Below are positions 1-64,000 of a DNA stretch of 64,000 bases, in pieces (position 1 is the stretch's first letter; each line of letters begins with the position of its first letter). Made by a program: the position numbers and the translations under genes. The notes under the pieces were generated by a model. That model was not told the origin of the DNA, did not search any database, and worked only from the letters and a program-made list of their open reading frames with translations. This DNA is from Pelagomonas calceolata (lineage: Eukaryota; Sar; Pelagophyceae; Pelagomonadales; Pelagomonadaceae), in assembly GCA_918797485.1 (NCBI GenBank), contig CAKKNE010000006.1, forward strand, positions 1,240,001 through 1,304,000, in the 5' to 3' direction.

Positions 1-2
1 CA

Positions 3-1142
3 GCGCCGGCAAAGTCGCACGTCGCGTCTGCGGCGTCGCCGTGGGTCGACGTCTGCACGGATTTGTTGGCGGCGATCGAGAATCAGAAAGGCATCATGGG
101 CTTCCGCAACCGGCTCGTGAAGGCCGGCTTCCGCTGCGGCCAGCCGATCGTGAAGTGTAGTAAAGGTGGTTACTACGAGATCTCCGTGCCGCTCACCTTC
201 CCCTGCTGCTACGACGTCGCCGGCAAGGACTACGCGTCGAACCAGGACATGCTGCGGTCGAAGCCCCAGCTCGTCAAGTACTTCGAGGGCTGCATCGCCC
301 TCGCGCAAGCTGGTGGAGCGTACCGCACGGAGGCCGACCGCGAAAAGGACGAGGGCGAGGACGCGCGGCGCGCCGCGCTGGAGAGCGACGACGACGACGC
401 CCCGCACGCGCCGCCGCAGCCGATTGTGAGGGTGCCGCCGCCGCCGCGGAAGGCCACGGGCCAGGTCGAGGAGTTCAAGGTCGGTGACCGCGTCAAGGCG
501 CTCTACCAGCGGGGACAGCGCTGGTACCCCGGCCGCGTCGTCGCCGTGAACGTACAGCATCGATCGCTCGGAGTGTGTGACCGCTCGTACGACATCGAAT
601 ACGACGATGGCGATGAGGAGTCGAACGTGCGCCCGGCGCTCATGCGACGCATCAGGGCGCCCGCGGCCGCGCGACCGCCGGCTCTGCCCAAACCGCCGCG
701 CCGGGCCGCGGGTGGCGCGGCGGCACGGCCGTTTCAACCGGAAGAGGACAGCGAGGGCAAGCCCGCGGCGCCCGCGCTGGCGCAGACGCCGGCGACGCCG
801 CGGCCTGCGGCGCCCAAGAAGCGCCCGCGCTCCCTCGACCTGGGCCCCTGCCGACCGCGCTCCCAGGGGCCGAAGAGCCTCTTCGCGCCGCCGACCGGCC
901 CGCGCCGCGCCATCAAGCGGGCCCGCGCCGAAGAGCCCGAGTTACTCTTCCGCGAAGGGGACTCGGTGTGGGCCCTCGAGCGCCCCGACATCAAGGAGGC
1001 CGCCCACGGGACGGTCGTCGAGGACGTCCCCGTCGGCGCGACGACGGGCCGCGTCAAGTGGGACAACCCGGCTTACCCCGAGGCGGAGCTGCCGATCGCG
1101 CAGATCGCCCCGGCGCGCTCCGGGCGCCGCTCGTCGCGCTGA
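3..1142 (+). CDS. Tudor/agenet-like domain protein (5' partial)
   Basis: The frame is open from the window edge to the stop, so the gene starts upstream; the first in-frame TTG at 63 is not a convincing start. Of the 379 visible residues, about 157-217 form a Tudor/agenet-like barrel (FKVGDRVKALY, then WYPGRVVAV, then YDIEYDDGDEE). A second similar segment near the C-terminus starts with FREGDSVWAL. The middle is a low-complexity Pro/Ala/Arg linker with basic nuclear-type stretches. Tudor and agenet folds usually read methylated histone tails, so a chromatin role is inferred. The N-terminal 110 residues (VPLTFPCCYDVAGKDY region) are not recognised. Confidence 0.7.
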   Translation, partial: APAKSHVASAASPWVDVCTDLLAAIENQKGIMGFRNRLVKAGFRCGQPIVKCSKGGYYEISVPLTFPCCYDVAGKDYASNQDMLRSKPQLVKYFEGCIALAQAGGAYRTEADREKDEGEDARRAALESDDDDAPHAPPQPIVRVPPPPRKATGQVEEFKVGDRVKALYQRGQRWYPGRVVAVNVQHRSLGVCDRSYDIEYDDGDEESNVRPALMRRIRAPAAARPPALPKPPRRAAGGAAARPFQPEEDSEGKPAAPALAQTPATPRPAAPKKRPRSLDLGPCRPRSQGPKSLFAPPTGPRRAIKRARAEEPELLFREGDSVWALERPDIKEAAHGTVVEDVPVGATTGRVKWDNPAYPEAELPIAQIAPARSGRRSSR

Positions 1143-1242
1143 GCGTTCCTCCATCCCCACCCTGTCTGTAACGACGTGAACACATAATGCAGATCTTGAT
1201 TCTCGGCACGAACTCGCACAAAAAGGCTCGGGGCGCGTCCGC

Positions 1243-1266
1243 GCTAGCGGCCTGTAAGACACTAGC
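1243..1266 (+). promoter_or_regulatory. CTAG palindrome element, copy 1
   Basis: Reference copy of a dispersed 24-bp element: left arm GCTAGCGG, then CCTG, then TAAGACACTAGC. The ends GCTAG and CTAGC pair as an inverted repeat. It lies 152 nt upstream of the hydroxyacid oxidase ATG. Confidence 0.6.
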
Positions 1267-1417
1267 AAGATGCTCTGCCTTCAAGCTCTCCGAGTCGCAC
1301 TGATGGCCATGCGACGCGAAAGCCGTGCAAAACCGATGCGCCAACTACGTCTCATCATTCATTGATCGCTGGGTTCAGTTGCTGCGGTTGCACTGCACAG
1401 CAGCACTGTGTTGCGCC

Positions 1418-2572
1418 ATGCTGCTCCGTCGCGTCGTGACACGCACAGCGTCGCATCGATCACTCGCAACTTTGGACGCGGTGCACAACGTCGACGACTT
1501 CCAGCGGCTAGCGAAAGATGTGCTCGAGCGGCCGCTCTACGAGTACCTCGCGTCCGGCTCCGGCGACGAGGTCACGCTGCGGGAGAACCGCGCGGCCTTT
1601 GGCCGTTACGCGCTGCGGCCGCGCGCGCTGCGGCCGGTCGACGCGCTCTCGACGACCTGCGAGCTCTTCGGCAACGAGCTCGCGCTGCCCGTCTTCGCAT
1701 CGCCCGCGGGCGTGCATTCGCTCGTCGACGACGAGGGTGAGTGCGCCACCGCGCGCGCGTGCGGCCGCGCCGGCGTGCTCTTTGGACTCAGCCAGCACGC
1801 GACTGTCTGCATCGAGGACGTCGCGGCAGCGGCGCCGGGCGCGCATCGCTGGTTCCAGAGCTATTTGTTGAAGGACCGCGCCGCGACGTTGGATTTGGTG
1901 CGGCGCGCCGTCGCCGCGGGGTATCGCGGGGTCTTCCTCACCGTCGACTCCGTGCGCTTCGGCTTCCGCGAGGTGGACGCGAGGAATAACTTCTGCGCGT
2001 TGCCGCCGCCGCTGACGCTCGCGAACTACGTCGCGACGCCGCCAGGGATTGGCGCGGCGGCCTGGGAGGCGCGCGAGCATCGCGCGTGGGACCAGAACTC
2101 CGAGGCGCTGTTCGACACCGCGGCCTCCTGGGACGCAGTTTCTTGGCTCCGCGAGGAGCTCGACCCGTCGATACCCTTAGTTGTCAAGGGCGTCATGACT
2201 GGCGAGGACGCCGCGCTCGCCGTGGCCCACGGCGCCGACGGCGTCTACGTGAGCACGCATGGCGGCCGCCAGCTCGACGAGACGCTCGGCGCGCTGGACG
2301 CGCTCCCGGAGGTCGCCGCGGCCGTACCGCCCGGCACGCCTGTGCTTCTGGACTCGGGCGTGCGCCGCGGCACGGACGTCGTGAAGGCCCTCGCTCTGGG
2401 CGCGACGGCGGTCGGCGTCGGCAAACCGCTCTTCTTTTCGCTCGCCGTCGGCGGCGAGCGAGGCGTCGACAAGTTGTTCGAGATCCTCGCGGAGGAAACA
2501 CGCGTCGCGATGGCCTTGACGGGCTGCGCGTCGCTCGCCGACATATCGGCCGATGTTGTTTGTGCGAGATAA
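1418..2572 (+). CDS. FMN-dependent (S)-2-hydroxyacid oxidase, glycolate oxidase type
   Basis: Oxidises glycolate or lactate-type 2-hydroxyacids with FMN. The whole TIM-barrel family is visible: SPAGVHSL, the FMN-contacting QSYLLKDR, TVDSVRFGFRE, LVVKGVMTGEDA (FMN lysine), the active-site His/Arg in STHGGRQLDE, and LLDSGVRRGTDVVKALALGA. The usual SNHG of the active site reads STHG here. The ATG at 1418 is preferred over an upstream GTG because it begins an Arg-rich presequence (MLLRRVVTRTASHRS), suggesting mitochondrial import. In heterokonts such enzymes take part in photorespiratory glycolate or lactate oxidation; the exact substrate cannot be told from sequence. Confidence 0.9.
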   Translation: MLLRRVVTRTASHRSLATLDAVHNVDDFQRLAKDVLERPLYEYLASGSGDEVTLRENRAAFGRYALRPRALRPVDALSTTCELFGNELALPVFASPAGVHSLVDDEGECATARACGRAGVLFGLSQHATVCIEDVAAAAPGAHRWFQSYLLKDRAATLDLVRRAVAAGYRGVFLTVDSVRFGFREVDARNNFCALPPPLTLANYVATPPGIGAAAWEAREHRAWDQNSEALFDTAASWDAVSWLREELDPSIPLVVKGVMTGEDAALAVAHGADGVYVSTHGGRQLDETLGALDALPEVAAAVPPGTPVLLDSGVRRGTDVVKALALGATAVGVGKPLFFSLAVGGERGVDKLFEILAEETRVAMALTGCASLADISADVVCAR

Positions 2573-2582
2573 CAATAACAAA

Positions 2583-4537
2583 TTAGATGGCATACCCCCC
2601 CGTCTCCATGCCGCCCCCGGTCGCGGCCCCGAGCATCGACATCCCTTCGAGCACGTTCCGCCGGTCGCGCGTCGACTTGAGCTTGTTCCTTTCGGCCTTG
2701 GCGATGGCCTCGTGGTCCAGGAACTGCTCCTGCTCCGCCGCCAATAACTCCCGCCGCTCGAAATTTTTATCAGCTTCACGCACCGCGAAGATCAAATTCT
2801 GGATGATATGCGGTCCTCGCTTTCTCCTACTACCATCTTTCCGCGCCGTCCCGATCGTGAACGACTCCTTGGCGTATTTGAGCTGGAGGTGCTCCGGTAT
2901 CAACAACTCTTTCGGCGGGTCGGCGAGTTGCACGGGCCTTTGCGTCGTGCCGTCCCAGGACTCCAACCGTTCGTCGGCTAAAAATTTTTCGTGCGCGACC
3001 CAGTCCGTCGCGTGCTCCTCGCCGCCCAGATCCTTCTCCTCCTCCTCCTCGGGCTCGTCCAGCTTCGTGAATTCGCCCGTCTTCAGTTTCCGCGGGTGGG
3101 GCTCGTCCCCCACTGTAATTTTCCAGGGGCCCTTGCCCTTGACCGGCAGCGCCGTCACGACGCCGCGGTCGTCGCCCACCTGGACCAGATCGCCGACCTC
3201 GAAGGTTTCAACGGCGGTCTGTGGCCTTGACGGCGGCGGCAGCTCGACGACCACTAACGCGTTCTCTTCTACACTTTTCTTTTTGGTCATCGTCTTGCCG
3301 TCCACTTGGACCCGGCCCTGCTTCACGAGGGCGCCCCACTCCTGTTTCGAGCGATCGGGAAAGGCGTTGAACAGCACGGCGTCGATCCTCGCTTTCTTCT
3401 CTACTACTAATTCGAGAAGGTTCTTTTCCTCGGGCTCGGCCTCGTCGTCCGTCTCGATAATCACTTCCGGTAAAGGCGGTTCTCCTTCTATGGTATCGTA
3501 GTAAGGTGGCGGCGGCCGCTTCGGCTTATCTTGGATTAAGCATCGATTCCTATACGTACGCATCGCCCGTCTTCTCGTGTCGAAGTCCGGCCGAGGCCGT
3601 CGCAGTAGAGCGGCCAGCGGCACGTTCCTCGATTCCAGAGCGACGTCGTAGGCCGTGCGGCCATCTTTATCTTGGATCAACCTGTGTGGACATCAACCAG
3701 TGTGTCGGGTGCACGCGGCCGTGCTGGCTCCGTCGAGCGGTGAAGAACCGGCACCGCCACGCCATCGAGCAGGCATCGCGTCGATGGCGTGGAGGACGAC
3801 GCGAACGTGACGTGAAATTTTGATTTCCACACAGGTACCAACGGCGACACGCCGGCCTCCAGCAGGATCTGGGCGCACTCGACGTCGTTGAGCGACCCCA
3901 TGGCGCAGATGTGTAGCGGCGACCACCCGGCCTCCGTCACGCCCGTAACACAGGACGCTTGCGGCTTCTTCTTCAGTCTATTCTTCTCTAGCTGTTCGAG
4001 ATGTTGTTGAGCGGCAGCAATAGCTTGCTCGGCGTCGTACTGCTCTTGATTAAACGCGGCGCCGCCATACGAACCATCCGTAGAAACGAGGTTCGACGTA
4101 TCTCGCTTATGACTATAACGAGCCAGACAGATCATGTTCACCTTCCAGGCCTTGCCTTCCTTCGGTTTCGGGTAGAGCGTACCGTCCTCCTTCTCGGCCT
4201 GGCGGATTTTTCTCTTTTCGATGGCTTGTTCGCTACTCCCATCTTCGAAATTAACGTCGTACGTCCCGTCGTGGTTGTCTCGCGCGATGTACCCTTGCAA
4301 CCACTTGGACTTGGCATCCTCCAATTTCGCGCGCGTGTTCGCCGGCAGGGTCGGGCAGCCCACATCATTAACAACGAGCAGCTCGACGGCCTCGACGTGG
4401 CCGTTCCAGACCGCGAAGTGCAATGCGTTGAGTCCGTTGTCGTCGGTCGAGCAGGGGTTGCCGCCCGTCTCGAGGAGTTCTTTGAGGTACTCGACGTCGC
4501 CCTGGGCCGCGGCCTCGCGCAGGACGGAGCCGCTCAT
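2583..4537 (-). CDS. Ankyrin, agenet/Tudor and S4-domain protein, two exons
   Basis: Exon 1 is 3831..4537 and exon 2 is 2583..3681. Removing the 149-nt introner between them keeps frame (1806 nt, 601 aa). Residues 1-65 and about 215-260 are ankyrin repeats (NGLNALHFAVWNGHVEAVELL; GWSPLHICAMGSLNDVE; IQDKDGRTAYDVAL), the last one crossing the splice junction, which supports the splice. Residues 78-112 form an agenet/Tudor-like strand set (YIARDNHDGTYDVNFEDG). Residues 332-385 resemble an S4 RNA-binding domain (ARIDAVLFNAFPDRSKQEW, then KQGRVQVDGK). A further Tudor-like segment follows. The C-terminal 130 residues are conserved-looking but unrecognised. The combination suggests a nucleic-acid-linked scaffold. 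Confidence 0.8.
3682..3834 (-). mobile_element. Class 1 introner element, acting as an intron
   Basis: Both ends carry the inverted repeat CTGTGTGGAAATC (one end reads GGACATC). Flanks GGATCAAC and GTACCAAC match at 6 of 8 positions, as expected for an old 8-bp target duplication. Read on the minus strand, the intron starts GTGG four bases inside the element and ends with the element's own CACAG. The interior has the hairpin-forming core CCACGCCATCGAGCAG, then TCGCGTCGATGGCGTGG. Introner elements of this design are known from pelagophytes and Micromonas. Confidence 0.85.
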
Positions 4538-4701
4538 GGCTTATCTGGTGGCGGCTGCCCCGTGGCCCTTTCGCTGGCGCGAGCGGATCTAGGGTGGCTA
4601 CCAGCTTGTGGGGTATCGCGTCGGCGTCGTGAGAGGGTCGTAGGTCGTCGGGTGGCTGCCTCCTGTGGCGGGATGCGGCGCTGCGATTTGCCTCCGACTT
4701 T

Positions 4702-4723
4702 GCTAGTGTCTTAGTCCGCTAGC
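4702..4723 (-). promoter_or_regulatory. CTAG palindrome element, copy 2
   Basis: 22-bp variant read on the minus strand (GCTAGCGGACTAAGACACTA plus GC). It sits in the middle of the 349-nt gap between the divergent ankyrin gene (165 nt from its ATG) and the glycosyltransferase gene (163 nt). Nothing else is seen in that gap. Confidence 0.6.
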
Positions 4724-4886
4724 TAATATTGTCGAGCAGTCGAGTAGGCCATAGCCCGCATAGAGAGAACGCATGTAAGCGGTGGTGCATAATTGTATTT
4801 GACTACTCGTGCCGCCTGGTTGGGCCAAGCCTCGGTTTACGCATGCTCTGTGATCGATTTTGATCGAGTCACAAAATTGACCAGTG

Positions 4887-5777
4887 ATGCGACTCGCGCA
4901 CGTCCTCGCCGCCGCGGCCGCCACCTCAACACCACCCCGCGGCTTCCTGCTCGTGGCGACTAAACGTCCCGTCCTGCTCCTCCAAGGGGACGCCGACACC
5001 GACTGGCGCAGGGACGAGCTCGGCGGTCTCTTGCGGGACATTTGCGCCCAAGAAAAGTACCCGGCGACGGTCGTCGTTGGGGATGCGAAGGAGGTATCAA
5101 CCGTCGAACGCAACCGGCCCTGCGACCGCGTTGTAGCGCGTTTGTTGCCCGACCGCCGCCGCCTGAATTTACGCGAGGACGGGTCCATCTTCCCGATGCG
5201 CCTGTTTAAAGTGAGAGCCATCGCCGCGTTCTGCAATATCTATGAGGGCGGTACGTTATATATCGACAACGACGTGCAGCTGCGCTTACCTGTACTGGAT
5301 GAGCTCTTCGCGATCTTCGACGCGATGCAAGCCCAAGGCAAGACCGTGGGCATACTGAAAGATCCGGGCGTCCCTCCCGGCCACGAAGTCGATAGTATAC
5401 CGGAGTGGTTCGGCGAGCGCAACGGCGGCGTCGCCTTCTGGGGACCGGGGTCATCAAAAGTGGCCGATGCCTGGGTCGCGGAGATGCGCTTCAATACCAC
5501 GAAGGACGGCCACGACCAGATGCCCCTCCGCAAAGTGCTCTGGCGGTATCGCGACGTCTTGTACGATTTACCGGAAACAACACAATGTAGAAGGTGCACG
5601 CGGCGGACGGGCCGCGACCCCTGCGCCTACTTACTGTGGCACAACCACCGCAAGAAGCGCGAGGAGCACAAGTCGCCGCGGACGACGGCGTGCGGCTACC
5701 ACGCGCCGCCGCAAGAATTGGTCCTGCGGCACCAGCACCACGGCCACTCTTCTTCGCCGTCGCCGCCCGAGGGGTAA
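4887..5777 (+). CDS. GT-A type glycosyltransferase-like protein
   Basis: A 296-residue protein; the ATG at 4887 follows a less likely in-frame GTG. Residues about 105-215 look like a nucleotide-sugar transferase core: MRLFKVRAIAAFCNIYEGG, then TLYIDNDVQL with the DxD-type metal site, and NGGVAFWGPGSSKVADAW. The N-terminus (MRLAHVLAAAAATSTPPRG) could be a short signal peptide, which would place it in the secretory pathway. The C-terminus is His/Pro rich and ends a little after a CxxC pair. Acceptor and sugar donor are unknown. The DxD region resembles that of the central domain of the fusion protein at 58.9-61.3 kb. Confidence 0.65.
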   Translation: MRLAHVLAAAAATSTPPRGFLLVATKRPVLLLQGDADTDWRRDELGGLLRDICAQEKYPATVVVGDAKEVSTVERNRPCDRVVARLLPDRRRLNLREDGSIFPMRLFKVRAIAAFCNIYEGGTLYIDNDVQLRLPVLDELFAIFDAMQAQGKTVGILKDPGVPPGHEVDSIPEWFGERNGGVAFWGPGSSKVADAWVAEMRFNTTKDGHDQMPLRKVLWRYRDVLYDLPETTQCRRCTRRTGRDPCAYLLWHNHRKKREEHKSPRTTACGYHAPPQELVLRHQHHGHSSSPSPPEG

Positions 5778-5874
5778 TTTTCTCTCATCAGTAGGCCGCC
5801 CACATACTCGTTTTGAGGCACCTCGATCGATCGATCGAGACTCCGCCCCGCCCCCCCGGGCGCTTCCAGGGCAA

Positions 5875-5898
5875 GCTAGCGGCCTGTAAGACACTAGC
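5875..5898 (+). promoter_or_regulatory. CTAG palindrome element, copy 3
   Basis: Identical over 24 bp to copy 1. It lies 248 nt upstream of the PARP ATG. The surrounding 368-nt gap also holds a short GATC run (5824-5838) but no gene. Confidence 0.6.
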
Positions 5899-6145
5899 AA
5901 GCCAGGCAGCAGGGCAGGGGACCTCAGACGGCCGTCAGACGCGCCCAACCGGTTTATCTGCACAGCATTGATCACCAAAGTAGTTCCGCAGCCGAACTTT
6001 TGACCCCTGCGGCTCGCGCGTACAAAATAGATCCTGGGGGGTCTGCCTCCCTGACAACATTCGCCTGCGTCTACAGTCCGCGGGCGACCGAACGAGTCCG
6101 CGAAGGCGCGTGCACGCCACGTCTGAAACCACTGACACATAAAAC

Positions 6146-8749
6146 ATGAGCCATCTCGACCAGATCGCACGCGCCGGCGGCGGCGGCGACGGCGGCCCGC
6201 CACAAGCGAAGATCGGTCCCGCCCCGACCGGTCGCGCGAAATGCTCGAAGTGCGCCGCAAATATTGAGAAGGGAACGCTGCGCGCGACGACCTTCAGCTC
6301 GAGCGCGTTCCACGACGGCTACGACGCGTCCCATTACCACGCGCTCTGTGCACCAGCATCGGCCCGCGGTAGCTTCGACCCGAAGGCTACCTTGTTGCTA
6401 CCGTGGCGCGACCAGCTCACTTTCTCTTCCCACGAGTCCCAGAAGAATGACCTCCGCTCCAACGCGCGAGCGCAAGCGGCGAGCGACCTCTTCTGCCGCA
6501 CGCGTACCGCCCTCGCGAACGACTGCAGACCCAAGGACGTGAAGCAGCTCGTAGAGGAGAACGGCTACTCGCTCCACTGCGGCCCGAAGCCTATTCCACT
6601 CGAGATTCTCGTCGAGATCGCCGCCGACGGCCTCTGCTTCGGACGGCTACCGAAATGTGCCGTGTGCGGCGGTCGAGCGCTCCGACACGCCGGGGCCGAG
6701 CAGGGCTCCCACTCGATAACGTGGTGCACGGGGTGGGCGTCCGCGTCGACGCCCTGCGCCTTCGTCACGAGCGAACCGCCGGCGCGAGAGGCCTGCTGGA
6801 CTGGCTCTGCAGGCTTGCGCAAGAATACGAAGCCGCTCCGGGCTCTCGCTGCATTATTATCGGAGGCTGACGCGCGGGCGCGGCGCGAGGCGCCGGAGCC
6901 CGAAGCTCGGGCGTCAAAGAAGCCCCGGACGGCGCCGCCGCCGCCGCCACCGCTACCAGCGGTCTCGCCGCGCCTGCGGCCCGTACCGACGGACTCGCGG
7001 CTGCTCGTCGTCGATCCCATGGCGCTGCAGGAAGCTGGGTGCAACGCGGGCGCGCGCGACGCTGCTATCGTTCTCACGCATAACGGATGCACGGCCATGA
7101 ACGTGCAGCTGACCTACGTCGACGCCGCCTCGGAGACGAACAGCTTCTACCGCCTCCAGTGCTTCCAGTTCGAGCGGGGTGGATTTGGCATTTTTACGAG
7201 ATGGGGCCGCGTCGGCGAGGACGACGGTCTGCGCAATTACATGGCCGGGGCAAGCTCGGCGCAGAACAAATGTATGCTGCATTTCCACGATGACCTGGAA
7301 TCGGCGACTGAGGAGTTCGCCAAGGTCTTCAAGCGGCACACGCGCCAGGATTGGGCGGCGTATGCTGCGGCGCGGGAGTTTACGCACCAGCCGGGCTGTT
7401 ATGATATTGTGCGCCACGCGGACGCCGAATTGCTGGCGGACGGCGAGGCGGCGGCACCCGGGCGGCCGGCGCTGACGGACGCACCGCTACCTGTAGATCT
7501 CGACGGTCTCGGCGTCAAGGCGCTCAAGGGTTTCTGCGCGGAACGCGGCGTCGACGTCTCGAGGTGCCTCGAGAAGGGCGACATCGTCGACGCGCTGCGG
7601 GCGTCGGCGCCGGCCGTCGCCGCGCCGGCGGCCGAGACGGCTCTCGCGGCGCCGGCGCTCCCGCTGCCCGAGAGCGTCGCGCAGTTCGTCGAGCTCATCT
7701 TTTCCAAGAAGCGCATGGAGGACGAGCTCTCGCGGCGAAACGTCGACACGAGCAAGTTCCCGCTGGGCGAGATCTCGCCGGCGTGTATCCGGGCGGCGTA
7801 CGCCGCGCTGTCCGCGGCATCCGCGGCGCTCGACCGGCCCGCCTCGGCAGCAACCGACGACGTCCAGCGCGCCCGAGACGCCCAGGCTATTCAGACGGCG
7901 ACGAACGACTTCCTGCGGGCGATACCGCATCAAGTTCCCCGCGGCGGCATGGCGGCGCTGCGCCTCGATAATATTGAAGTCATACGCCAGAAGACGGACC
8001 TCGTCTCAACCTTGGAGCAGATCCTCAAGCGTCTGCAGCTGGACCGCGCGGCCCCGAAACAAGCTATTTCCGAAGCGCCCGGCGACGTCTTGAGGAGACA
8101 GTACGCCTCGCTCAAGTGCGACCTGACACCTGTGCCGCGGGACTCCGCGGCCTACGCGGCCATCGCGGGCTACCTGCGTCGGGGCTGGGCCGAGTGTACG
8201 CTGGAGGCTATCTTCGAGGCCACGCTCGCGGGCCAAACAGAAGCTTTCGAGCCGCACCGGAAGTCGAACGTACATTTGTTGTGGCATGGAAGCTCTCTGT
8301 CGAATTGGGCGGGCATATTGAGTGGAGGTTTGCGGATAGCCCCTCCCGAGGCGCCGGTGAACGGCTACAACTTCGACAAAGGGTTGTATTTCGCCGACGT
8401 GTGCGCGAAATCAGCTCAATATTGCCGCGTCCACTCGGGCGCCGCCGCGGTGCTCTGCCTTGCTGAGGTCGCGGTTGGCGATCCGCTCCTGAAGCGCGCC
8501 CCGGACCACAACTCCAACAACGCGAGACGTCTCTCGGGCAAGGATAGCGTCGTGGCCATGGGTCTAAGGGAGCCGGACCCGTCGGCGGGCTACGAGCGCC
8601 TCGGCTCGGCGAGGCTGCCGCTCGGTCGAGTGACCGATTACGCGCCGCCCGAGGACGGGCCCCAGCGCTACATGGGCCACAACGAGTACATCGTCTACGA
8701 CGCGTCGCGCCACCGCATCAAGTACGTCGTCCAGTGCCGCGCCGCTTGA
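6146..8749 (+). CDS. PARP1-like poly(ADP-ribose) polymerase
   Basis: An 867-residue DNA-damage-type PARP that uses NAD+ to build poly(ADP-ribose). Domains in order: one PARP zinc finger (about 30-72; CSKC ... HYHALC), PADR1/zinc-3 (about 130-215; CAVC ... WC ... C), a Pro-rich linker, WGR (about 315-420; FGIFTRWGRVGEDDG), a SAP-like helix pair (about 455-490; VDLDGLGVKALKGFCAERGV), the helical regulatory domain, and the ADP-ribosyltransferase fold. The H-Y-E triad is present (LLWHGSS, KGLYFADVC, HNEYIVYD), so polymerase activity is expected. Differences from animal PARP1: one N-terminal finger instead of two, no BRCT domain, and the SAP motif placed between WGR and the catalytic part. Confidence 0.93.
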   Translation: MSHLDQIARAGGGGDGGPPQAKIGPAPTGRAKCSKCAANIEKGTLRATTFSSSAFHDGYDASHYHALCAPASARGSFDPKATLLLPWRDQLTFSSHESQKNDLRSNARAQAASDLFCRTRTALANDCRPKDVKQLVEENGYSLHCGPKPIPLEILVEIAADGLCFGRLPKCAVCGGRALRHAGAEQGSHSITWCTGWASASTPCAFVTSEPPAREACWTGSAGLRKNTKPLRALAALLSEADARARREAPEPEARASKKPRTAPPPPPPLPAVSPRLRPVPTDSRLLVVDPMALQEAGCNAGARDAAIVLTHNGCTAMNVQLTYVDAASETNSFYRLQCFQFERGGFGIFTRWGRVGEDDGLRNYMAGASSAQNKCMLHFHDDLESATEEFAKVFKRHTRQDWAAYAAAREFTHQPGCYDIVRHADAELLADGEAAAPGRPALTDAPLPVDLDGLGVKALKGFCAERGVDVSRCLEKGDIVDALRASAPAVAAPAAETALAAPALPLPESVAQFVELIFSKKRMEDELSRRNVDTSKFPLGEISPACIRAAYAALSAASAALDRPASAATDDVQRARDAQAIQTATNDFLRAIPHQVPRGGMAALRLDNIEVIRQKTDLVSTLEQILKRLQLDRAAPKQAISEAPGDVLRRQYASLKCDLTPVPRDSAAYAAIAGYLRRGWAECTLEAIFEATLAGQTEAFEPHRKSNVHLLWHGSSLSNWAGILSGGLRIAPPEAPVNGYNFDKGLYFADVCAKSAQYCRVHSGAAAVLCLAEVAVGDPLLKRAPDHNSNNARRLSGKDSVVAMGLREPDPSAGYERLGSARLPLGRVTDYAPPEDGPQRYMGHNEYIVYDASRHRIKYVVQCRAA

Positions 8750-8779
8750 CGCCTGTAAGTGACTATGCATGTATAAAAC

Positions 8780-9841
8780 TTACCCCCGGGCCGGCTCCCG
8801 CACCGAGAACGAGGGATCCGGCTCCGCCTCGCCGCCGAAGCACCAGCACGTCTCGCGCCTGCGCTCCGTCTCCCGCACCAGCCCCCAGCACACAGTCTCC
8901 TTCTGCAGCGGCGGCCGCTCGTCCTCCTCATCCGCGCCGGCGGCGTGGACCCACCGCCCGTACGTCGCCCGCAGCTCCTCGCGCGTCCGCTGATCACAAA
9001 AAGCCTTGAGCCAGCCTGGGACCCTCAAAACGGCGTCGTCAAACACGCACCGATAGTAGACGCGCGCCATGCACTGGTCGAGTTGGTCGGAGTCGCAGAA
9101 GAGCCAGGTCGTTTCTACGGATAGAGCTTTCGCGTACCGTATTTTTTCGAACCTAGACGACTCGAAAATGGCCAGAGCGACGCCGGCCGCCGGGTGGTGC
9201 ACCATGATCTGCTCCTTGGCCGTCGGTACATGTAAAGGCACGCCTGGTATGCGCACGGACCCAGCGAGCGGGTGCAGCGTCGTCACGCTCCGCTGGTGCG
9301 CGTCGTGGGCTACCAGCGTCCACGCAGAAGTCTCCAACCCCTCGTTGTGGCACTTTTCCTCCAATACGCGCGCGTAGAAGTCGTCGCGCCAGAACTTGTC
9401 GAAGACGCCGTCCGCCTCGAGTTGCAGCTCGAAGTTCAGGACCAGACGGTGGCCGTCGCGTTCCTCGTCCTCGTCGTCGCGACACAAGGCCAGACAGCGC
9501 CGGATGGCATCTGATGCTTTTCGAGGCGCTTCCTTGAGCGCTTTTGAGTCGGGCCCTACGAGTGGACCTCGTCGTTCTATGGGCGGCGGCGGCGGCGGCG
9601 GCTTGTGTCGATGTCGTCTCGCTAGGAGTGTGCCGGCGGCGACGCATGCGACCGCGCCCGTGGCCATTGGAGCTGCCTCCGCGACTCTAGCCGTGACGGC
9701 GGTGACGCCCGCGGCGTAGCCGACGGCCGCGGCGGCGCCAAAGCCCGCGGCGGCACCTAATGTAGCAGCTCGTGCCCCGTCGCAGACCACGCGGGCCTGG
9801 TCCGGCAGGCGGCCGGCCCACGGGCTGTAACCTTGGCCCAT
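8780..9841 (-). CDS. VASt/START-like membrane-associated protein
   Basis: A 353-residue protein. The N-terminal 75 residues carry two Ala/Gly-rich hydrophobic stretches that could span a membrane, followed by an Arg/Lys/Pro linker. Residues about 130-280 (LNFELQLEADGVFDKFWRDD, then AWTLVAHDAHQRSVTTLHP, then PTAKEQIMV) resemble the VASt domain of GRAM/START sterol-transfer proteins. This is a pattern judgement, not a proven match. The C-terminal 70 residues are charged and unrecognised. It ends only 30 nt from the stop of the convergent PARP gene. A lipid-handling role at a membrane contact site is possible. Confidence 0.6.
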   Translation of the reverse strand: MGQGYSPWAGRLPDQARVVCDGARAATLGAAAGFGAAAAVGYAAGVTAVTARVAEAAPMATGAVACVAAGTLLARRHRHKPPPPPPPIERRGPLVGPDSKALKEAPRKASDAIRRCLALCRDDEDEERDGHRLVLNFELQLEADGVFDKFWRDDFYARVLEEKCHNEGLETSAWTLVAHDAHQRSVTTLHPLAGSVRIPGVPLHVPTAKEQIMVHHPAAGVALAIFESSRFEKIRYAKALSVETTWLFCDSDQLDQCMARVYYRCVFDDAVLRVPGWLKAFCDQRTREELRATYGRWVHAAGADEEDERPPLQKETVCWGLVRETERRRETCWCFGGEAEPDPSFSVREPARG

Positions 9842-10043
9842 GGCTTGTTGTTGTGTCGCCGCGGCGGCCGGCGTTGGCGCAGCCGCTTCCGCTGCTCCAG
9901 GCGGTGGTGGTGGAGGGAGTGGTGGTGGTGGTGGCTCTTCCCGCTTGGATTCCTGCGAGCCAATGGTTCTGTCCTCCTGCTTATGCGGTCTGCGCGTCTG
10001 TAACCGCGCTCGATACGCTGTTTCAGCGCCGCTTCCTTAGCTA

Positions 10044-10067
10044 CCTAGCGTCCGTATAGGCACTAGC
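10044..10067 (+). promoter_or_regulatory. CTAG palindrome element, degenerate copy
   Basis: Reads CCTAGCGTCC, then GTATAGGCACTAGC; the right arm and spacing are kept and the core is changed. It lies between divergent genes, 70 nt before the MYND-TPR start codon used here. Confidence 0.4.
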
Positions 10068-10136
10068 GGCAAGCTTTTGGAGCTAAAGGTTTTTTGCATC
10101 GTAGGGCTGCCCCCGAGCGAGTTGACCATACAAAAG

Positions 10137-11270
10137 ATGATCCTCACGCAGTGCGCCGTCTGCGCCACCGACCTAGGCCTAACCTTGGGCAAGAAATGCG
10201 GCCGCTGCAGCACACGCTATTGTGGGCCTGAATGCCAGGTGCAGCACTGGAAAGAGGGCGGCCACGACCAGCTCTGTAAGCCAATAAAAAAAGCAGGCGG
10301 CGCCGAACAATACAACGCAAATAAGAAGTACTCGGAGGCCGTTACGGTCGCCGCGGAGGCGTGCGCGGACGACACGAAGGGCCAGACGTGCTACATCTGC
10401 ACGCAGGCCGTCCATCGGCACACAAAGGAGGGCCTCGTGCGCATGTGCGCGTGCCGCGGGACGTCGGGCTTCGCGCATGTTTCGTGTCTCGCGGAGCAGG
10501 CGAAGATTTTGGTCGCGGAGGTCGAGGAGAATAATTTGGGCCACGAGGCGTTTAACGAGAGGTGGACGCGGTGGTATTCGTGTAGTCTGTGCGAGCAAGG
10601 ATACCACGGCGTCGTGGCGTGCGCGCTCGGGTGGGCGTGCTGGAAAACGTATGTGGGCCGGCCGGACGCGGACTCGGCTCGGCGCTTGGCGATGACAATG
10701 CTCGGAAACGGTTTATCCGAGGCAAAACACTATGAGGACGCGTTGACCGTGGAAGAGGCTATGTTTTCTATGCAGCAGCGACTTGGCGATTCAGAAAGCA
10801 ACACACTTGTCACGCTGGGCAATCTTGCGGTCACGTATCAAGCGCTTGGACAGCTTGAGAAGTCCCTAAGTATGAAGCGAGACGTATACTCCGGATGGGT
10901 GGACCTCTTTGGCGAGGAACATCCGGAAACCCTCAGAGAAGGCATCAACTACGCGAATTGCCTTGTTCAGATGCTGCGTTTCAAAGAAGCCAAGGCGCTG
11001 CTGCGCAAAACGATGCCCGCGGCGCGACGCGTTCTTGGAGAGAATCATGACATTCCGCTCGAGATGAGGTCGATGTACGCGCAAGCGCTCTGCCGGGACC
11101 CCGCCGCCACGCTCGACGATCTCCGCGAGGCCGTGACAACGCTCGAGGACACGGAGCGGACCGCGCGGCGCTTGCTCGGCGGATCGCACCCCGTCGCAGC
11201 GGAGATTGAGAAATCCCTGCGAATCGCGCGAGCCGCGCTCCGCGCCCGCGACACGCCGGGGAGCGCGTAA
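10137..11270 (+). CDS. MYND zinc finger, RING-variant and TPR protein (full-length family copy)
   Basis: A 377-residue protein. The ATG at 10137 is chosen because two paralogues in the window begin with the same MILTxCA. Residues 5-45 are a MYND finger (CAVC, CGRC, YCGPEC, HDQLC). Residues about 80-150 form a C4HC3 RING-variant finger (CYIC ... CACRGTSGFAHVSC ... CSLC), typical of membrane-linked E3 ligases. From about residue 170 there are kinesin-light-chain-like TPR units (NLAVTYQALGQLEKSLSMKR; ALLRKTMPAARRVLGENH). A ubiquitin-ligase adaptor role is plausible. Other copies lie at 37.5, 53.4 and 56.6 kb, so the family is expanding by duplication. Confidence 0.85.
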   Translation: MILTQCAVCATDLGLTLGKKCGRCSTRYCGPECQVQHWKEGGHDQLCKPIKKAGGAEQYNANKKYSEAVTVAAEACADDTKGQTCYICTQAVHRHTKEGLVRMCACRGTSGFAHVSCLAEQAKILVAEVEENNLGHEAFNERWTRWYSCSLCEQGYHGVVACALGWACWKTYVGRPDADSARRLAMTMLGNGLSEAKHYEDALTVEEAMFSMQQRLGDSESNTLVTLGNLAVTYQALGQLEKSLSMKRDVYSGWVDLFGEEHPETLREGINYANCLVQMLRFKEAKALLRKTMPAARRVLGENHDIPLEMRSMYAQALCRDPAATLDDLREAVTTLEDTERTARRLLGGSHPVAAEIEKSLRIARAALRARDTPGSA

Positions 11271-11331
11271 TCACTACAGAGGCACCCTGTCACTACGAAG
11301 AGACGCGACTCCTAACGCGACTCTTACGCCC

Positions 11332-12276
11332 CTAGTTGCCGACCTTGACCAAATTCCCCTCCGCGTCCTCCTCGAGCCCCTCCTTCTCCAAATATTCGGC
11401 GGCCAGCCGATCGAACTCCGCCTCCTTCGCCTTCATGTTGACGACGTAGGGGTGGTTCGGGTGCGCGCCGTACAGTAATTGCTGGTAGCGGTTGATCTCC
11501 TTCTCCTCCTTGCCCATGTGCGCGCTGCACGTGATCAAATTGATCAAAGCGTCCGCATCATCACTCTTCTTCCCGAGGGCCTCCTGCAATCTTTTCTGGG
11601 CTTCCTCATAATCCTTCTGGTGCATCTTGGCGACGGCCAACCCGTTCAGCAGCGTCAAGCTACTTCCGAACTTGTCGATGAGCTCCTCGTACGTATACGC
11701 CGCCTCCTTCGTGTTGTCGCCACCTTTGTGCAGATTGATCCACGCGCCCACGAGCTGCGTCAGCGTCGCGTCCTCGTCGATCGCCTCGAGCTTCTTGAAG
11801 GACTGCTCGGCTAAATCACATCTATTGATCTGCAGGCACATCTGCGCCCACAGCGCGGTCTGCTCCATGGTTGATTGCTTTTTGAGGGCCGTGAAGGCCT
11901 CCTTCTGCAGGTCTTCTCTCTGGTAGATGATGGCGGCTACCAACTGCACGGTAGAGTTCTCGCGCGTCTCCTTCTCGGTGAGCCACGTTCCCAAAGTCTC
12001 GACGACGCCGTCGCGCGTCCCGGACGGGTTCTCGAGGTACTCCGCTAATAATTTCACCGCTCGCAAACTAACCGGGGCGTCGTCGTCGACCTCGCTGATA
12101 ACTAGGGCGTACTGGCCCTGGCCGACGTAGCTCCTGTATACAAATTCGTCGCGCTCTATTTTTAACTCATCCGTCAAGCGGTTCAGGCGGCCGCCCTCGT
12201 TGATGGCCTGCTGGAAGGAGCCCAGCCAGAAGAGGTTCCTGAGCGTGTAGAGCTCGTCGGGGTCCGTGGAGGCCAT
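11332..12276 (-). CDS. COPE: Coatomer subunit epsilon
   Basis: A 314-residue all-helical TPR-like protein with the family's full length. The start DELYTLRNLFWLGSFQQAINE is the epsilon-COP signature, and YEELIDKFGSSLTLLNGLAV, then the C-terminal HPNHPYVVNMKAKEAEFDRL, also fit. It is part of the COPI coat that drives retrograde Golgi-to-ER vesicle traffic, stabilising alpha-COP. It is a single-exon gene, with its 3' end facing that of the MYND-TPR gene. Confidence 0.95.
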   Translation of the reverse strand: MASTDPDELYTLRNLFWLGSFQQAINEGGRLNRLTDELKIERDEFVYRSYVGQGQYALVISEVDDDAPVSLRAVKLLAEYLENPSGTRDGVVETLGTWLTEKETRENSTVQLVAAIIYQREDLQKEAFTALKKQSTMEQTALWAQMCLQINRCDLAEQSFKKLEAIDEDATLTQLVGAWINLHKGGDNTKEAAYTYEELIDKFGSSLTLLNGLAVAKMHQKDYEEAQKRLQEALGKKSDDADALINLITCSAHMGKEEKEINRYQQLLYGAHPNHPYVVNMKAKEAEFDRLAAEYLEKEGLEEDAEGNLVKVGN

Positions 12277-12824
12277 CCTGCCGCGCGGCGCTTACTGAGC
12301 TCCCTACAGACACAGCGTATGGGTGTGCGGCGCGTCGCGGCGGAGCAGGCGTTTGACAGCAAAAAAATATAATATTGCGGCGGCTGCTGCGGCGGCGAAC
12401 TTGTGCCAGGTCGGCGCGCGCGAGCCTCTTTTTTGCGGCTTATTGCTAAAGTTGCTAAAATGGAGCGAAACCCGCGCGCTTTAGCGCCAATTCCCCTCTG
12501 GCCCGTGCCTGGATGCTTGTGAGGCTTCCATGGACGGGTCAAAGAGGCCTGTGGGGGCATTGATGGTCAGAGCGATGGAAGCAGCTCGACCTACATCAGC
12601 GCTTATTGTCGCGTCGCCAGACCAGCCCGCTTGCGCACACAGCGTGTGCAGTGTATCGCATTGCTAAGCTATAGTACCGGGACGGTTCACGGCTAAGAAA
12701 GAGCCCGTTCGGTGCCCTACTCCTGCAGCTTCAGGTCTGACATAACAGGCTTGACTGCTCTCACCGCGCGCGGCGAGGCATAAAAACACCGGCCCGACAG
12801 CCCACCACACCGCGGCGCCGCTAG
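12277..12824. other. Divergent intergenic region
   Basis: 548 nt between the epsilon-COP and DEAD-helicase start codons, presumably a shared promoter region. It holds an A/T run (12360-12377) but no CTAG palindrome and no convincing gene. Confidence 0.5.
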
Positions 12825-15113
12825 ATGAAGAACAAGCGCACCGTCCTCACCATGCTCCTGGCGCGTCGAGTCTGCGGCTGGTCGGCGCGCCAATTGCTCA
12901 AGCCGCGGCCGATCCGCACGGCCTTCAAGTCCAGTACCAGAGCGGCGCCGCTCATGTCCGTCGTCGACAAGGAGTCCATGGATTATGTGGATGTCGACAC
13001 CGAGCTGGCCGCCCCTGTGGAGGACGTCGTTGTCGGCGAAGAAGTCGTGCCCGACGCGGAGCCGGAGAAGGACCCCATGGCCATCGAAGGACGTATTTCC
13101 GACCGCCAAGCCGAAAGACTCGCGGAGCGAGGCATCACCACCTTCACGGAGATCCAGCATCGAAGCTACGAGCCCGTGTTCGAGGGCCGAGACCTGCTAG
13201 GTAAATCTAGAACGGGCACGGGCAAGACCGTGGCCTTCGGCCTGCCCATCATCGAGAAGCTCGCGGAGATGCGGTCGAATGGCGAGTACGACCACAAGCG
13301 GCGCGGCCGCGGCCCCGCGATGCTGGTCTTGACGCCGACGCGCGAACTCGCGAAGCAGGTCCATGATGAATTGAAGTACCTGGCGGACACGCACGGCTTC
13401 TCGACGACGTGCTTCCACGGTGGTGTCAGCTATGGCCCCCAGGAGGGTGCCCTCAGAAGAGGAGTAGATATCTTAGTCGCGACGGTCGGCCGCGTCATCG
13501 ACCATATTGATCGAGGCAACTTACAGCTCAACGACGCCTACCACGTCGTCTTGGATGAAGCTGATGAAATGTTAAGTATGGGCTTCGCTGATGATGTGGA
13601 GCGCATTTTTGGGGAGTGCCCGGCGGGCAAGGCCAAGGGCATGGGCTCGGGCGGCGGCGCGCCGGCCCCCGACGACGCCTTCGACCTCGACGAGTTATTG
13701 GGCGAGGAGGCGCCGCCCGCGCCGGTCGCCGAGAGCCGAAGACCGCAAACATTATTATTCTCCGCCACATCACCAGGATGGATCAAGAAGATGACGCGGC
13801 GCTTCATGACGGACCACGTGTTTGTGGATGTGGTTGGAGACGCCACCCAACAAGCTGCTACTACGGTGACGCACAAAGCGGTATTAGTGCCTCGGTCGAA
13901 CGACGCCAGAGCCTCGTTACTCGAGGATATTATTTCGGTGGAGCTGTCCCAAAGGCAAGGTCAAGTAACCGACGAGCAGCAGAACGGCGGCGGGCGCGTT
14001 ATTGTCTTCACCGCGACCAAGAGGGAGTGCGACGAGCTCGCGGGCGGTCCCGCCTTCCAGAGACTATCGGCACAAGTGCTCCATGGCGACATCGGCCAAA
14101 GTCAGAGGGAAGCGACGCTGGCGCAGTTCCGACGGGGCCAATTTTCAGTATTAGTAGCTACTGATGTGGCTGCTCGCGGAATTGACGTGAAAGGAGTGGA
14201 TCTGGTGGTGCAGTTCCGCACGCCGAGGGATGCCGAAGGATACGTGCATCGCTCGGGACGAACGGGCCGGGCCGGGAGGGACGGGACCGCGGTGGTCTTG
14301 TACGACGACCGGGAAGAACGCGACGTGAGATCGCTCGAGCGAGAAACGGGTGTGAAATTCCAAAGGCTCGGCCCGCCGTCGGCCGGGCGCGTGCTCGAGG
14401 CGGCGTCGCTCGATGCGGCGCGCGCTTTGACGCGGGTGCAGGACGACGTCGTGCCGCACTTCCTCGAGACGGCCAAACAGTTATGTGCGGACGAGCTCGC
14501 CGAGACGTCGGACGAGGCGGCGTCGTTAGTTGCTCGATGCTTAGCCGCGGTCGCGCGGCAGAACGAGCTGAGGGCTCGGTCCGTGCTGACGGGCGAGGCC
14601 GATCGGACGACCTTGTTGATGAGCGCGCCGCGGCCGCTCAAGACGTCGGACGTCGTGTACGCCGTCTCCAAACTCCTAGAGAGAGTACCCAAACAGGAAG
14701 GCGCGACGCCGAACGATAATGATCGGGTCGGTGCCGTACGAGTATGTAAAGAACCGTCGCAAGCGGTGTTTGACGTTCGTTCGACGACGGCGCAGCGGTT
14801 ATTAGCCTTCTGCGAGGAGCAGAACTTCAACAAGTTCACGTTCGAGGTCTGCGAGGTCCTGCCGCAGCTGCAGCCGCAGCAGCGCCGCGACTTCAACGGC
14901 GGCGGCGGTGGATATCGAGGTGGTGGTTATCGTGGTGGGCGCGGCGGCGGCGGCGGCTACCGCGGCGGTGGCGGTTATAGAGGTGGTGGGAGAGGCGGCG
15001 GCGGCGGCTACCGCCAGGGCGGCTACCGGGGCGGCGGCGGCGGCGGTGGTTATAGAGGCGGCGGCGGCGGCGGCGGCGGGTACCGCGGCGGCGGCGGCCG
15101 CGACCGCTACTAG
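12825..15113 (+). CDS. DEAD-box RNA helicase with GUCT domain and GGYR tail
   Basis: A 762-residue helicase. Motifs: Q motif (ITTFTEIQ), I (GTGKT), Ia (PTRELA), II (DEAD in VVLDEADEML), III (SAT) and VI (HRSGRTGRAGR). After the second RecA domain comes a GUCT-like region (about 590-700; FNKFTFEVCEVLPQ at its end) and then about 65 residues of GGGYRGGG repeats, an RGG-like RNA-binding tail. This is the DDX21 / plant RH3 architecture used in rRNA processing and intron splicing. The N-terminus is basic and Ser-rich (MLLARRVCGWSARQLLKPR from the second Met), suggesting an organelle, but plastid versus mitochondrion cannot be settled. Confidence 0.92.
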   Translation: MKNKRTVLTMLLARRVCGWSARQLLKPRPIRTAFKSSTRAAPLMSVVDKESMDYVDVDTELAAPVEDVVVGEEVVPDAEPEKDPMAIEGRISDRQAERLAERGITTFTEIQHRSYEPVFEGRDLLGKSRTGTGKTVAFGLPIIEKLAEMRSNGEYDHKRRGRGPAMLVLTPTRELAKQVHDELKYLADTHGFSTTCFHGGVSYGPQEGALRRGVDILVATVGRVIDHIDRGNLQLNDAYHVVLDEADEMLSMGFADDVERIFGECPAGKAKGMGSGGGAPAPDDAFDLDELLGEEAPPAPVAESRRPQTLLFSATSPGWIKKMTRRFMTDHVFVDVVGDATQQAATTVTHKAVLVPRSNDARASLLEDIISVELSQRQGQVTDEQQNGGGRVIVFTATKRECDELAGGPAFQRLSAQVLHGDIGQSQREATLAQFRRGQFSVLVATDVAARGIDVKGVDLVVQFRTPRDAEGYVHRSGRTGRAGRDGTAVVLYDDREERDVRSLERETGVKFQRLGPPSAGRVLEAASLDAARALTRVQDDVVPHFLETAKQLCADELAETSDEAASLVARCLAAVARQNELRARSVLTGEADRTTLLMSAPRPLKTSDVVYAVSKLLERVPKQEGATPNDNDRVGAVRVCKEPSQAVFDVRSTTAQRLLAFCEEQNFNKFTFEVCEVLPQLQPQQRRDFNGGGGGYRGGGYRGGRGGGGGYRGGGGYRGGGRGGGGGYRQGGYRGGGGGGGYRGGGGGGGGYRGGGGRDRY

Positions 15114-15814
15114 GACTCTCGCTTCGCTTCGACCCCTCCCATTCCCTGTGTCCAGTAACGGTGCGATTTCGTTCCTCGTGTCTTGCTTAGAGCTAGGCCT
15201 CTAAGCTAGGCCGCGTGACCGTCCTTGCCGGGGCCCCGGGGAGGAGATCGGGGGGGCGCCCGTGGTCGGCGCCGCGAGCGGCTCTTCGGGCCGGCGCGCA
15301 AGGCCCCACGCCTCCCTAGTTTTCATCTTAAACCCGCACCCTAGCTAGAGTCAACTTTTTCGCGGCCCCGCGCCACGCCCATAAGGGAGACCTCGAAAGG
15401 CCGCAAAGAGGCCTCGGAAGGCCCAATAATTTTTCATTTTTTTCGTTTCGTCAGATGATGCAAGGACGGCCCGACTGTAAAAGAGACGGCCCGACTAGTA
15501 AAAGGCCGGCCCGGCGCCGCGCGGCGCGTCGAGGCGCCTTGGGTGTTGCCCTCCCGACGTTCGCTGCGGGCAGCCGCTTCATTCAGGCCGCCGCGCGCGC
15601 GGGCAGCCCCCCAGCGAAACAGGCTGTTTTGACGCCGCCGCCGCTACACGCCGAGCTCGCCTCTCGCTCGTTAAACACGGCCGAAGCTCCCTTACTGAAA
15701 GGAGCAAACGCAACTGGGTGGCCCCACACCCAGCGACAAAAACGGTGGACGCGCCCGCCGGAACGCCGCCGCACCGCGCCGAGCTCGCCTCTCGCTCGTT
15801 AAACACGGCCGAAC
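15114..15814. other. Intergenic region with small repeats
   Basis: 701 nt. It contains two back-to-back copies of GACGGCCCGACT with a GTAAAAG tail (from 15467 and 15486) and the 36-bp direct repeat listed separately. An ORF at 15455-15802 has a shadow-like composition and is not called. Confidence 0.5.
15650..15813 (+). repeat. 36-bp direct repeat ending at the kinase start codon
   Basis: The same 36 bp (GCCGAGCTCGCC, then TCTCGCTCGTTAAAC, then ACGGCCGAA) occurs at 15650-15685 and 15778-15813, 128 bp apart. The second copy stops one base before the histidine-kinase ATG, so it lies in its promoter or leader. Confidence 0.85.
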
Positions 15815-17668
15815 ATGGAGAACCGGAACGCCCACTCGTTACAAAGACAAAATGAACTCGAGCAGCAGCTCATGAGCCGCAGCGCGCCGAACGACGCGGT
15901 ACTACCAGAGCCGCGACCACCACCACAAAAACCGAGGACTGACTTGGACGCGCTCTTCGCGCTCACAAAACGCTTCTGCTGCGTCCAGATCGGCAACTGT
16001 TTTATACTATTGATTGCCGTCCCGGCGTCGATCTACTGCATGATCCTGTCCATGGGGATACTGATCGGCTTCCTCGGATCAATCAAATTCGTGGAGGTGC
16101 GGTGCGCCGCGAAGAGCGAGCGGGAGAAGCGCGACGTCTTCGGAAGGCACTGGCTGCTGCTGATGCACCTGTGGCTGCCCTACGCGGCCATGACGCGCGC
16201 CCACGAGGCGTGGCGCTTCTCGGCGCCGGTCTGGGCCTACGGGCTGGGCTCGACGGTCTGGGTCATCTTCGGGCTTTATCAGAGGCAGCTCGGATTACGG
16301 CCGGAGATCCGGCTGTGGACGGGCGCCGTCGTAAGCGTGTCCTTCCTGGCGCACGTGCCCTACACGGACATGGGCCAGCCCATCGAGGGGTTGTTGGTCG
16401 CGGGCGGCATCGCGTTCGGGGAATTATTAGGATTAACGCTCGAGGCGCAGCGGGCCCAGGTCCAGGTCGAGGTCGAGCGCGAGGCGCAGCGCGTCCTGAA
16501 CCACACGGCGAAGCGACTGATGTGCAACACGGCCCAGGCCGCGCAATTAGTTTTATCTCAACTAGATGATTTAGCCTCAGACGACCCCGTCGTGCGGCAC
16601 ACGGCGCGGTCCGAGTCCGAGGAGGTGCTGCGGAGCTGCTGGGCCGCGACGGTCATGGGCTACAACGCTTGTAGAGCAAACTTACTACAAAGACGCTTAC
16701 ACCATTCGATCCGGGAGCCCTTTGGCGTTGATGAGTTATTAACAGCAGTATGTTGGCCGCCCGCGAAATTTATCGTGCAGAAACCTAGGACTTTTTGCAG
16801 GCCTGCGGGTGATCGAGTGTTGGTGGAGACCGTATTATTCAACGCGACGCAGAACGCGCGGTTACACGGTGGAGATGCCCCGGTCCAAGTCAGCGCGGCC
16901 TTCTCGTGCCACGAGGACGACTGCGACTTGCGATTGGAAGTGATCAACGTCGCGGGGCGGAACCACGCCCAGCTCAGAGCGCTCCGGGTCCAGGATTTAT
17001 TAGCTGCGGACGTCGACTTCGCGTCGCTCGGGATGGGGACGGCCGAGTCCACTTTTTTGGGTCTGCGGGACATCACGCTCGCTGCCAAGGCCATGGAGCC
17101 TCCTGCCAGTGTGGAGCTGCGCGTCGAGGAGGATTGCGTGAGGTTCGTCATGGTGTGTACGTTGAAGGTGGCGTCGGACGAGGAGCCCGTGCAGCGGGGC
17201 GTCAAGCGTAGTCGTGACTTGCCCGATGGGTTGTGTTATGTGGTCTTAGATGATGACAAGATCACGCGGTTGTTGGCGCGCAAGCAAATTGCGAAATTCG
17301 GCCCTCATCCTCGTTCCATCGTGTTGGGCGAGTCGAGGCAGGAAGCTCTATCTGTTCCTGAAAGGGTTAGAACGTTAGCTCACGAGTTGGGCGAAGAAAA
17401 CGTCGTCGTCATCTTAGATCAGAACTTGAACTATCCCGACGGCGACGTCCTCGGCACCGACCTCGCGTCGACTTTACGTAGAAACGCCTACGGCGGCACG
17501 ATCGTCATCCAGTCGGCCAACGCCGAGCCCTCGGACTGTATTACGTATGCCGACGCCGGCGCCGACGGCACGCTCGCCAAAGGTGTTTTAGCAGCTACTT
17601 CAGCAGCGGAGCTCGCGCTGATCTTCTGGGGGCGGTTAGCCAAGGGCCGCAAGCGGAGCCGCACGTAG
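15815..17668 (+). CDS. Membrane-bound hybrid histidine kinase-like protein
   Basis: A 617-residue protein. Residues about 50-210 hold several hydrophobic helices (LLIAVPASIYCMILSMGILI and others). They are followed by a coiled segment and a dimerisation-type helix with a candidate phospho-His (RVLNHTAKRLMCN). The ATPase part has an N-box-like FNATQNARLHGG and a glycine-rich GMGTAESTFLGLRD. The C-terminal 150 residues read as a receiver: acidic DDDK, phospho-Asp in VVVILDQNLNYPDGD and the conserved Lys in GTLAKGV. A two-component phosphorelay role at a membrane is inferred. The H and G boxes are divergent, so catalytic competence is uncertain. Confidence 0.75.
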   Translation: MENRNAHSLQRQNELEQQLMSRSAPNDAVLPEPRPPPQKPRTDLDALFALTKRFCCVQIGNCFILLIAVPASIYCMILSMGILIGFLGSIKFVEVRCAAKSEREKRDVFGRHWLLLMHLWLPYAAMTRAHEAWRFSAPVWAYGLGSTVWVIFGLYQRQLGLRPEIRLWTGAVVSVSFLAHVPYTDMGQPIEGLLVAGGIAFGELLGLTLEAQRAQVQVEVEREAQRVLNHTAKRLMCNTAQAAQLVLSQLDDLASDDPVVRHTARSESEEVLRSCWAATVMGYNACRANLLQRRLHHSIREPFGVDELLTAVCWPPAKFIVQKPRTFCRPAGDRVLVETVLFNATQNARLHGGDAPVQVSAAFSCHEDDCDLRLEVINVAGRNHAQLRALRVQDLLAADVDFASLGMGTAESTFLGLRDITLAAKAMEPPASVELRVEEDCVRFVMVCTLKVASDEEPVQRGVKRSRDLPDGLCYVVLDDDKITRLLARKQIAKFGPHPRSIVLGESRQEALSVPERVRTLAHELGEENVVVILDQNLNYPDGDVLGTDLASTLRRNAYGGTIVIQSANAEPSDCITYADAGADGTLAKGVLAATSAAELALIFWGRLAKGRKRSRT

Positions 17669-18009
17669 TAGTTGCGGCACACAGGCCCTAGTGAGGGCAC
17701 TCTCTCCTCTTAATCTTATTTCCCTTCTCTTTCTGGTGTTTCCTCGCGCCCGTCGAACGGTGCACCGGGTCTGGGCGCCTTGGAGGGGTCCGGAGGCGGT
17801 CGCGAGGTGCCTGGGGTGGGGACTGCCAAGCGTGTACAAGAAATTCGTTCCCAAGCCGGAATTCGTTCCTTTTAGGCTCATTTTCACTGCATTAGGCCGA
17901 CACAAGTCGCGATCCGCACTGCTCGAACGTTGCGCACGCGAAGTACATTCGTTCAATCCTCCTCAGTACCCCGCTCGCCGCCTACAGCGTACACAGGGAA
18001 TCAGCAATC
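17669..18009. other. Intergenic region
   Basis: 341 nt between two same-strand genes. The only pattern is a thrice-repeated ATTCGTTC word (about 17841, 17862, 17948). No gene seen. Confidence 0.4.
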
Positions 18010-19256
18010 ATGCTCAAAAAAATCATTGTCATTGCTCTGCTCGCCTCGGCTGAGGCCCGCGACTCGGATGCCGACGCCGCCGCACTCTCGAAGGACCGCC
18101 AGGACTTCAAGCGCGCCCTCGAGTCGTTAGACGCGCTCGCGACCGCGTCGAACGCGGTCGCGACCAGCGACGACAAGGCCGCGCACGCCGAAGCGCTCAT
18201 CGCGGCGTCCAGAGCGGCGCGCCAAGCCCTATCCGCGCCGCTCGCGCGCCGCCGCGAGGACTTCGCCGGCCGCCGCGACGAGTCCGCCGGCCGCCGCCTC
18301 AAGTCGGACCACGAGAAGTTCCAGGACGCGCACGAGAAGTGCATGCGCGAGTTCCTCGCGTGGGACGCCTGCACGCCCGACGCCGATGCCGATGATGACG
18401 CCATGATGCCCCCGATGGACGACTTCACGCCGCCGCCGACGTCCGCGTTATGGCTCAAGGATATATGCGATAACACGGCAAATTTCATCGACACCCTCTG
18501 CTCGATCCGCTGCGAGTGCTCCGAAAAAGAGGACGCCTTCTACACGTGCTTCTATGGTGAGGCGTGCAAAGAGTGGTACTCGTCGCCGGACGACTTCTCG
18601 TGCGAGGGCTACAAACTGTGTGGAAATCAACCAGTGTGTCGCGTCGATGGCGTGGAGGTCGACGCTGCGATTCAGGACGAACGCGCCGTAAATTTGATTT
18701 CCACACAGGCTACGACGGCGATCTGATGTACGACCAGGAGACATGTTGCCTCAAAGACCACGAGATCTATTGTGAGGAGTCCAAAACCTGCGAGTTTAAG
18801 GTCTTCGGCTGCCCGGAAGGCGGCGACAGCGAGTGCCAGATGTTCCAGACCTGGTGCGAGGAGACAGAGACGTGCATTTGGTCGTGGGAGGAGTGCGGCG
18901 ACCCCGTGCTCGACCCCAAGCCCGTGCCCGTGCCCCTGTCGCCGACGGCCAAGCCGACCCTGGCGCCGGTCGAGGCCACGCCCATGCCGACGACGAAGAA
19001 GCCCACGGTAGCCCCAGTACCCGCGCCCTCGGCCAAGCCGTCGCTCACGGCCGCGCCCACAAGCCTGCCGACGACCGCCGCCCCGTCGACCACGGCGGCT
19101 CCGACGGCCACGCCGGCGACCGGTGCGCCGGTGGCCTCGAGTCCCTTGGGCGGTGAAGTTGGCGACCGCGACCCCAACGACGATCCGTCCACGGACGCCG
19201 CGGCGGCGCGGGGCGTGACTGTTGTGGCCGTCGCTCTGTTCTTCTACGCGTTGTGA
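18010..19256 (+). CDS. Secreted Cys-rich protein with mucin-like tail, two exons
   Basis: Exons 18010..18619 and 18709..19256 join in frame to 385 aa. The N-terminus is a signal peptide (MLKKIIVIALLASAEA). An acidic/basic helical stretch follows, then a Cys-rich domain (CSIRCECSEKEDAFYTCF ... CEGYKLC|YDG ... CC ... C). Then comes about 100 residues of Thr/Pro/Ala (TPMPTTKKPT type), likely O-glycosylated, and a final hydrophobic tail (GVTVVAVALFFYAL) that looks like a GPI-anchor signal. The splice regenerates a Cys codon inside the Cys-rich domain. A cell-surface role is likely; the domain family was not recognised. Confidence 0.8.
18616..18708 (+). mobile_element. Class 1 introner element, internally deleted (93 bp)
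   Basis: Ends CTGTGTGGAAATC and GATTTCCACACAG are intact; the middle is reduced to GTCGCGTCGATGGCGTGGAG plus the right part. Flanks GCTACAAA and GCTACGAC match at 6 of 8 positions. The intron runs 18620..18708 (89 nt), starting GTGG and ending in the element's CAG, exactly as in the copy at 3.7 kb. Confidence 0.88.
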
Positions 19257-19328
19257 GCATCATCTCCCCGTCCCCTTCCCACGATCTCCCTTCCTTTTTT
19301 ACGACACTATAACAATTACAAAAAACGA

Positions 19329-20495
19329 TCAGGGCCACACCTCGAACCGCTGCCCCGGCGAGCTCGAGACGACAAACTCCCGCGCCGCGTCGTCATTGGA
19401 CGGCGTCGCCACGAACCGATGGCCGACGTGCGTCCCGAGCCGCGCGTCCTGGGATTCCGATGAGAGAATCGTCACCGGCGCCAACCCGTCGGGCCCGGCC
19501 CACGCCAGCTCCACACTCACACCGGCCGGCGCGCCGCGACCCAGCGCGAACTCCACTACAATAGAAGTGTCCTCCACGTCACCATCCTCACCAACAGCAA
19601 CGCTCCGCCTCCCAAGCCCCTCGCCCCAGTGCGGCGGTATCGCGACGCGAATGTCCACCCTGTTGAACGTCCAGTTTTTGGGACGGTAGTGTAAAAATAC
19701 CGAACCGTAGTAGTCGCCCCGCATCGGTATGCTTCTACGATGGAAGCACTTGGCCGACTCGTAGAACATCATCTGCCCCGGCTGGAGATTAACGGCAGCG
19801 TAGTCTCCCGTCACGTCCTGGATCTCGATGGGGTACGGCGCGTCTAGTTTGCTGTCGATGTGGAGTATTGAACTAATAACATGTGTCTCGGGCACGTCTA
19901 AGTGGTCCACGAGTGTCGCACCTTCCCGATACAGTCGAACGCCATAGACGGACGTCGGCTCCAGTTCGCATTGGCACCACGCTTCATGTAATGGTTTGAG
20001 GGCATCCAACACCTCGTAGTTCAACCTTTCTTGGTCGATGAAGTCGGGCTCGTTGGGACCCTCGACGCCGCTATGGGCCGTCGCGTCGTCCTCCCTTTCT
20101 CGTCTAGGATTAGCTAGATGGTCGCGCACATTCTTCAGGAGTTTGGCGTAGATCTCGGGAGGCGCTTGCACGACCTCCCACTGCGGCACCGTGAAGTTGT
20201 GCATCAGTCTCGCTTGGGCCAGGAACATCCACGCGTCCCACCTCGCTTGCGAATCTTGGAGAAGCATGATCTCCGCTTCTCGGTGGACCATGGCTTCGGT
20301 GTAGGACGGCAGCTCCTTGCTCGTTAATTTGGGCGGGGGCCATTTTTGGCCGTACCGGCGGTGGAACTCGGCGACGCGGTCGCGCTCATCCACATAAGAC
20401 TTCGTGTCGAAGATCTTGTCGCCGTGGATGCGCCTTGCGAGCCGGTCGTCGTCGGCGCTCGCGAGGGCGGCCAGCGCGAGCGCGAGGTAGCGCAT
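19329..20495 (-). CDS. Prolyl 4-hydroxylase-like 2OG-Fe(II) dioxygenase, secretory
   Basis: A 388-residue protein. The signal peptide is MRYLALALAALASADD. Residues about 190-300 form the double-stranded beta-helix: YGVRLYREGATLVDHLDVPE gives the HxD iron ligands, AAVNLQPGQMMFYES follows, and KCFHRRSIPMRGDYYGSVFL gives the distal His. The basic residue that would hold 2-oxoglutarate is less clear. It probably hydroxylates proline or a related residue in ER or wall proteins. The last 90 residues form a separate beta-rich region of unknown type. It is the divergent partner of the TPR gene across a CTAG palindrome. Confidence 0.82.
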   Translation of the reverse strand: MRYLALALAALASADDDRLARRIHGDKIFDTKSYVDERDRVAEFHRRYGQKWPPPKLTSKELPSYTEAMVHREAEIMLLQDSQARWDAWMFLAQARLMHNFTVPQWEVVQAPPEIYAKLLKNVRDHLANPRREREDDATAHSGVEGPNEPDFIDQERLNYEVLDALKPLHEAWCQCELEPTSVYGVRLYREGATLVDHLDVPETHVISSILHIDSKLDAPYPIEIQDVTGDYAAVNLQPGQMMFYESAKCFHRRSIPMRGDYYGSVFLHYRPKNWTFNRVDIRVAIPPHWGEGLGRRSVAVGEDGDVEDTSIVVEFALGRGAPAGVSVELAWAGPDGLAPVTILSSESQDARLGTHVGHRFVATPSNDDAAREFVVSSSPGQRFEVWP

Positions 20496-20665
20496 GGCTG
20501 GCTGGATGGGTGTGTGCTTGTATTTTGAGACCTAGGCCGGCGTTTCGTCTTCCAGCGCTTCGGTGACTGCAGCACTGCGACAAATGATGACAAATTGCCA
20601 AGCGACAAGATCACGCCAATCGGCTGGCAAAATATTTTGGCAAATCACAGCTGAAAAAAATGCGA

Positions 20666-20689
20666 GCTAGCGGCCTGTAAGACACTAGC
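20666..20689 (+). promoter_or_regulatory. CTAG palindrome element, copy 4
   Basis: 24 bp identical to copy 1, centred between divergent genes: 171 nt from the dioxygenase ATG and 176 nt from the TPR ATG. Nothing else is seen in this 369-nt gap. Confidence 0.62.
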
Positions 20690-20864
20690 GGGTTTTTGGC
20701 ACAGCGCTCGAAGCGTCCTCGGACGTGTCTCGAGCCCTCCTCGTGTCGATGACGCGGGCCGCTCCAACGCCCGGCATTTGGACTGTGCCGGCAGCCAACT
20801 GGTGGGGCAGCCATTTACGCTGTTTCGAGGCCGTATTGGTACCGGCAACGCCCAGAGAACCGGC

Positions 20865-21530
20865 ATGGTGCGCATCACGGAGGTCGACGCCCACGGCCAC
20901 GAGATCGAGACCAAGGAGGAGCCCAAGACGCGGCAATTAGTTAATCTGTCACCGGCAGATGCGAAAGCGGTGGCCGACCACGAGCGCGCGGCCGATTCCT
21001 TGATCGAGAAGGACCGGCTGCACCAGGCGCACGCGCCGTTGTGCGAAGCTATTTCTATAAGAGAGCGCGCGCTCGGCTTTAAGCATCCTGATTTATGCAA
21101 GCCGCTGTGTAAAGTCGGTGGTGTTTTAAGGGCCACTGGGCGGTTCGACGACGCCGAGAAGGCGTACCGACGGTCCCTTGAAATACGGGAGAAGCACGAC
21201 GGCGGGGACGCGTTGGAGGTCGCACGAACTTTGGAAGCTCTGGGCGAGGTGCTGCGCGCGCAGGGCAATTTGACGAGCGCCGAGGCGTGTCTGCGCGAGG
21301 GGCTCGAGAAGTTGGAGAGCTGTCGCGGGCCCAAGGATCCGGAGGTCGGCGGCTCGCTGGTCAATCTGGCGTCGCTCTTGGATCACGTTGGTCGGTCACG
21401 AGAAGCTCTAGTGACCATACAAAGAGCGGTCCTCATCTTCGATAACGAGGCCGACGAGCGCTGCCGCATCGCCGAGGCGTGGGAGCGGCACCTGGAGCGG
21501 AAGGTCGCCGAGGAGGCGGATAGCGACTAA
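20865..21530 (+). CDS. Kinesin-light-chain-like TPR protein
   Basis: A 221-residue protein made almost wholly of TPR units with the KLC-type pattern (HAPLCEAISIRERALGFKHP; GGVLRATGRFDDAEKAYRRS; LGEVLRAQGNLTSAEACLRE; LASLLDHVGRSREALVTIQR). The ATG at 20865 is used; an upstream TTG in frame adds 29 uncharacteristic residues. It is a protein-protein interaction scaffold with no catalytic domain. Its TPRs are of the same broad type as in the MYND-TPR family, but it lacks the zinc fingers. Confidence 0.75.
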   Translation: MVRITEVDAHGHEIETKEEPKTRQLVNLSPADAKAVADHERAADSLIEKDRLHQAHAPLCEAISIRERALGFKHPDLCKPLCKVGGVLRATGRFDDAEKAYRRSLEIREKHDGGDALEVARTLEALGEVLRAQGNLTSAEACLREGLEKLESCRGPKDPEVGGSLVNLASLLDHVGRSREALVTIQRAVLIFDNEADERCRIAEAWERHLERKVAEEADSD

Positions 21531-21591
21531 ATGAATTAATCATGATTAGTAGGAATCATGGCCCTCGCCGGAGGCGGGTGGCTTGGGCCGG

Positions 21592-23199
21592 TTACTTAGT
21601 AGGAATAGCCCTCGCCGGGCGGCTTGGGCCGGAGGGAAGCGGCACGGCGAAACGGCTGCCGGGTTTGACGCCGCGAGGGACGATCACCGTCATCTCCTGG
21701 CCCGTGGTCGGGGCGCGGACGCGCAAGTGACTTCCCGGTCCGGCCCCGTGCGGACAGGTCACGAGAAACGCCGACGGCGGCGGCGGCGGCGGCGGCGCGG
21801 TGGCGCGCGGCACCTGCCCGCACCGCTCGTCGCGCAGGTGCCGGAACAGGGCGTTCTTGCTCCGAAATATGGCTCCACAGTTGCGACAGCTATGCTTCTG
21901 GGGCGGCGGCGGCGGCGCCGTCGGGACGGGCGGCGGCGGCGGCGCCGAGGGTACCGGCTTCGGGAGCGCCGTCGGCGGCGCCGCCCCGGGCGTCGTCTTG
22001 CGCTTTGCGAAGCGCGCGCTTCCCACGAAGCAGAACGAGACGGCGAGGAGGACGCATACGCTGCAGACCAGGCAGGTGACGACGGCCAGGACCATCCCGA
22101 TGCCACTCGGGTTGTGTTCGTCCCACAGTTCGTCCTGCAACGCGTTGAGCCTGTCTTCCCACGACGTCGGCGGTGCTGTCGGCGCGTGCGAGATCGACGG
22201 CGCGGCGGTCGTCGGGGCCGCCGTGGGCGCGGGCGAGGTCGTCGGCGCGAGCGTCGTTGGCGAGGTCGTCGGCGGCGGCGGCGGGCAATCGTCGAGGTCG
22301 TCCACTTGCGTGACGCCGCAATCCGTCGACGCGCACGGGGTGCCGCCGAACGCTCTGTCCAGGTCGACGCCGTCGTCCACGCACCAGCCGAGGTCCTGGT
22401 CGAAGGCCGGGGCGCTGCCGAACATTGACCTCATACTCGTGACGCTGTCGACCTGCCATCCGCCGATGTCCTGGTTAAAGGCCGAGGCTTCGGCGAACAT
22501 CGTGTCCATGCGCGTGACGCTCTGGACCGCCCAAGCACCGATGTCTCGGTTAAAGGCCTTGGTCCGATAGAACATGCTATTCATCGTCTTCACGCCCGAG
22601 GTGTCCCACGCGCCGATGTCCTCGTTGAAGGACGCCGCGGCCGAGTCGCAGTCACTGCACCAACAATTTGAACAAGAGCAGTAAGAATAGCCGCAAAACA
22701 AATACGACATGTCCGTCACGGCCGACGTCTCCCACGTCGAGATGTGGCCGTACGCCGCCTCGGCGGCGGCCGCGTCCGCGAGCCACGCGGCGACTGCCGT
22801 TCTGATCCTGCTGTCGGTCATGAAGTTTTTCATGGTAGGCTGCGGCGTCGGGCTTGGCGTCGGTGCTTCCGTCGGGCGCGGCGTTGGTGGTGGCGTAGGG
22901 GGTAGGGTCCCGCAGTACTTCCTGTAGATGTCGAAGTTCATAACACCCCCTATATGATCGCAGTTGTTCAGGCCGAGATCGGTGCCGCACGTGCCGCCGC
23001 CATTGCAGAGGTCGCCGCAGAACGCAATGTCGCAATCAAGAAAGTTAGAATATGACCAGTAATGGCTTTCGGGGCACTCGTCGGCCGCAATGGGCACAAG
23101 CGTACCACACGCATCGGCCGTCCGGCGCGCCGCGCGGAGCGAGGGCGCGCCGGCGGCCGCTCCCAGCAGCGCGACGGCGACCCGCGGGCCCCATGCCAT
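21592..23199 (-). CDS. DUF285 (BspA-like) surface protein with TM helix and C2H2 finger
   Basis: About 535 residues. The ATG at 23199 gives a signal peptide (MAWGPRVAVALLGAAAGAPS); an upstream GTG is ignored. Residues 30-95 are Cys-rich. Residues about 120-290 carry DUF285 repeats (FNEDIGAWDTSGVKTMNSMF; FNRDIGAWAVQSVTRMDTMF; FNQDIGGWQVDSVTSMRSMF). After a Thr/Pro stalk comes one TM helix (GMVLAVVTCLVCSVCVLLAV), then a Pro-rich tail with a single C2H2-like finger (CRNCGAIFRSKNALFRHLR) and a basic C-terminus. It is a type I surface protein; DUF285 repeats are thought to serve adhesion. A zinc finger on the predicted cytosolic side is unusual. Confidence 0.8.
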   Translation of the reverse strand: MAWGPRVAVALLGAAAGAPSLRAARRTADACGTLVPIAADECPESHYWSYSNFLDCDIAFCGDLCNGGGTCGTDLGLNNCDHIGGVMNFDIYRKYCGTLPPTPPPTPRPTEAPTPSPTPQPTMKNFMTDSRIRTAVAAWLADAAAAEAAYGHISTWETSAVTDMSYLFCGYSYCSCSNCWCSDCDSAAASFNEDIGAWDTSGVKTMNSMFYRTKAFNRDIGAWAVQSVTRMDTMFAEASAFNQDIGGWQVDSVTSMRSMFGSAPAFDQDLGWCVDDGVDLDRAFGGTPCASTDCGVTQVDDLDDCPPPPPTTSPTTLAPTTSPAPTAAPTTAAPSISHAPTAPPTSWEDRLNALQDELWDEHNPSGIGMVLAVVTCLVCSVCVLLAVSFCFVGSARFAKRKTTPGAAPPTALPKPVPSAPPPPPVPTAPPPPPQKHSCRNCGAIFRSKNALFRHLRDERCGQVPRATAPPPPPPPSAFLVTCPHGAGPGSHLRVRAPTTGQEMTVIVPRGVKPGSRFAVPLPSGPSRPARAIPTK

Positions 23200-23367
23200 G
23201 TCCGCAGCCTGCCGCTGGGGCAGCACTTTGGCAGCCCCAACCGCAGCTTTGACGCCGTGCGTTCGACAGAGGCAGGGTCGCAGCTATGCTACGTGCTGCG
23301 CGTGAGTTTCAAAATGGTCCAATTGCAAGCCAACAAAATACCCGCGCGACCATGAGAACAGCTACGG

Positions 23368-24660
23368 CTACATGACCAAGTTACTCGTCGCCGACGCGAG
23401 CGCCCGCATTTTTTGTAGCTGGTCTTTCCGGTCCTTCCGCCGCGCGCGCTCCTTCTTCTTGAGCGACTTGTCCTTCGCGCGCTCCAGGCGCAGGGCGCCC
23501 TTGGACGTGTCCACCGCGACCTCGTCGAGGGCCTCGTTCACGTTCTTCGTCCGTCTCCGTAAATCCGCCGCCTCCGCCGCGCGCTTCTCGGCGAGCTCCG
23601 TCGCGACGAGCGCGTCCCAGGCCGCCCTGGATTCCCGCAGCTGCCAGCCCTTCATCTTCGTCATTTCGTTGTGCAAGTCCACCAAGGGCTTCATGACCCT
23701 ATCTCGCGCTTCCTTCGCTTCCTCCTCGGGCGTCTTCTGCTTCTTCTTTTGCTCGGCGTGCTTTAATATGGCCTCGGGGCCCTGGGCCTTCAACTCCTTC
23801 TCCTCGGTGTACATCGTCCGGAAGGACTGGGCCGTCTCCCGCGATTCGGCGGGCAGGGTCTTCATCTGCGACTCGTCCATGAGCAGCAGCATGGTTATTG
23901 ATTGTCTCTGGTCCCCCGGTACCTTCGCGAGGATGGGTAAAGTCCAATCAATGTCCTCGGGCGACTGCTCGGGCGCGTCGACGCGGCCCGGCTGTCTGCC
24001 TGCGGCTTTGTCGGCTCTTTGCTTCTCGTAGCAGCGCTTGAAGTCGCGGATCGTCTTCTGCTGGTCCTCCGGGAGTTGCTGGAGAGCAGCGTCATTCAGG
24101 GAGAGCGCGCGGGCCGCGGCGGGCCGCTGGTTCTCCGGTACGGAAGCGAATAGGGGCAGCGTCAGGTCGACGCCGTCCTCCGTTACTGTCGGGGCAGGTT
24201 TCTTCTTTTGTTGTGGTTTTGTGGGTGCTACTACTTTCGGCTTTACATCTCGATAGTAGCCCGTACCTCTAGGACCGGTCTTGAAGACGTAGCCCGGTTT
24301 CGAGCCGGCGTAGGTCTCGGCCTTCCGGAAGGAGTCGTCGACGTCGACCGCGTCGGCCGCCGCGTCCACGTCGAAGTCCTCCCAGCGCTTGTAGCCCTTG
24401 TCGTAGGTGTGCGACGCTGCCGTCTGCGCCTTCGCCGCCGCCGCGGCGCTGCCCGCCTTCGCGGACGACGCCCCCGCCGTGCCGGCTGCCGAGGGCGCCG
24501 CTGCCGTCTGCGGCAGGGCGGCGTCGTCGTCGGACTCGGACTCGGCGATGGCCACCTTGACGCCCTCGGCGGGCGGCGGCGGGGCCGCGTCCAGATCTAC
24601 GGCCTCGACGTCGTCCAAATCGAAGCCGCCTCCGCTCATCTCGAGCACCTGGGCTGCCAT
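23368..24660 (-). CDS. Acidic/charged protein with duplicated helical motif
   Basis: A 430-residue protein with no sure family. The N-terminus is acidic and Ala-rich, then KRWEDFDVDAAADAVD resembles the W-x-x-FDVD motif of RPAP3-type assembly factors. Two similar 50-residue segments follow: VDLTLPLFASVPENQRPAAA and IDWTLPILAKVPGDQRQSIT. Each continues with an acidic LPE/LPA stretch reminiscent of the CSTF2 C-terminal helix domain. The C-terminal 150 residues are a Lys/Glu coiled coil ending in a basic KKKERARRKDRKDQ, a nuclear-type signal. A nuclear RNA or chromatin role is only a guess. Confidence 0.6.
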   Translation of the reverse strand: MAAQVLEMSGGGFDLDDVEAVDLDAAPPPPAEGVKVAIAESESDDDAALPQTAAAPSAAGTAGASSAKAGSAAAAAKAQTAASHTYDKGYKRWEDFDVDAAADAVDVDDSFRKAETYAGSKPGYVFKTGPRGTGYYRDVKPKVVAPTKPQQKKKPAPTVTEDGVDLTLPLFASVPENQRPAAARALSLNDAALQQLPEDQQKTIRDFKRCYEKQRADKAAGRQPGRVDAPEQSPEDIDWTLPILAKVPGDQRQSITMLLLMDESQMKTLPAESRETAQSFRTMYTEEKELKAQGPEAILKHAEQKKKQKTPEEEAKEARDRVMKPLVDLHNEMTKMKGWQLRESRAAWDALVATELAEKRAAEAADLRRRTKNVNEALDEVAVDTSKGALRLERAKDKSLKKKERARRKDRKDQLQKMRALASATSNLVM

Positions 24661-25132
24661 TTTTGTGCTGCCCTTCGCAGCCGCACCGGGTCCGCGGGCA
24701 GCAGTTGCGGCCCTGCGCGACGCCGACCGAATGCAACGCGAGTGCTACGGCTCCTAGGGCGCAGCGCAGCCGAAAAATGGCGTCGAGCTCGATGGCGCTG
24801 CGGCCCCGCACGCAAGCCTCGACGCGCACGGAGTCCCACGCAGCGCGAGATAGACTCGCCTCAGGACCGGTCGGCGGCCGGGACGTCTATGTCTCTGTGT
24901 CTGCCGGCCGCGCGGCGCCGTCGACGCGGCGCGAGTCTACCGAAGGTTTATGTAATGCATAGGTTATATACACAGGGACTTGTGGTGGGCATTTTGTGGT
25001 CAGGCGCGCCGGACGTAGTGGCGCGGGCAACACAGAAACGATCGGCGCTCGAGCTTGGAGCGAGGCCGACGGGGAATTGGCGCCGCGGCGCCGCGGGGTT
25101 AAACTCTCCTGGTCGAGAGTCCCGCGGCGGCC
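24661..25132. other. Intergenic region
   Basis: 472 nt between two minus-strand genes, with a TATA-like stretch (TTATATACAC, 24963-24972) and the outermost unit of the palindromic minisatellite. ORFs here look like shadows. Confidence 0.4.
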
Positions 25133-25358
25133 TCAGGCGCAGTGGGGCGCGATCGTCGTGGCGATCGGCGCGGGCGGCGGGCCGCCGGGGTTAAACTCTC
25201 CTGGTAGAGGGAGTCCCGCGGCGCCACCGGGTCTTGGAAGTAGTACAGCCGCGGGGTTAAACTCTCCCGACGGGGGGAGTCCCGCGGCACCAATTGGAGG
25301 TCTTGGAAGGAACGCCGCGGGGTTAAACTCTCCCGATGGGGGGAGTCCCGCGGCACCG
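25091..25358 (-). repeat. Palindromic minisatellite crossing a stop codon
   Basis: Four units of roughly 40 bp plus variable spacers, each built as CCGCGGGGTTAAACTCTCC, a short loop, then GGGAGTCCCGCGG. Each unit can fold on itself (CCGCGGG with CCCGCGG, CTCTCC with GGGAG). Three lie inside the OPR/RAP coding region, where they encode GLPPSGEFNP repeats. The fourth lies beyond its stop codon. Confidence 0.85.
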
Positions 25359-27592
25359 GGCGTCGGTGTCACGATGGGCGGCGGCGGCGGCCGCACCAAT
25401 TTCACTAATTCTTGCGGGAGGATGCGCCGCACGCGCCAGCCGAGGCCCTGCAACAGTCGAGCACGCACGGCCACGGGCCCGGCGTCGCGCAGGTGCATGT
25501 TGTTGGAGTCATAGACACTGTCGTCTAACTTAAAGCAATCGAATCCAGACTTGTTCCTCGCGTCTCCCACATCAATCGTCAGGCCCGGGGCGGCCTTTAC
25601 CGACAGTTGGAAGGGCTTGGCTTCATTGGATGGAGGCGGGTCGCCGTGTTCCGAGAACGGGAGGCCCTGTTGTCGTGCGGCGGCTCGCGCCAGGCCTAAT
25701 CTGACGAGATCTTCGTCGGACCAGGGCGTCGTGATCGCGGATAAGGCCGCATCCAACGCATGCGTCAGGCCCAGTGGCTGAGGCGTGAAGCCGACGACGC
25801 ACAGCGTTTCGGCGAGACACGCGAGATCTTGCGGGCGACAGGAGTACTGCTGCTGCTGGTTCCTCAGAGCGGCGCCGACGCCCGCCAACAGTCGAGGCGC
25901 TAACGCATCGACTAATGCGGAAGCCTCGTTGACCGGTGCGACACGCGCAAAGGCCCAGCACGCCCGACACGCGGCGTCGGCCGGCACCACACTACTGGTC
26001 CGGGAGAACTCACCTAATGCAGCGCCAAATAATTGCGGGTCATATCTAGAAGCGCGCGCATGGCACCAGACGATCGTCGCTAGGTGTCTCGGTGCCACCG
26101 CGGAAATCTGTAAGGCCGATTCTCTGGCCACGGCCAAGAACAATTCGCGTTCAAAGGGCTGGGACCGGCAATATACAGATAATAAAGCGGCGGATCCGAG
26201 ACCGCCCAACCGGCCGCCTCTTCTAGCAGCTTCCTGGGCGATCGACGACCACAGTAATGCGCGAGAGGCCGTGTCCCGGCCAACAGCGTTCAGCGCCCCG
26301 GCGCAGTTCGCGAGATCCTGGACGTTGAATTCATCTAATCTACGTAGAGCATGGGCCGACAAAGCGTCGAAGAGCTCGTAGGGTACTCCGGGAGCCGCCG
26401 AACACGCTAAGAATAAAGTCGCAACAGCTTGCGGCGCGAAGTGGCGCCGCGCCCCGGGGTTCCGCAATCTTGCGCACACTTCTCTTCCAATCGCCGAGTA
26501 CAATCTAGGATGAGTGCGGGCCCTTCGAGCAGCACAAAACGCCCAGGCAAGCGAAGCGAGGTTCTGGGCACCCAATGCTTGTACCCGCCGCTCCGCCTGG
26601 TCCGCTAGAGCCACATACAGCCCAGGAGCGGGGTGTCGCGTCGTCGCAAAGGCCCACGCTAAATTGGCCAAAGCTTGCGCCGACAACTCTTCGGCTCGAG
26701 CCGCGGCTTCTCGCGCCACGGCGTCGAAGAGTTCCGGAGCGCGCACGCCGGCTAAAACATAAGCATAAGCAGTGTTCGATAAATTTTGCTCGTTGAAGGT
26801 GCCCACTCGCGGCGCCGCCTCCGCGGCGAGCACACGAAACAATCTCTCGGTAGCTCTACCCGCCGTCGCGAAGGCCCAGGCCGCTATGGATAGTTCTTGT
26901 GCATTTAGTCTAGGTGCTTTTCTTTCACACTCAACAGCTAAAGCGTCAAATAGAGTGGCAGAACCCGTCCGCGCCGTCGCGCAAGCCCATGCTACATTGA
27001 CGCCCTCCCGCGCCGAGAACTTCGTGCAGGACGCCTCCGCACTCTCCACCAAACATCTCCAAGCTCTTCGCTCCTGCGCGTCGCCGCCGCAGCCCAACCG
27101 AGCTAGACTGTGTGCACAATTGGCAAGTGCCTGCGGCCCGTACTCCGGGAAGGACATACAAGCCTCTTCCAGTAGGCCCTTGAACCTAGGGTCCTGGCGG
27201 ACTCTTCTACAAGCGTCGCGCTGGCCTCTTCCCCTAGAATCGCCGCCGGCGCCCCGGGCCAATCTTGTGAACGCGGTGGCCACGTTGACATCATTTCTGA
27301 CACCCTTCTCGGCATAGATCCTTAATACTTCTTCCGCATTGGTACAAGCGGCGTACCTTCGGTTGAGCTCGACCGCGGCTCGAGGCGGCGCGCCTCTGCG
27401 CTCCGCACTCCGTCGCCCTCGTCTCGTCTTGTTCTTCACGCGGGGCGGGCTGTCGCTCCGGTCCGAGCCCGTCGACGACTTGTCTAGAGATTCTCTGTCT
27501 CTCTCAACAGGAGCACTTCCAAACTCCAACGCTTCTCGCAAAGCTGATGGTAATGCCGCAAAAAGGTCCTCCTCGTCCTCGGCGGCGAACAT
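25133..27592 (-). CDS. OPR-like / RAP-domain organellar RNA-binding protein
   Basis: An 819-residue protein. Residues about 145-600 are tandem helical repeats of 36-38 residues with the signature L-A-N-x-A-W-A-F-A (GVNVAWACATART; ELSIAAWAFATAG; NLSNTAYAYVLAG; ALANLAWAFATTR; NLASLAWAFCAAR), the pattern of Tbc2-type octotricopeptide factors. Residues about 690-745 look like a RAP domain (FKLDDSVYDSNN, then VRARLLQGLGWRVRRILPQE). Such proteins bind specific organelle transcripts and control their stability or translation. The last 60 residues are GLPPSGEFNP repeats produced by a DNA minisatellite, not conserved sequence. The N-terminus is acidic, with no obvious presequence. Confidence 0.85.
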   Translation of the reverse strand: MFAAEDEEDLFAALPSALREALEFGSAPVERDRESLDKSSTGSDRSDSPPRVKNKTRRGRRSAERRGAPPRAAVELNRRYAACTNAEEVLRIYAEKGVRNDVNVATAFTRLARGAGGDSRGRGQRDACRRVRQDPRFKGLLEEACMSFPEYGPQALANCAHSLARLGCGGDAQERRAWRCLVESAEASCTKFSAREGVNVAWACATARTGSATLFDALAVECERKAPRLNAQELSIAAWAFATAGRATERLFRVLAAEAAPRVGTFNEQNLSNTAYAYVLAGVRAPELFDAVAREAAARAEELSAQALANLAWAFATTRHPAPGLYVALADQAERRVQALGAQNLASLAWAFCAARRARTHPRLYSAIGREVCARLRNPGARRHFAPQAVATLFLACSAAPGVPYELFDALSAHALRRLDEFNVQDLANCAGALNAVGRDTASRALLWSSIAQEAARRGGRLGGLGSAALLSVYCRSQPFERELFLAVARESALQISAVAPRHLATIVWCHARASRYDPQLFGAALGEFSRTSSVVPADAACRACWAFARVAPVNEASALVDALAPRLLAGVGAALRNQQQQYSCRPQDLACLAETLCVVGFTPQPLGLTHALDAALSAITTPWSDEDLVRLGLARAAARQQGLPFSEHGDPPPSNEAKPFQLSVKAAPGLTIDVGDARNKSGFDCFKLDDSVYDSNNMHLRDAGPVAVRARLLQGLGWRVRRILPQELVKLVRPPPPPIVTPTPGAAGLPPSGEFNPAAFLPRPPIGAAGLPPSGEFNPAAVLLPRPGGAAGLPLPGEFNPGGPPPAPIATTIAPHCA

Positions 27593-27602
27593 CTCTTACG
27601 AA

Positions 27603-27678
27603 GCGAGGTGGAATGACCTGTTAATCCTCGAGCTTCTTTACTGGATACTGAGGTGGGATGACCAGTTAGTCCTCAGTC
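27603..27678 (-). repeat. Two diverged hairpin repeats in the OPR gene leader
   Basis: Two 30-nt copies, 27603-27633 (GAGGTGGAATGACC, then GTTAATCCTCG) and 27647-27678 (GAGGTGGGATGACC, then GTTAGTCCTCAG). Each closes with its own stem: CGAGG with CCTCG in one, CTGAGG with CCTCAG in the other. The paired change looks compensatory. They lie about 10-85 nt upstream of the OPR/RAP ATG. Confidence 0.7.
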
Positions 27679-28405
27679 GATCGATCGCGGCAGCACCGCG
27701 CCGAGTCTATAGCTAAAGGGTGGACGGTGGTGGTATGACCTACGTGGCATGAGCAAGATGAAGGCGCGGCGGGGGCGGCGCGCGCGGCCTTTTGGGGGGG
27801 GGGCTTCCACGCGCGGCGCGTCTGGGCCTCGTGGGCCTTCGCGCGGTGTCGCGCGGCCGTCTGGAAGCCGCGCGCGAGACACGGCCGGGTAGGGAGGCCT
27901 CGCGCGTCCACCTCCACGCCATCGCCGCGGCGGGGGCGGACGGCGAAGGGCTGGGGAGGGGGCTGAATAGGGCTTTGTTGTGTTACCTGTTAATCCACCG
28001 TCCCCTGCTTTGCGTGGGGTGCGCGGGCCGCGCCGGACCAGATGCCGCGCTGCTGGGCCTCTCGCGCCGTCGCTGGGGCTGCACTCCCGGCGTAAAATGA
28101 CAAGCCTCAATCGGCGTGCGCCGCGTTCGCCGCACACGCCAGATGCGATAGGTTCGGTTCTTTTACGCTGTTATGTGTGCCTTGTAGGTTTGCGAGGGGT
28201 GTTTTTGAGGGGTTCTTTGGTTTTTCGCGCGGGTTCAGACTGATGTGTTTGTTCAGAGCTTGATCTGACCGTCCGTACACAGTTCGTGACGAACGGTGAC
28301 AAGAAACGTGGACTCCCACAAGTCCCCCATACTGCCATCAATCATTTCTGAAAGTCCCAGCTTGAGACGAGCCCCAGCGCCAGCGCACAGCAAACTGCTA
28401 CCAAC
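27679..28405. other. Intergenic region, no gene recognised
   Basis: 727 nt with GC-rich ORFs of shadow composition, a piece resembling the introner core (CTCCACGCCATCGCC, about 27911), and an AT-richer part after 28140. No protein family or RNA recognised. Confidence 0.4.
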
Positions 28406-28940
28406 ATGCGCTGGCTCACCGCCGTCGCTACGACATTACTCACGACGAACGCCTTCGTCGCGCCGCCACGGACGCGCCTCCACGCTCTCGCCGCCGTGAC
28501 GACCGACGACGCGATCGAACAAAAGCTCGACTCGTGGCTCCTCGACAACCTCGGCAGCTGCGCGGTTCCCATCGATGATGATGATGACGACGCCTTCGAG
28601 CTGTGCTCGGTCGACTCGCCGACTGCTGTGTGGAAATCAACCACTGCGTCGGGTGCACTAAGTCATTTCGGCGATGACGCGGCCGTCCTGGCTCGGTCGA
28701 GCTGTGAGGAACCGGCATCGCCACGCCATCGAGCAGGCGTCGCATCGATGGCGTGGAGGTCGACGCGAAGATTCAGCACGAACGCGCCGTAAATTTTGAT
28801 TTCCACACAGGCCAACAGAGGGCTGCGTCGACGTGCACAACGTGCTGGCCCCCGAGGAGCCGCGCGCGCCGCCGGCGAAGACGAAGCTTCGCATTCGACG
28901 GAGGAAGGAGCCGGCCCTGGGCCGCGTCGCGCACCTCTGA
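28406..28940 (+). CDS. Small plastid-targeted protein of unknown function, two exons
   Basis: Exons 28406..28629 and 28811..28940 give 117 aa in frame. The N-terminus (MRWLTAVATTLLTTNAFVAP) is a signal peptide ending at an NAF/VAP site, the AF-type motif heterokonts use for import into the four-membrane plastid, followed by a basic transit part (PRTRLHAL). The mature part has an acidic run of six Asp and a Lys/Arg-rich C-terminus (PAKTKLRIRRRKEP). No domain recognised. The intron is a full-length class 1 introner. Confidence 0.7.
28626..28810 (+). mobile_element. Class 1 introner element, longest copy (185 bp)
   Basis: Ends CTGTGTGGAAATC and GATTTCCACACAG; flanks GCCGACTG and GCCAACAG match at 6 of 8 positions. 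The interior shares the GAACCGGCATCGCCACGCC block with the copies at 3.7 and 38.0 kb. The intron is 28630..28810. With the 3.7 and 18.6 kb copies it shows the element inserting in either orientation and being cut out identically. Confidence 0.88.
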
Positions 28941-28986
28941 TTGATTGTTCCCCTTCGTTCGTAAGATTGCTTTTGTTACATCATTC

Positions 28987-31516
28987 TTAGTAGGAGAACT
29001 GCCGCGCGTCGCCAGCTGATTTCTTGCCGTACGGGTTCGCCGCCGAGAAGGCGTGGCCCGACTGGCCCTTGCGCCGGTCGCCCTTCTTCGGGTTGCGCCG
29101 CGTCTTCTTGTCTCCCCTATGACTCAGGTTCAGGTCGACGCGCGGCGGCACGGCAAACCCGAAGCTCTCCGAGACGGCCTGGAGATCTAATGAATGGACG
29201 TCAAAAATGTCCTTGTGCGCGTGCGACGCGTAGGCCAGCAGGTACGACCGGTAGGCGTCCCGCGCGGCGCGATGCAAATAATAATTCTTCTCCACGAGTT
29301 TGGTAAGTGCCGACTGGATGTTCGTGACCTTGCTCATGTCGAACTCGTACTCGTGGAGGGCCACGCGCGCGTCGCGCAGCCACCGCAAGAACCCGAGCTC
29401 CGCCGGCGCCAAGAATAGTAACGCTCTCCCAGTCCCCGTCTCGCCGCGCGCCGTCCGGCCGACTCTGTGGACGTACTCGCGCGGGTCATCTGGCGGGTCG
29501 AACTGCACGATCCAATTGACCTCCGGAATATCTAAGCCCCGCGCGGCGACGTCCGTGCACAGCAGCACGCCCGACGTCGCCCGGCAGAACTCGAAGAACG
29601 TCGACGTGCGCTTCTGCTGCTTCTGGCGGCCGTGGATGTCGAGGACCTGTGTGCGTTTTTTTTTGTGGTGTTTTTCTCGTCGTGTGGCGTTGTCTCGCTG
29701 TGTGGCTTCGTTGTGTGTGGCTTTGTTGTGGCCTCACCATCGCGTCGATGGCGTACCGGTCAGCGTTGGGCTCGCTCGTCCTATCCGCCGTGCTCCCGGC
29801 CGTCGTCTGCCCTCTCTACGCTGTCGCCGCGTCTCTCGCGCCCCCACGCCATCGCCGCGGCGCTCTCGACGCGTGTCTGCTCTCGCGCCTCGGCCGCAGC
29901 CCGCGCGCGCGCCTCGGCCTCCGAGGCCGCGCGGTCGCGCTTGGCTTCGTGACGTCATCGCCGCGACGGCATCACCGCGACGGCATCGCCGTCGACGCGT
30001 CCCGTACGCCGTCGACGCGATGCGGCGCATGCTCTCGTACGCCGTCGCCGTGTCTCACAGTATCAAACGGGACGCCGCTTAGAAACCGGCACGTCAACAT
30101 AATTCAGCAGGTCCGAGTAGTACTTGACCGCGTTGCACGACGAAAAAAACACCATCACCTTTTCTTTTTTGCGGTGTCTTTTTAGAAATGTAAATAAGAG
30201 CCGGAACCGATCCTTCGGCGCGACGACGACGTAGCCCTGCTCGAGACCCGCGACGGTCGCGTGCTGCTCCGAGTCGTGGACTCCTACATATACTGGATCT
30301 GTTTTGATCGCGAGTCTCGCCAAGTCTTCGACCTTTCTCGTTTGTGTTGCTGAAAATAAAGCCGTCTGCCGCTGCGACGGTAGGGCCTTCACAATACCCC
30401 GCAGATCTTCCTCGAAGCCCTGCTCGAGTAAGCGGTCCGCTTCATCAATTACGAACATCAGCAAATTCCTATATATAAACCCGCTCGTGTTCTGGAGGTG
30501 GTCCAACAGTCTACCGGGCGTCGCCACCAACAAACAAACACCCTTCACGAGTCGTTCCGCCTCGCCTCTCCTGTTCGCGCCGCCTATAACTAACCCGTGC
30601 GTGTGCGACGCGCCCGAGCCTCCCACGAGCTCGCGCAGCACGTTGTAGATCTGCAGCGACAGCTCGCGCGTCGGCGAGATGACGAGGCCGCCTAATCCTC
30701 TATTCTGCTGGAAGCGGGCTTTCGTGAGGAGGTCGACCTGCGCGCGTTTTGTGGTGTTTTTCGCGTCGTGGTCTCGCGTTGTCTCGTCGCGGCCTCGCGG
30801 CCCCGCGTCCGCCGATTGCTCTCTCGCCGCGTGGCGTCCTCGGCCGCTCTCTCCACTTCGCGTCGATGGCGTACCCGCCCACGCCGTCGCCGCGACCGTC
30901 ACAAGTAAGAGGACGCCGCTCCAATACCATCGGCACGAGGAACGCGAGCGTCTTGCCCGAGCCCGTTTTGGCATTACCTAACAAGTCGCGTCCTTCTAAC
31001 AACGGCGGGATCGCGCGTTCCTGGATCTTCGTCATGGTTCCAAAACCCATCTTCTTGATGCTTTCCTGCGTGCCCTCCGCCAGCGGTAAGGCGTCGAAGG
31101 TCAGCGTGCCGAACATGCTTGCGGCGTTCGCGTCGGACTTCGGCGGCGGCGCCTGCGCCTCCTCGGCGGGCGCCGCGTCCGCCGCGTCGGCTTCGTCCGC
31201 CGCGGGCTCGTCCGCGGCCGGTGCGGCCTGCGCGCGGCGGAGGAGTAAAGGCGCGTCCGCCTCCACGCTATCAACGACGGGTCCTCTCATCCGCTTCCAC
31301 GCCATCGACGCGACGAAGGCCTGTATGACGCCGGCGCGGCACGGCTTCGTCCGCGGCCCGCTTCTTCGCCTTCTTCGCCTTCTTCTTCTTGGCCGCCCGG
31401 CTCTGGCCGCCGGCCTCGGGCTCGGCGGCGCCCTCGAGCTTGCGCTTCAGGAGCTTGGCCTCCTTCTTCTTGCGTTTTGCTTCCTTGCGCGCGGCTTTGG
31501 CTGCTGCGGCGTCCAT
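28987..31516 (-). CDS. HAS1: HAS1/DDX18-type DEAD-box RNA helicase, four exons
   Basis: Exons 31343..31516, 30928..31293, 30087..30737 and 28987..29646; all are whole codons and give 616 aa. The N-terminus is Lys-rich (nucleolar type). The helicase core begins [20 protein letters not shown], as in DDX18. Motifs: [13 protein letters not shown], the DEAD box in [24 protein letters not shown] and HRVGRTARG. Splicing rebuilds [14 protein letters not shown] and YVDVP|VLDIHG, both matching the family where the unspliced frame does not. The C-terminus ends in a basic Gly/Ser tail. Role: 60S and 40S pre-ribosome maturation with snoRNA release. The first intron (49 nt) is the least certain. Confidence 0.9.
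29647..30086 (-). mobile_element. Class 2 introner intron (440 nt), third HAS1 intron
   Basis: Starts GTTTCTAAGCGGCGTCCCG and ends AAAAACACCACAAAA, then CGCACACAG. The interior holds several copies of GCGTCGACGGCGTAC-like and CGCCATCGACGCGATG segments, so it looks like several units nested or tandemly expanded. The 3' tail is nearly the same as that of the neighbouring intron at 30.7-30.9 kb. Confidence 0.8.
30738..30927 (-). mobile_element. Class 2 introner intron (190 nt), second HAS1 intron
   Basis: Starts GTATTGGAGCGGCGTCC, contains GTACGCCATCGACGCGAAG, and ends GAAAAACACCACAAAACGC then GCGCAG. Removing it joins FLVPM to VDLLTKARF, matching the DDX18 family. Confidence 0.82.
31294..31342 (-). 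other. Probable short intron, first HAS1 intron
   Basis: The frame must change between the Lys-rich N-terminus and the helicase exon. GTGCCGCGCCGGCGTCATAC resembles the class 2 start, and GTCGCGTCGATGGCGTGG the introner core. The acceptor chosen (GGAAG) is atypical; a nearby AG is possible. Confidence 0.45.
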
Positions 31517-31861
31517 GGTGTTTGTCAGCGCTGCGCGGCTGCAGGTCAAGTAGGCGATATTGGCTCTCAGTGGTGGATTTGGCTTTTGCGCGATTTTTTT
31601 TAGCCTGTCGCTGTTGCAGCGGTCGAGCGGGGCGTCGCAGAAGGGCTTGGATGGGGTTCGGCGAAGGCCGGTGTTTTTTTGTGGGAATTGACCCGCTGCA
31701 CGCGGGTCAAATCGGGCTTCTCGGGTTTTTATTTTGACTTCTTCAGGGGGCGCGCATTGACCGAAGCCTCGCAACATGCGTGTTCGTACGCCTGTTTGAT
31801 AGAAGAATGGCAGGACTAAATCAGGAGGGAGTATCCTCCTCGAGTTGGTGATGGCGCTTTA

Positions 31862-31883
31862 GCTAGCGTGGCTACATACTAGT
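31862..31883 (+). promoter_or_regulatory. CTAG palindrome-like site before tRNA-like gene, copy A
   Basis: GCTAGCGTGGC, then TACATACTAGT: the arms are kept and the core differs from the common form. It ends directly at the tRNA-like sequence. The match may be chance. Confidence 0.35.
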
Positions 31884-31981
31884 CGCGTCTAACCCAGTGG
31901 CAGAGCACCAGCCTCGTAAGCTGATATTGGACCCTAAAAGTCCACACAGTCAGGTCGAGAGTTCGATCCTCTCAAGTGCCT
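31884..31981 (+). tRNA. tRNA-like sequence (Thr-CGU-like), probably degenerate, copy A
   Basis: It has an A-box-like TAACCCAGTGG, an anticodon arm CCAGC-CTCGTAA-GCTGA (anticodon CGT), a TGGAC/GTCCA hairpin where a long variable arm would be, and a perfect T arm GAGAG-TTCGATC-CTCTC (B box). A T-rich stretch from 31981 could stop RNA polymerase III. The 5' acceptor strand does not pair with the 3' AAGTGCC and the D stem is poor, so a pseudogene or tRNA-derived repeat is likelier than a working tRNA. Confidence 0.4.
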
Positions 31982-32116
31982 GTTCTTCTTTTTGCATTTT
32001 TTTTGAACCTACACGACACCGCCCTCCTTTCTAGACAAAAACCAGCCCGAACGGGGCCCATCGAGGGTCAATAGGGCCTGTTGCGTTGTATATGGTTGGT
32101 CGACGCAGGGACCGGC

Positions 32117-32568
32117 CTAGCTAGTCCTCAGGACTTCCCCGAAGCCCGACGTGGCGTAAACAGACCCTCAACGCTCGCACCAGGCGGGTCCGGGCGTCGG
32201 ACGGCGGACGCCCTGCAAACACGAAAAACCAACCACGACGCCGCGACACGGGCTAGCCAGTCCTCAGCCCTCCGGCGTCGCGCGACCGACGGGCTAGCTA
32301 GTCCTCAGCGCTCGCACAGCGCCCGCCCTGGACCGATCTACCCAGGTACGTCTACCGGACCCGCGCGCCGAGTGACAACGAAATCCACCGTGACCCTTGT
32401 AACCCGGCTAGCCAGTCCTCAGCCCTCCGGCGACGCGCGAACGACGTGCTAGCTAGTCCTCAGCACTAAAACGTCGTCTAGTGGGATCTTACCTACTAGC
32501 ATTTTTGTGTGGCTAGCTAGTCCTCAGCACTCCGACGGTGCCCGATCGGCCTGCTAGCTAGTCCTCAG
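32117..32568 (+). repeat. Array of paired CTAGCYAGTCCTCAG 15-mers
   Basis: Units start at 32117, 32253, 32294, 32408, 32449, 32513 and 32554. Three pairs have start-to-start spacing of exactly 41 bp, with related 26-nt spacers (CCCTCCGGCG, then a CGCGCG-type middle). The first unit is single. No coding potential seen. Confidence 0.85.
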
Positions 32569-33016
32569 CGCTCAGACAGCGTACGCCAGACGACGGACTC
32601 CGGGCGAGCCGCGCGCGTCGTCCGCTCGATTAGGGCCTTCGATTAGGTAAAGAACACGGGGAGTTTAAACTGAATTCTACCCTCGGGGACGTCGCGGGGG
32701 CGGCCCGGGCCACGTGCACCTGGGGAGCACGCAAATGGGCCGTCACGACCTCGGGGCCCGGTTCGATGTTGCAGCGGTCGAGCGGGGCGTCGCAGAAGGG
32801 CTTGGATGGGGTTCGGCGAAGGCCGGTGTTTTTTTGTGGGAATTGACCCGCTGCACGCGGGTCAAATCGGGCTTCTCGGGTTTTTATTTTGACTTCTTCA
32901 GGGGGCGCGCATTGACCGAAGCCTCGCAACATGCGTGTTCGTACGCCTGTTTGATAGAAGAATGGCAGGACTAAATCAGGAGGGAGTATCCTCCTCGAGT
33001 TGGTGATGGCGCTTTA

Positions 33017-33038
33017 GCTAGCGTGGCTACATACTAGT
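33017..33038 (+). promoter_or_regulatory. CTAG palindrome-like site before tRNA-like gene, copy B
   Basis: Same sequence and position as the copy-A site, inside the duplicated unit. Confidence 0.35.
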
Positions 33039-33136
33039 CGCGTCTAACCCAGTGGCAGAGCACCAGCCTCGTAAGCTGATATTGGACCCTAAAAGTCCAC
33101 ACAGTCAGGTCGAGAGTTCGATCCTCTCAAGTGCCT
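33039..33136 (+). tRNA. tRNA-like sequence (Thr-CGU-like), copy B
   Basis: Carried by the second 764-bp unit and the same as copy A at the A box, anticodon, variable hairpin and T arm, with the same unpaired acceptor. Confidence 0.4.
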
Positions 33137-33271
33137 GTTCTTCTTTTTGCATTTTTTTTGAACCTACACGACACCGCCCTCCTTTCTAGACAAAAACCAG
33201 CCCGAACGGGGCCCATCGAGGGTCAATAGGGCCTGTTGCGTTGTATATGGTTGGTCGACGCAGGGACCGGC

Positions 33272-33463
33272 CTAGCTAGTCCTCAGGACTTCCCCGAAGC
33301 CCGACGTGGCGTAAACAGACCCTCAACGCTCGCACCAGGCGGGTCCGGGCGTCGGACGGCGGACGCCCTGCAAACACGAAAAACCAACCACGACGCCGCG
33401 ACACGGGCTAGCCAGTCCTCAGCCCTCCGGCGTCGCGCGACCGACGGGCTAGCTAGTCCTCAG
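33272..33463 (+). repeat. TCCTCAG 15-mers in duplicated copy B
   Basis: Units start at 33272, 33408 and 33449; the last two again have 41-bp spacing. They are the copy-B counterparts of the 32117, 32253 and 32294 units. Confidence 0.85.
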
Positions 33464-33549
33464 CGCTCGCACAGCGCCCGCCCTGGACCGATCTACCCAG
33501 GTACGTCTACCGGACCCGCGCGCCGAGTGAAACCAAGTCCAGAAAAAAC

Positions 33550-34168
33550 TTAACCACCATCTTCATCCCCCTCCACCATCCCCTTCACGATCTCATGCAA
33601 ATCAAACACCGACGCCTCCGTCACGGCGGGCTCGGAGTCGACAACGTCCAGCACCTGCTCGTGCATCGCGAGGATGCCCTGGAGCTCGTCCTCGCCGTAG
33701 AAGCCCGCGCTCGTCGCCGGCTTGGCTGGGGCTTCGGCCGCTTCAGACAGCGCCGCGAGCCGCTCCCGCAGCTCCGACGCCGCCGTCCAGACGCGCGCGG
33801 CCGCGTCGACGTCCGCGACGCCGTCGAACTGGCGCCGCCGGCGTTCCTCCGACGTCATCGCGTTGGCGCCGAAGACCTGCGTGGCGTTCAAGTAAGACCT
33901 CTCAATATGCGTCAGGACGCCGCTCGCATACCGCGGGCTCGCCGTCGATCTCGACGGACACGCTCGGCCCCGCGCACTCGCCGTCGCAGGCGCCGCTCGT
34001 CACTTCCGCGTTCTCCGAGCTTTTGGCGAGCCCGTCCAGGGCCTGCTGCGCGTCGAACTTGGCGGTGGCGCACGCGCCGCACGTCCGGACGACGAGCCGC
34101 AGCGGCGCGAGCGCGCGGCTTTGTAGAACGAGTGCGCAGAGCCAGCAGCTGGTCCTTGTGAAGCGCAT
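33550..34168 (-). CDS. Small Cys-bearing protein, possibly organellar, two exons
   Basis: Exons 33932..34168 and 33550..33876 give 187 aa in frame; the join reads DGEPA|VFGANAM. The N-terminus (MRFTRTSCWLCALVLQSRAL) is a signal-like hydrophobic stretch; APLRLVV and a CGAC pair follow, then CDGEC. The two Cys pairs hint at a thioredoxin-like ferredoxin or other metal/redox fold, but this is not established. The second half is helical and acidic and ends EGDEDGG. The 5' leader contains another introner core fragment (CGCCATCGACGCGATG) abutting the ATG. Confidence 0.6.
33877..33931 (-). mobile_element. Minimal class 2 introner intron (55 nt)
   Basis: Starts GTATGCGAGCGGCGTCCTG and ends GAACGCCACGCAG. 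GTATGCGA and the downstream exon start GTCTTCGG match at 5 of 8 positions, a possible decayed target duplication. It is one of the shortest introns in the window. Confidence 0.75.
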
Positions 34169-34357
34169 CGCGTCGATGGCGTACAGCGGTGCTCTCTTGT
34201 GCAGCTTGGCAACCAGGGCGCACGAGTGCGATGCGCGTCGCAGCGATGGGTTGTGCGGCTTGGTTGAGATCGGAACGGCACCTCGACGGCGTGCGAGGGC
34301 TTAGTTGTGCGTACGCCGCGCGTATGGTGCTATTTTGTCGTGGTAAAGCTAATGATA

Positions 34358-34381
34358 GCTAGCGGCCTGTAAGACACTAGC
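34358..34381 (+). promoter_or_regulatory. CTAG palindrome element, copy 5
   Basis: Identical to copy 1. It is 190 nt upstream of the Cys-protein ATG (minus strand) and just past the stop of the next minus-strand gene. Confidence 0.6.
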
Positions 34382-34409
34382 GAAATACCAACACAACACT
34401 TACTGGTTC

Positions 34410-35384
34410 TCACACAACTTCGCGACCGGAGGCAGCGGCATGCGCGACGAGCTGCTTGCGCCGCGCCTCGTAGAGGACCTCCGCCACGAGGATCGCGCGC
34501 GCCTGCCGCTCGCGGCGGGGACCGTCGGTCGGGAGCGCGGCCCACACGATGTCGACGCCGAAGATCGCCGGCAGGACGCGGTCGATCTCACTTCGCGACA
34601 GGAGGGGAACGCCGTCGGCGTCGCGCGACGGCCGCTCCAGCACGAGGCGCCGGTAGCTCTCGAAGTTGTCGTAGCTTTCGCAGTAGCTGTCTCGTTCGGC
34701 CCTGGCCCACGAGACACGGGTCACCGCCAACGGGACCCGAAGGGCGGCCACGAGGTAGCGCACGAAGCCGGCGTCGACAGCGTCGGCGGCGTCGCGACGC
34801 GCCTGCTCAATAAAATTGTGTCCGCGCCACAGGGCCTGGTCGATCGCCGCGAGCTCCGCGTCCACGTCCTCCAGGGGCCCCCAGCAAAACACGCGCGGCA
34901 GCGCCGGGCGCTCGGGCATGCGCTTCACACGATAGGATTCCAGTTGCCGGTCCAAAACATCCCACAGGTAGAGCCAGTTCTTCACGCCGAGCTCCTCGCG
35001 CTTCTTCTTGAGCTCCGCGCGCTTCCAGGTATTAAATTCGTAGTTCTCTATCGCGCGGTCGCGGCCGAACCTGGCTTCCAACGCGTTCGTCGCTTTAACG
35101 AGGCCGTCTGCTAACACTTCATACACGTTTCCCAAACCGTTGATACCTTGTATGAACTCCTCGATTTGATCCGGCGACCATGCTAGTACACATTCAAGAT
35201 GTGTGCTTAGGAGTTGATGCCAACTGTCGACGCCGCAGTCCTCGCGCAAAAGCCTGACGATGCCCGCGAGGGGGTCCGCTTGATCTATGTGGAGCCGCTC
35301 GCGCACCGCTGTGATATCACCATATTTGAGAGCGTACGCTGCTTCGATCGCAGCGTACATTGCTTCGAGTGCATCGACGTTCAT
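34410..35384 (-). CDS. Unknown protein, tandem pair member A
   Basis: A 324-residue helical protein with no family recognised. The ATG at 35384 is used; in-frame TTG further up is not needed, and the paralogue has its ATG in the same place. Features shared with member B: DQADPLAGIV near the N-terminus, a Trp-rich AWSPD motif, RMPERPALPRVFCWGPLEDV in the centre, AIDQALWRGHN and LLSRSEIDRVLPAIFGVDIV. No signal peptide or TM helix. Confidence 0.7.
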   Translation of the reverse strand: MNVDALEAMYAAIEAAYALKYGDITAVRERLHIDQADPLAGIVRLLREDCGVDSWHQLLSTHLECVLAWSPDQIEEFIQGINGLGNVYEVLADGLVKATNALEARFGRDRAIENYEFNTWKRAELKKKREELGVKNWLYLWDVLDRQLESYRVKRMPERPALPRVFCWGPLEDVDAELAAIDQALWRGHNFIEQARRDAADAVDAGFVRYLVAALRVPLAVTRVSWARAERDSYCESYDNFESYRRLVLERPSRDADGVPLLSRSEIDRVLPAIFGVDIVWAALPTDGPRRERQARAILVAEVLYEARRKQLVAHAAASGREVV

Positions 35385-35490
35385 GGAGGCGCTTGTGAGC
35401 AGCGCAAATAGCAAGCAATCTCAGCCAGCAACGTCTAAAACCGACTACGCCGCCCGCAAACAGCGCGTCAACCTATGACCTGGCACATTA

Positions 35491-35514
35491 GCTAGCGGCC
35501 TGTAAGACACTAGC
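35491..35514 (+). promoter_or_regulatory. CTAG palindrome element, copy 6
   Basis: Identical to copy 1; 107 nt upstream of tandem member A. Its flank (GCGAAA, then CCAACACAACACTTACTGG) repeats that of copy 5, so it was carried by the gene duplication. Confidence 0.6.
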
Positions 35515-35544
35515 GAAAAAATCCAACACAACACTTACTGGTTC

Positions 35545-36411
35545 TCACACAACTTCGCGACCGAAGGCAGCGGCATGCGCGACGAGCTGCTTGCGCCGCG
35601 CCTCGTAGAGGGCCTCCGCCACGAGGATCGCGCGCGCCTGCCGCTCGCGGCGCGGGCCGTCGATCGGGAGCGCGGCCCACACGATGTCGACGCCGAAGAT
35701 CGCCGGCAGGACGCGGTCGATCTCGCTCCGCGACAGGAGCGGAACGCCGTCGGCGTCGCGCGACGGCGGCTCCAGCACAAGGCGTCGCGCGAAGCCGTCG
35801 GCGTCGCAGTAGCTGTCTCGTTCGGCCCTGGCCCACAAAGCCGAGGTCACCGCCAACTGGGTCCGACATGCGGCCACGAGGAAGCGCACGAAGCCGGCGT
35901 CGACAGCGTCGGCCGCGTCGCGACGCGCCTGCTTAATCAAATTGTGTCCGCGCCACAGGGCCTGGTCGATCGCCGCGAGCTCCGCGTCCACGTCCTCCAG
36001 GGGCCCCCAGCAAAACACGCGCGGCAGCGCCGGGCGCTCGGGCATGCGCTTCACACAATAGTTGCGCTCCGCGCGGTGCCGGGTATTAAATTCGCAGGCT
36101 TCTTTTGCCCGTCGGGCCCCCAACCTGGCTTCGACTGCGTTCGTCACATTAACGAAGAGGTCCGCTGTCAGTTCACCAGAGTTTGCCACGAAGTCGATAC
36201 CTCGTAGGAACTCCTCGGTTTCATCCGGCGACCATGCTAGTATGTCTTCAAGATGTTCTCTTAGGAGTTGATGCCAGCTGTCGCGGCCGCAGTGCGCGCG
36301 CAGGACCCTGACGATGCCCGCGAGGGGGTCCGCTTGATCAAAGTTGAGCCACTCGAGCACCGCTGTGACATCACCCGCAGCGTACGCTGCTTTGAGTGCA
36401 TCGACGCTCAT
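35545..36411 (-). CDS. Unknown protein, tandem pair member B
   Basis: A 288-residue paralogue of the gene just downstream. The C-terminal two thirds are nearly the same as member A. The middle of the N-terminal half is shorter (the KRAELKKKREELGVKNWLYL part of A is missing). A truncated or differently evolved N-terminal region and similar promoters suggest a recent tandem duplication. Function unknown. Confidence 0.7.
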   Translation of the reverse strand: MSVDALKAAYAAGDVTAVLEWLNFDQADPLAGIVRVLRAHCGRDSWHQLLREHLEDILAWSPDETEEFLRGIDFVANSGELTADLFVNVTNAVEARLGARRAKEACEFNTRHRAERNYCVKRMPERPALPRVFCWGPLEDVDAELAAIDQALWRGHNLIKQARRDAADAVDAGFVRFLVAACRTQLAVTSALWARAERDSYCDADGFARRLVLEPPSRDADGVPLLSRSEIDRVLPAIFGVDIVWAALPIDGPRRERQARAILVAEALYEARRKQLVAHAAAFGREVV

Positions 36412-36513
36412 GGAGGCGCTTGTGAGCAGCGCAAACAGCAAGCAATCTCAGCCAGCAACGTCTAAAACCGACTACGCACGTTAAGAGCGCGTGAGCAATG
36501 ACGCGACCGATTA

Positions 36514-36537
36514 GCTAGCGTCATGTAAGACACTAGG
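36514..36537 (+). promoter_or_regulatory. CTAG palindrome element, copy 7
   Basis: GCTAGCGTCA, then TGTAAGACACTAGG. It lies between divergent genes: 103 nt from the member-B ATG and 196 nt from the lumen-protein ATG. Nothing else in this 321-nt gap. Confidence 0.58.
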
Positions 36538-36732
36538 CATCTAGCCAGGATCCAAGAGTTTGGCCGCGACACGTGACGCAGCCGTAGCGCACCGGTCGGC
36601 ATTGATTCGGGAACGGGCGCGTTCCATCAGTGGATCCGACGAGCGGTAGCTGCGGCGAACGAGCCAGGTCCACAAATAAGTGCTCTCCCAAAGCCAAGAG
36701 AGAGAGCTGCACCAAAAACAGCAGCAGCCACC

Positions 36733-37436
36733 ATGCGCCGCGCGCTCGCAGTCCTAGCGACGGCCGCGGCCCTGGCGCCCGGCGCGAGGCGAGCACCACG
36801 CCTCGCGGCCTCCACGCCACTGAGGCCCTTGGCCGGCGCCGCGCTCGCCGCCGCGCTGTCGCTAGCCCCGCCGGCTAGCGCTCGGCCGCCCTCGCCGAGC
36901 GTCTGGCAGGCGTCCTACGCCGACCAGCTCCACCCCGGCTGCGAGCGGAAAATCAGCATCGAGAAGAACGGCGACCGCGTCATCGCGCACTTCGCCGGTG
37001 CGGGCGCGGCGTCCATCAAACTCAACAACGACGAGGCGTCGCGTCGATGGCGTGCGGTGGCGCCGCGCCGCCAACGCCGCGCCGCCGCGACGGGAACGCA
37101 GACGGCGTCGGTGCGTCGCTCGCGGGGCTGAGGCACGTACTCTCAAACGCCCAACGCCATCGCCGCGCCGCCTCGACACCAAAACCAAACGCAGGCACCG
37201 ACGTCGGCCCCAAGGGCATCGGCGACAAGGTCTTCCTCGCGTGCTCGCCGGACAACGTCGAGAAGTACAAGCTCCGGACCTGGGCCTTCGACGGCGAGAT
37301 CGTCGGCGACCGCATCGACGCGGGCGACGGCGTCCACGCGGGCACGTGGAACGTGAACTTCAAGGGCGCCGAGAACCCGTGGACGGGCATCCGCTGGAAG
37401 GACGGCAACCGGTGGCTCAAGCTCGAGGAGGAGTAA
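36733..37436 (+). CDS. Probable thylakoid-lumen protein, two exons
   Basis: Exons 36733..36997 and 37195..37436 join in frame (168 aa), giving HFAG|TDVGPKGIGDKVFLAC. The N-terminus has a first hydrophobic signal (MRRALAVLATAAALAPGARR), then a second one (LAGAALAAALSLAPPASA) ending in an AxA site, the layout for crossing plastid and thylakoid membranes. The mature part has WQASYADQLHPGCERKISI, GIGDKVFLACSPDNVEKYKL and a Trp-rich end. The family was not named with confidence. The intron is a class 2 introner. Confidence 0.72.
36998..37194 (+). mobile_element. Class 2 introner intron (197 nt)
   Basis: Starts GTGCGGGCGCGGCGTCCATC and ends ACCAAACGCAG. It holds GTCGCGTCGATGGCGTGCGG and CAACGCCATCGCCGCGCCG, a potential stem. 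Confidence 0.75.
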
Positions 37437-37520
37437 TAAAACCTGACTGTGTATCTAAACGCGTCGCGGCGATGGCGTGCGGACGGGTCAACTGTCCAGA
37501 GAGTCGCTAAATTGCTACCA

Positions 37521-37925
37521 TTAGACGTCCTCCAGTGACGGCGGCGTTTCGCGGACGCGGAGAAACGCTCGCGCTTCTTGCAGATACTTCTCAACATCCG
37601 AGGTGAGCGGGTGCATGCCGCCAAAGACGCGCCGCGCGATTCGCCCCGCGTCCTCGAGCGTCGTCACGGCCTCGCGGAGATCGTCGAGCGTGGCGCCGCG
37701 GTCCTACGCCTCGACCGCGACCGCGACGGCCTCCTTGTATTTTTTGTCGGCGTGGTATTGCTCCGCGTTGCCGCCGCGGTGAATTAACTCGCAGATCTGC
37801 TCGTGGCCGCGTCGCCAGTGGTCCTGTTGGCAGGTGGCACTACAATATCTGGTTTCGCACCGCACACATCGCGGCGCGTCGTGGGCCAGTGGGGCGGCGC
37901 AGGCGGCGCAATTTGTGAGGATCAT
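37521..37925 (-). pseudogene. Collapsed MYND-TPR family copy
   Basis: The MYND finger is intact (MILTNCAACAAPLAHDAPRC ... HEQIC). After AVAVAVEA the frame meets TAG and then continues, in the same frame, into the last TPR part of the family (ATLDDLREAVTTLEDAGRIA). The RING-variant finger and most TPRs are missing, so one internal deletion joined the two ends and made a stop at the joint. A short MYND-only protein of about 73 aa could still be made. Confidence 0.75.
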
Positions 37926-38023
37926 CTTGCGTTGGCGGGGCGTCTGTAGAACGTTAGCGTCGCGCGGCGTGTTTTTTGTGAGTTGAAAAAATCGGGTTTT
38001 CCAGCCTACGCGCGACGCCTTAT

Positions 38024-38130
38024 CGCGTCGACCTCCACGCCATCGATGCGACGCCTGCTCGATGGCGTGGCGATGCCGGTTCCTCACCGCTCGACGGACG
38101 CACCCGACGCACTGGTTGATTTGTGCACAG
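38024..38130 (-). mobile_element. Truncated class 1 introner element
   Basis: Has the shared core (GACCTCCACGCCATCGATGC, CTGCTCGATGGCGTGG and GATGCCGGTTCCTCACCGC) and one end (GGTTGATTTGTGCACAG). The other TIR is missing. Its CAG still sits directly before a coding-looking exon. Confidence 0.75.
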
Positions 38131-38280
38131 GTCTGGACCGTCGACGAGGGCGCGGCGCTCCGGGCGCTGCTGTCCCGCGGCGCGGACGCGGTCTCCGTCG
38201 TGTCGAACGCGCCGTTCGCGCTCCAGGAGGAGCTCGAGGCCCTGCGTGTAGCCCAGGGGTGTAGGATAAAACACACATGA
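38131..38280 (+). pseudogene. Orphan last exon, glycerophosphodiesterase-like
   Basis: Reads VWTVDEGAALRALLSRGADA, then VVSNAPFALQEELEALR and ends at TGA. This resembles the end of a GDPD barrel (WTVN...G.D.I..N.P). No upstream exon is present: beyond the introner fragment lies the start of the collapsed MYND copy, on the other strand. A remnant of a broken host gene. Confidence 0.5.
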
Positions 38281-38286
38281 ACTATC

Positions 38287-38955
38287 TTACCACTCGTCGT
38301 CCTCCTCCTGCTGCAGCCGCCGCTCCTCCGCGGCGGCCTCCTCCTCGGCGGCGAGCCGTCGTTTCTCCTTCTCCTCGGCCTGGCGCTCGGCTTCCGTCAA
38401 GGACGCCCAGCGCTCGGCCTCGGCCTCTTCGGCCTCCTTGCGCGCCTTCTCGCTCTCCTCGAGGTATATCCGGGCGGCCTCGGACGCGTCCCAGGCGGCC
38501 CTTTCATCATCATCCATCGCGTCGACGCGTTCCTGCTCCAGCGCCTTCTCCTCGGCCACGAGCTTCTGCGCCGCCTCGAGCAACGGCTTCTTCTCCTCGA
38601 TAACAGCTTCGATGGAGTCCATTTTCGCATTCATCTGTTCTACCGTTCTATAATATTCGTCCTTATCTTCATACATCTTCCTATTCCTTTCCTTCAGTTT
38701 GTTGACAAGTACTTGTATCTCCTGCTGCTGTTCGAAGAGTTGCTCCCACGACGGCGGGTCGTCTCGCGAAATCCCTTCGACCTCCGTGGGCATCTCGGGC
38801 ATCTTCTTGAACAGCTCCTCGTGGGCGTCTTTCAAACGCTGCATGGCCTCCTGGCGCTTCGCTTTGAGCGCTTTGTACTTGTCATCGTCTATCAGGAAGT
38901 TGGGCAGCTCCCCGCCAAAAATCTCGACTTCGTTTTTGGCCTCCTCGGCGGCCAT
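38287..38955 (-). CDS. Coiled-coil protein of unknown function
   Basis: A 222-residue protein. Residues 1-60 are mixed (VEIFGGELPNFLIDDDKYKA); the rest is almost unbroken Glu/Lys/Ala coiled coil (KARKEAEEAEAERWASL type), ending QQEEDDEW. An in-frame ATG at 39057 would add 34 residues with an Arg-rich, presequence-like composition (APARRRRCAMAAEE), so an organellar form is possible. It was not assigned to a family; cytoskeletal or RNA-associated roles are equally open. Confidence 0.65.
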   Translation of the reverse strand: MAAEEAKNEVEIFGGELPNFLIDDDKYKALKAKRQEAMQRLKDAHEELFKKMPEMPTEVEGISRDDPPSWEQLFEQQQEIQVLVNKLKERNRKMYEDKDEYYRTVEQMNAKMDSIEAVIEEKKPLLEAAQKLVAEEKALEQERVDAMDDDERAAWDASEAARIYLEESEKARKEAEEAEAERWASLTEAERQAEEKEKRRLAAEEEAAAEERRLQQEEDDEW

Positions 38956-39124
38956 GGCGCATCGACGGCGTCTTGCGGGGGCTGCCTCGGCCAGTCCTTC
39001 GGCTGCCTTCCAAGCGTTCAGCCGAGCAACGCTGCAGCTTGCTTGTGGCATAGACATACTAGGGAGCCGCGGCCATTGATCGATTCAGGGGCTTGCAGTC
39101 AAGGGGGCAGCCCAAAAACTCACC

Positions 39125-40168
39125 ATGAACACCCTCCCCGACGACCTTCTGTGTCGCTGCCTCGCGCGCGTACCGCTGGCCGATCGCGTACCTGCGGAGC
39201 GCGTCTGTAAGGGCTGGTACGAGGCCTTCGCCTCACGTGCGTACACGGTCGCGCGCCGCGCGTGCGCCGAGCCCGCGTGGCTCGTGAAGGGAGGTCGGGA
39301 AGGAGCGACCGGTGGAGTATTGGATAAATGCCATATGCTCGACAGCTCGCTTCGAAAAGTGGCCGAGCTGGCACCGCGCCTCTCATACAGTACGGGCTCC
39401 GCCGTGATACCCGGTCTCGGCGTCTTAGTGATGGGAGGCTATGGCGGGGCCTATCAACCTACAGCCACGGGCTGGGTGCTCGACCTGCAAGCGGGGTCAA
39501 CGTGGCGACATTGGGCCGACCTGCCGGCGCCCTGTGGGAGGCCGTCCCTTTGTGCTCTGGGCGAATCGATTTATGTGGATTGCTGCTATAACATGCATAG
39601 CGATGACGCCCAGAGTGAATTATTGCGATATGACAAGCAGGGAAACCTGCTAGAGACAATCCAGAAGCCCGACGCCATTCGTCGGCCCCTTGGTGATGCT
39701 CCTGTCCTGTGCGCAATTAATGGTCGTCTGTTCGTAATGACTCAAGTTGATGCGGATCTTCCAAGTTATCGCATGGATAGTTATGATCCTGCCACTGGCG
39801 CGTGGCAGCGTATGCCTGATCCTCTGCTCCAAGCCTACGGGTTGAATGCTGGAGCTGCAGCGCACGCTGGAAAGCTTTATAGCATTGGTGGCCTTGTCTA
39901 TACAGATACGATGGTCAGACAGGATATAGCTGACGTGCGGGTGTTCGACGGCCAGGAGTGGTCGACTGGACCGCCCCTCCCTACTCCTGAGTACTGCGAC
40001 GTCGTGGTCTCTGCCGGGGACCGCATCTTTGCCGTGGTCGATAACTTCAGAAGGGCGTACGTGCTGCACGACGGCACGTGGCACTCCCACTCTTGTGAAG
40101 AGACGGAACTCATAGCTTTCCCCTTTGTAGTCCCTATCGGATCTGCGGTCGCGGGCCACATCGCCTAA
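39125..40168 (+). CDS. F-box and kelch-repeat protein
   Basis: A 347-residue protein. The F-box is at the N-terminus (LPDDLLCRCLARVPLADRVP, then VCKGWYEAF). Six or so kelch blades follow (GLGVLVMGGYGGAYQP; DSYDPATGAWQRMPDPLLQA; HAGKLYSIGGLVYTDT; GQEWSTGPPLPTPEYCDVV). It is the typical substrate receptor of an SCF ubiquitin ligase, with the propeller binding the target. The middle third is visibly less GC-biased at third positions than its neighbours, perhaps a younger arrival or relaxed bias. Single exon. Confidence 0.85.
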   Translation: MNTLPDDLLCRCLARVPLADRVPAERVCKGWYEAFASRAYTVARRACAEPAWLVKGGREGATGGVLDKCHMLDSSLRKVAELAPRLSYSTGSAVIPGLGVLVMGGYGGAYQPTATGWVLDLQAGSTWRHWADLPAPCGRPSLCALGESIYVDCCYNMHSDDAQSELLRYDKQGNLLETIQKPDAIRRPLGDAPVLCAINGRLFVMTQVDADLPSYRMDSYDPATGAWQRMPDPLLQAYGLNAGAAAHAGKLYSIGGLVYTDTMVRQDIADVRVFDGQEWSTGPPLPTPEYCDVVVSAGDRIFAVVDNFRRAYVLHDGTWHSHSCEETELIAFPFVVPIGSAVAGHIA

Positions 40169-40211
40169 CGTGAGACTTGGTTATGTACTTACTTAATGGG
40201 GATGGACAGGA

Positions 40212-42126
40212 CTAGGGCTCGAGGTTCAGCGCGACGCCCGCCCACTCGGCCGCGAGCCGCGCCCTTTCTACGGTCTGCGCCGCCTGGTCGTCGGCTAATT
40301 GTCGTTCTAGATCTGATAAACGAGCCACGCGGTCCTCCAGCCGATCCAAGCGCGCTGCCACTAAAGCGTCCAAAGCCGCCTTGCCGTCGTCGACCACCAC
40401 CGGCACAGGCGGTTTCAATACCGGCTCGGACTTGGCGATCTCCTTCACGTTCGCAGGATCTAGATCGACGAACTTCGCGCAGCACTGGATCGGCGTGACG
40501 ACGCCGCCCTCGGATTGGGACACGTCCGAGGCGCACGTCTGCCAGTCGCTGCCGACCGACGCCGACGCCACCAACGCTTTGAGGCGCCCCGGCGTCCACA
40601 AATCTTCATTCTCGGAAGGCGGCGGCTCGACGGGCGCGGGCTGCCGCGGCCTTCTCCGACGGTCGGGCGGCACCGCGGCGTTGACCGCGCCGATCGCATC
40701 CAGATAGCTCCACAGCCGTAACGCCGCCGCCGCGTCGACGGACAACCGCTGGCGGCAGATCGTGGCGGTCAGGAACTGGTCCGGCGCCGACCGTTTGGAG
40801 AGAGACACCATCCAGGCTTTTGCTGCTAAAAACGCGGCCGGCGTCTTTGAGCTGTCTCCACAAAACCATTCCGGGCACGCTGCTCTGTCTAATCTGGTAG
40901 AAGACCGGAACGCCTCCCCGTCGAGGACGACAGACGATGATGGAGGCGCCGGCGCTTGTGGTGTTGCCGCCGGTGCAGCGGGAATGTCGCGCGGCCGGTC
41001 CGCGCCGACCCTCAGGCCCGCGTTCGTGATGTCGACGCGCGCGTTCGATCCCCCTGAAGGCCGCGCCGCCTCGTGCGCCTTGACGCGGAACTTGCGGCGC
41101 GGCGGCGGCTGGTCCTCGCGCTTCTTGCGTTTCCGAGACTTCTTCGGCTCCGGTTTGATCGGCTCGGGCTCGTCCTCCTGCGTTGAATGACTCTGACGGT
41201 CGCGTCGATGGCGTCGCGGCGGCGTGGAGTCGCTTCGACTCTCTCGCGCAACGCGTGGACTCTCGCGTGCTCACGACGACGGCGTCGCCGCGACCGCGGT
41301 CTCTCAAACGGCTCAAAATCGAAAAAGAGACCACCCACGTCCATCATTCCCGGAGACGATTCATGAAGATGGCGTAAGACGCGGAAACACGCACCTCCTC
41401 CTCCTCCACATAATCTCTTTCGTCGCCGAACTCGTTATATACTTTCGCGTCTCGCAAAAAGCGGCAGCAGACGCGCCAGGGCTGCCCTCCCTGGGTTAGT
41501 GGCGGTCTTGCCCAGGCGTCCACGTCCTTGAGAGGCGGCGGCGCGCCCTCGACGCGCTCCAACGGGATCCATTCGTCACTCGAATCGGGCCGGTACCACC
41601 AGTGCACCAGCGCTAGATGTCGCGCGTCATCCACTACTAGTGTCCTCAGATACTCGGACTCGTCCACAATCGCATCCACCGCCGGATTGAAAAATACAAT
41701 ATGTGTTGCGGACGCTTCCTCGTTTACTACCGTACAATTCATGTCTCGCGCTATCGTCGTCAATTCCCTCCTATTCCGCGCGTCGACCGTCGTGTCGAAG
41801 CAGATGCGCTTCTCCTGGGTTAAGCCCGCTTGCAGCCAGGCCTTTTCTACACATTGTAGGGCTTCCTCGTTTACGTTTTTTCGTTGATTCGCGTCCAAGG
41901 CTATCAAAGCGGTTTCTAACCCACCATCCGCCGACGCGTCCCTTAAGAGTCGCGCGGGGAGCTTCGGCTTTGTTGATCTACTAGCGTTTGTTGTGGCGAG
42001 CGCTTCGCACAACGCGGCCAGGCGCTCGACGGGCTCGCCTAATCTTTTAGCGAGGCCCTTGGCCCGCTGCCGGAACTCGGCTCCACTATACTGGCAGGCG
42101 GGCTTACCGAGGCCGGCCTGCGACAT
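40212..42126 (-). CDS. SWI3/SMARCC-type chromatin-remodelling subunit, two exons
   Basis: Exons 41395..42126 and 40212..41177 give 565 aa in frame. The first exon has the SMARCC N-terminal BRCT/chromo-like module (THIVFFNPAVDAIVDESEYL, then LVHWWYRPDSSDEWIPLERV). The second starts with a Glu/Lys linker, then a SWIRM domain (CPEWFCGDSSKTPAAFLAAK, then FLTATICRQRLSVDAAAALR, then LWSYLDAIGAVN), a SANT domain (WTPGRLKALVASASVGSDWQ) and a final coiled coil. It is a core SWI/SNF scaffold. The SWIRM frame continues up to the splice acceptor, which confirms the join. Confidence 0.9.
41178..41394 (-). mobile_element. Introner-like intron in the SMARCC gene (217 nt)
   Basis: Starts GTGCGTGTTTCCGCGTC and ends CATTCAACGCAG. 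It contains GACGTGGGTGGTCTCTTTTT, then CGATTTTGAGCCG, which recurs in the ETF-beta intron, and also CGCCATCGACGCGACCG, the common introner core. Confidence 0.8.
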
Positions 42127-42129
42127 CTG

Positions 42130-42350
42130 TCCTGCGCGTCGGCGGCGTGTGCCGGTGTGCTGGTTGTGCGTGCTGGGTTACGTCGGCTTCGGCGGCGTCG
42201 TACGCTTCGGCGATGCGAAGGGCTCGGTGGCACGCGTCGGCGGCGTCACAAGTGCTGGTGTGCTTACTGGTTACGTTGGTGCGCGCGTCGGCGGCGTGAG
42301 GTATCAGCGATTCGTGTCGCTCGGTAGACTGTCGAGCTGGCAGCTTCCGC
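42130..42350. repeat. Degenerate direct repeats in the SMARCC promoter
   Basis: CGCGTCGGCGGCGT recurs three times (near 42136, 42236, 42287). The first two are followed by similar GTGCTGGT and TGGGTTACGT / CTGGTTACGT stretches about 100 bp apart. No gene is seen in this 464-nt divergent gap. Confidence 0.6.
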
Positions 42351-42402
42351 ACTGCGCCAGTGTGCTGTGAAAGCCGAGCACGAGCTCTCTCTGCCTTGAC
42401 TT

Positions 42403-42425
42403 TCTAGTGTCTTATTGCCGCTAGC
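42403..42425 (-). promoter_or_regulatory. CTAG palindrome element, copy 8
   Basis: Minus-strand form GCTAGCGGCAATAAGACAC, then TAG. It lies between divergent genes, 277 nt from the SMARCC ATG and 166 nt from the plastid-protein ATG. Confidence 0.58.
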
Positions 42426-42590
42426 TACACGAGCTAAACTTTTGGCCTTTTGCGAGCTAATGCTGATTATCAATACGCAAACGGCGTTCAGCACATCTCA
42501 CAGTCGTAGCGCACCCCTGCCCAGCTTCTTGCAGCGGTCGCGAATCGCTCAGCTTGACCACTGCAGCTGCAAAGCTAGAACGTAGCACGC

Positions 42591-43229
42591 ATGGCCAAAC
42601 ACATAACCCTGATGCTGCGGGCGCTGCTCGCAGCACTGGCCGGATCCCTGCGGCAGCCTGCGCGCCGCGCAATGGCGTCACGCCGCGCACTGCTCGCCGG
42701 CGCGCCCGCGCTTGTCGTCCCCGGCGCGGCGCTTGCGGACCCGTCGCTCCTCTCGACGGTGCAGGGCCCGCTGCAGGACGCCATCGCGCCGGGCCACTGG
42801 CTCGGCCAGTTCGTCGGGCTGAACAGCCGGACGGAGCGGTGGGAGTTCGCCGGGAGCCCCGCGGAGGTGTCCGCCGCGCTCGTCGCGGTCCTGGACGAGC
42901 TCACGCCGGAGCGGCGCGCGAAGCTGCTCATCCCCGAGTTCCGCGTGGCGCGGGCCGACGCCGGCGGCGTCCACGTCCTCACGTGGACGAAGGCCGAGTG
43001 GCTCGACAGCCTCGACGTGCGGCTCGAGCCCCGCCGCGCCGGCACCGCGGCCACGGCGAGCTTCTACGCGACGGGGTTCTTCCCCACGTCCCTGCCGCTC
43101 GCGCCGCTCCTGAACGTCGGGATGGCCTGGCTCCCCTTCGCGTCGCCGGGCCCCCGCAACGAGATGCTCCAGGCGTTCCGGCTGCGCGCGCTGAAGGGGC
43201 TCCTCGACAAGAAGCTCGCGAATGTGTAA
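42591..43229 (+). CDS. Probable lumenal plastid protein of unknown function
   Basis: A 212-residue protein. After a first hydrophobic/basic leader (MLRALLAALAGSLRQPARRA) comes ASRRALLAGAPALVVPGAAL, a twin-arginine thylakoid-type signal ending ALA. The mature domain contains WLGQFVGLNSRTERWEFAG, LIPEFRVARADAGGVHVLTW and a hydrophobic FYATGFFPTSLPLAPLLNVG. No family named. Its 3' end faces that of the frameshifted membrane-protein gene 70 nt away. Confidence 0.7.
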   Translation: MAKHITLMLRALLAALAGSLRQPARRAMASRRALLAGAPALVVPGAALADPSLLSTVQGPLQDAIAPGHWLGQFVGLNSRTERWEFAGSPAEVSAALVAVLDELTPERRAKLLIPEFRVARADAGGVHVLTWTKAEWLDSLDVRLEPRRAGTAATASFYATGFFPTSLPLAPLLNVGMAWLPFASPGPRNEMLQAFRLRALKGLLDKKLANV

Positions 43230-43299
43230 CTGACTGAATGTAATAGATATTCAAGACCTTTAGTGCACAGGAGGGAACGGACGGGAGAACAGAGACGGA

Positions 43300-43909
43300 C
43301 TAGACCTTGTCGGCCGCGGGCTTGACGTCGGACTCCTCGCCGACGACGCTCGCGTAGCCCAAGGCCGGCGTCGCGGCCTCGGCGAGCTGGATCCAGTGCG
43401 AGCGGGCCCACGACGGCCGCGTACGCCGTCAGGATCAACGCGACAAATCCGGTCCCGTCAAACAGACCGAAGACGCACAGCACCGCCAGCGCCGTCGTGA
43501 AGACGTAGACGCGGCGCGCGGCGCTCACAGACCCGTCGGCGGCCTTGAGCGCGAGGCAGCCGTACACGAGGAAGACGAGCGCCGTGAGCAGGAGGAACAG
43601 GACGCCGTACGACGCGGCGAAGGCGATCGCGTCTCTTGTTTTGTTGAGGAAGTCTTGCGCGCAGACCTCGTCGGCGATGCACTCGTCCGTGTAGATGAAG
43701 CCGCCCCACGAGAACGCGCCGACGACCGGGTCGTATAAATTTTCGAAGCGGGGCTCGAGGGCCTGAGCAATGAGCAGAGCGACGGCGAACGTGAACGCGC
43801 CGGCGGCTTTCGAGAGGTAGACGCAGCCGATGCAGGCGACGCCGACGCTGTGCTTCAGGCCGAGGAACTTCTCGACGTAGAAGCGGCCGCGAGGAGGAGG
43901 GGGCGTCAT
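43300..43909 (-). CDS. Four-TM membrane protein with a frame change near the end
   Basis: About 200 aa. Hydrophobic helices: CIGCVYLSKAAGAFTFAVAL, then AFAASYGVLFLLLTALVFLV, then VFTTALAVLCVFGLF and GFVALILTAYAAV. The continuing frame then turns Arg-rich and antisense to the next gene, whereas the next frame over reads WARSHWIQLAEAATPALGYA, then SVVGEESDVKPAADKV and a stop. So the natural C-terminus is in another frame from about 43411. This is either a one-base sequencing error or a true frameshift. Family unknown; tetraspan layout. Confidence 0.6.
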
Positions 43910-44037
43910 ATTATGACTGGTGGTAGTTTTTGTGCCCGCGCGTCGCGTGGTTTGCAGGGAGAGTTTCGTCTGGGCCCAGAGAGCCTGAGGCTGAGGGAGA
44001 GTTTCGTCTGGACGCGCGACGGCTCCACGGCAAGGCA

Positions 44038-44052
44038 AAGTAAGACACTAGA
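44038..44052 (+). promoter_or_regulatory. Half CTAG palindrome element
   Basis: Only the right half (AAGTAAGACACTAGA) is left, 129 nt upstream of the four-TM protein ATG. Two copies of GAGAGTTTCGTCTGG (near 43959 and 43998) lie between. Confidence 0.4.
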
Positions 44053-44059
44053 AAAGAAG

Positions 44060-47000
44060 TTAAACGAAGAGCCGATCTAAAGCATCCGCGTGGTCGCCGC
44101 GGAGCCGCTTCGCCTCGCGCGCCGCCGCCGCGTCCAGGTCCCCATGCGTCACGTTGCCGCCGCGCGCCGCGGCCCGCGCGGCGCCGTCGAGCACGGCCCG
44201 TCCGATGGAGGCGGGAAGCAGCTCGTGGCGTCTTCCCAATACATTGAGATCGACGTCGGCATCCAGAGGCACGCTTGATGGTAACGCGCGCCGCCAGACC
44301 GCCGCTCTGAGTTTGGCATCGGGAGCTCCGATGGGCATCGAGAAGCGCAGCCGTCTCGTGAGTTGCGGCGCCAGACGCACCCCTCTGACGTCCTCGATGT
44401 GCGCCACCAATAGTACAGGTCCCGGGAAGCGCGCGAGTCTATCTAGAGCGCGAGCTAGACCCGGCGCGCAGTCCAAAACACCGGAGTCGGACGGCACGAC
44501 TAACGCATGTTCGAACCCGTCCAACACGGGCACGGCATCCGACAAGCGCGCGTCGTCGAGCGCCGCCTGGAGCCGCTGCTCCGTCTTCTTCGCGTCGTCG
44601 CAGAGCGCGTCCCTCGCGTCCACATCATACGTCCGTCGCCCGAGCGCTTTCGCTAGGGCGTGGCCGCACGTCCGCTTGCCGGCGCCGCGCGGACCGTATA
44701 ACAAACAGATCGTGGCACTCGGCGCCTTGTGGTCCGCGAAGCCCCAGCGCCCGTAGACGATGCCGCGCTGCTGCTCGAAGACCACTAAATGCTCGAATTC
44801 TCTCCTACATTCCGGCCGCAACGCGAGCGTCGTGAAGGACGCGTCGGAGTCATCCTCCTCATCTTTTTTACCTAGCAAGGCGTGGTGCTTGTGCATGGCT
44901 CCTCTTTGCTGTAAAGCACAACCCCTTCGAACGTCTTGCTCGCTGACAATTGGTGTAGATTTGCTCCGCGCCAGGGCGAACAACACCGCAGCTAGGAGCG
45001 CGTTCTTGATAAAACCTCCAGACAGCTCATATTTCAGCGCGACGGCGTCCCAATCTACTGACTCGTCAGTAACTACTTTCCCCTTCGCCACCAGACCCTC
45101 CCAGATTGCTTTTCTCTCGGACGCGCCCGGGGGCGCATATTCTACCACAGTACTAATACGCCGGTGCATCGCCTCATCTAGCTCCGCCGGTCGATTCGTC
45201 GCCAGAAACACGAGACCCTTGCACTTCTCGATCTCCTGGAGCATCGCCCGCAACAATCGGTCCGCGCCGCCGTGGTCCCTCGTGCGGAACAACGCCTCGC
45301 ATTCATCAAAAAATAACACCGCATCGGACATCTCCGCCTCGCGAAATAGGCCTCTCAGATCCGCATCCACATCATCCCCCCCTTGGTGGTGCTTGCCTCG
45401 CAACGACGCGAAGTCGACTTGCAAGACGCGTTTTTTCAGTTCTCTTGCTACACCTGCGTGGCGAACGACGGTCGTCGGAGGCGCGTCGCGTCGATGGCGT
45501 GCGAAGGACGCCGCGCCAATACCGTGCACGGTCATCGTCTTGCCCGTTCCCGAGGGACCGCACAGGAGCACCACAAAACCATTACCGTAGGGCACTGCCC
45601 GGTCGAACAGGCCCGTCCGCTTCGCGTGGTCCGCCAGGTCAAAAAACGCCGCGCACAGCTCCACGAGTTGTGATTTCTGTTTTCTCGGCAGAACGACGTC
45701 TTCGAGATGAGTCGTGGGGGCATACAGTTCCGAACCTTCCACTAGCTCATCGATCTCCGTATCTAAGCCTACGACGAAGTCCAGGACTCGTCGGTCTAGT
45801 TCTACTCGTTGTTCCGTTAGGTCCGCCGAGCCCGACGAGTGCCACCTCGACCTTTGGAGTCGTACTACTCCTCGTCTCACAAGCGTAGCGCCCTTGTAGA
45901 ACCGTCTCCGATGCGAGACTTGGTCGGCGAAGCCCTCCGGACAGAATATTGATAACAAAGCGCCGACCGTCGTGCTATCGTCCAACCTTTGAACAGCGGA
46001 CCCGGACTCCATCCCATCCATGAGACTTTTGACGGCCGGCGAGATAGTTCTACCTACTAACAAAGCCACTACCTTCGTCTCCCACTCATCTAAACCTAGT
46101 TTCGTCGCGAGCTGCAGCAACCGCGGTTTTGTGGAGACAGAACATCGTCGAGACACTTTGGTCTGGGCCACCCTCAGCTTAGCCTTCAGTTCTCTAGCCC
46201 CAGCCTTATTGCCTTCTTCCTGGGCGTACCACGTTCGAGTGGTCCCGGACTGCTCCTTGATATTACTCTTGATGGTGGCCGAGGCGAGCCGCACGTGCAG
46301 CGCGACGACCTCGAATAACTCCGACAGGTACTCCAGCTCATTGTCGGACGCGTAGGGCTTCACTTCGTCGTCCTCCGGCGGCGACGGCGCCCGAGAGACG
46401 GGCGACGTCGCGGCCGCCTTGAGGACGTCCGCCAGAGTATCATCTGTTGAAGACGGCGTCTTGACCGGGGGCTTCTGTTTTGCGGACGGCGTGTCGAGGA
46501 CGTCCATGGCGGCCCCTTCCTCCCGCAAAATAACCTCCAGCTTACTGCCAGACGTCTTCAATAATTCGTCTGGAGGTAGTGTTTCACCTAGTAAAACTCG
46601 AGCCGTCACGCGCGCCACGCGCAGGGGTGGTATGCCACCGGGCGACAAGTAAGCGTCCGCGTCGTCGGACACGAAGACGACGTTTTCCTTCACGTAGAGC
46701 CGTTCCGCGTCGGCAAACGCCTCGACCTCCAGCTCACTACAGGCCGCGAGGCGGCAGAGCAGGTTCGCCCGCCGCGCGTGGTCGTCCTCGATGAGCGTGC
46801 ATCGTACGGCGTCCGTCTGGCAGGCCGCCATGACGCAGAGGCACGTGAAGAGCCGGTCGTCGCGGCCGTTCGGTTCCAGCTCGTAGGCTCTCGCTAGTCG
46901 ATACAAGCGGGGCTTGCGCTCCGTCTGTTCTAGTCTTGAATCGCGCCAGGCGCTACACGACGTCAAGAAGGCGTCGACGACCTCGAGGCGGCGCTGCAGG

Positions 47001-47401
47001 CCGTCCCTATCTTCCCTCCGCGAGATCTTCAGGCCGTCGCTGGTGCGACTTCCCCCCCAGCCCGTTCCTTCCTTGGTATCTATTTTGACGATGTCCACTC
47101 GACAAGAGGAGTCGTGGAGCGTCGCCGCCAGCGTGACGCGTAACGCTCGCAGGTAGACTAGCAACTCAAGATGTTTCAAGTACGCGCGCTCGCTCCCATA
47201 AGAATGGGGCGCCTGCGGCACGAGCTCCTCGCGGAACTCGGCGAGGTTCGCCCAGAGCGCGGGCGCCTCCTTTTCTAATCGTTGGGACGCGTCGCGCATC
47301 GCGTCGGCGGCTTGGCCATTTTGCGGCGCGGCGGCGGGCGCGCGCGCGCGCTTGCGGGGCGCGGGCGATGTTGTTGACGTGGCTCGCTTCGAGCCCGCCA
47401 T
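44060..47401 (-). CDS. Double AAA ATPase, two exons
   Basis: Exons 45523..47401 and 44060..45453 give 1090 aa. The N-terminal 560 residues are helical and unrecognised. The first AAA module is complete (GPSGTGKT Walker A, AVLFFDECEALF Walker B, FLATNRPAELDEAMHRR sensor and Arg finger). The second is degenerate (GPRGAGKRTC; VPVLDGFEHA without the acidic pair; HIEDVRG). Splicing restores MTVHG|VARELKKRVLQVDF where the open frame has a 23-residue insert. The layout, with one active and one decayed AAA module, resembles ring-forming remodelling ATPases; the substrate is unknown. Confidence 0.78.
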   Translation of the reverse strand: MAGSKRATSTTSPAPRKRARAPAAAPQNGQAADAMRDASQRLEKEAPALWANLAEFREELVPQAPHSYGSERAYLKHLELLVYLRALRVTLAATLHDSSCRVDIVKIDTKEGTGWGGSRTSDGLKISRREDRDGLQRRLEVVDAFLTSCSAWRDSRLEQTERKPRLYRLARAYELEPNGRDDRLFTCLCVMAACQTDAVRCTLIEDDHARRANLLCRLAACSELEVEAFADAERLYVKENVVFVSDDADAYLSPGGIPPLRVARVTARVLLGETLPPDELLKTSGSKLEVILREEGAAMDVLDTPSAKQKPPVKTPSSTDDTLADVLKAAATSPVSRAPSPPEDDEVKPYASDNELEYLSELFEVVALHVRLASATIKSNIKEQSGTTRTWYAQEEGNKAGARELKAKLRVAQTKVSRRCSVSTKPRLLQLATKLGLDEWETKVVALLVGRTISPAVKSLMDGMESGSAVQRLDDSTTVGALLSIFCPEGFADQVSHRRRFYKGATLVRRGVVRLQRSRWHSSGSADLTEQRVELDRRVLDFVVGLDTEIDELVEGSELYAPTTHLEDVVLPRKQKSQLVELCAAFFDLADHAKRTGLFDRAVPYGNGFVVLLCGPSGTGKTMTVHGIGAASFARHRRDAPPTTVVRHAGVARELKKRVLQVDFASLRGKHHQGGDDVDADLRGLFREAEMSDAVLFFDECEALFRTRDHGGADRLLRAMLQEIEKCKGLVFLATNRPAELDEAMHRRISTVVEYAPPGASERKAIWEGLVAKGKVVTDESVDWDAVALKYELSGGFIKNALLAAVLFALARSKSTPIVSEQDVRRGCALQQRGAMHKHHALLGKKDEEDDSDASFTTLALRPECRREFEHLVVFEQQRGIVYGRWGFADHKAPSATICLLYGPRGAGKRTCGHALAKALGRRTYDVDARDALCDDAKKTEQRLQAALDDARLSDAVPVLDGFEHALVVPSDSGVLDCAPGLARALDRLARFPGPVLLVAHIEDVRGVRLAPQLTRRLRFSMPIGAPDAKLRAAVWRRALPSSVPLDADVDLNVLGRRHELLPASIGRAVLDGAARAAARGGNVTHGDLDAAAAREAKRLRGDHADALDRLFV
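45454..45522 (-). mobile_element. Minimal class 2 introner intron (69 nt), in frame and stop-free
   Basis: Starts GTATTGGCGCGGCGTCCTT, holds CGCCATCGACGCGACG and ends TTCGCCACGCAG. Being 69 nt without a stop, it is invisible to simple ORF finding. Retention would put 23 residues just after the Walker A helix. Confidence 0.78.
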
Positions 47402-47580
47402 GGTGCGACGACCGATGCAAATGACTTGGGGCTCTCAGAGACTCTTTTGCTTTTCTCTGCGCGGACAGCAAGTGCGCAGGCGTTCACACTGCAGCTGGGG
47501 TGTCCCTGGGCGCGTGTAGCGTGTCGTCTTGCACCGATGCTCGCCAGCGCGGCGTGTTTTGACTGTCTGCTTTTGTCTTT

Positions 47581-47603
47581 GCTAGTGTCTTACTGTCGCT
47601 AGC
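47581..47603 (-). promoter_or_regulatory. CTAG palindrome element, copy 9
   Basis: 23-bp minus-strand form (GCTAGCGACAGTAAGACACT, then AGC). It lies between divergent genes, 180 nt from the AAA ATPase ATG and 247 nt from the GT14 ATG. Nothing else is recognised in this 448-nt gap. Confidence 0.6.
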
Positions 47604-47849
47604 ATCACTGGCGGCTGAAGCTCAGTAAAGCGGTTCTGCGGCGAACGATGCGTAAAACGCCGTAATCGCAAAGGCACAGCATCGCTGCAGTGCTGCGCCA
47701 CGCTGCTGCATGGCTATACAGAGGTAGCAGAGATCACGAGGCATGTAAAGCAAACCAGCTTTACGCCGCCGCCGCGAACGCCCAGACCAGTGCAGCAGCA
47801 GCTCTCCCAGACGCAAAAATAAAACGCGCAGCGCACAAAGCCAGCAGCC

Positions 47850-49113
47850 ATGCAAACCACCAAGCGCCGCCGCCGCCGCCGCCGCCGCCGCGCGAGCCCG
47901 GCGCGCTGCCTCGTAGGCTGCTTATGCATTGCCATCCTCCTGTCGATCTACACGGCGCTCTGGGCGACGAGCGACGTCGAGACGGACGACGCGCAGCCGC
48001 GCCTGCGAGGCGTAAACCGAGACCGCATGGCCTTCCTGTTCCTCGTGCGCGACCAGATCCCCACAGCACCAATCTGGAAGGCCTTCTTCGACGACGCCGA
48101 CGAACAAGGCGCCCGGGGCCTCTACAAAATCTACACGCACCCGCGGCCGGGATTCGCATACGCGCCCTCGTCGCTATTTTACGGGACGGAGGTTACAAAT
48201 CGGACGCGCGTCAAGTGGGGCGCCGTCACGGTCGCGCGCGCGGAGATGAGACTCATCGTATCAGCATTACGAGACCCGCGGACGCAGCGGTCCATTTTGA
48301 TGAGCGAGGCCGGCGTGCCACTGCACCCGTTCTGGTGCCTGCACACGTACCTCTTTTCGACAGAGAGGTCCTTCGTGGCGTCGTGGCGCACCGACGAGCG
48401 ACGAAAAGTGTTGTACGACTTTGGTGTGGAAGATGACCTCTACAGGAAAAGGTGGCGCAAGGGCCACCAGTGGGTCGCCCTGACGCGGAAGCACATGGCG
48501 TTGCTGGACGCGGCCCAGTACGAAACATTTAGGAAGGCCCATGCGATGTCGTCGCGCGCGGCGGACTTTCGGCGCGAGTGGCGCGGGCCTGCAAAAGAAG
48601 CCGACGACACGCACCACTGTTTTGCTGATGAGCACTTCGCGGCGACGACGTTGGCCGTCCACGGCGTCGAGGGCGAGTTGGTTCCTGTTCGCTGCGGCGT
48701 CCCTTCGACCTTCACGCCATCGACGCGTGCGAACGCAGGCCTCGCCGACCTACATCTCCTTCGGCGCCTACCGTCGCGAAGGACGACGGCTCCTCGCTCC
48801 TTTGGACATCACGCAGCCCATGAAGCGCGACTGGCGCGCGACGACGTACAAGCCCGCGGACGTCACGCGCGAATTATTGGATGTGGCGCGGGGCCGGTGC
48901 CGCTTTTCGACCGATCCAGCGCCGCTCGCCGACGCGGACTCGACGATACGAACGCCCCTATCAAAAGTCACGGCGTGGGCCGCCTCGGAGAGAGACGCGC
49001 GGCGCGAGTGCCGCTTTCTTCATGAAGACGCGCCGTGCTACCTCATGATGAGAAAAATACCAAAGGAGACCGTGCCGAGGTACCTCGAATCATATAAGAA
49101 CAACTTATCGTAA
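47850..49113 (+). CDS. GT14 core-2/I-branching glycosyltransferase-like, two exons
   Basis: Exons 47850..48680 and 48739..49113 give 401 aa. It is a type II Golgi protein: an Arg-rich cytosolic start, then a TM helix (CLVGCLCIAILLSIYTALWA). The Branch domain follows: MAFLFLVRDQIPTAPIWKAF, GLYKIYTHPRPGFAY, SLFYGTEV, VKWGAVTVARAEMRLIVSAL, SILMSEAGVPLHPFWCLHTY and WRKGHQWVALTRKHM, as in plant core-2/I-branching enzymes. Splicing joins VEGEL to ASPTYISFGAYRR in phase. It probably adds GlcNAc or another sugar to glycans. The 3' end overlaps the convergent gene by 9 nt. Confidence 0.85.
48681..48738 (+). mobile_element. Minimal class 2 introner intron (58 nt)
   Basis: Starts GTTCCTGTTCGCTGCGGCGT, with the GCGGCGTCC block five bases further in than usual. 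It contains CACGCCATCGACGCGTGCG and ends GAACGCAG. Confidence 0.75.
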
Positions 49114-49692
49114 CTTAGATTGTATCGGCGGACAGCACCCAAGCATCGTGCCGTCATCCGTCGGGCAGCAGTCGCCGCCCGTCAATCCGATGGCTCTACA
49201 GGCCGTGTTCTTGGCGCAGGAGGCGGCGACGGCGTGGGGGGCGCGCACCGTGTTGTTTGATGATTTGCAGCACCCTAGGTAATTTCCGGAAGTGTCCGGG
49301 CAACATGCGCCCTGCAGTTTGAGAGCGGCACAGGCCGAGTTGTCGTCGCAGGCGCCCCGCCTCGTTGTGGTCACGGTAGCCACATTTAACGGATCGTGGC
49401 AGCACGATTGTGATTGACCATGAGCGTCCGGGCAGCAGTCTCCGACCAGACCCATCCCCACACACGCGGTGTTGTCCACACATCTAATCGCGCCGCCGTG
49501 CACGCTGTTAATGGCCTTCGGGTTCGGCACGGACACGAACACGACGCCGCACAACAATACTGCTCCAATAAGTAGTCCTGCGCCGAGCCAGCGCTTGCTC
49601 GCGTGCGGACTCCTCCCGTGCAGGACCTCGATGTCCTCGGCGCCGCTCGCGCCGCGCCAGGTGTCTTGGCTATCGTTTCGCGTTCGGTCCAT
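49105..49692 (-). CDS. Type II membrane protein with three CC repeats
   Basis: A 195-residue protein. A cytosolic N-terminus, one TM helix (LGAGLLIGAVLLCGVVFVSV), then three tandem units of about 45 residues with the pattern C-x-x-N-x-A-C ... L-x-G-x-CCP ... G-x-x-x-x-CC (CVDNTACVGMGLVGDCCPD; CDDNSACAALKLQGACCPD; CAKNTACRAIGLTGGDCCP). The five or six cysteines per unit are probably disulphide-bonded. Similar CC repeats occur in secreted proteins of diatoms and dinoflagellates, often next to carbohydrate enzymes; its position next to a GT14 gene fits a glycan context, but no function is proven. Confidence 0.75.
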   Translation of the reverse strand: MDRTRNDSQDTWRGASGAEDIEVLHGRSPHASKRWLGAGLLIGAVLLCGVVFVSVPNPKAINSVHGGAIRCVDNTACVGMGLVGDCCPDAHGQSQSCCHDPLNVATVTTTRRGACDDNSACAALKLQGACCPDTSGNYLGCCKSSNNTVRAPHAVAASCAKNTACRAIGLTGGDCCPTDDGTMLGCCPPIQSKLR

Positions 49693-49914
49693 TTCTCTTG
49701 TTGTTTGTTGTTATTTGTTTTTGGCGCGCTCGGCGTCTGCAGATGCGAGTGCAGCTGAGGCTGGCGTCTGAACAGCGCCTGGGGCGGCGTTTCGTGCGAA
49801 ACCTGTGCTCCGGTGGCCTCGCGTCAATGAGATCTGGCTCTGCACAGTACGCAGAGAGCCGGCGTGACCTGCTTGCTGCGTTTACAGCCGCGAAGCATCA
49901 AATTAAGCTAAAGA

Positions 49915-49938
49915 GCTAGCGGGCTGTAAGGCACTAGC
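49915..49938 (+). promoter_or_regulatory. CTAG palindrome element, copy 10
   Basis: GCTAGCGGGC, then TGTAAGGCACTAGC. It lies in a 528-nt divergent gap, 223 nt from the CC-repeat ATG and 283 nt from the metalloprotease-like ATG. The rest of the gap is AT-richer; a minus-strand ORF there (49934-50269) is too weak to call. Confidence 0.58.
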
Positions 49939-50220
49939 GTACACGGCCGCTATCGAATTTCCTCAACCACTCATCTTCAAGTTTCTTTAAGAGCATGTTA
50001 TACGACGAAAAGAAAGCTGCGCTAGTCTGCTGCCTATTTTTTGCATGCCCAAACTTTGATAGCAATATACAGGTTAACGGTACGGGGCACGCTCGAGTCG
50101 GCAAGCTGACGCGCGAAAACACTCGCGACGGGTGTGCCTCACGCGCCTTGCAACGAAAAGCCTGGTTCTCTTGACACGTAATTAGGCCGACAAAAAGTTG
50201 CCGGGCATTGGACACCAAAA

Positions 50221-50846
50221 ATGCGCCACGCGACGCTCCTCGCGTTAGCGGTCGCCGCGGAAGCGACACTCAACGTAACCCTCACGAACAATTTAGTCGG
50301 CGTGACCACGGTGCGCGTGAATGGCGCCGGCCTCCGCGTCGAGGCGACCCTGACCGCGGACGCCACTCTATTTCACGCCCGCTACCGTGAGGTCCACATC
50401 GCGGACGGCAGAACAACCATCACGCGGCGAACCCCGCGCCCGCACCACGCCGGGACCGCTTCTGGTGAAGCGGACGGCGAATTTTTTGCGGACGGCCGCG
50501 CGACCGCGACCATAGAACAAGGCCGCGTGAAATCGTTAGTGGTACGATTACCAGGAAAGCATGTTGAAATTCACGAAGAAGATGGCACCTACGAACGCGT
50601 GCACGCTCCCTCCAATGATTACGTCTGGGCCGAACCGAAGACCTTTTCGGCCTGGCCTGGACGGGGGGCATGTGCGACGCCCTTGGGAGGTCTTCGGCCG
50701 TAGAACAGTCGGCCTTCTCCTCAAAAGCCTTTGTTGGGACCATCGTGGCCCACGAGCTCGGCCATAACTTAGGGATGCCCCACGACGCCGGAGGGAAATA
50801 TTTGATGGCTCCCAGGAGTTGGAAAGGGCTCGAGTGGCCTCTCTGA
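50221..50846 (+). pseudogene. Zinc metalloprotease (reprolysin-like) remnant
   Basis: It starts with a signal peptide (MRHATLLALAVAAEATLNV) and a prodomain-like part (VKSLVVRLPGKHVEIHEEDG). The zinc site IVAHELGHNLGMPHD and the preceding GLAWTGGMCD are present near 50650-50800 but not in the same continuous frame, and most of the region that should come before the zinc helix is absent. It is a broken host gene of the ADAM-like family, with no sign of activity. Confidence 0.6.
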
Positions 50847-51205
50847 ACGAGGCGCAGCGCCAGGCGACGGGCACGTCGTTCTCGCGGCGCGAGATCCAGG
50901 AGCTCGAGGCGGCTAGAAGGGCGTCCCTGGCCGCGGACGCCGACCGCCAGCGGCGCTACGCGCAACGGCGCGAGGCCGCGCGCCGCCGGGAAAGGGATGA
51001 CACGGCGGCCGCGCTGGCGCTGTCACGCGTCACGTCCGGCCAGTCGACGTCGCGGTCGGTGCGCCGCCCGCCCCCCTACTCCGCCGCCGCGCCGCCGCCG
51101 CCGCCGCCGCCGCCGCCGAACCCGTTCCGGGCGACGCCATCATCATCACGCGGGGAGTCGTCGTATGCCCGGCGCGAGCGGTTGTCGCGGCAGATGGACT
51201 TGTAG
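50819..51205 (+). pseudogene. 3' part of a charged protein with a UIM-like motif
   Basis: The frame reads EAQRQATGTSFSRREIQELE, then AARRASLAADADRQRR, an Arg/Glu helix, DDTAAALALSRVT (similar to a ubiquitin-interacting motif), a poly-Pro run and RRERLSRQMDL. There is no ATG; it directly follows the metalloprotease remnant. It is likely the end of another gene fused here by rearrangement, or a real exon with an unseen upstream part. Confidence 0.4.
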
Positions 51206-51253
51206 GCTCCGACCACTCTTCTTTCCTTCCCCACGTTCTAATATTAACAACAA

Positions 51254-52204
51254 TTAGTCGAGCGCCCACCCCGCCCGTTCAACAAGGTCGACGACAATCG
51301 CGTCCGCGTCGCCCTGGAGAAAGACGTCGCGCGGCACGGGGGCCGTCTCATTAAAGTCGAAGCCCCCACTCAGCTTCCCCATGGACGGCGGGAACGCCAC
51401 GTCCGGCTGGTGCTCGCCGACGCGGTCCCTGTTTATTAACACGCGCGGCATCGTCCCGAGATCGATGAGCGACGCAAAGGGGTGCACCTCCAGCGACGTG
51501 CCTATGACTAACAACAGCTCCGCTTCGTCGAAGTCCTCCCTTAACGACGCCCAGAACCGATCGGGCAGAGCTTCGCCGAAAAAAACGATGTCCGCCTTGC
51601 ACAGTCCGCCGTTCTGTGCGTTGAAGGCATCCGTCGTTCCTTCATAAATGGCTCTCCTGAGTGCTTCGGCGTCTACTTTCTCGCCCGTCGCTATACACGT
51701 CGCACTGTCGAAGTTCCCGTGGGCCGCCACGACGAACTCCGCAGGGACGCCTGCCGCTCGTTCCAGAGAATCGATGTTCTGGGTATAACAGCGTATCAAC
51801 TGGTTCTTATCCGCCAATAGTTTCACGAGCTTGTGCGCCTTTGTTGGACGCGAATCGTCAGTCGGCCACAAGGCTTTGGCCAACTCGTAGAACGGCTGCG
51901 GGTTCGTGCGGAAGAAGTCGAGCTCGAAGACGGCTTCCGGGTAAGGTAAACCACTAATTTCTAGAGTGTCGTAGAGCCCGGTTCCTGGTGTCCGGAAGTC
52001 GGGCAGGCCCGCCGCGACCGAGGCTCCTGCCCCTAACATCACCACACATCTTGCGCCGTCCTTGAGCAGTGTTGCCACTCCATCTACATCGCGTGTCGGT
52101 GGCAGCGTCGCTTGCGTGCGCACGAGTCTTCGAGCGCTGCTGGGAGCCGCGGCGCGGCAGCAGTAGGCGAGGGTGGCGGCTAGCGTTCTCGCTACTGCAG
52201 CCAT
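51254..52204 (-). CDS. Class I-like sirtuin with eroded zinc site
   Basis: A 316-residue protein with a mitochondrial-type N-terminus (MAAVARTLAATLAYCCRAAA, then SSARRLVRTQ). NAD+-binding motifs are complete: GAGASVAAGLPDFRTPGTGL, CYTQNIDSLERAAG, catalytic His in AAHGNF, DIVFFGEALPDRFW and IGTSLEVHPFASL. Where SIRT2/SIRT3 have two CxxC pairs, this protein has TCIATGEKV and GGLCKADIV, so only two of four zinc cysteines remain. It is probably an NAD-dependent protein deacylase; loss of the structural zinc site is odd. It is the divergent partner of ETF-beta, another mitochondrial gene. Confidence 0.88.
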   Translation of the reverse strand: MAAVARTLAATLAYCCRAAAPSSARRLVRTQATLPPTRDVDGVATLLKDGARCVVMLGAGASVAAGLPDFRTPGTGLYDTLEISGLPYPEAVFELDFFRTNPQPFYELAKALWPTDDSRPTKAHKLVKLLADKNQLIRCYTQNIDSLERAAGVPAEFVVAAHGNFDSATCIATGEKVDAEALRRAIYEGTTDAFNAQNGGLCKADIVFFGEALPDRFWASLREDFDEAELLLVIGTSLEVHPFASLIDLGTMPRVLINRDRVGEHQPDVAFPPSMGKLSGGFDFNETAPVPRDVFLQGDADAIVVDLVERAGWALD

Positions 52205-52307
52205 GCTTGCTCAGCGATGCGAGCTGTTGCAGAGCTGCGGCTGCGCAGCGGGAAATGCCCACTAATGGCGCCCGCAGCGCTCGCTTTCCAAAAGCTAATG
52301 CTGGCGA

Positions 52308-52331
52308 GCTAGCGTGCACAAGGCCGCTAGC
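52308..52331 (+). promoter_or_regulatory. CTAG palindrome element, copy 11 (strong arms, changed core)
   Basis: GCTAGCG, then TGCACAAGGC, then CGCTAGC: seven-base arms pair perfectly, while the usual TAAGAC core is gone. It lies in the divergent gap between sirtuin (104 nt) and ETF-beta (210 nt). Confidence 0.5.
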
Positions 52332-52540
52332 CTTTCTACCTCGGGAGCACGAGCTCAGTAGTAATCGACGCTACGCTTATTTTACACGAAGCGTGAGCCC
52401 CTACGTTAGCGCTTTCACACCAGCATTCCATATCCCGAGCGTTGGTGGCCGCGCACGCGACGCCAGCACCTCCACCCAGCAGTGCACAAGTCCAGAAACG
52501 CGCCGCGCGCGACACCAGGCAGTGCCGCAGCCCAGGAACC

Positions 52541-53410
52541 ATGTCCCTGAAACGCGTCCTCGTCGGCGTGAAGCGCGTCGTCGACTACGCGGTGCGCGTC
52601 CGCGTCGCGGGCGACGGCTCCGGCGTCGAGCTGGCAAATGTCAAAATGAGCATGAACCCCTTTTGTGAAATTGCCTGCGAGGAGGCGATCCGCCTGAAGG
52701 AGAAGGGTGCGACGCGGCGTCCTGATCCTACGCGCGTCGTCTCCATCTTCCGATGACGTGGGTGGTCTCTTTGTCGATTTTGAGCCGATTATCACCACAC
52801 AGGTCTCTGCGAGGAGGCCGTCGCCGTCAGCATCGGCCCGAAGCAGGCCCAGGAGACGCTGCGATCGGCGTTGGCCATGGGCTGCGACCGAGCGATCCAC
52901 ATCACGACGGATGCCCGATTGGATCAAGGTGGGTTGGATCCGCTCGCAGTAGCTCAATTATTACAAAAAATAGTGGAGAAGGAGGAGCCCGACCTCGTGT
53001 TAGTAGGCAAGCAGTCCATCGACGGCGACCACGGCACTACTGCACCCATGCTCGCGGAGCTACTCGGCTGGTCGCAGGCCACCTTCGCGGCGTCCCTGAA
53101 CGTCGACGGCGGTACCGCAGAAGTGGAAAGAGAAACAGATGCAGGTACGGAGGTCATCAAGATCCAGTTACCTGCTGTCGTCTCCGCAGACTTAAGGTTA
53201 AATGCCCCGCGGTACCCGAAACTCCCGAACATCATGAAGGCGAAGAAGAAGCCGTTGGAGGCCATCGACGCGGCTTCCCTAGGTGTCGATTTGACTCCGT
53301 CGATTGTGGTCGAGGGGGTCGCGCCGCCGGCCGCGCGCAAAGCTGGAGTGACAGTTGAGAGCGTCGACGATTTGGTGGACAAGCTGAAGAACGAGGCGGC
53401 GGTGCTCTAA
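52541..53410 (+). CDS. ETFB: Electron transfer flavoprotein subunit beta, two exons
   Basis: Exons 52541..52706 and 52803..53410 give 257 aa. The family signature is clear: [18 protein letters not shown], then [71 protein letters not shown] and [20 protein letters not shown]. With ETF-alpha it passes electrons from acyl-CoA dehydrogenases to the mitochondrial quinone pool. The splice is fixed by family continuity across the join. It shares a promoter region with the sirtuin. Confidence 0.95.
52707..52802 (+). mobile_element. Introner-like intron in ETFB (96 nt)
   Basis: Starts GTGCGACGCGGCGTCCTGA (class 2 block). It contains GACGTGGGTGGTCTCTTTGT, then CGATTTTGAGCCG, shared with the SMARCC intron, and ends ATCACCACACAG. 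Confidence 0.82.
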
Positions 53411-53435
53411 GTATGTACTATCTAGTCTCTACGGC

Positions 53436-54581
53436 TTAGGCGGAGCGGGCGCGGAGCACGGCTCGCGCCTCTTGCAGAGACGCCTCAAATCCTCCCGCTA
53501 CGACCGGGTGCGCACCTCCAAGCACGCGCCGCGCGATCCGTTCCGCGTCCTCGAGCGTCGTCACGGCCTCGCGGATGTCGTCGAGTGTGGCGCCGTCGGC
53601 CCTGTAGAGCGCCATCGCGTAGGCCCGCCTCAGCTTGAGCGTGATATCGTGACCATCGCCGAGAACGCGTCGCGCCACGGGCGTCGTTTTGCGCAGCAGT
53701 GCCTTGGCTTCTTCGATGCGCCCTAGGTCAACGAGCAAATTCGCCAAGTTACTGGCTACCGTAAGGGTATCACCGTGTTGTTCGCCATAGAGCTTCGAGA
53801 ACCCGGAATATACATCTCGTCGCATGCGCAGGGACTCGTCGAACCGTTCGACTCTTTGATAAGCTCTCGCAAGATTGCTATACAAAGTGAGCATGGTGTA
53901 TTCTGATGCCCAAAAGGCGCTGCCGCATGCCCCAAGGCGCTGCCGCATGGACAACTCAGCCTCATACACGGACACCGCGTCCTCATGGTGGTCTGCGGAG
54001 GCTAAGCCGTTTGCGAGCACCCCCATCGCCATGCCCCGATCCACGTCAGTCTCCGGCCGCCCCACGTACGTCTTCCAGCACGCCCACCCGAGCGCGCCTC
54101 GCACGACGCCGTGGTAGTCTTGCTCGCACAGACCACACGTGTGCCACCGCTTCCACCGCAAACTCTTCGCTTTCCAGTCCAAATTGTTCTCCTCGGCCTC
54201 CGCGACCAAAATCTTCGCCTGCTCCGCCAAGCACGACACGTGCGCGAAACCCGCCGTCCCGCGGCACGAGCACCCCCGCACGAGGCCCTCCTTCGTTTTC
54301 CAGTGGAGGGCCTGCGTGCAGATGAAGCACGTCTGACCTTTCGTGTCGTCGGCGCATTTCTCGACCGCGACGGCTACGGCCTCCGCGTGCTTCTTATTTG
54401 CGTTGTATTGTTCGGCGCCGCCAGCCTTTTTTATCTTCTTGCAGAGCTTGTCATGGCCGCCCTCTTCCCAGGATTTTTTCTGACATTCGGGCCCACAGTA
54501 GCGTGTGCTGCAGCGGCCGCATTTCTTGCCCAATGATAAGCCGAGCGGGGCAGCGCAGGCGGCGCACTGCGTGAGGATCAT
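53436..54581 (-). CDS. MYND, RING-variant and TPR protein (second full-length copy)
   Basis: A 381-residue paralogue of the 10.1-kb gene with the same start (MILTQCAACA). The MYND finger (CGRCSTRYCGPEC), RING-variant finger (CFIC ... CSCRGTAGFAHVSC ... CGLC) and about five KLC-type TPRs (LYSNLARAYQRVERFDESLR; NLANLLVDLGRIEEAKALLR) are all present. The frame is intact, so it is likely functional. It lies head-to-head with the truncated copy at 56.6 kb, with the hairpin-rich island between them. Confidence 0.85.
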   Translation of the reverse strand: MILTQCAACAAPLGLSLGKKCGRCSTRYCGPECQKKSWEEGGHDKLCKKIKKAGGAEQYNANKKHAEAVAVAVEKCADDTKGQTCFICTQALHWKTKEGLVRGCSCRGTAGFAHVSCLAEQAKILVAEAEENNLDWKAKSLRWKRWHTCGLCEQDYHGVVRGALGWACWKTYVGRPETDVDRGMAMGVLANGLASADHHEDAVSVYEAELSMRQRLGACGSAFWASEYTMLTLYSNLARAYQRVERFDESLRMRRDVYSGFSKLYGEQHGDTLTVASNLANLLVDLGRIEEAKALLRKTTPVARRVLGDGHDITLKLRRAYAMALYRADGATLDDIREAVTTLEDAERIARRVLGGAHPVVAGGFEASLQEARAVLRARSA

Positions 54582-54642
54582 ATCTTAAGCACAAATGATC
54601 TCTGCGCGTTCCAAGGCTGCGAGGGTGGCGCACTGAAAACCA

Positions 54643-54666
54643 GCTAGCGGTGTGTAAGATACTAGC
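54643..54666 (+). promoter_or_regulatory. CTAG palindrome element, copy 12
   Basis: GCTAGCGGTG, then TGTAAGATACTAGC; 62 nt upstream of the MYND-TPR ATG, the closest spacing in the window. Confidence 0.6.
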
Positions 54667-54884
54667 AAGAAACTCGGAACGCTCATGCAGCTGTTTGAGT
54701 ACCGTTCAGTTCGCTAATGGTCCAAAGAGATCAATGGGACACTTACTGGGGGACGAAAAAAGTAATTTTTTTAATTCGCGATATTGACGATCCCACCATG
54801 GCGGCCGCGTCGGTGGAAACCTGTCAATTCGTGGTCCTGAGGTCTCCCCGGGGCCGCTTAGGGTCGGTACTGTACACGTGCACT

Positions 54885-55033
54885 CGCCTACGCCGCATGC
54901 GTGGGCGCTTCTATCAGTGGATACATATCAGTACAGGTCCCCAGCAGAAGGCGGACCTGTCCCATGATCCCCCAGAGTTTTCGATCCAGAGCTCTCTGGA
55001 GAGCCCCAAGCTCTTGCGCATGCGGCGTAGGCG
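54885..55033. repeat. Nested inverted repeats (possible hairpin RNA)
   Basis: A perfect 17-bp inverted repeat (CGCCTACGCCGCATGCG at 54885-54901 against its complement at 55017-55033) encloses an 8-bp one (ACAGGTCC / GGACCTGT, 54933-54940 and 54953-54960, 12-nt loop) and the short palindrome CCAGAGCTCTCTGG. Weaker pairing extends outward on both sides. Confidence 0.8.
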
Positions 55034-55296
55034 ACTACCCGACCTTAGAGCTACCCCAGAGGGAGTCCGCGAACCGATCTACATCCGAAAAAAGTAAATA
55101 ATTTGGGCCCGATGGCGCCCCGTTCCCGTAAAAAACGTCAATTACCCGAGGCCCCCCAGTAGTCGCCGTAGCGGCCTCGTTGGACCCCATACTACCCCAC
55201 CGATAGTCAATTACGAGTATATGACATCTACGTTATAAGAAGGGTACTTTGGGCCGACCACGCTCGGGACGTGAACATCTTGATCTGGACCTCGCG

Positions 55297-55676
55297 CAAG
55301 TCAGTCGGTCATGAAACAAATGATCGCGTTATGGTCCATGGTGAAGGTACACGGGCTGATGGTCGCAGGTCCGGGATCTATGCCCCAATTAACGAGATCG
55401 TGGGCTCGCGAGTTGGCCGACCCGCGCCGAGCATCTTTGGGTCTCGGAGCAATGTAGTACACAATCAAGCCGGGTATCTGGCCCATCCCACAACTAAATC
55501 GCCTGAAACGCAAATTTATTTTGTAAACCACCGGTCTGGGGCCAATTCAGTGCCCCGCGTACGCACCGTCGTCCGCGGAGAACGGGCAAGTCGGTCGATT
55601 GTGAATAAAACAACGGCGTTATGGTCCATCTGGATAGTGGCGTCGCTGATACTCGCGGGTCTAGGTTCTAAGGCCC
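55297..55676 (+). repeat. Diverged direct repeat of about 90 bp
   Basis: 55297-55387 and 55587-55676 align: AGTCAGTCGG / AAGTCGGTCG, both containing GCGTTATGGTCCAT, then CTGAT, then a GGTC...GCCCC end. The copies differ at roughly a third of positions, so the duplication is old. Confidence 0.6.
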
Positions 55677-56200
55677 CCTTTGCTAAAAGTCATGGTCGCG
55701 AAATCTCCGTATCGCGAGGCTCCAACAGGCCATCTAATGTAGCTCAGTAGAGCCGAGGCGGCTAGGATGGCCTCTACCACCAACAAAAGGAAGGAAACGA
55801 ACATAAACTCGGGAGTTGTCTAGTAGAATTCTTTTCCCGCCCTCCGAGCGCGGGCCGTCGGCTCCGGTTCCGTCGATTATGTATGAAAACTGGGCTGGAG
55901 TTGATATGATGTACCATTTGAACGGTAGAAGGCATCGTCAATCGCTGGTGTATTTTGGCGAGCCGTAAGACTCATCCGCGAATGTCGCGGGCGGTGCCTT
56001 CCGGGAGGCGCGAAGGTATGTTTCCGGGCCGCTACTCTGAAATATTTGGTCTCGGCGAACGAATAGGATGTATTCTGAATTTGGGTCATTCTTTTGACGC
56101 TATTGAGGCGTATCTTTAAATTTGCTAATATGTCGTTTTACGCTAGGTAATGAAGAGGGCTTTGGAAGGCGTTTGGTCGAGCTAGGCTACTCGCCACCCC

Positions 56201-56251
56201 TCCACGCCATCGAGCAGCAGACTCATCACGGGAGACGTCGCGTCGATGGCG
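56201..56251. repeat. Introner-core hairpin outside any gene
   Basis: CTCCACGCCATCGAGCAG, then about 20 nt, then GTCGCGTCGATGGCG: the two arms of the introner core, without TIRs or splice sites. A decayed introner copy in non-coding DNA. Confidence 0.55.
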
Positions 56252-56325
56252 TCGCGAGGCCATACAGAGTAGCATGTGATTTTACGTATGATTTCCGGTT
56301 GGATTCTCTCGGGGGTTGGATTTCC

Positions 56326-56617
56326 TCAGGCGGGCCCGTGGTGGCCGACGCCGCGCGCCGGCCGCGCCGTCGCTGTCTTCACCACAACTTCAACCGCCGG
56401 CGCGTCCGCGTAGACGAGCGAGGCCTTCGGCGGCGCTTCGTCGACGGACGTGAGCGTGTCCTCGGAGAAGACGAAGGACTTGGTCGAGACCGGCTGCTCG
56501 AGGTCGAAGACCTTGCCGACGACGGCGAGCGGCGCCTCCTTCGTCGACTTCGCGAAGCGGCCCTCGCCGCGCCACCGAGCGAAGCAGCAGATGATCATGA
56601 CCCAGCTCAGCACGAAC
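56326..56617 (-). pseudogene. Orphan last exon of an unknown membrane protein
   Basis: Minus-strand frame: FVLSWVMIICCFARWRGEGR (a hydrophobic start), then AKSTKEAPLAVVGKVFDLEQ, VSTKSFVFSEDTLTSVDEAP and a stop. It follows a good acceptor (GGCGCAG). Its upstream exons are absent: 14 nt away begins the truncated MYND-TPR copy on the other strand. Likely a gene whose front was lost. Confidence 0.4.
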
Positions 56618-56630
56618 CTGCGCCGCTGGC

Positions 56631-57560
56631 GTGATCGCGGTCGAGGCGTGCGCGGACGACACGAAGGGCCAGACGTGCTACATCTGCACGCAGGCTTTGC
56701 ATTGGAAGACAAAGGAGGGCCTCGTGCGCATGTGTGCATGCCGCGGGACGGCGGGTTTCGCGCACGTGTCGTGCTTGGCGGAGCAGGCGAAGATTTTGGT
56801 CGCGGAGGCCGAGGAGAACAATTTGGATGACAAGCCGTTCAATGAGAGGTGGGTTCGGTGGCTCAACTGTAGTCTGTGCGAGCAACGATACCACGGCGTC
56901 GTGTGGTGCGCGCTCGGGTGGGCGTGCTGGAAGACATACTTGGGGCGGCCCGAGTGGGACTGGGCTCGGCGTGGTGCGATGAGCGTGCTTGGGAACGCTT
57001 TATTCGATGTAGAACGCTATGAGGACGCGCTGTCCGTACAAGAGGCAGAGTTGTCTATGGCGCGGCGCCTTGACGCATCAGAAGAACACATACTTGTCGT
57101 GCGGAGCAATCTTGCGAGCACGTATGAAGTGCTTGGACGGGATGAAGAGGCCCTGGTTCTGCGGCGAGACGTACACTCCAGGCGTGTGAACCGCGACGGC
57201 GAGGAACATACAACGACTCTCATAGCAGCCAACAACTACGCACTGTCCCTTATGCATCTACAACGCTACCAAGAAGCCAAGAGTCTATTGCGCAGAACTC
57301 TGCCCGTGGCGCGACGTGTTCTCGGAGACGATGATGAAACTACGCTCAGACTGAGGTGGTATTTCGCCGGAGGGGTTGTCGAGGATCCCGCCAGCACGCT
57401 CGACGATCTACGCGAGGCAGTGGCGACGCTCGTGGAAATAGAACGGACCGCGCGGCGCGTGCTCGGTGGCGCGCACCCGACCACAACGGGGATTGAGCAC
57501 CGCCTGCGACTCGCGCGAGCCGCGCTCCGCGCCCGCGAGACGCTGTCGGGGAAATCCTAA
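56631..57560 (+). pseudogene. MYND-TPR family copy lacking the MYND domain
   Basis: The frame is open for 309 codons from VIAVEACADDTKGQTCYIC through the RING-variant finger (CACRGTAGFAHVSC) and TPRs to RARETLSGKS. The first 70 residues of the family, with MYND and start codon, are missing; the copy begins mid-domain at the breakpoint with the orphan exon. Only GTG or an internal ATG could start it. It has no visible stop or frame damage, so it is young or still expressed from another start. Confidence 0.65.
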
Positions 57561-57571
57561 GACTAAAGAAA

Positions 57572-58498
57572 CTAGTACCCGCCCCCCGCGTACAACAGCG
57601 TCTTCGCCGGCTGCGCCTTCGGCGCCCGCGCGCGGACCGACGCCGCCGTGTTCACGGCTAGCAGCGCCAGGCGCGCGCGCTTCGCGTCCGCGCCGTCGCC
57701 CTCGGCATCCGTCCGGTCGCAGAGCGCGAGCCACTCCTTCAGGCCCGACCGCATTTCTTCCGAAGACGGTCGCAGCAACGAGCGCGCGGCGCACGCGGAC
57801 TCGAGGCATTCGACGGGCAACGCGTCGATCTCGCTCCGCCGTAAAGCCGCATCTCCGTCGACCAACCGCTCCATGCCCTTGCGCACGTGGCCCCGGTGCA
57901 TCCAGCGCGGCAGCCAGCCGTAGGGCCCATCTAAAGCGCGCGACGCCGCCTTGAGCGCGACTGATGGTAGTTCCTCGCCCTCGGCGTTCATCGCTATGCG
58001 TAAAGCCGCTTTCTTCGACGACGCTCCTAATACACCCTGGAGGCAGTTGACGTGTTCCAAAGAAATGTCGGCCGGGGTCTGCGCCTTCTTCTTGTCGAGG
58101 GCGGCTTTGTCGAAGGCGTCGAGCATCTTTTCCAGAGCTTGTTTCCGTCTTTTTTCCCCGTCGGCGAAGCGTCTGGCGCGCGTCACCGGCGTCTCGTAGG
58201 TCGACGGCAGCATGCCCGGGTAGAAGTACAAGGCTAGCGGCGTGTACAACTTCGCGTACAACGCGAGCCATAAAACAGAAAAGCACTTCCCGATGTCGTT
58301 GTTCGCGTTCTCGAGGCGGTCCCACTCCGGATACAGCAGGTTCACGCCGTCCTTGCGGCGCTTCCGTATCTTGTTCGCGGCCTTCTGCTCATTAACCAAA
58401 GCTTTCGTGCGACTCAGGAAGCCACCAACAGGCTTGGTGACGAAGGCGATCGCGCCGGCGTGCGCCACGAGCGTCAAGAGGAGGGCGAGGCGGGGCAT
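57572..58498 (-). CDS. Plastid-targeted LETM1-like protein
   Basis: A 308-residue protein. The ATG at 58498 begins a signal peptide (MPRLALLLTLVAHAGAIAFV) with an AIAF motif at the cut site, the heterokont plastid-import sign; an upstream ATG would spoil this. Residues about 50-100 match the LETM1 membrane region (GVNLLYPEWDRLENANNDIG, then LALYFYPGMLPSTYETP). Helical ribosome-binding-like segments follow (ISLEHVNCLQGVLGASSKKA; RSGLKEWLALCDRTDAEGD). LETM1 proteins act in K+/Ca2+-H+ exchange and ribosome anchoring; a plastid version is known in plants and algae. The C-terminus is short, without an EF hand. Confidence 0.8.
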   Translation of the reverse strand: MPRLALLLTLVAHAGAIAFVTKPVGGFLSRTKALVNEQKAANKIRKRRKDGVNLLYPEWDRLENANNDIGKCFSVLWLALYAKLYTPLALYFYPGMLPSTYETPVTRARRFADGEKRRKQALEKMLDAFDKAALDKKKAQTPADISLEHVNCLQGVLGASSKKAALRIAMNAEGEELPSVALKAASRALDGPYGWLPRWMHRGHVRKGMERLVDGDAALRRSEIDALPVECLESACAARSLLRPSSEEMRSGLKEWLALCDRTDAEGDGADAKRARLALLAVNTAASVRARAPKAQPAKTLLYAGGGY

Positions 58499-58729
58499 GG
58501 TTGCGTTGCGCGCTTGCGTAAGGCGGTGCCGCGCTGCGGTTTCTCGTCGCGCCGCCGGCGTTTGGGCTGCCAATGGCAGCTATCGGCGACTGGGGTCTGT
58601 GTGCCTCTGGCGGCCGCGGTGCTCGCGATTGCGGCGTCCTCCTATGGTAGAGGAGGCGTACACGCGTAGCTGCAACTGGATATGCACCCGCTGCCGATTA
58701 TCGCGGCAGAAACGTCTTGGCGAGATGCA

Positions 58730-58754
58730 GCTAGCGTGCAGTAAGACACACTAG
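58730..58754 (+). promoter_or_regulatory. CTAG palindrome element, copy 13
   Basis: GCTAGCGTGCAG, then TAAGACACACTAG; two extra bases in the right arm. It is 232 nt upstream of the LETM1-like ATG. Confidence 0.55.
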
Positions 58755-58766
58755 AAAAACCGACAG

Positions 58767-58876
58767 AGGTACGGATACACCGTAACATCGACTACCCTAG
58801 GTACGGATACTACTTGTAGTAGTTCTAGCACCGTAACATCATCTCATAATATACAATATATACAATATCACTTATC
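58767..58876. repeat. Interrupted direct repeat in AT-rich 3' flank
   Basis: GGTACGGATAC followed by ACCGTAACATC (58768-58789) recurs at 58800-58840, where about 20 nt (TACTTGTAGTAGTTCTAGC) separate the two halves. AT-rich sequence (ATACAATATATACAATATC) follows up to the stop of the fusion gene. Confidence 0.6.
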
Positions 58877-58877
58877 A

Positions 58878-61280
58878 TCACATACCTAGCGGACCCACAT
58901 AGGCGCTGCTGTGTGGTGGGACCGAAGACTTGCTACGGCTCCGCCGGCTCCGGTAGTTCGACCGCGCCGGGGCCTGGTACGTGTTCTCGCGCGGCAGGTC
59001 GCCGCTGGGGCAGCCCGACCAGTACTCGAGGAACACGCAGAACGTCGACCACGTCGCCTCGCGTAGGTCTACCACGAGTAAACGGTCGGGCTGGTCGGAG
59101 AAGAAATCCTGGACGCGCCGGTTGTGCTCTTCGTAGGCCTCGATGAACGTTTCGTTGTCGAAGCGCGTGACACCTAGCAGCGTCGTGTACGTTCTGATGA
59201 GCTTTTCCTTCTTGCTGGCTTTGACGGCCACCCACCGTTCCACGGACGCCCACCAGCTCTGGCTCTCCCGCACCGTAAGAATGAAACGAGCGTTCTCGTG
59301 CCGCTTGGCCAGCTCCTCGTAGAGGCGCGCGCCGCCGAACTGCGGTATTGCCGCCGCGCTGCACCAGGGCGAGTCCTCGAAGGCGCGCGCGGGCGACGCC
59401 GCCGCCGCGAGCGCGGGCTCGGGGTCGCCCTGCCGCACGAGCGCGCGCGAGGCCGCGACCCGAATCTTGCCCGGCAGGGCCGGCGTCATCTTGAGTGTGG
59501 ATAAAATCCGCTCCATCGTCGTCGTGCCCGTCTTCTTGAAGCCGATGACGAAGATCTTGCGCGACGCGTCGTGCTTCGCCGGCTTGTGCACGACGGCACA
59601 CGGCGACGTTGGTGAGCACGTCGTCGAGGACGAGATCTTCGCGCGACAGACCAAGTCCGGAGAGGCCTCCGTGAAGTTGAGCGGCCACGCCTCTCGCAGT
59701 ATTCCGTCTGCCGACGCGACCGCGCGCAGCGCGACCATGAGCGCCGGTTGATCCGGGGGTTGGGTGCCTCGCGGCCCACCAATGAGCCGATACGCGAGTA
59801 GCGCCACCGAGAACAGCGCGCGGCCGCGGGGCCCGTTGACGACCACGACGTTCGAACTATGTTGCACTGCCCAGGGATCCGACGTCCCCAGGTACTTCGA
59901 GGTCGCCATCACATCCCCATCTACACCAGCATCGAGGAGGCGCCGCATCGAGTTCGGCGCGCAGACCCGCGAGTCGAAGTCGAGGTAGAGCGTCCGGTCG
60001 AAGGGGCTCGCCGCGACACTCATCAGTTTGTACGCCTTGTACATGCCGTCCAAGCGCAAGGCTCCGGCGGCCATCTTCCGGATCGGCTCATTAATATCGA
60101 AGATGAGGTCGAAGAACGGTCTCAGTGAATCGGCGGCGGCGTGCAGCTCTGATTCGAGGTAGAGCGCGTATCCTATACGGGACCGTTCCGTCGCGTTCTT
60201 GACCCCAACAACGCGTTGTAAATGAGCGACCGCCGGCGCGACCTCGGCGGCCACGAAGCTAGCTGATCCCGCGGCAGCGAAGAGCACGCCCTCGCGCCGC
60301 TTCTCGGGCGCGAGCCGCGCCACCGCCGCGCGCCGCGCGACCGTCGCGGCGGCCACGAAGCGCCGCGCGTGGTCGACCGTGAGCCGCCCGTAGGCGCGCC
60401 GCTCCGAGGGACCCCACTCGCTCCTCGGCCCCTTCTTAGGGCCGGTGACGGGCCCGTAGCGCACAAATGACACGTCATTCATGCAGTGCGCCGCGTGCAA
60501 GGCCGCGTCGCGCGCGTACAGTGCTCGCACGTACGCCGCGTTGGCCGGTGCGAGCATGCCGCCATGCGATTTGTTCGGCGAGGCGTGGTGCGTCGTCGCC
60601 TCGGTGGCGGGCGGAGCTCGTAAATCCCAGCGCGCCGCGACGGCGCGGACGCCGGCATCCAACGCCTCGGTGCAGACGAAGGCGACCGCGAGCGACCCGT
60701 TGGCCCGCGGCTCGAAGCCGCGCAGGTAGTACTCCTCGATGGGCATGAGCCAGTGCTGCGCGTTCGGCGCGAGGCTGACGCGGAGCGCGGCGGCGTGTTT
60801 CGCATGTGTGACGTCGCGCAGCGCCTCCACGTAGCCGTCGACGTCGTCACCAAAAATGTCGGCCAAGTCTCGGTTCGCCCGTTTTTTCGCCCCACCGGCG
60901 ACGCGCCGCTGGAACCCGGACACGAGCCGCGCCGCGGGGTCCCGCAGCGAGATGACCACGCGGTCGTAGCCCGCGCGACTGGCGTCTCTTAGTGAACAGG
61001 CGTGGTCGTGGTGCGCCGCGGCGCCGGCCGCGGCCATGGTCCTCGTGACCGACTCGCTGCCGGTGCGCGCGATCGCCAGGTTCACGACGCGGGAGCGGCG
61101 GCCGCGAAGATGCCAGATCTGCCGGCAGTCCACCGCCGAGGATACTTTCGCGGAGAGCGTGTAGTTCGCGGTGGGCGCGGGAGGCCGGCGCCTCCTCGGC
61201 GTGGTAGGGACGCGTTTCCGGACCGTTTTCTTACCGGCGTGCGCGAGGCACAACAGCGTCGTTAGTGGCAGGAGCTTCAT
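58878..61280 (-). CDS. Sulfotransferase-glycosyltransferase-sulfotransferase fusion protein
   Basis: An 800-residue protein. The ATG at 61280 starts a signal peptide (MKLLPLTTLLCLAHAG); the open frame further up is not signal-like. Residues about 45-290 form a sulfotransferase with PAPS loop-like LAIARTGSESVTRTM and 3'-phosphate motif VISLRDPAARLVSGFQRR. Residues about 320-560 form a GT-A-like fold (FDRTLYLDFDSRVCAP with DxD; VDGDVMATSKYLG; VQHSSNVVVVNG). Residues about 565-790 form a second, more canonical sulfotransferase (IFVIGFKKTGTTTMERIL; FILTVRESQSWWASVERW). It probably acts in the Golgi on sulfated polysaccharides, building and sulfating one glycan. No frame breaks are seen. Confidence 0.82.
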   Translation of the reverse strand: MKLLPLTTLLCLAHAGKKTVRKRVPTTPRRRRPPAPTANYTLSAKVSSAVDCRQIWHLRGRRSRVVNLAIARTGSESVTRTMAAAGAAAHHDHACSLRDASRAGYDRVVISLRDPAARLVSGFQRRVAGGAKKRANRDLADIFGDDVDGYVEALRDVTHAKHAAALRVSLAPNAQHWLMPIEEYYLRGFEPRANGSLAVAFVCTEALDAGVRAVAARWDLRAPPATEATTHHASPNKSHGGMLAPANAAYVRALYARDAALHAAHCMNDVSFVRYGPVTGPKKGPRSEWGPSERRAYGRLTVDHARRFVAAATVARRAAVARLAPEKRREGVLFAAAGSASFVAAEVAPAVAHLQRVVGVKNATERSRIGYALYLESELHAAADSLRPFFDLIFDINEPIRKMAAGALRLDGMYKAYKLMSVAASPFDRTLYLDFDSRVCAPNSMRRLLDAGVDGDVMATSKYLGTSDPWAVQHSSNVVVVNGPRGRALFSVALLAYRLIGGPRGTQPPDQPALMVALRAVASADGILREAWPLNFTEASPDLVCRAKISSSTTCSPTSPCAVVHKPAKHDASRKIFVIGFKKTGTTTMERILSTLKMTPALPGKIRVAASRALVRQGDPEPALAAAASPARAFEDSPWCSAAAIPQFGGARLYEELAKRHENARFILTVRESQSWWASVERWVAVKASKKEKLIRTYTTLLGVTRFDNETFIEAYEEHNRRVQDFFSDQPDRLLVVDLREATWSTFCVFLEYWSGCPSGDLPRENTYQAPARSNYRSRRSRSKSSVPPHSSAYVGPLGM

Positions 61281-61835
61281 TGCGCTGGTCGGAGCTGTGA
61301 TTGATGTGCTTGGCAGCGCAATACGCAGGTTTCGCACCGCTATTAATGCATTTTGGTGCAGCCAGTGAGAGCGCTCTCTGCACCAGCTGACAGACGCCGA
61401 ACGGCGGCACCGGAACCGTGCCAGCGATGAAAAATACGTGTCTGTGTATAGTGTGCAGCTCTGCAGCGTCCGCTCGTCTTGCGGTGAGCGCCACGCTGTG
61501 CGCGCGGCTGGAAAGTGATTGACACGGGTTTTGCAGCGGACGAAAGGCCGAAGCCAACCATCGGAGGGACTCGCCCGCGCCCGCGAAACGTCTCGGGCAA
61601 CCAACGCACGGGCGCGCGACAAGATTAGCACAACAGATGCGCGCGCCCTGCCTCGTGGCGCTGCACAGCGAGGACGCCGCGGCACAACCGGGAGCGCCCC
61701 ATCGCTCGCCGCACGAAAGGCATCGACCACTACCGTCCCATAGCTATCAAAAAGACGCTGCCCGCGACTCCATCAGGCAGCCCCACCGCAAAACAGTGAG
61801 CAGTCCGTGGAACGCCGCCGTCGCGACCCCAAGCT
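61281..61835. other. Divergent intergenic region
   Basis: 555 nt between the fusion gene and the kelch gene. The frame of the fusion gene stays open far into it, but without signal or family features. No CTAG palindrome or RNA gene is seen. Confidence 0.4.
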
Positions 61836-63050
61836 ATGGCATCGACCTGGACGGTCGCGAGCGCCCAGCCTACCGACGCGCGGGGCGACGAGCACACGCC
61901 GGCGCCGCGGTATGGGCACGGCGCGGCCATCGCCGAGGACATCATGACGATAACGCATGGGTACTACTTTGACCATGAAAGGTGCAAGCCCATGTTCCTG
62001 GACGACACGTGGGAGTACCACACGACGCACAAGAAGTGGCGCTACCGAAGTCTCGGTTCCGTGAGGCCGTGCAAGCGCTTCCACGTGCAATATGCCTGGG
62101 ACGCTTCTCACTTGTACTTGTTCGGCGGGACCGATGGCGGTCTCAGAGTGAACAAGGGCGAGAATTTTATTTTTGGCCCTAGAGCGGAGTTTAATGATTT
62201 GTGGCGCTTGCAACTCAACGAAGAGTCGGCGCGGTGGGAAAAGCTCCACGGCGGCTCGGACGAGACCTACAACGCCGTCGAGGGGCAGGACGTGCCGCGG
62301 AAGGCGCACATGGGCGGCTGCGCCTGCGCCGCCGGCAAAGTGTATACGTTTGGCGGGCTCTGTGGAGATGAGAGTGAAGAGCCGGACGGCCTCGAGGCGC
62401 TGGGCGAATTGTGGGCTTGGAATATTGGGGAAGCCGCCTGGTCGCGCGCGAAAACGACGGGTTCGAAACCGGACGCGCGGTACGGGTGTGGCATGGTTTC
62501 CGATGGGGATGGTTTTTTGCTGACGGGCGGACGAGTGAGGGATAAGGAGGACGAAGATGCCCGGAAATTGTTCGACGACCTCTGGCGGCTAGATTGTACG
62601 ACGATGGCCTGGTCTTTATTACATAGAGACCCGCTCCTCAAGCGCGTCGACGCGGCGGTCTGCCGCGCCGGCAACCACCTCATCCTGTGGGGCGGGAACG
62701 TCGCCGAGCAGCCGATCGCGGCGGAGGTCCCGTGCGACGGCGTTCTGTATGATGACCAATTCAGAGCGTGCGCGCCGCTACCCGTCAGACCGTGCGACGT
62801 GCCTTCGGGCTTGACCGAGGCGCCGCCGTTCGGGCGGCTGCACGCGACGCTGGTCTCGATCCCGGACGGGGCGCGGCGCGTCCTGCTCTTATTCGGGGGC
62901 GAGAGCGTGCACCCGCACATGTACCACGGGTCCGTCTACGAGGCGCGGCTCTTCCTGCCCGGGAGCAGCGAGGACCCGCCGGACCTCGGGGACCTGTCGC
63001 TCGCGCCCGCTCCCGCTCCCGCTCCCGCGCCGGCGCCGGCGCCCGCTTGA
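61836..63050 (+). CDS. Kelch-repeat protein
   Basis: A 404-residue protein with about six kelch blades (RYGHGAAIAEDIMTITHGYY; HLYLFGGTDGG; KVYTFGGLCGD; ARYGCGMVSDGDGFLLTGGR; NHLILWGGN; RRVLLLFGGESVHP), forming a beta-propeller. No F-box, BTB or signal peptide; an unusual (Pro-Ala)n tail ends the protein. It is a protein-binding scaffold of unknown partner. Blade-to-blade WRL / WAW tryptophans (NDLWRLQLNEES; GELWAWNIGEAAWS; DDLWRLDCTTMAWS) are well kept, so the fold should be sound. Confidence 0.85.
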   Translation: MASTWTVASAQPTDARGDEHTPAPRYGHGAAIAEDIMTITHGYYFDHERCKPMFLDDTWEYHTTHKKWRYRSLGSVRPCKRFHVQYAWDASHLYLFGGTDGGLRVNKGENFIFGPRAEFNDLWRLQLNEESARWEKLHGGSDETYNAVEGQDVPRKAHMGGCACAAGKVYTFGGLCGDESEEPDGLEALGELWAWNIGEAAWSRAKTTGSKPDARYGCGMVSDGDGFLLTGGRVRDKEDEDARKLFDDLWRLDCTTMAWSLLHRDPLLKRVDAAVCRAGNHLILWGGNVAEQPIAAEVPCDGVLYDDQFRACAPLPVRPCDVPSGLTEAPPFGRLHATLVSIPDGARRVLLLFGGESVHPHMYHGSVYEARLFLPGSSEDPPDLGDLSLAPAPAPAPAPAPAPA

Positions 63051-63120
63051 GAAAGTACCTTTGTAAATTCGCATTTCAGACACCTATCTACCGTGCGCTG
63101 CGGAAAACACGCGCTTGCTT

Positions 63121-63143
63121 GCTAGCGACTGTAAGACACTAGC
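63121..63143 (+). promoter_or_regulatory. CTAG palindrome element, copy 14
   Basis: GCTAGCGACTGTAAGACACT, then AGC; 87 nt upstream of the ATG at 63230. Confidence 0.6.
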
Positions 63144-63229
63144 AAGACTTCCGCTGTGCTCTGCAGACGCGTTGCGTGGCCGCACGGCTGCCCGCTGCCC
63201 ATCAGCTCTTCGTGGCAGCCCCAGGCGCG

Positions 63230-64000
63230 ATGCGGCGCCTGCCGCTCGCGTCGGTGCTGCTCACCGCCCACGCCTTACTGCTGCGCATCCAGTCACCTGA
63301 GGATAATGCCTGCGTGCCGTCGACGACAGCAGTAATAGTGGAGGTCCTCGTCGAGCATGATGATCCGGATGACGTCGCGGGGCAGCTGCGGGACGCGCGG
63401 ATCTGCGTCGCGGGATCTACGGACGCCGGAGTAATCACGAGGAGCTGCGCCGTGCCTGGCGGCGGCGAGGCGCATCTAGATTTGCCCAAGGGCACGACCG
63501 TGATGCTCGGAGCGACGATGGAGCTGCGCAACGCGACGCGCGCGACGACGCCGTCGACGACCCGCGTCTCCACAACTACGGACGACACGCACCTAACTTG
63601 TGAAGATGGCAGGGACCCCTTTCCTCTGACCGAAGCGACGCGACGAGCTCTACAACTCAAGGCCCAGGCGTCGGACCGCGGCGCGCTGGATATTAACTGG
63701 CCGCGGCCGTCGAGTCTGGTGCGGAGCCCGACCGTCGCCGTGTCCATCAATATTGCGTTTCCCAACGGCACGCTCGCGCGACCCGATGGCACGTCTTGCG
63801 TCACCATGCGGTCGCTTGATGATAGAGGGGACTTCGTCGAGTCCTGCGTCGAGGTCGCGGCGGAGACGGAGCACCTCGAGTTCCGCGTGCCCTGGGTCAC
63901 GAAGACGCGGATCGGTCTTGCTTTGTCCGTCGACGGGCGGACGTCGCTCCCTCTTGATTTGACTGTGGACCCAGCCATGCGACGACCACCGCTCCCCGAA
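63230..64000 (+). CDS. Secreted protein with duplicated beta-rich domain (3' partial)
   Basis: 257 codons, open to the window end. The signal peptide is MRRLPLASVLLTAHALLLRI. Two similar segments follow, about residues 33-105 (VIVEVLVEHDD, then RICVAGSTDAGVITRSCAVP, LDLPKGTTVMLGATME) and about 165-240 (VAVSINIAFPNG, then CVTMRSLDDRGDFVESCVEV, FRVPWVTKTRIGLALSVD). Both have paired cysteines and alternating beta strands, so they look like a duplicated Ig-like or carbohydrate-binding sandwich. It probably stands before a catalytic domain beyond the edge. The stop-rich opposite strand supports this frame. Confidence 0.65.
   Translation, partial: MRRLPLASVLLTAHALLLRIQSPEDNACVPSTTAVIVEVLVEHDDPDDVAGQLRDARICVAGSTDAGVITRSCAVPGGGEAHLDLPKGTTVMLGATMELRNATRATTPSTTRVSTTTDDTHLTCEDGRDPFPLTEATRRALQLKAQASDRGALDINWPRPSSLVRSPTVAVSINIAFPNGTLARPDGTSCVTMRSLDDRGDFVESCVEVAAETEHLEFRVPWVTKTRIGLALSVDGRTSLPLDLTVDPAMRRPPLPE

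Follow-up and report, generated by a model that had tools for sequence, protein, structure and literature searches.

A 64-kb stretch of the Pelagomonas calceolata genome (C6:1240001-1304000, 64,000 nucleotides; here, the window) carries many copies of a short sequence built around two CTAG blocks, and the question that it raises is whether this sequence marks promoters, as a preliminary description had proposed, or owes its spread to something else. The text of the genome report describes 32.4 Mb with a G+C content of 63.6%, divided among six contigs of nuclear DNA, one plastid contig (90 kb), and one mitochondrial contig (39 kb) (PMC9481584); the assembly that we scanned comprises 32,445,274 bases in 8 contigs.

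When the 16 places listed for the element were read, they gave the consensus GCTAGCGGCCTGTAAGACACTAGC, 24 letters long, in which a left arm (GCTAGCG) is joined by a hinge to a right arm (TAAGACACTAGC) that is often followed by AA. Both arms are present at 15 of the 16 places (8 exact, 4 with one mismatch, and 3, those at 10044, 52308, and 58730, with four), and the place given as 44038 is a right half-site, just as had been claimed (Table 1). The outer arms do persist at 52308, where they had been said to be kept despite a changed core, although with four mismatches this is a weak copy. In 55 copies with three or fewer mismatches, two of which came from records whose origin is not proven (L042 and L043), the hinge was usually 3 to 5 bp long (5 bp in 29 copies, 4 in 11, 3 in 8, 1 in 3, 2 in 2, and 6 in 2). 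The 7 + 12 arm positions of this set hold ~33 bits against a uniform background, a figure that is biased upward since the copies were picked by likeness. The term palindrome holds only approximately: the two CTAG blocks are inverted relative to each other and the 24-bp unit has rough GCTAGYG inverted ends, but in 58 of 64 copies the sixth pair of the arms is C/A, and the left arm is the shorter of the two by 5 bp.

Table 1. Places in the window at which the element had been listed (positions count from the first letter of the window)
Feature	Position	Strand	Context
Copy, arms exact, hinge 5	1243..1266	+	163 bp before gene 1418-2572 +
Copy, arms exact, hinge 3	4702..4723	-	Divergent genes at 175 and 174 bp
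Copy, arms exact, hinge 5	5875..5898	+	259 bp before PARP gene 6146-8749 +
Weak copy, 4 mismatches, hinge 5	10044..10067	+	Divergent genes at 214 and 81 bp
Copy, arms exact, hinge 5	20666..20689	+	Divergent genes at 182 and 187 bp
Copy, arms exact, hinge 5	34358..34381	+	511 bp before weak 102-aa prediction 33550-33858 -
Copy, arms exact, hinge 5	35491..35514	+	118 bp before gene 34410-35384 -
Copy, 1 mismatch, hinge 5, CTAGGCATC subclass	36514..36537	+	114 bp before 35545-36411 -, 521 bp before 37047-37436 +
Copy, 1 mismatch, hinge 4	42403..42425	-	Divergent genes at 287 and 177 bp
Right half-site only (TAAGACACTAGA)	44041..44052	+	No script-called gene downstream; best two-arm score 4 mismatches
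Copy, arms exact, hinge 4	47581..47603	-	Divergent genes at 190 and 258 bp
Copy, 1 mismatch, hinge 5	49915..49938	+	Divergent genes at 234 and 294 bp
Weak copy, 4 mismatches, outer arms kept	52308..52331	+	Divergent genes at 115 (SIR2) and 221 bp
Copy, 1 mismatch, hinge 5	54643..54666	+	73 bp before gene 53436-54581 -
Copy, 2-bp insertion in right arm (scored 4 mismatches)	58730..58754	+	243 bp before LETM1-like gene 57572-58498 -
Copy, arms exact, hinge 4	63121..63143	+	98 bp before gene 63230-64774 +, which runs past the window end

The element is real and very common. With exact arms and a hinge of 0 to 12 bp, 1412 copies (719 + 693) were found genome-wide, compared with 0 for the reversed pattern; when the 24-mer was allowed three mismatches, 935 plus at least 1000 matches were found, again with 0 in the control. 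In a 324-kb sample (the window with 20 kb around it, 200 kb of contig C1, and four 10-kb stretches), there were 49 copies with three or fewer mismatches, whereas order-2 Markov simulation, run six times, gave 0, 1, 0, 0, 1, and 2. The 49 is biased upward because three of the 10-kb stretches (L034, L035, and L037) were chosen for copies already listed. Since copies with exactly four mismatches numbered 10 in the same 324 kb and 2 to 6 in the simulations, lone copies of this quality are uncertain. The 200 kb of C1 (2000001-2200000), which was taken as a round number, holds 25 copies, and scaling this count up gives an extrapolated genome total of roughly 4,000. A model with a fixed 12-base spacer between the arms (three mismatches allowed) produced 39 matches versus 54 expected in shuffles and was dropped as a bad model.

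The element is also promoter-proximal. Gene calling relied on a self-trained script based on codon usage, so the starts are predictions, and a tandem array of six copies (L038) was left out of every position count. In the 324 kb, 48 of 49 copies lie outside called coding sequence, which makes up 68% of this DNA, in line with the intergenic placement that had been described, and for 46 of the 48 at least one neighbouring gene begins next to the copy and runs away from it. A copy was carried by 23 of 59 divergent gaps, 20 of 73 tandem gaps, and 2 of 58 convergent gaps. The nearest start lies at a median of 180 bp (44 copies): 36 of the 44 are 90 to 260 bp from a start codon, a share that uniform placement in the same gaps puts at 48% and that 0 of 5000 random draws reached, and none is closer than 60 bp, where 8.6 would be expected. 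In the window, all 15 two-arm copies are outside predicted coding sequence, each precedes one or more predicted genes, and 8 of them sit between divergent predicted genes, which bears out the statement that many do so. Their nearest starts are 73 to 259 bp away except at 34358, whose nearest start, 511 bp off, is that of a weak prediction.

Orientation, in contrast to position, is neutral. Among 65 flanks, those longer than 450 bp having been dropped, the copy is oriented with the gene in 34 and against it in 31 (P = 0.80); 4 of these flanks belong to a relative's contig (L041, see below), and the P. calceolata genome alone gives 30:31, so both orientations occur, as had been described. When 8-, 10-, and 12-mers in upstream gaps were counted without bias, the element ranked first. 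The second strongest upstream word, ACGCCATCGA, has 92 copies in the sample, 38 of them inside called coding sequence, and is thus a dispersed repeat. The estimate that about half of the genes lack the element proved too low, since only 67 of 196 called genes bear it at three or fewer mismatches and 75 of 196 at four or fewer.

The bearers do not share an evident role. In the window, their matches include FMN_dh, PARP, AAA/WHD, SIR2, LETM1, ankyrin, VASt, Core-2/I-branching, and TPR/MYND, while non-bearers include coatomer epsilon, two DEAD helicases, Kelch, ETF, and a sulfotransferase. A Pfam match at E ≤ 0.001 was obtained for 11 of 22 scanned bearers versus 13 of 17 scanned non-bearers (10 of 17 at the curated cut-off), four short predictions having been left out, and no common function or regulon was visible among the window bearers when their Pfam matches were set against those of the non-bearers.

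Outside this assembly, the element was found in a close relative. A scan of GTDB species genomes returned 6 records, several of whose single matches may be due to chance in a collection this large, and homology supports just two of them, L039 and L041. L041 comes from a marine bin labelled Spirochaeta but is a stray contig of this close relative, in which eight stretches match C6:2236569-2246679 colinearly at 83 to 94% identity. A copy lies ~130 to 240 bp upstream of all five of its called genes; four of the copies have three or fewer mismatches and are all oriented with their gene, and the fifth is weak, with four mismatches. Given that only two of the five (at 2198 and 4290) lie at the edge of homology with the P. 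calceolata genome and the other three lie in unaligned stretches, the position of the element may turn over. Short queries gave the same homology edge for 4290, a match of only 30 bases, on C3, for 5352, and for 2198 matches to 20 other copies rather than to the syntenic place. The Spirochaeta-labelled bin has matches on four further contigs, versus one match in the reversed control, which across three genomes produced single matches of 1 (G001), 3 (G002), and 1 (G003). L039 contains a piece that is 95.6% identical to C1 over 1004 bases; there the element is kept at 24 of 24 bases, while indels flank it on both sides, one of 3 bases immediately upstream and one of 2 bases ~15 bp downstream. 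Single exact-arm matches in L040, L042, L043, and L044 may be chance occurrences, and two scans of IMG/VR for the element gave 0 matches.

Taken together, the placement and sequence data make it probable that the element is bound, close to promoters, by one widely used, sequence-specific putative DNA-binding factor. This reading is supported by the abundance of the element over simulated and reversed controls, by its intergenic placement with a peak at 90 to 260 bp, neutral orientation, and preference for divergent and tandem gaps, by its first rank in the unbiased word lists, by arms that do not co-vary (see below), by the copies in L041 and the intact copy in L039, and by the mixed functions of the genes that bear it in the window. 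The putative factor would contact both arms on double-stranded DNA, would sit upstream of the transcription start, perhaps by about 80 to 120 bp, and may open or phase chromatin at the site; the opened site would permit transcription in one direction or in both, in the manner of general regulatory factors, such that one element could serve a single gene or both members of a divergent pair. On this reading, the element would not mark the start site in the way that TATA or initiator sequences do, and it would not act as RNA. Several observations count against this reading: ~33 bits is long for the site of a single factor, about two thirds of called genes are without the element, all four of the stronger L041 copies point with their gene, the position of the element may turn over between the two genomes, and CpG and GC autocorrelation, used as a stand-in for nucleosomes, revealed no periodicity and nothing clear.

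A further point against a binding site, that copies may descend from one another, is also the starting point of the rival that survives best, in which the element is a mobile or copied micro-element, such as a relic of transposon termini or a repeat with a preference for promoter DNA that is open, and its copies are themselves non-functional. The inverted GCTAGYG ends would suit a transposon; the hinge GCCTG is common to 14 of 55 copies, and 69 exact copies make up a linked subclass, AAGACACTAGGCATC, beside 666 of the main form AAGACACTAGCAAGC (controls, 0), both of which could mean descent by copying; and when the neighbouring duplicates at 34358, 35491, and 36514 are compared, their similarity shifts at the motif or next to it. 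However, a search of the 55 copies at 12 boundary offsets for target duplications found none of 5 or 8 bp, one of 6 bp, and at most two of 4 bp, while flanking repeats of 2 to 3 bp were near chance level outside the arms. The flanks of the copies are also unrelated to one another, and the first 60 bp before starts and the convergent gaps are strongly avoided. We therefore regard non-functional copying as unlikely. The outcome that the preliminary description had named as refuting its proposal, copies of a miniature transposon that are flanked by target duplications and favour no particular position, was not seen, and position is strongly preferred. It is conceivable, but doubtful, that copying and binding both apply: a single factor, which might be a domesticated transposase still able to read its old terminal repeats, would mark about a third of all promoters through a two-arm site with a flexible hinge, in a pelagophyte-specific system whose sites would have been copied into accessible promoters and would later have become required.

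The distribution over gaps bears on a second rival, a chromatin boundary or insulator that merely tends to occupy large intergenic gaps. While frequency in divergent gaps and neutral orientation would both suit a boundary, the element is rare in convergent gaps, and in tandem gaps it keeps a set distance to the downstream start. On placement, a pure insulator would thus fit worse than the promoter site, and we consider it improbable.

A core promoter or start-site element would likewise be near genes and very common. Such elements are directional, yet the 34:31 split leaves no directionality of the TATA, initiator, or oomycete type, and copy-to-ATG distances are spread over about 70 to 300 bp. 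Moreover, from the motif towards the gene, the frequency of T on the sense strand is 0.20 to 0.22 in the first 100 bp and 0.09 to 0.12 beyond 180 bp, and ATG is rarer than CAT all along the stretch (20 versus 35 in the first 40 bp, 9 versus 43 beyond 120 bp). These trends weakly suggest that most transcripts start between the motif and the ATG, perhaps 80 to 120 bp from the motif; they do so only weakly because distance to the ATG would by itself give a similar picture and because the gene caller disfavours upstream in-frame ATGs. A core promoter role is therefore very unlikely. An RNA hairpin of the 5' leader, in which the arms could pair over 5 to 7 bases, is hardly credible given the neutral orientation, the C/A mispair at arm pair 6 (58 of 64 copies), and the absence of compensatory change, no co-variation having been seen between the arms and a change in one being unanswered in the other.

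The weaker form that had been placed before the tRNA-like genes has to be separated from the element. The sequences at 31862-31886 and 33017-33041 lie inside the tRNA-like gene 31853-31981 and its copy 33008-33136, not upstream of them, and appear to be something different from the element. Two insertions interrupt this gene, one within the D arm and a second on the 3' side of the anticodon. ARAGORN found no tRNA in the intact gene, with introns allowed too; when both insertions were cut at trial places, a tRNA was named in 2166 lines from 4410 trials, and the ten commonest groups were all tRNA-Thr(CGT). The sequences thus probably belong to a disrupted tRNA-Thr gene. Rfam gave nothing at the gathering cut-off on the window, L038, or L020, and nothing at E values up to 1 on window positions 31000-34000, L038, or L041:1-700. 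The promoter or transcription factor palindrome of the preliminary description therefore stands as regards placement, which the controls support, but with only approximate symmetry and without the tRNA form.

No published description of the element was found in the open-licence literature, mostly as judged from titles and abstract openings, and articles matching the arm letters as text look unrelated by title. The words "motif," "promoter," and "palindrom" are not mentioned in the main text of the genome paper (PMC9481584). An element that carries ~33 bits and precedes about a third of called genes offers a direct handle for fishing out its putative binder, and it could allow promoters to be annotated from sequence alone and provide a base for expression tools. 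Its density and neutral orientation also suit it well to testing whether, beyond yeasts and animals, a single general factor establishes many divergent promoters.

Among known systems, the sites of the yeast general regulatory factors Abf1, Reb1, and Rap1 are promoter-proximal, serve genes of mixed function, occur in either orientation, and are found in divergent promoters; those of Abf1 consist of two parts with a spacer. The pelagophyte element resembles them in its placement near many unrelated genes and in either orientation, although the yeast sites are shorter and less constant. The proximal sites of NRF1 and ZNF143 in animals are likewise palindromic or long and present in many, often bidirectional, promoters, but their sequence is different and the pelagophyte element has a hinge of 1 to 6 bp. 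Oomycete core promoter elements, in contrast, mark the start site and are directional, whereas the pelagophyte element lies farther upstream and is orientation-neutral. Those stramenopile promoter sequences come from a genome-wide analysis (PMC3599244). The early promoter motif of the pelagophyte virus AaV, an A/T-rich octamer, AAAAATGA (PMC5917014), is also a promoter motif tied to a pelagophyte, but it is viral and A/T-rich, whereas the element is G+C-rich and two-armed. Of these, the element most likely works like the promoter sites of general factors.

A subclass of the element extends beyond the two arms and hinge into CTAGGCATC, as at window positions 36514-36547 and at positions 2198-2230 of L041, a contig of a close relative recovered from a marine bin labelled Spirochaeta. 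The subclass sequence, AAGACACTAGGCATC, occurs as 69 exact copies genome-wide. Between window positions 34358 and 36537, adjacent stretches are duplicated, and the similarity between them begins or ends at or beside the element; these breaks perhaps reflect recombination at the motif.

Exact copies of the element also recur in tandem on contig C4 (see the table). Neither codon-usage gene calling nor an Rfam search returned a gene or a match, respectively, in this array, which is perhaps an array of a new RNA gene.

Coordinates of the discussed features
Feature	Position	Strand	Description
DUF285 protein gene	window 21592-23199	-	
tRNA-Thr(CGT)-like gene, duplicated	window 31853-31981 and 33008-33136		two insertions, one within the D arm and the other on the 3' side of the anticodon
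Tandem array	L038 785-4544 (C4:2614785-2618544)		six exact element copies, spacing 736-752 bp

Other dispersed sequences were also found. An intergenic repeat of ~157 bp (L041 299-455) has dozens of matches in the P. calceolata genome at about 80 to 88%, and its end lies near a CTAG motif in all three of the copies read. The word ACGCCATCGA, frequently present as ACGCCATCGACGCGA (for example, at positions 105058-105133 of the 200-kb C1 block), has 92 copies in the 324-kb sample of the genome, 38 of them within called coding sequences. In the same block, a palindrome-like AACGGTTTAC / GTAAACGGTTTAC was observed downstream of two element copies, at positions 61011 and 67522.

Bacterial metagenome-assembled genomes in a public collection contain algal DNA in contigs L039 and L041, both of which carry the element. 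L041 is algal over its whole aligned part, while the algal portion of L039 runs from about 2043 to 3615.

The window carries a DUF285 protein gene. In AaV, a pelagophyte virus, genes of this type are reported to be preceded by a conserved motif (PMC5917014). Reading by eye showed that a word resembling GCTAG(C/T)(C/T)AGTCCTCAGC recurs several times behind the tRNA-like genes (window 32117-33460). ARAGORN recognized the tRNA-Thr-like gene only after both insertions had been excised; the gene resembles the disrupted tRNA genes covered by a review (PMC3978253).
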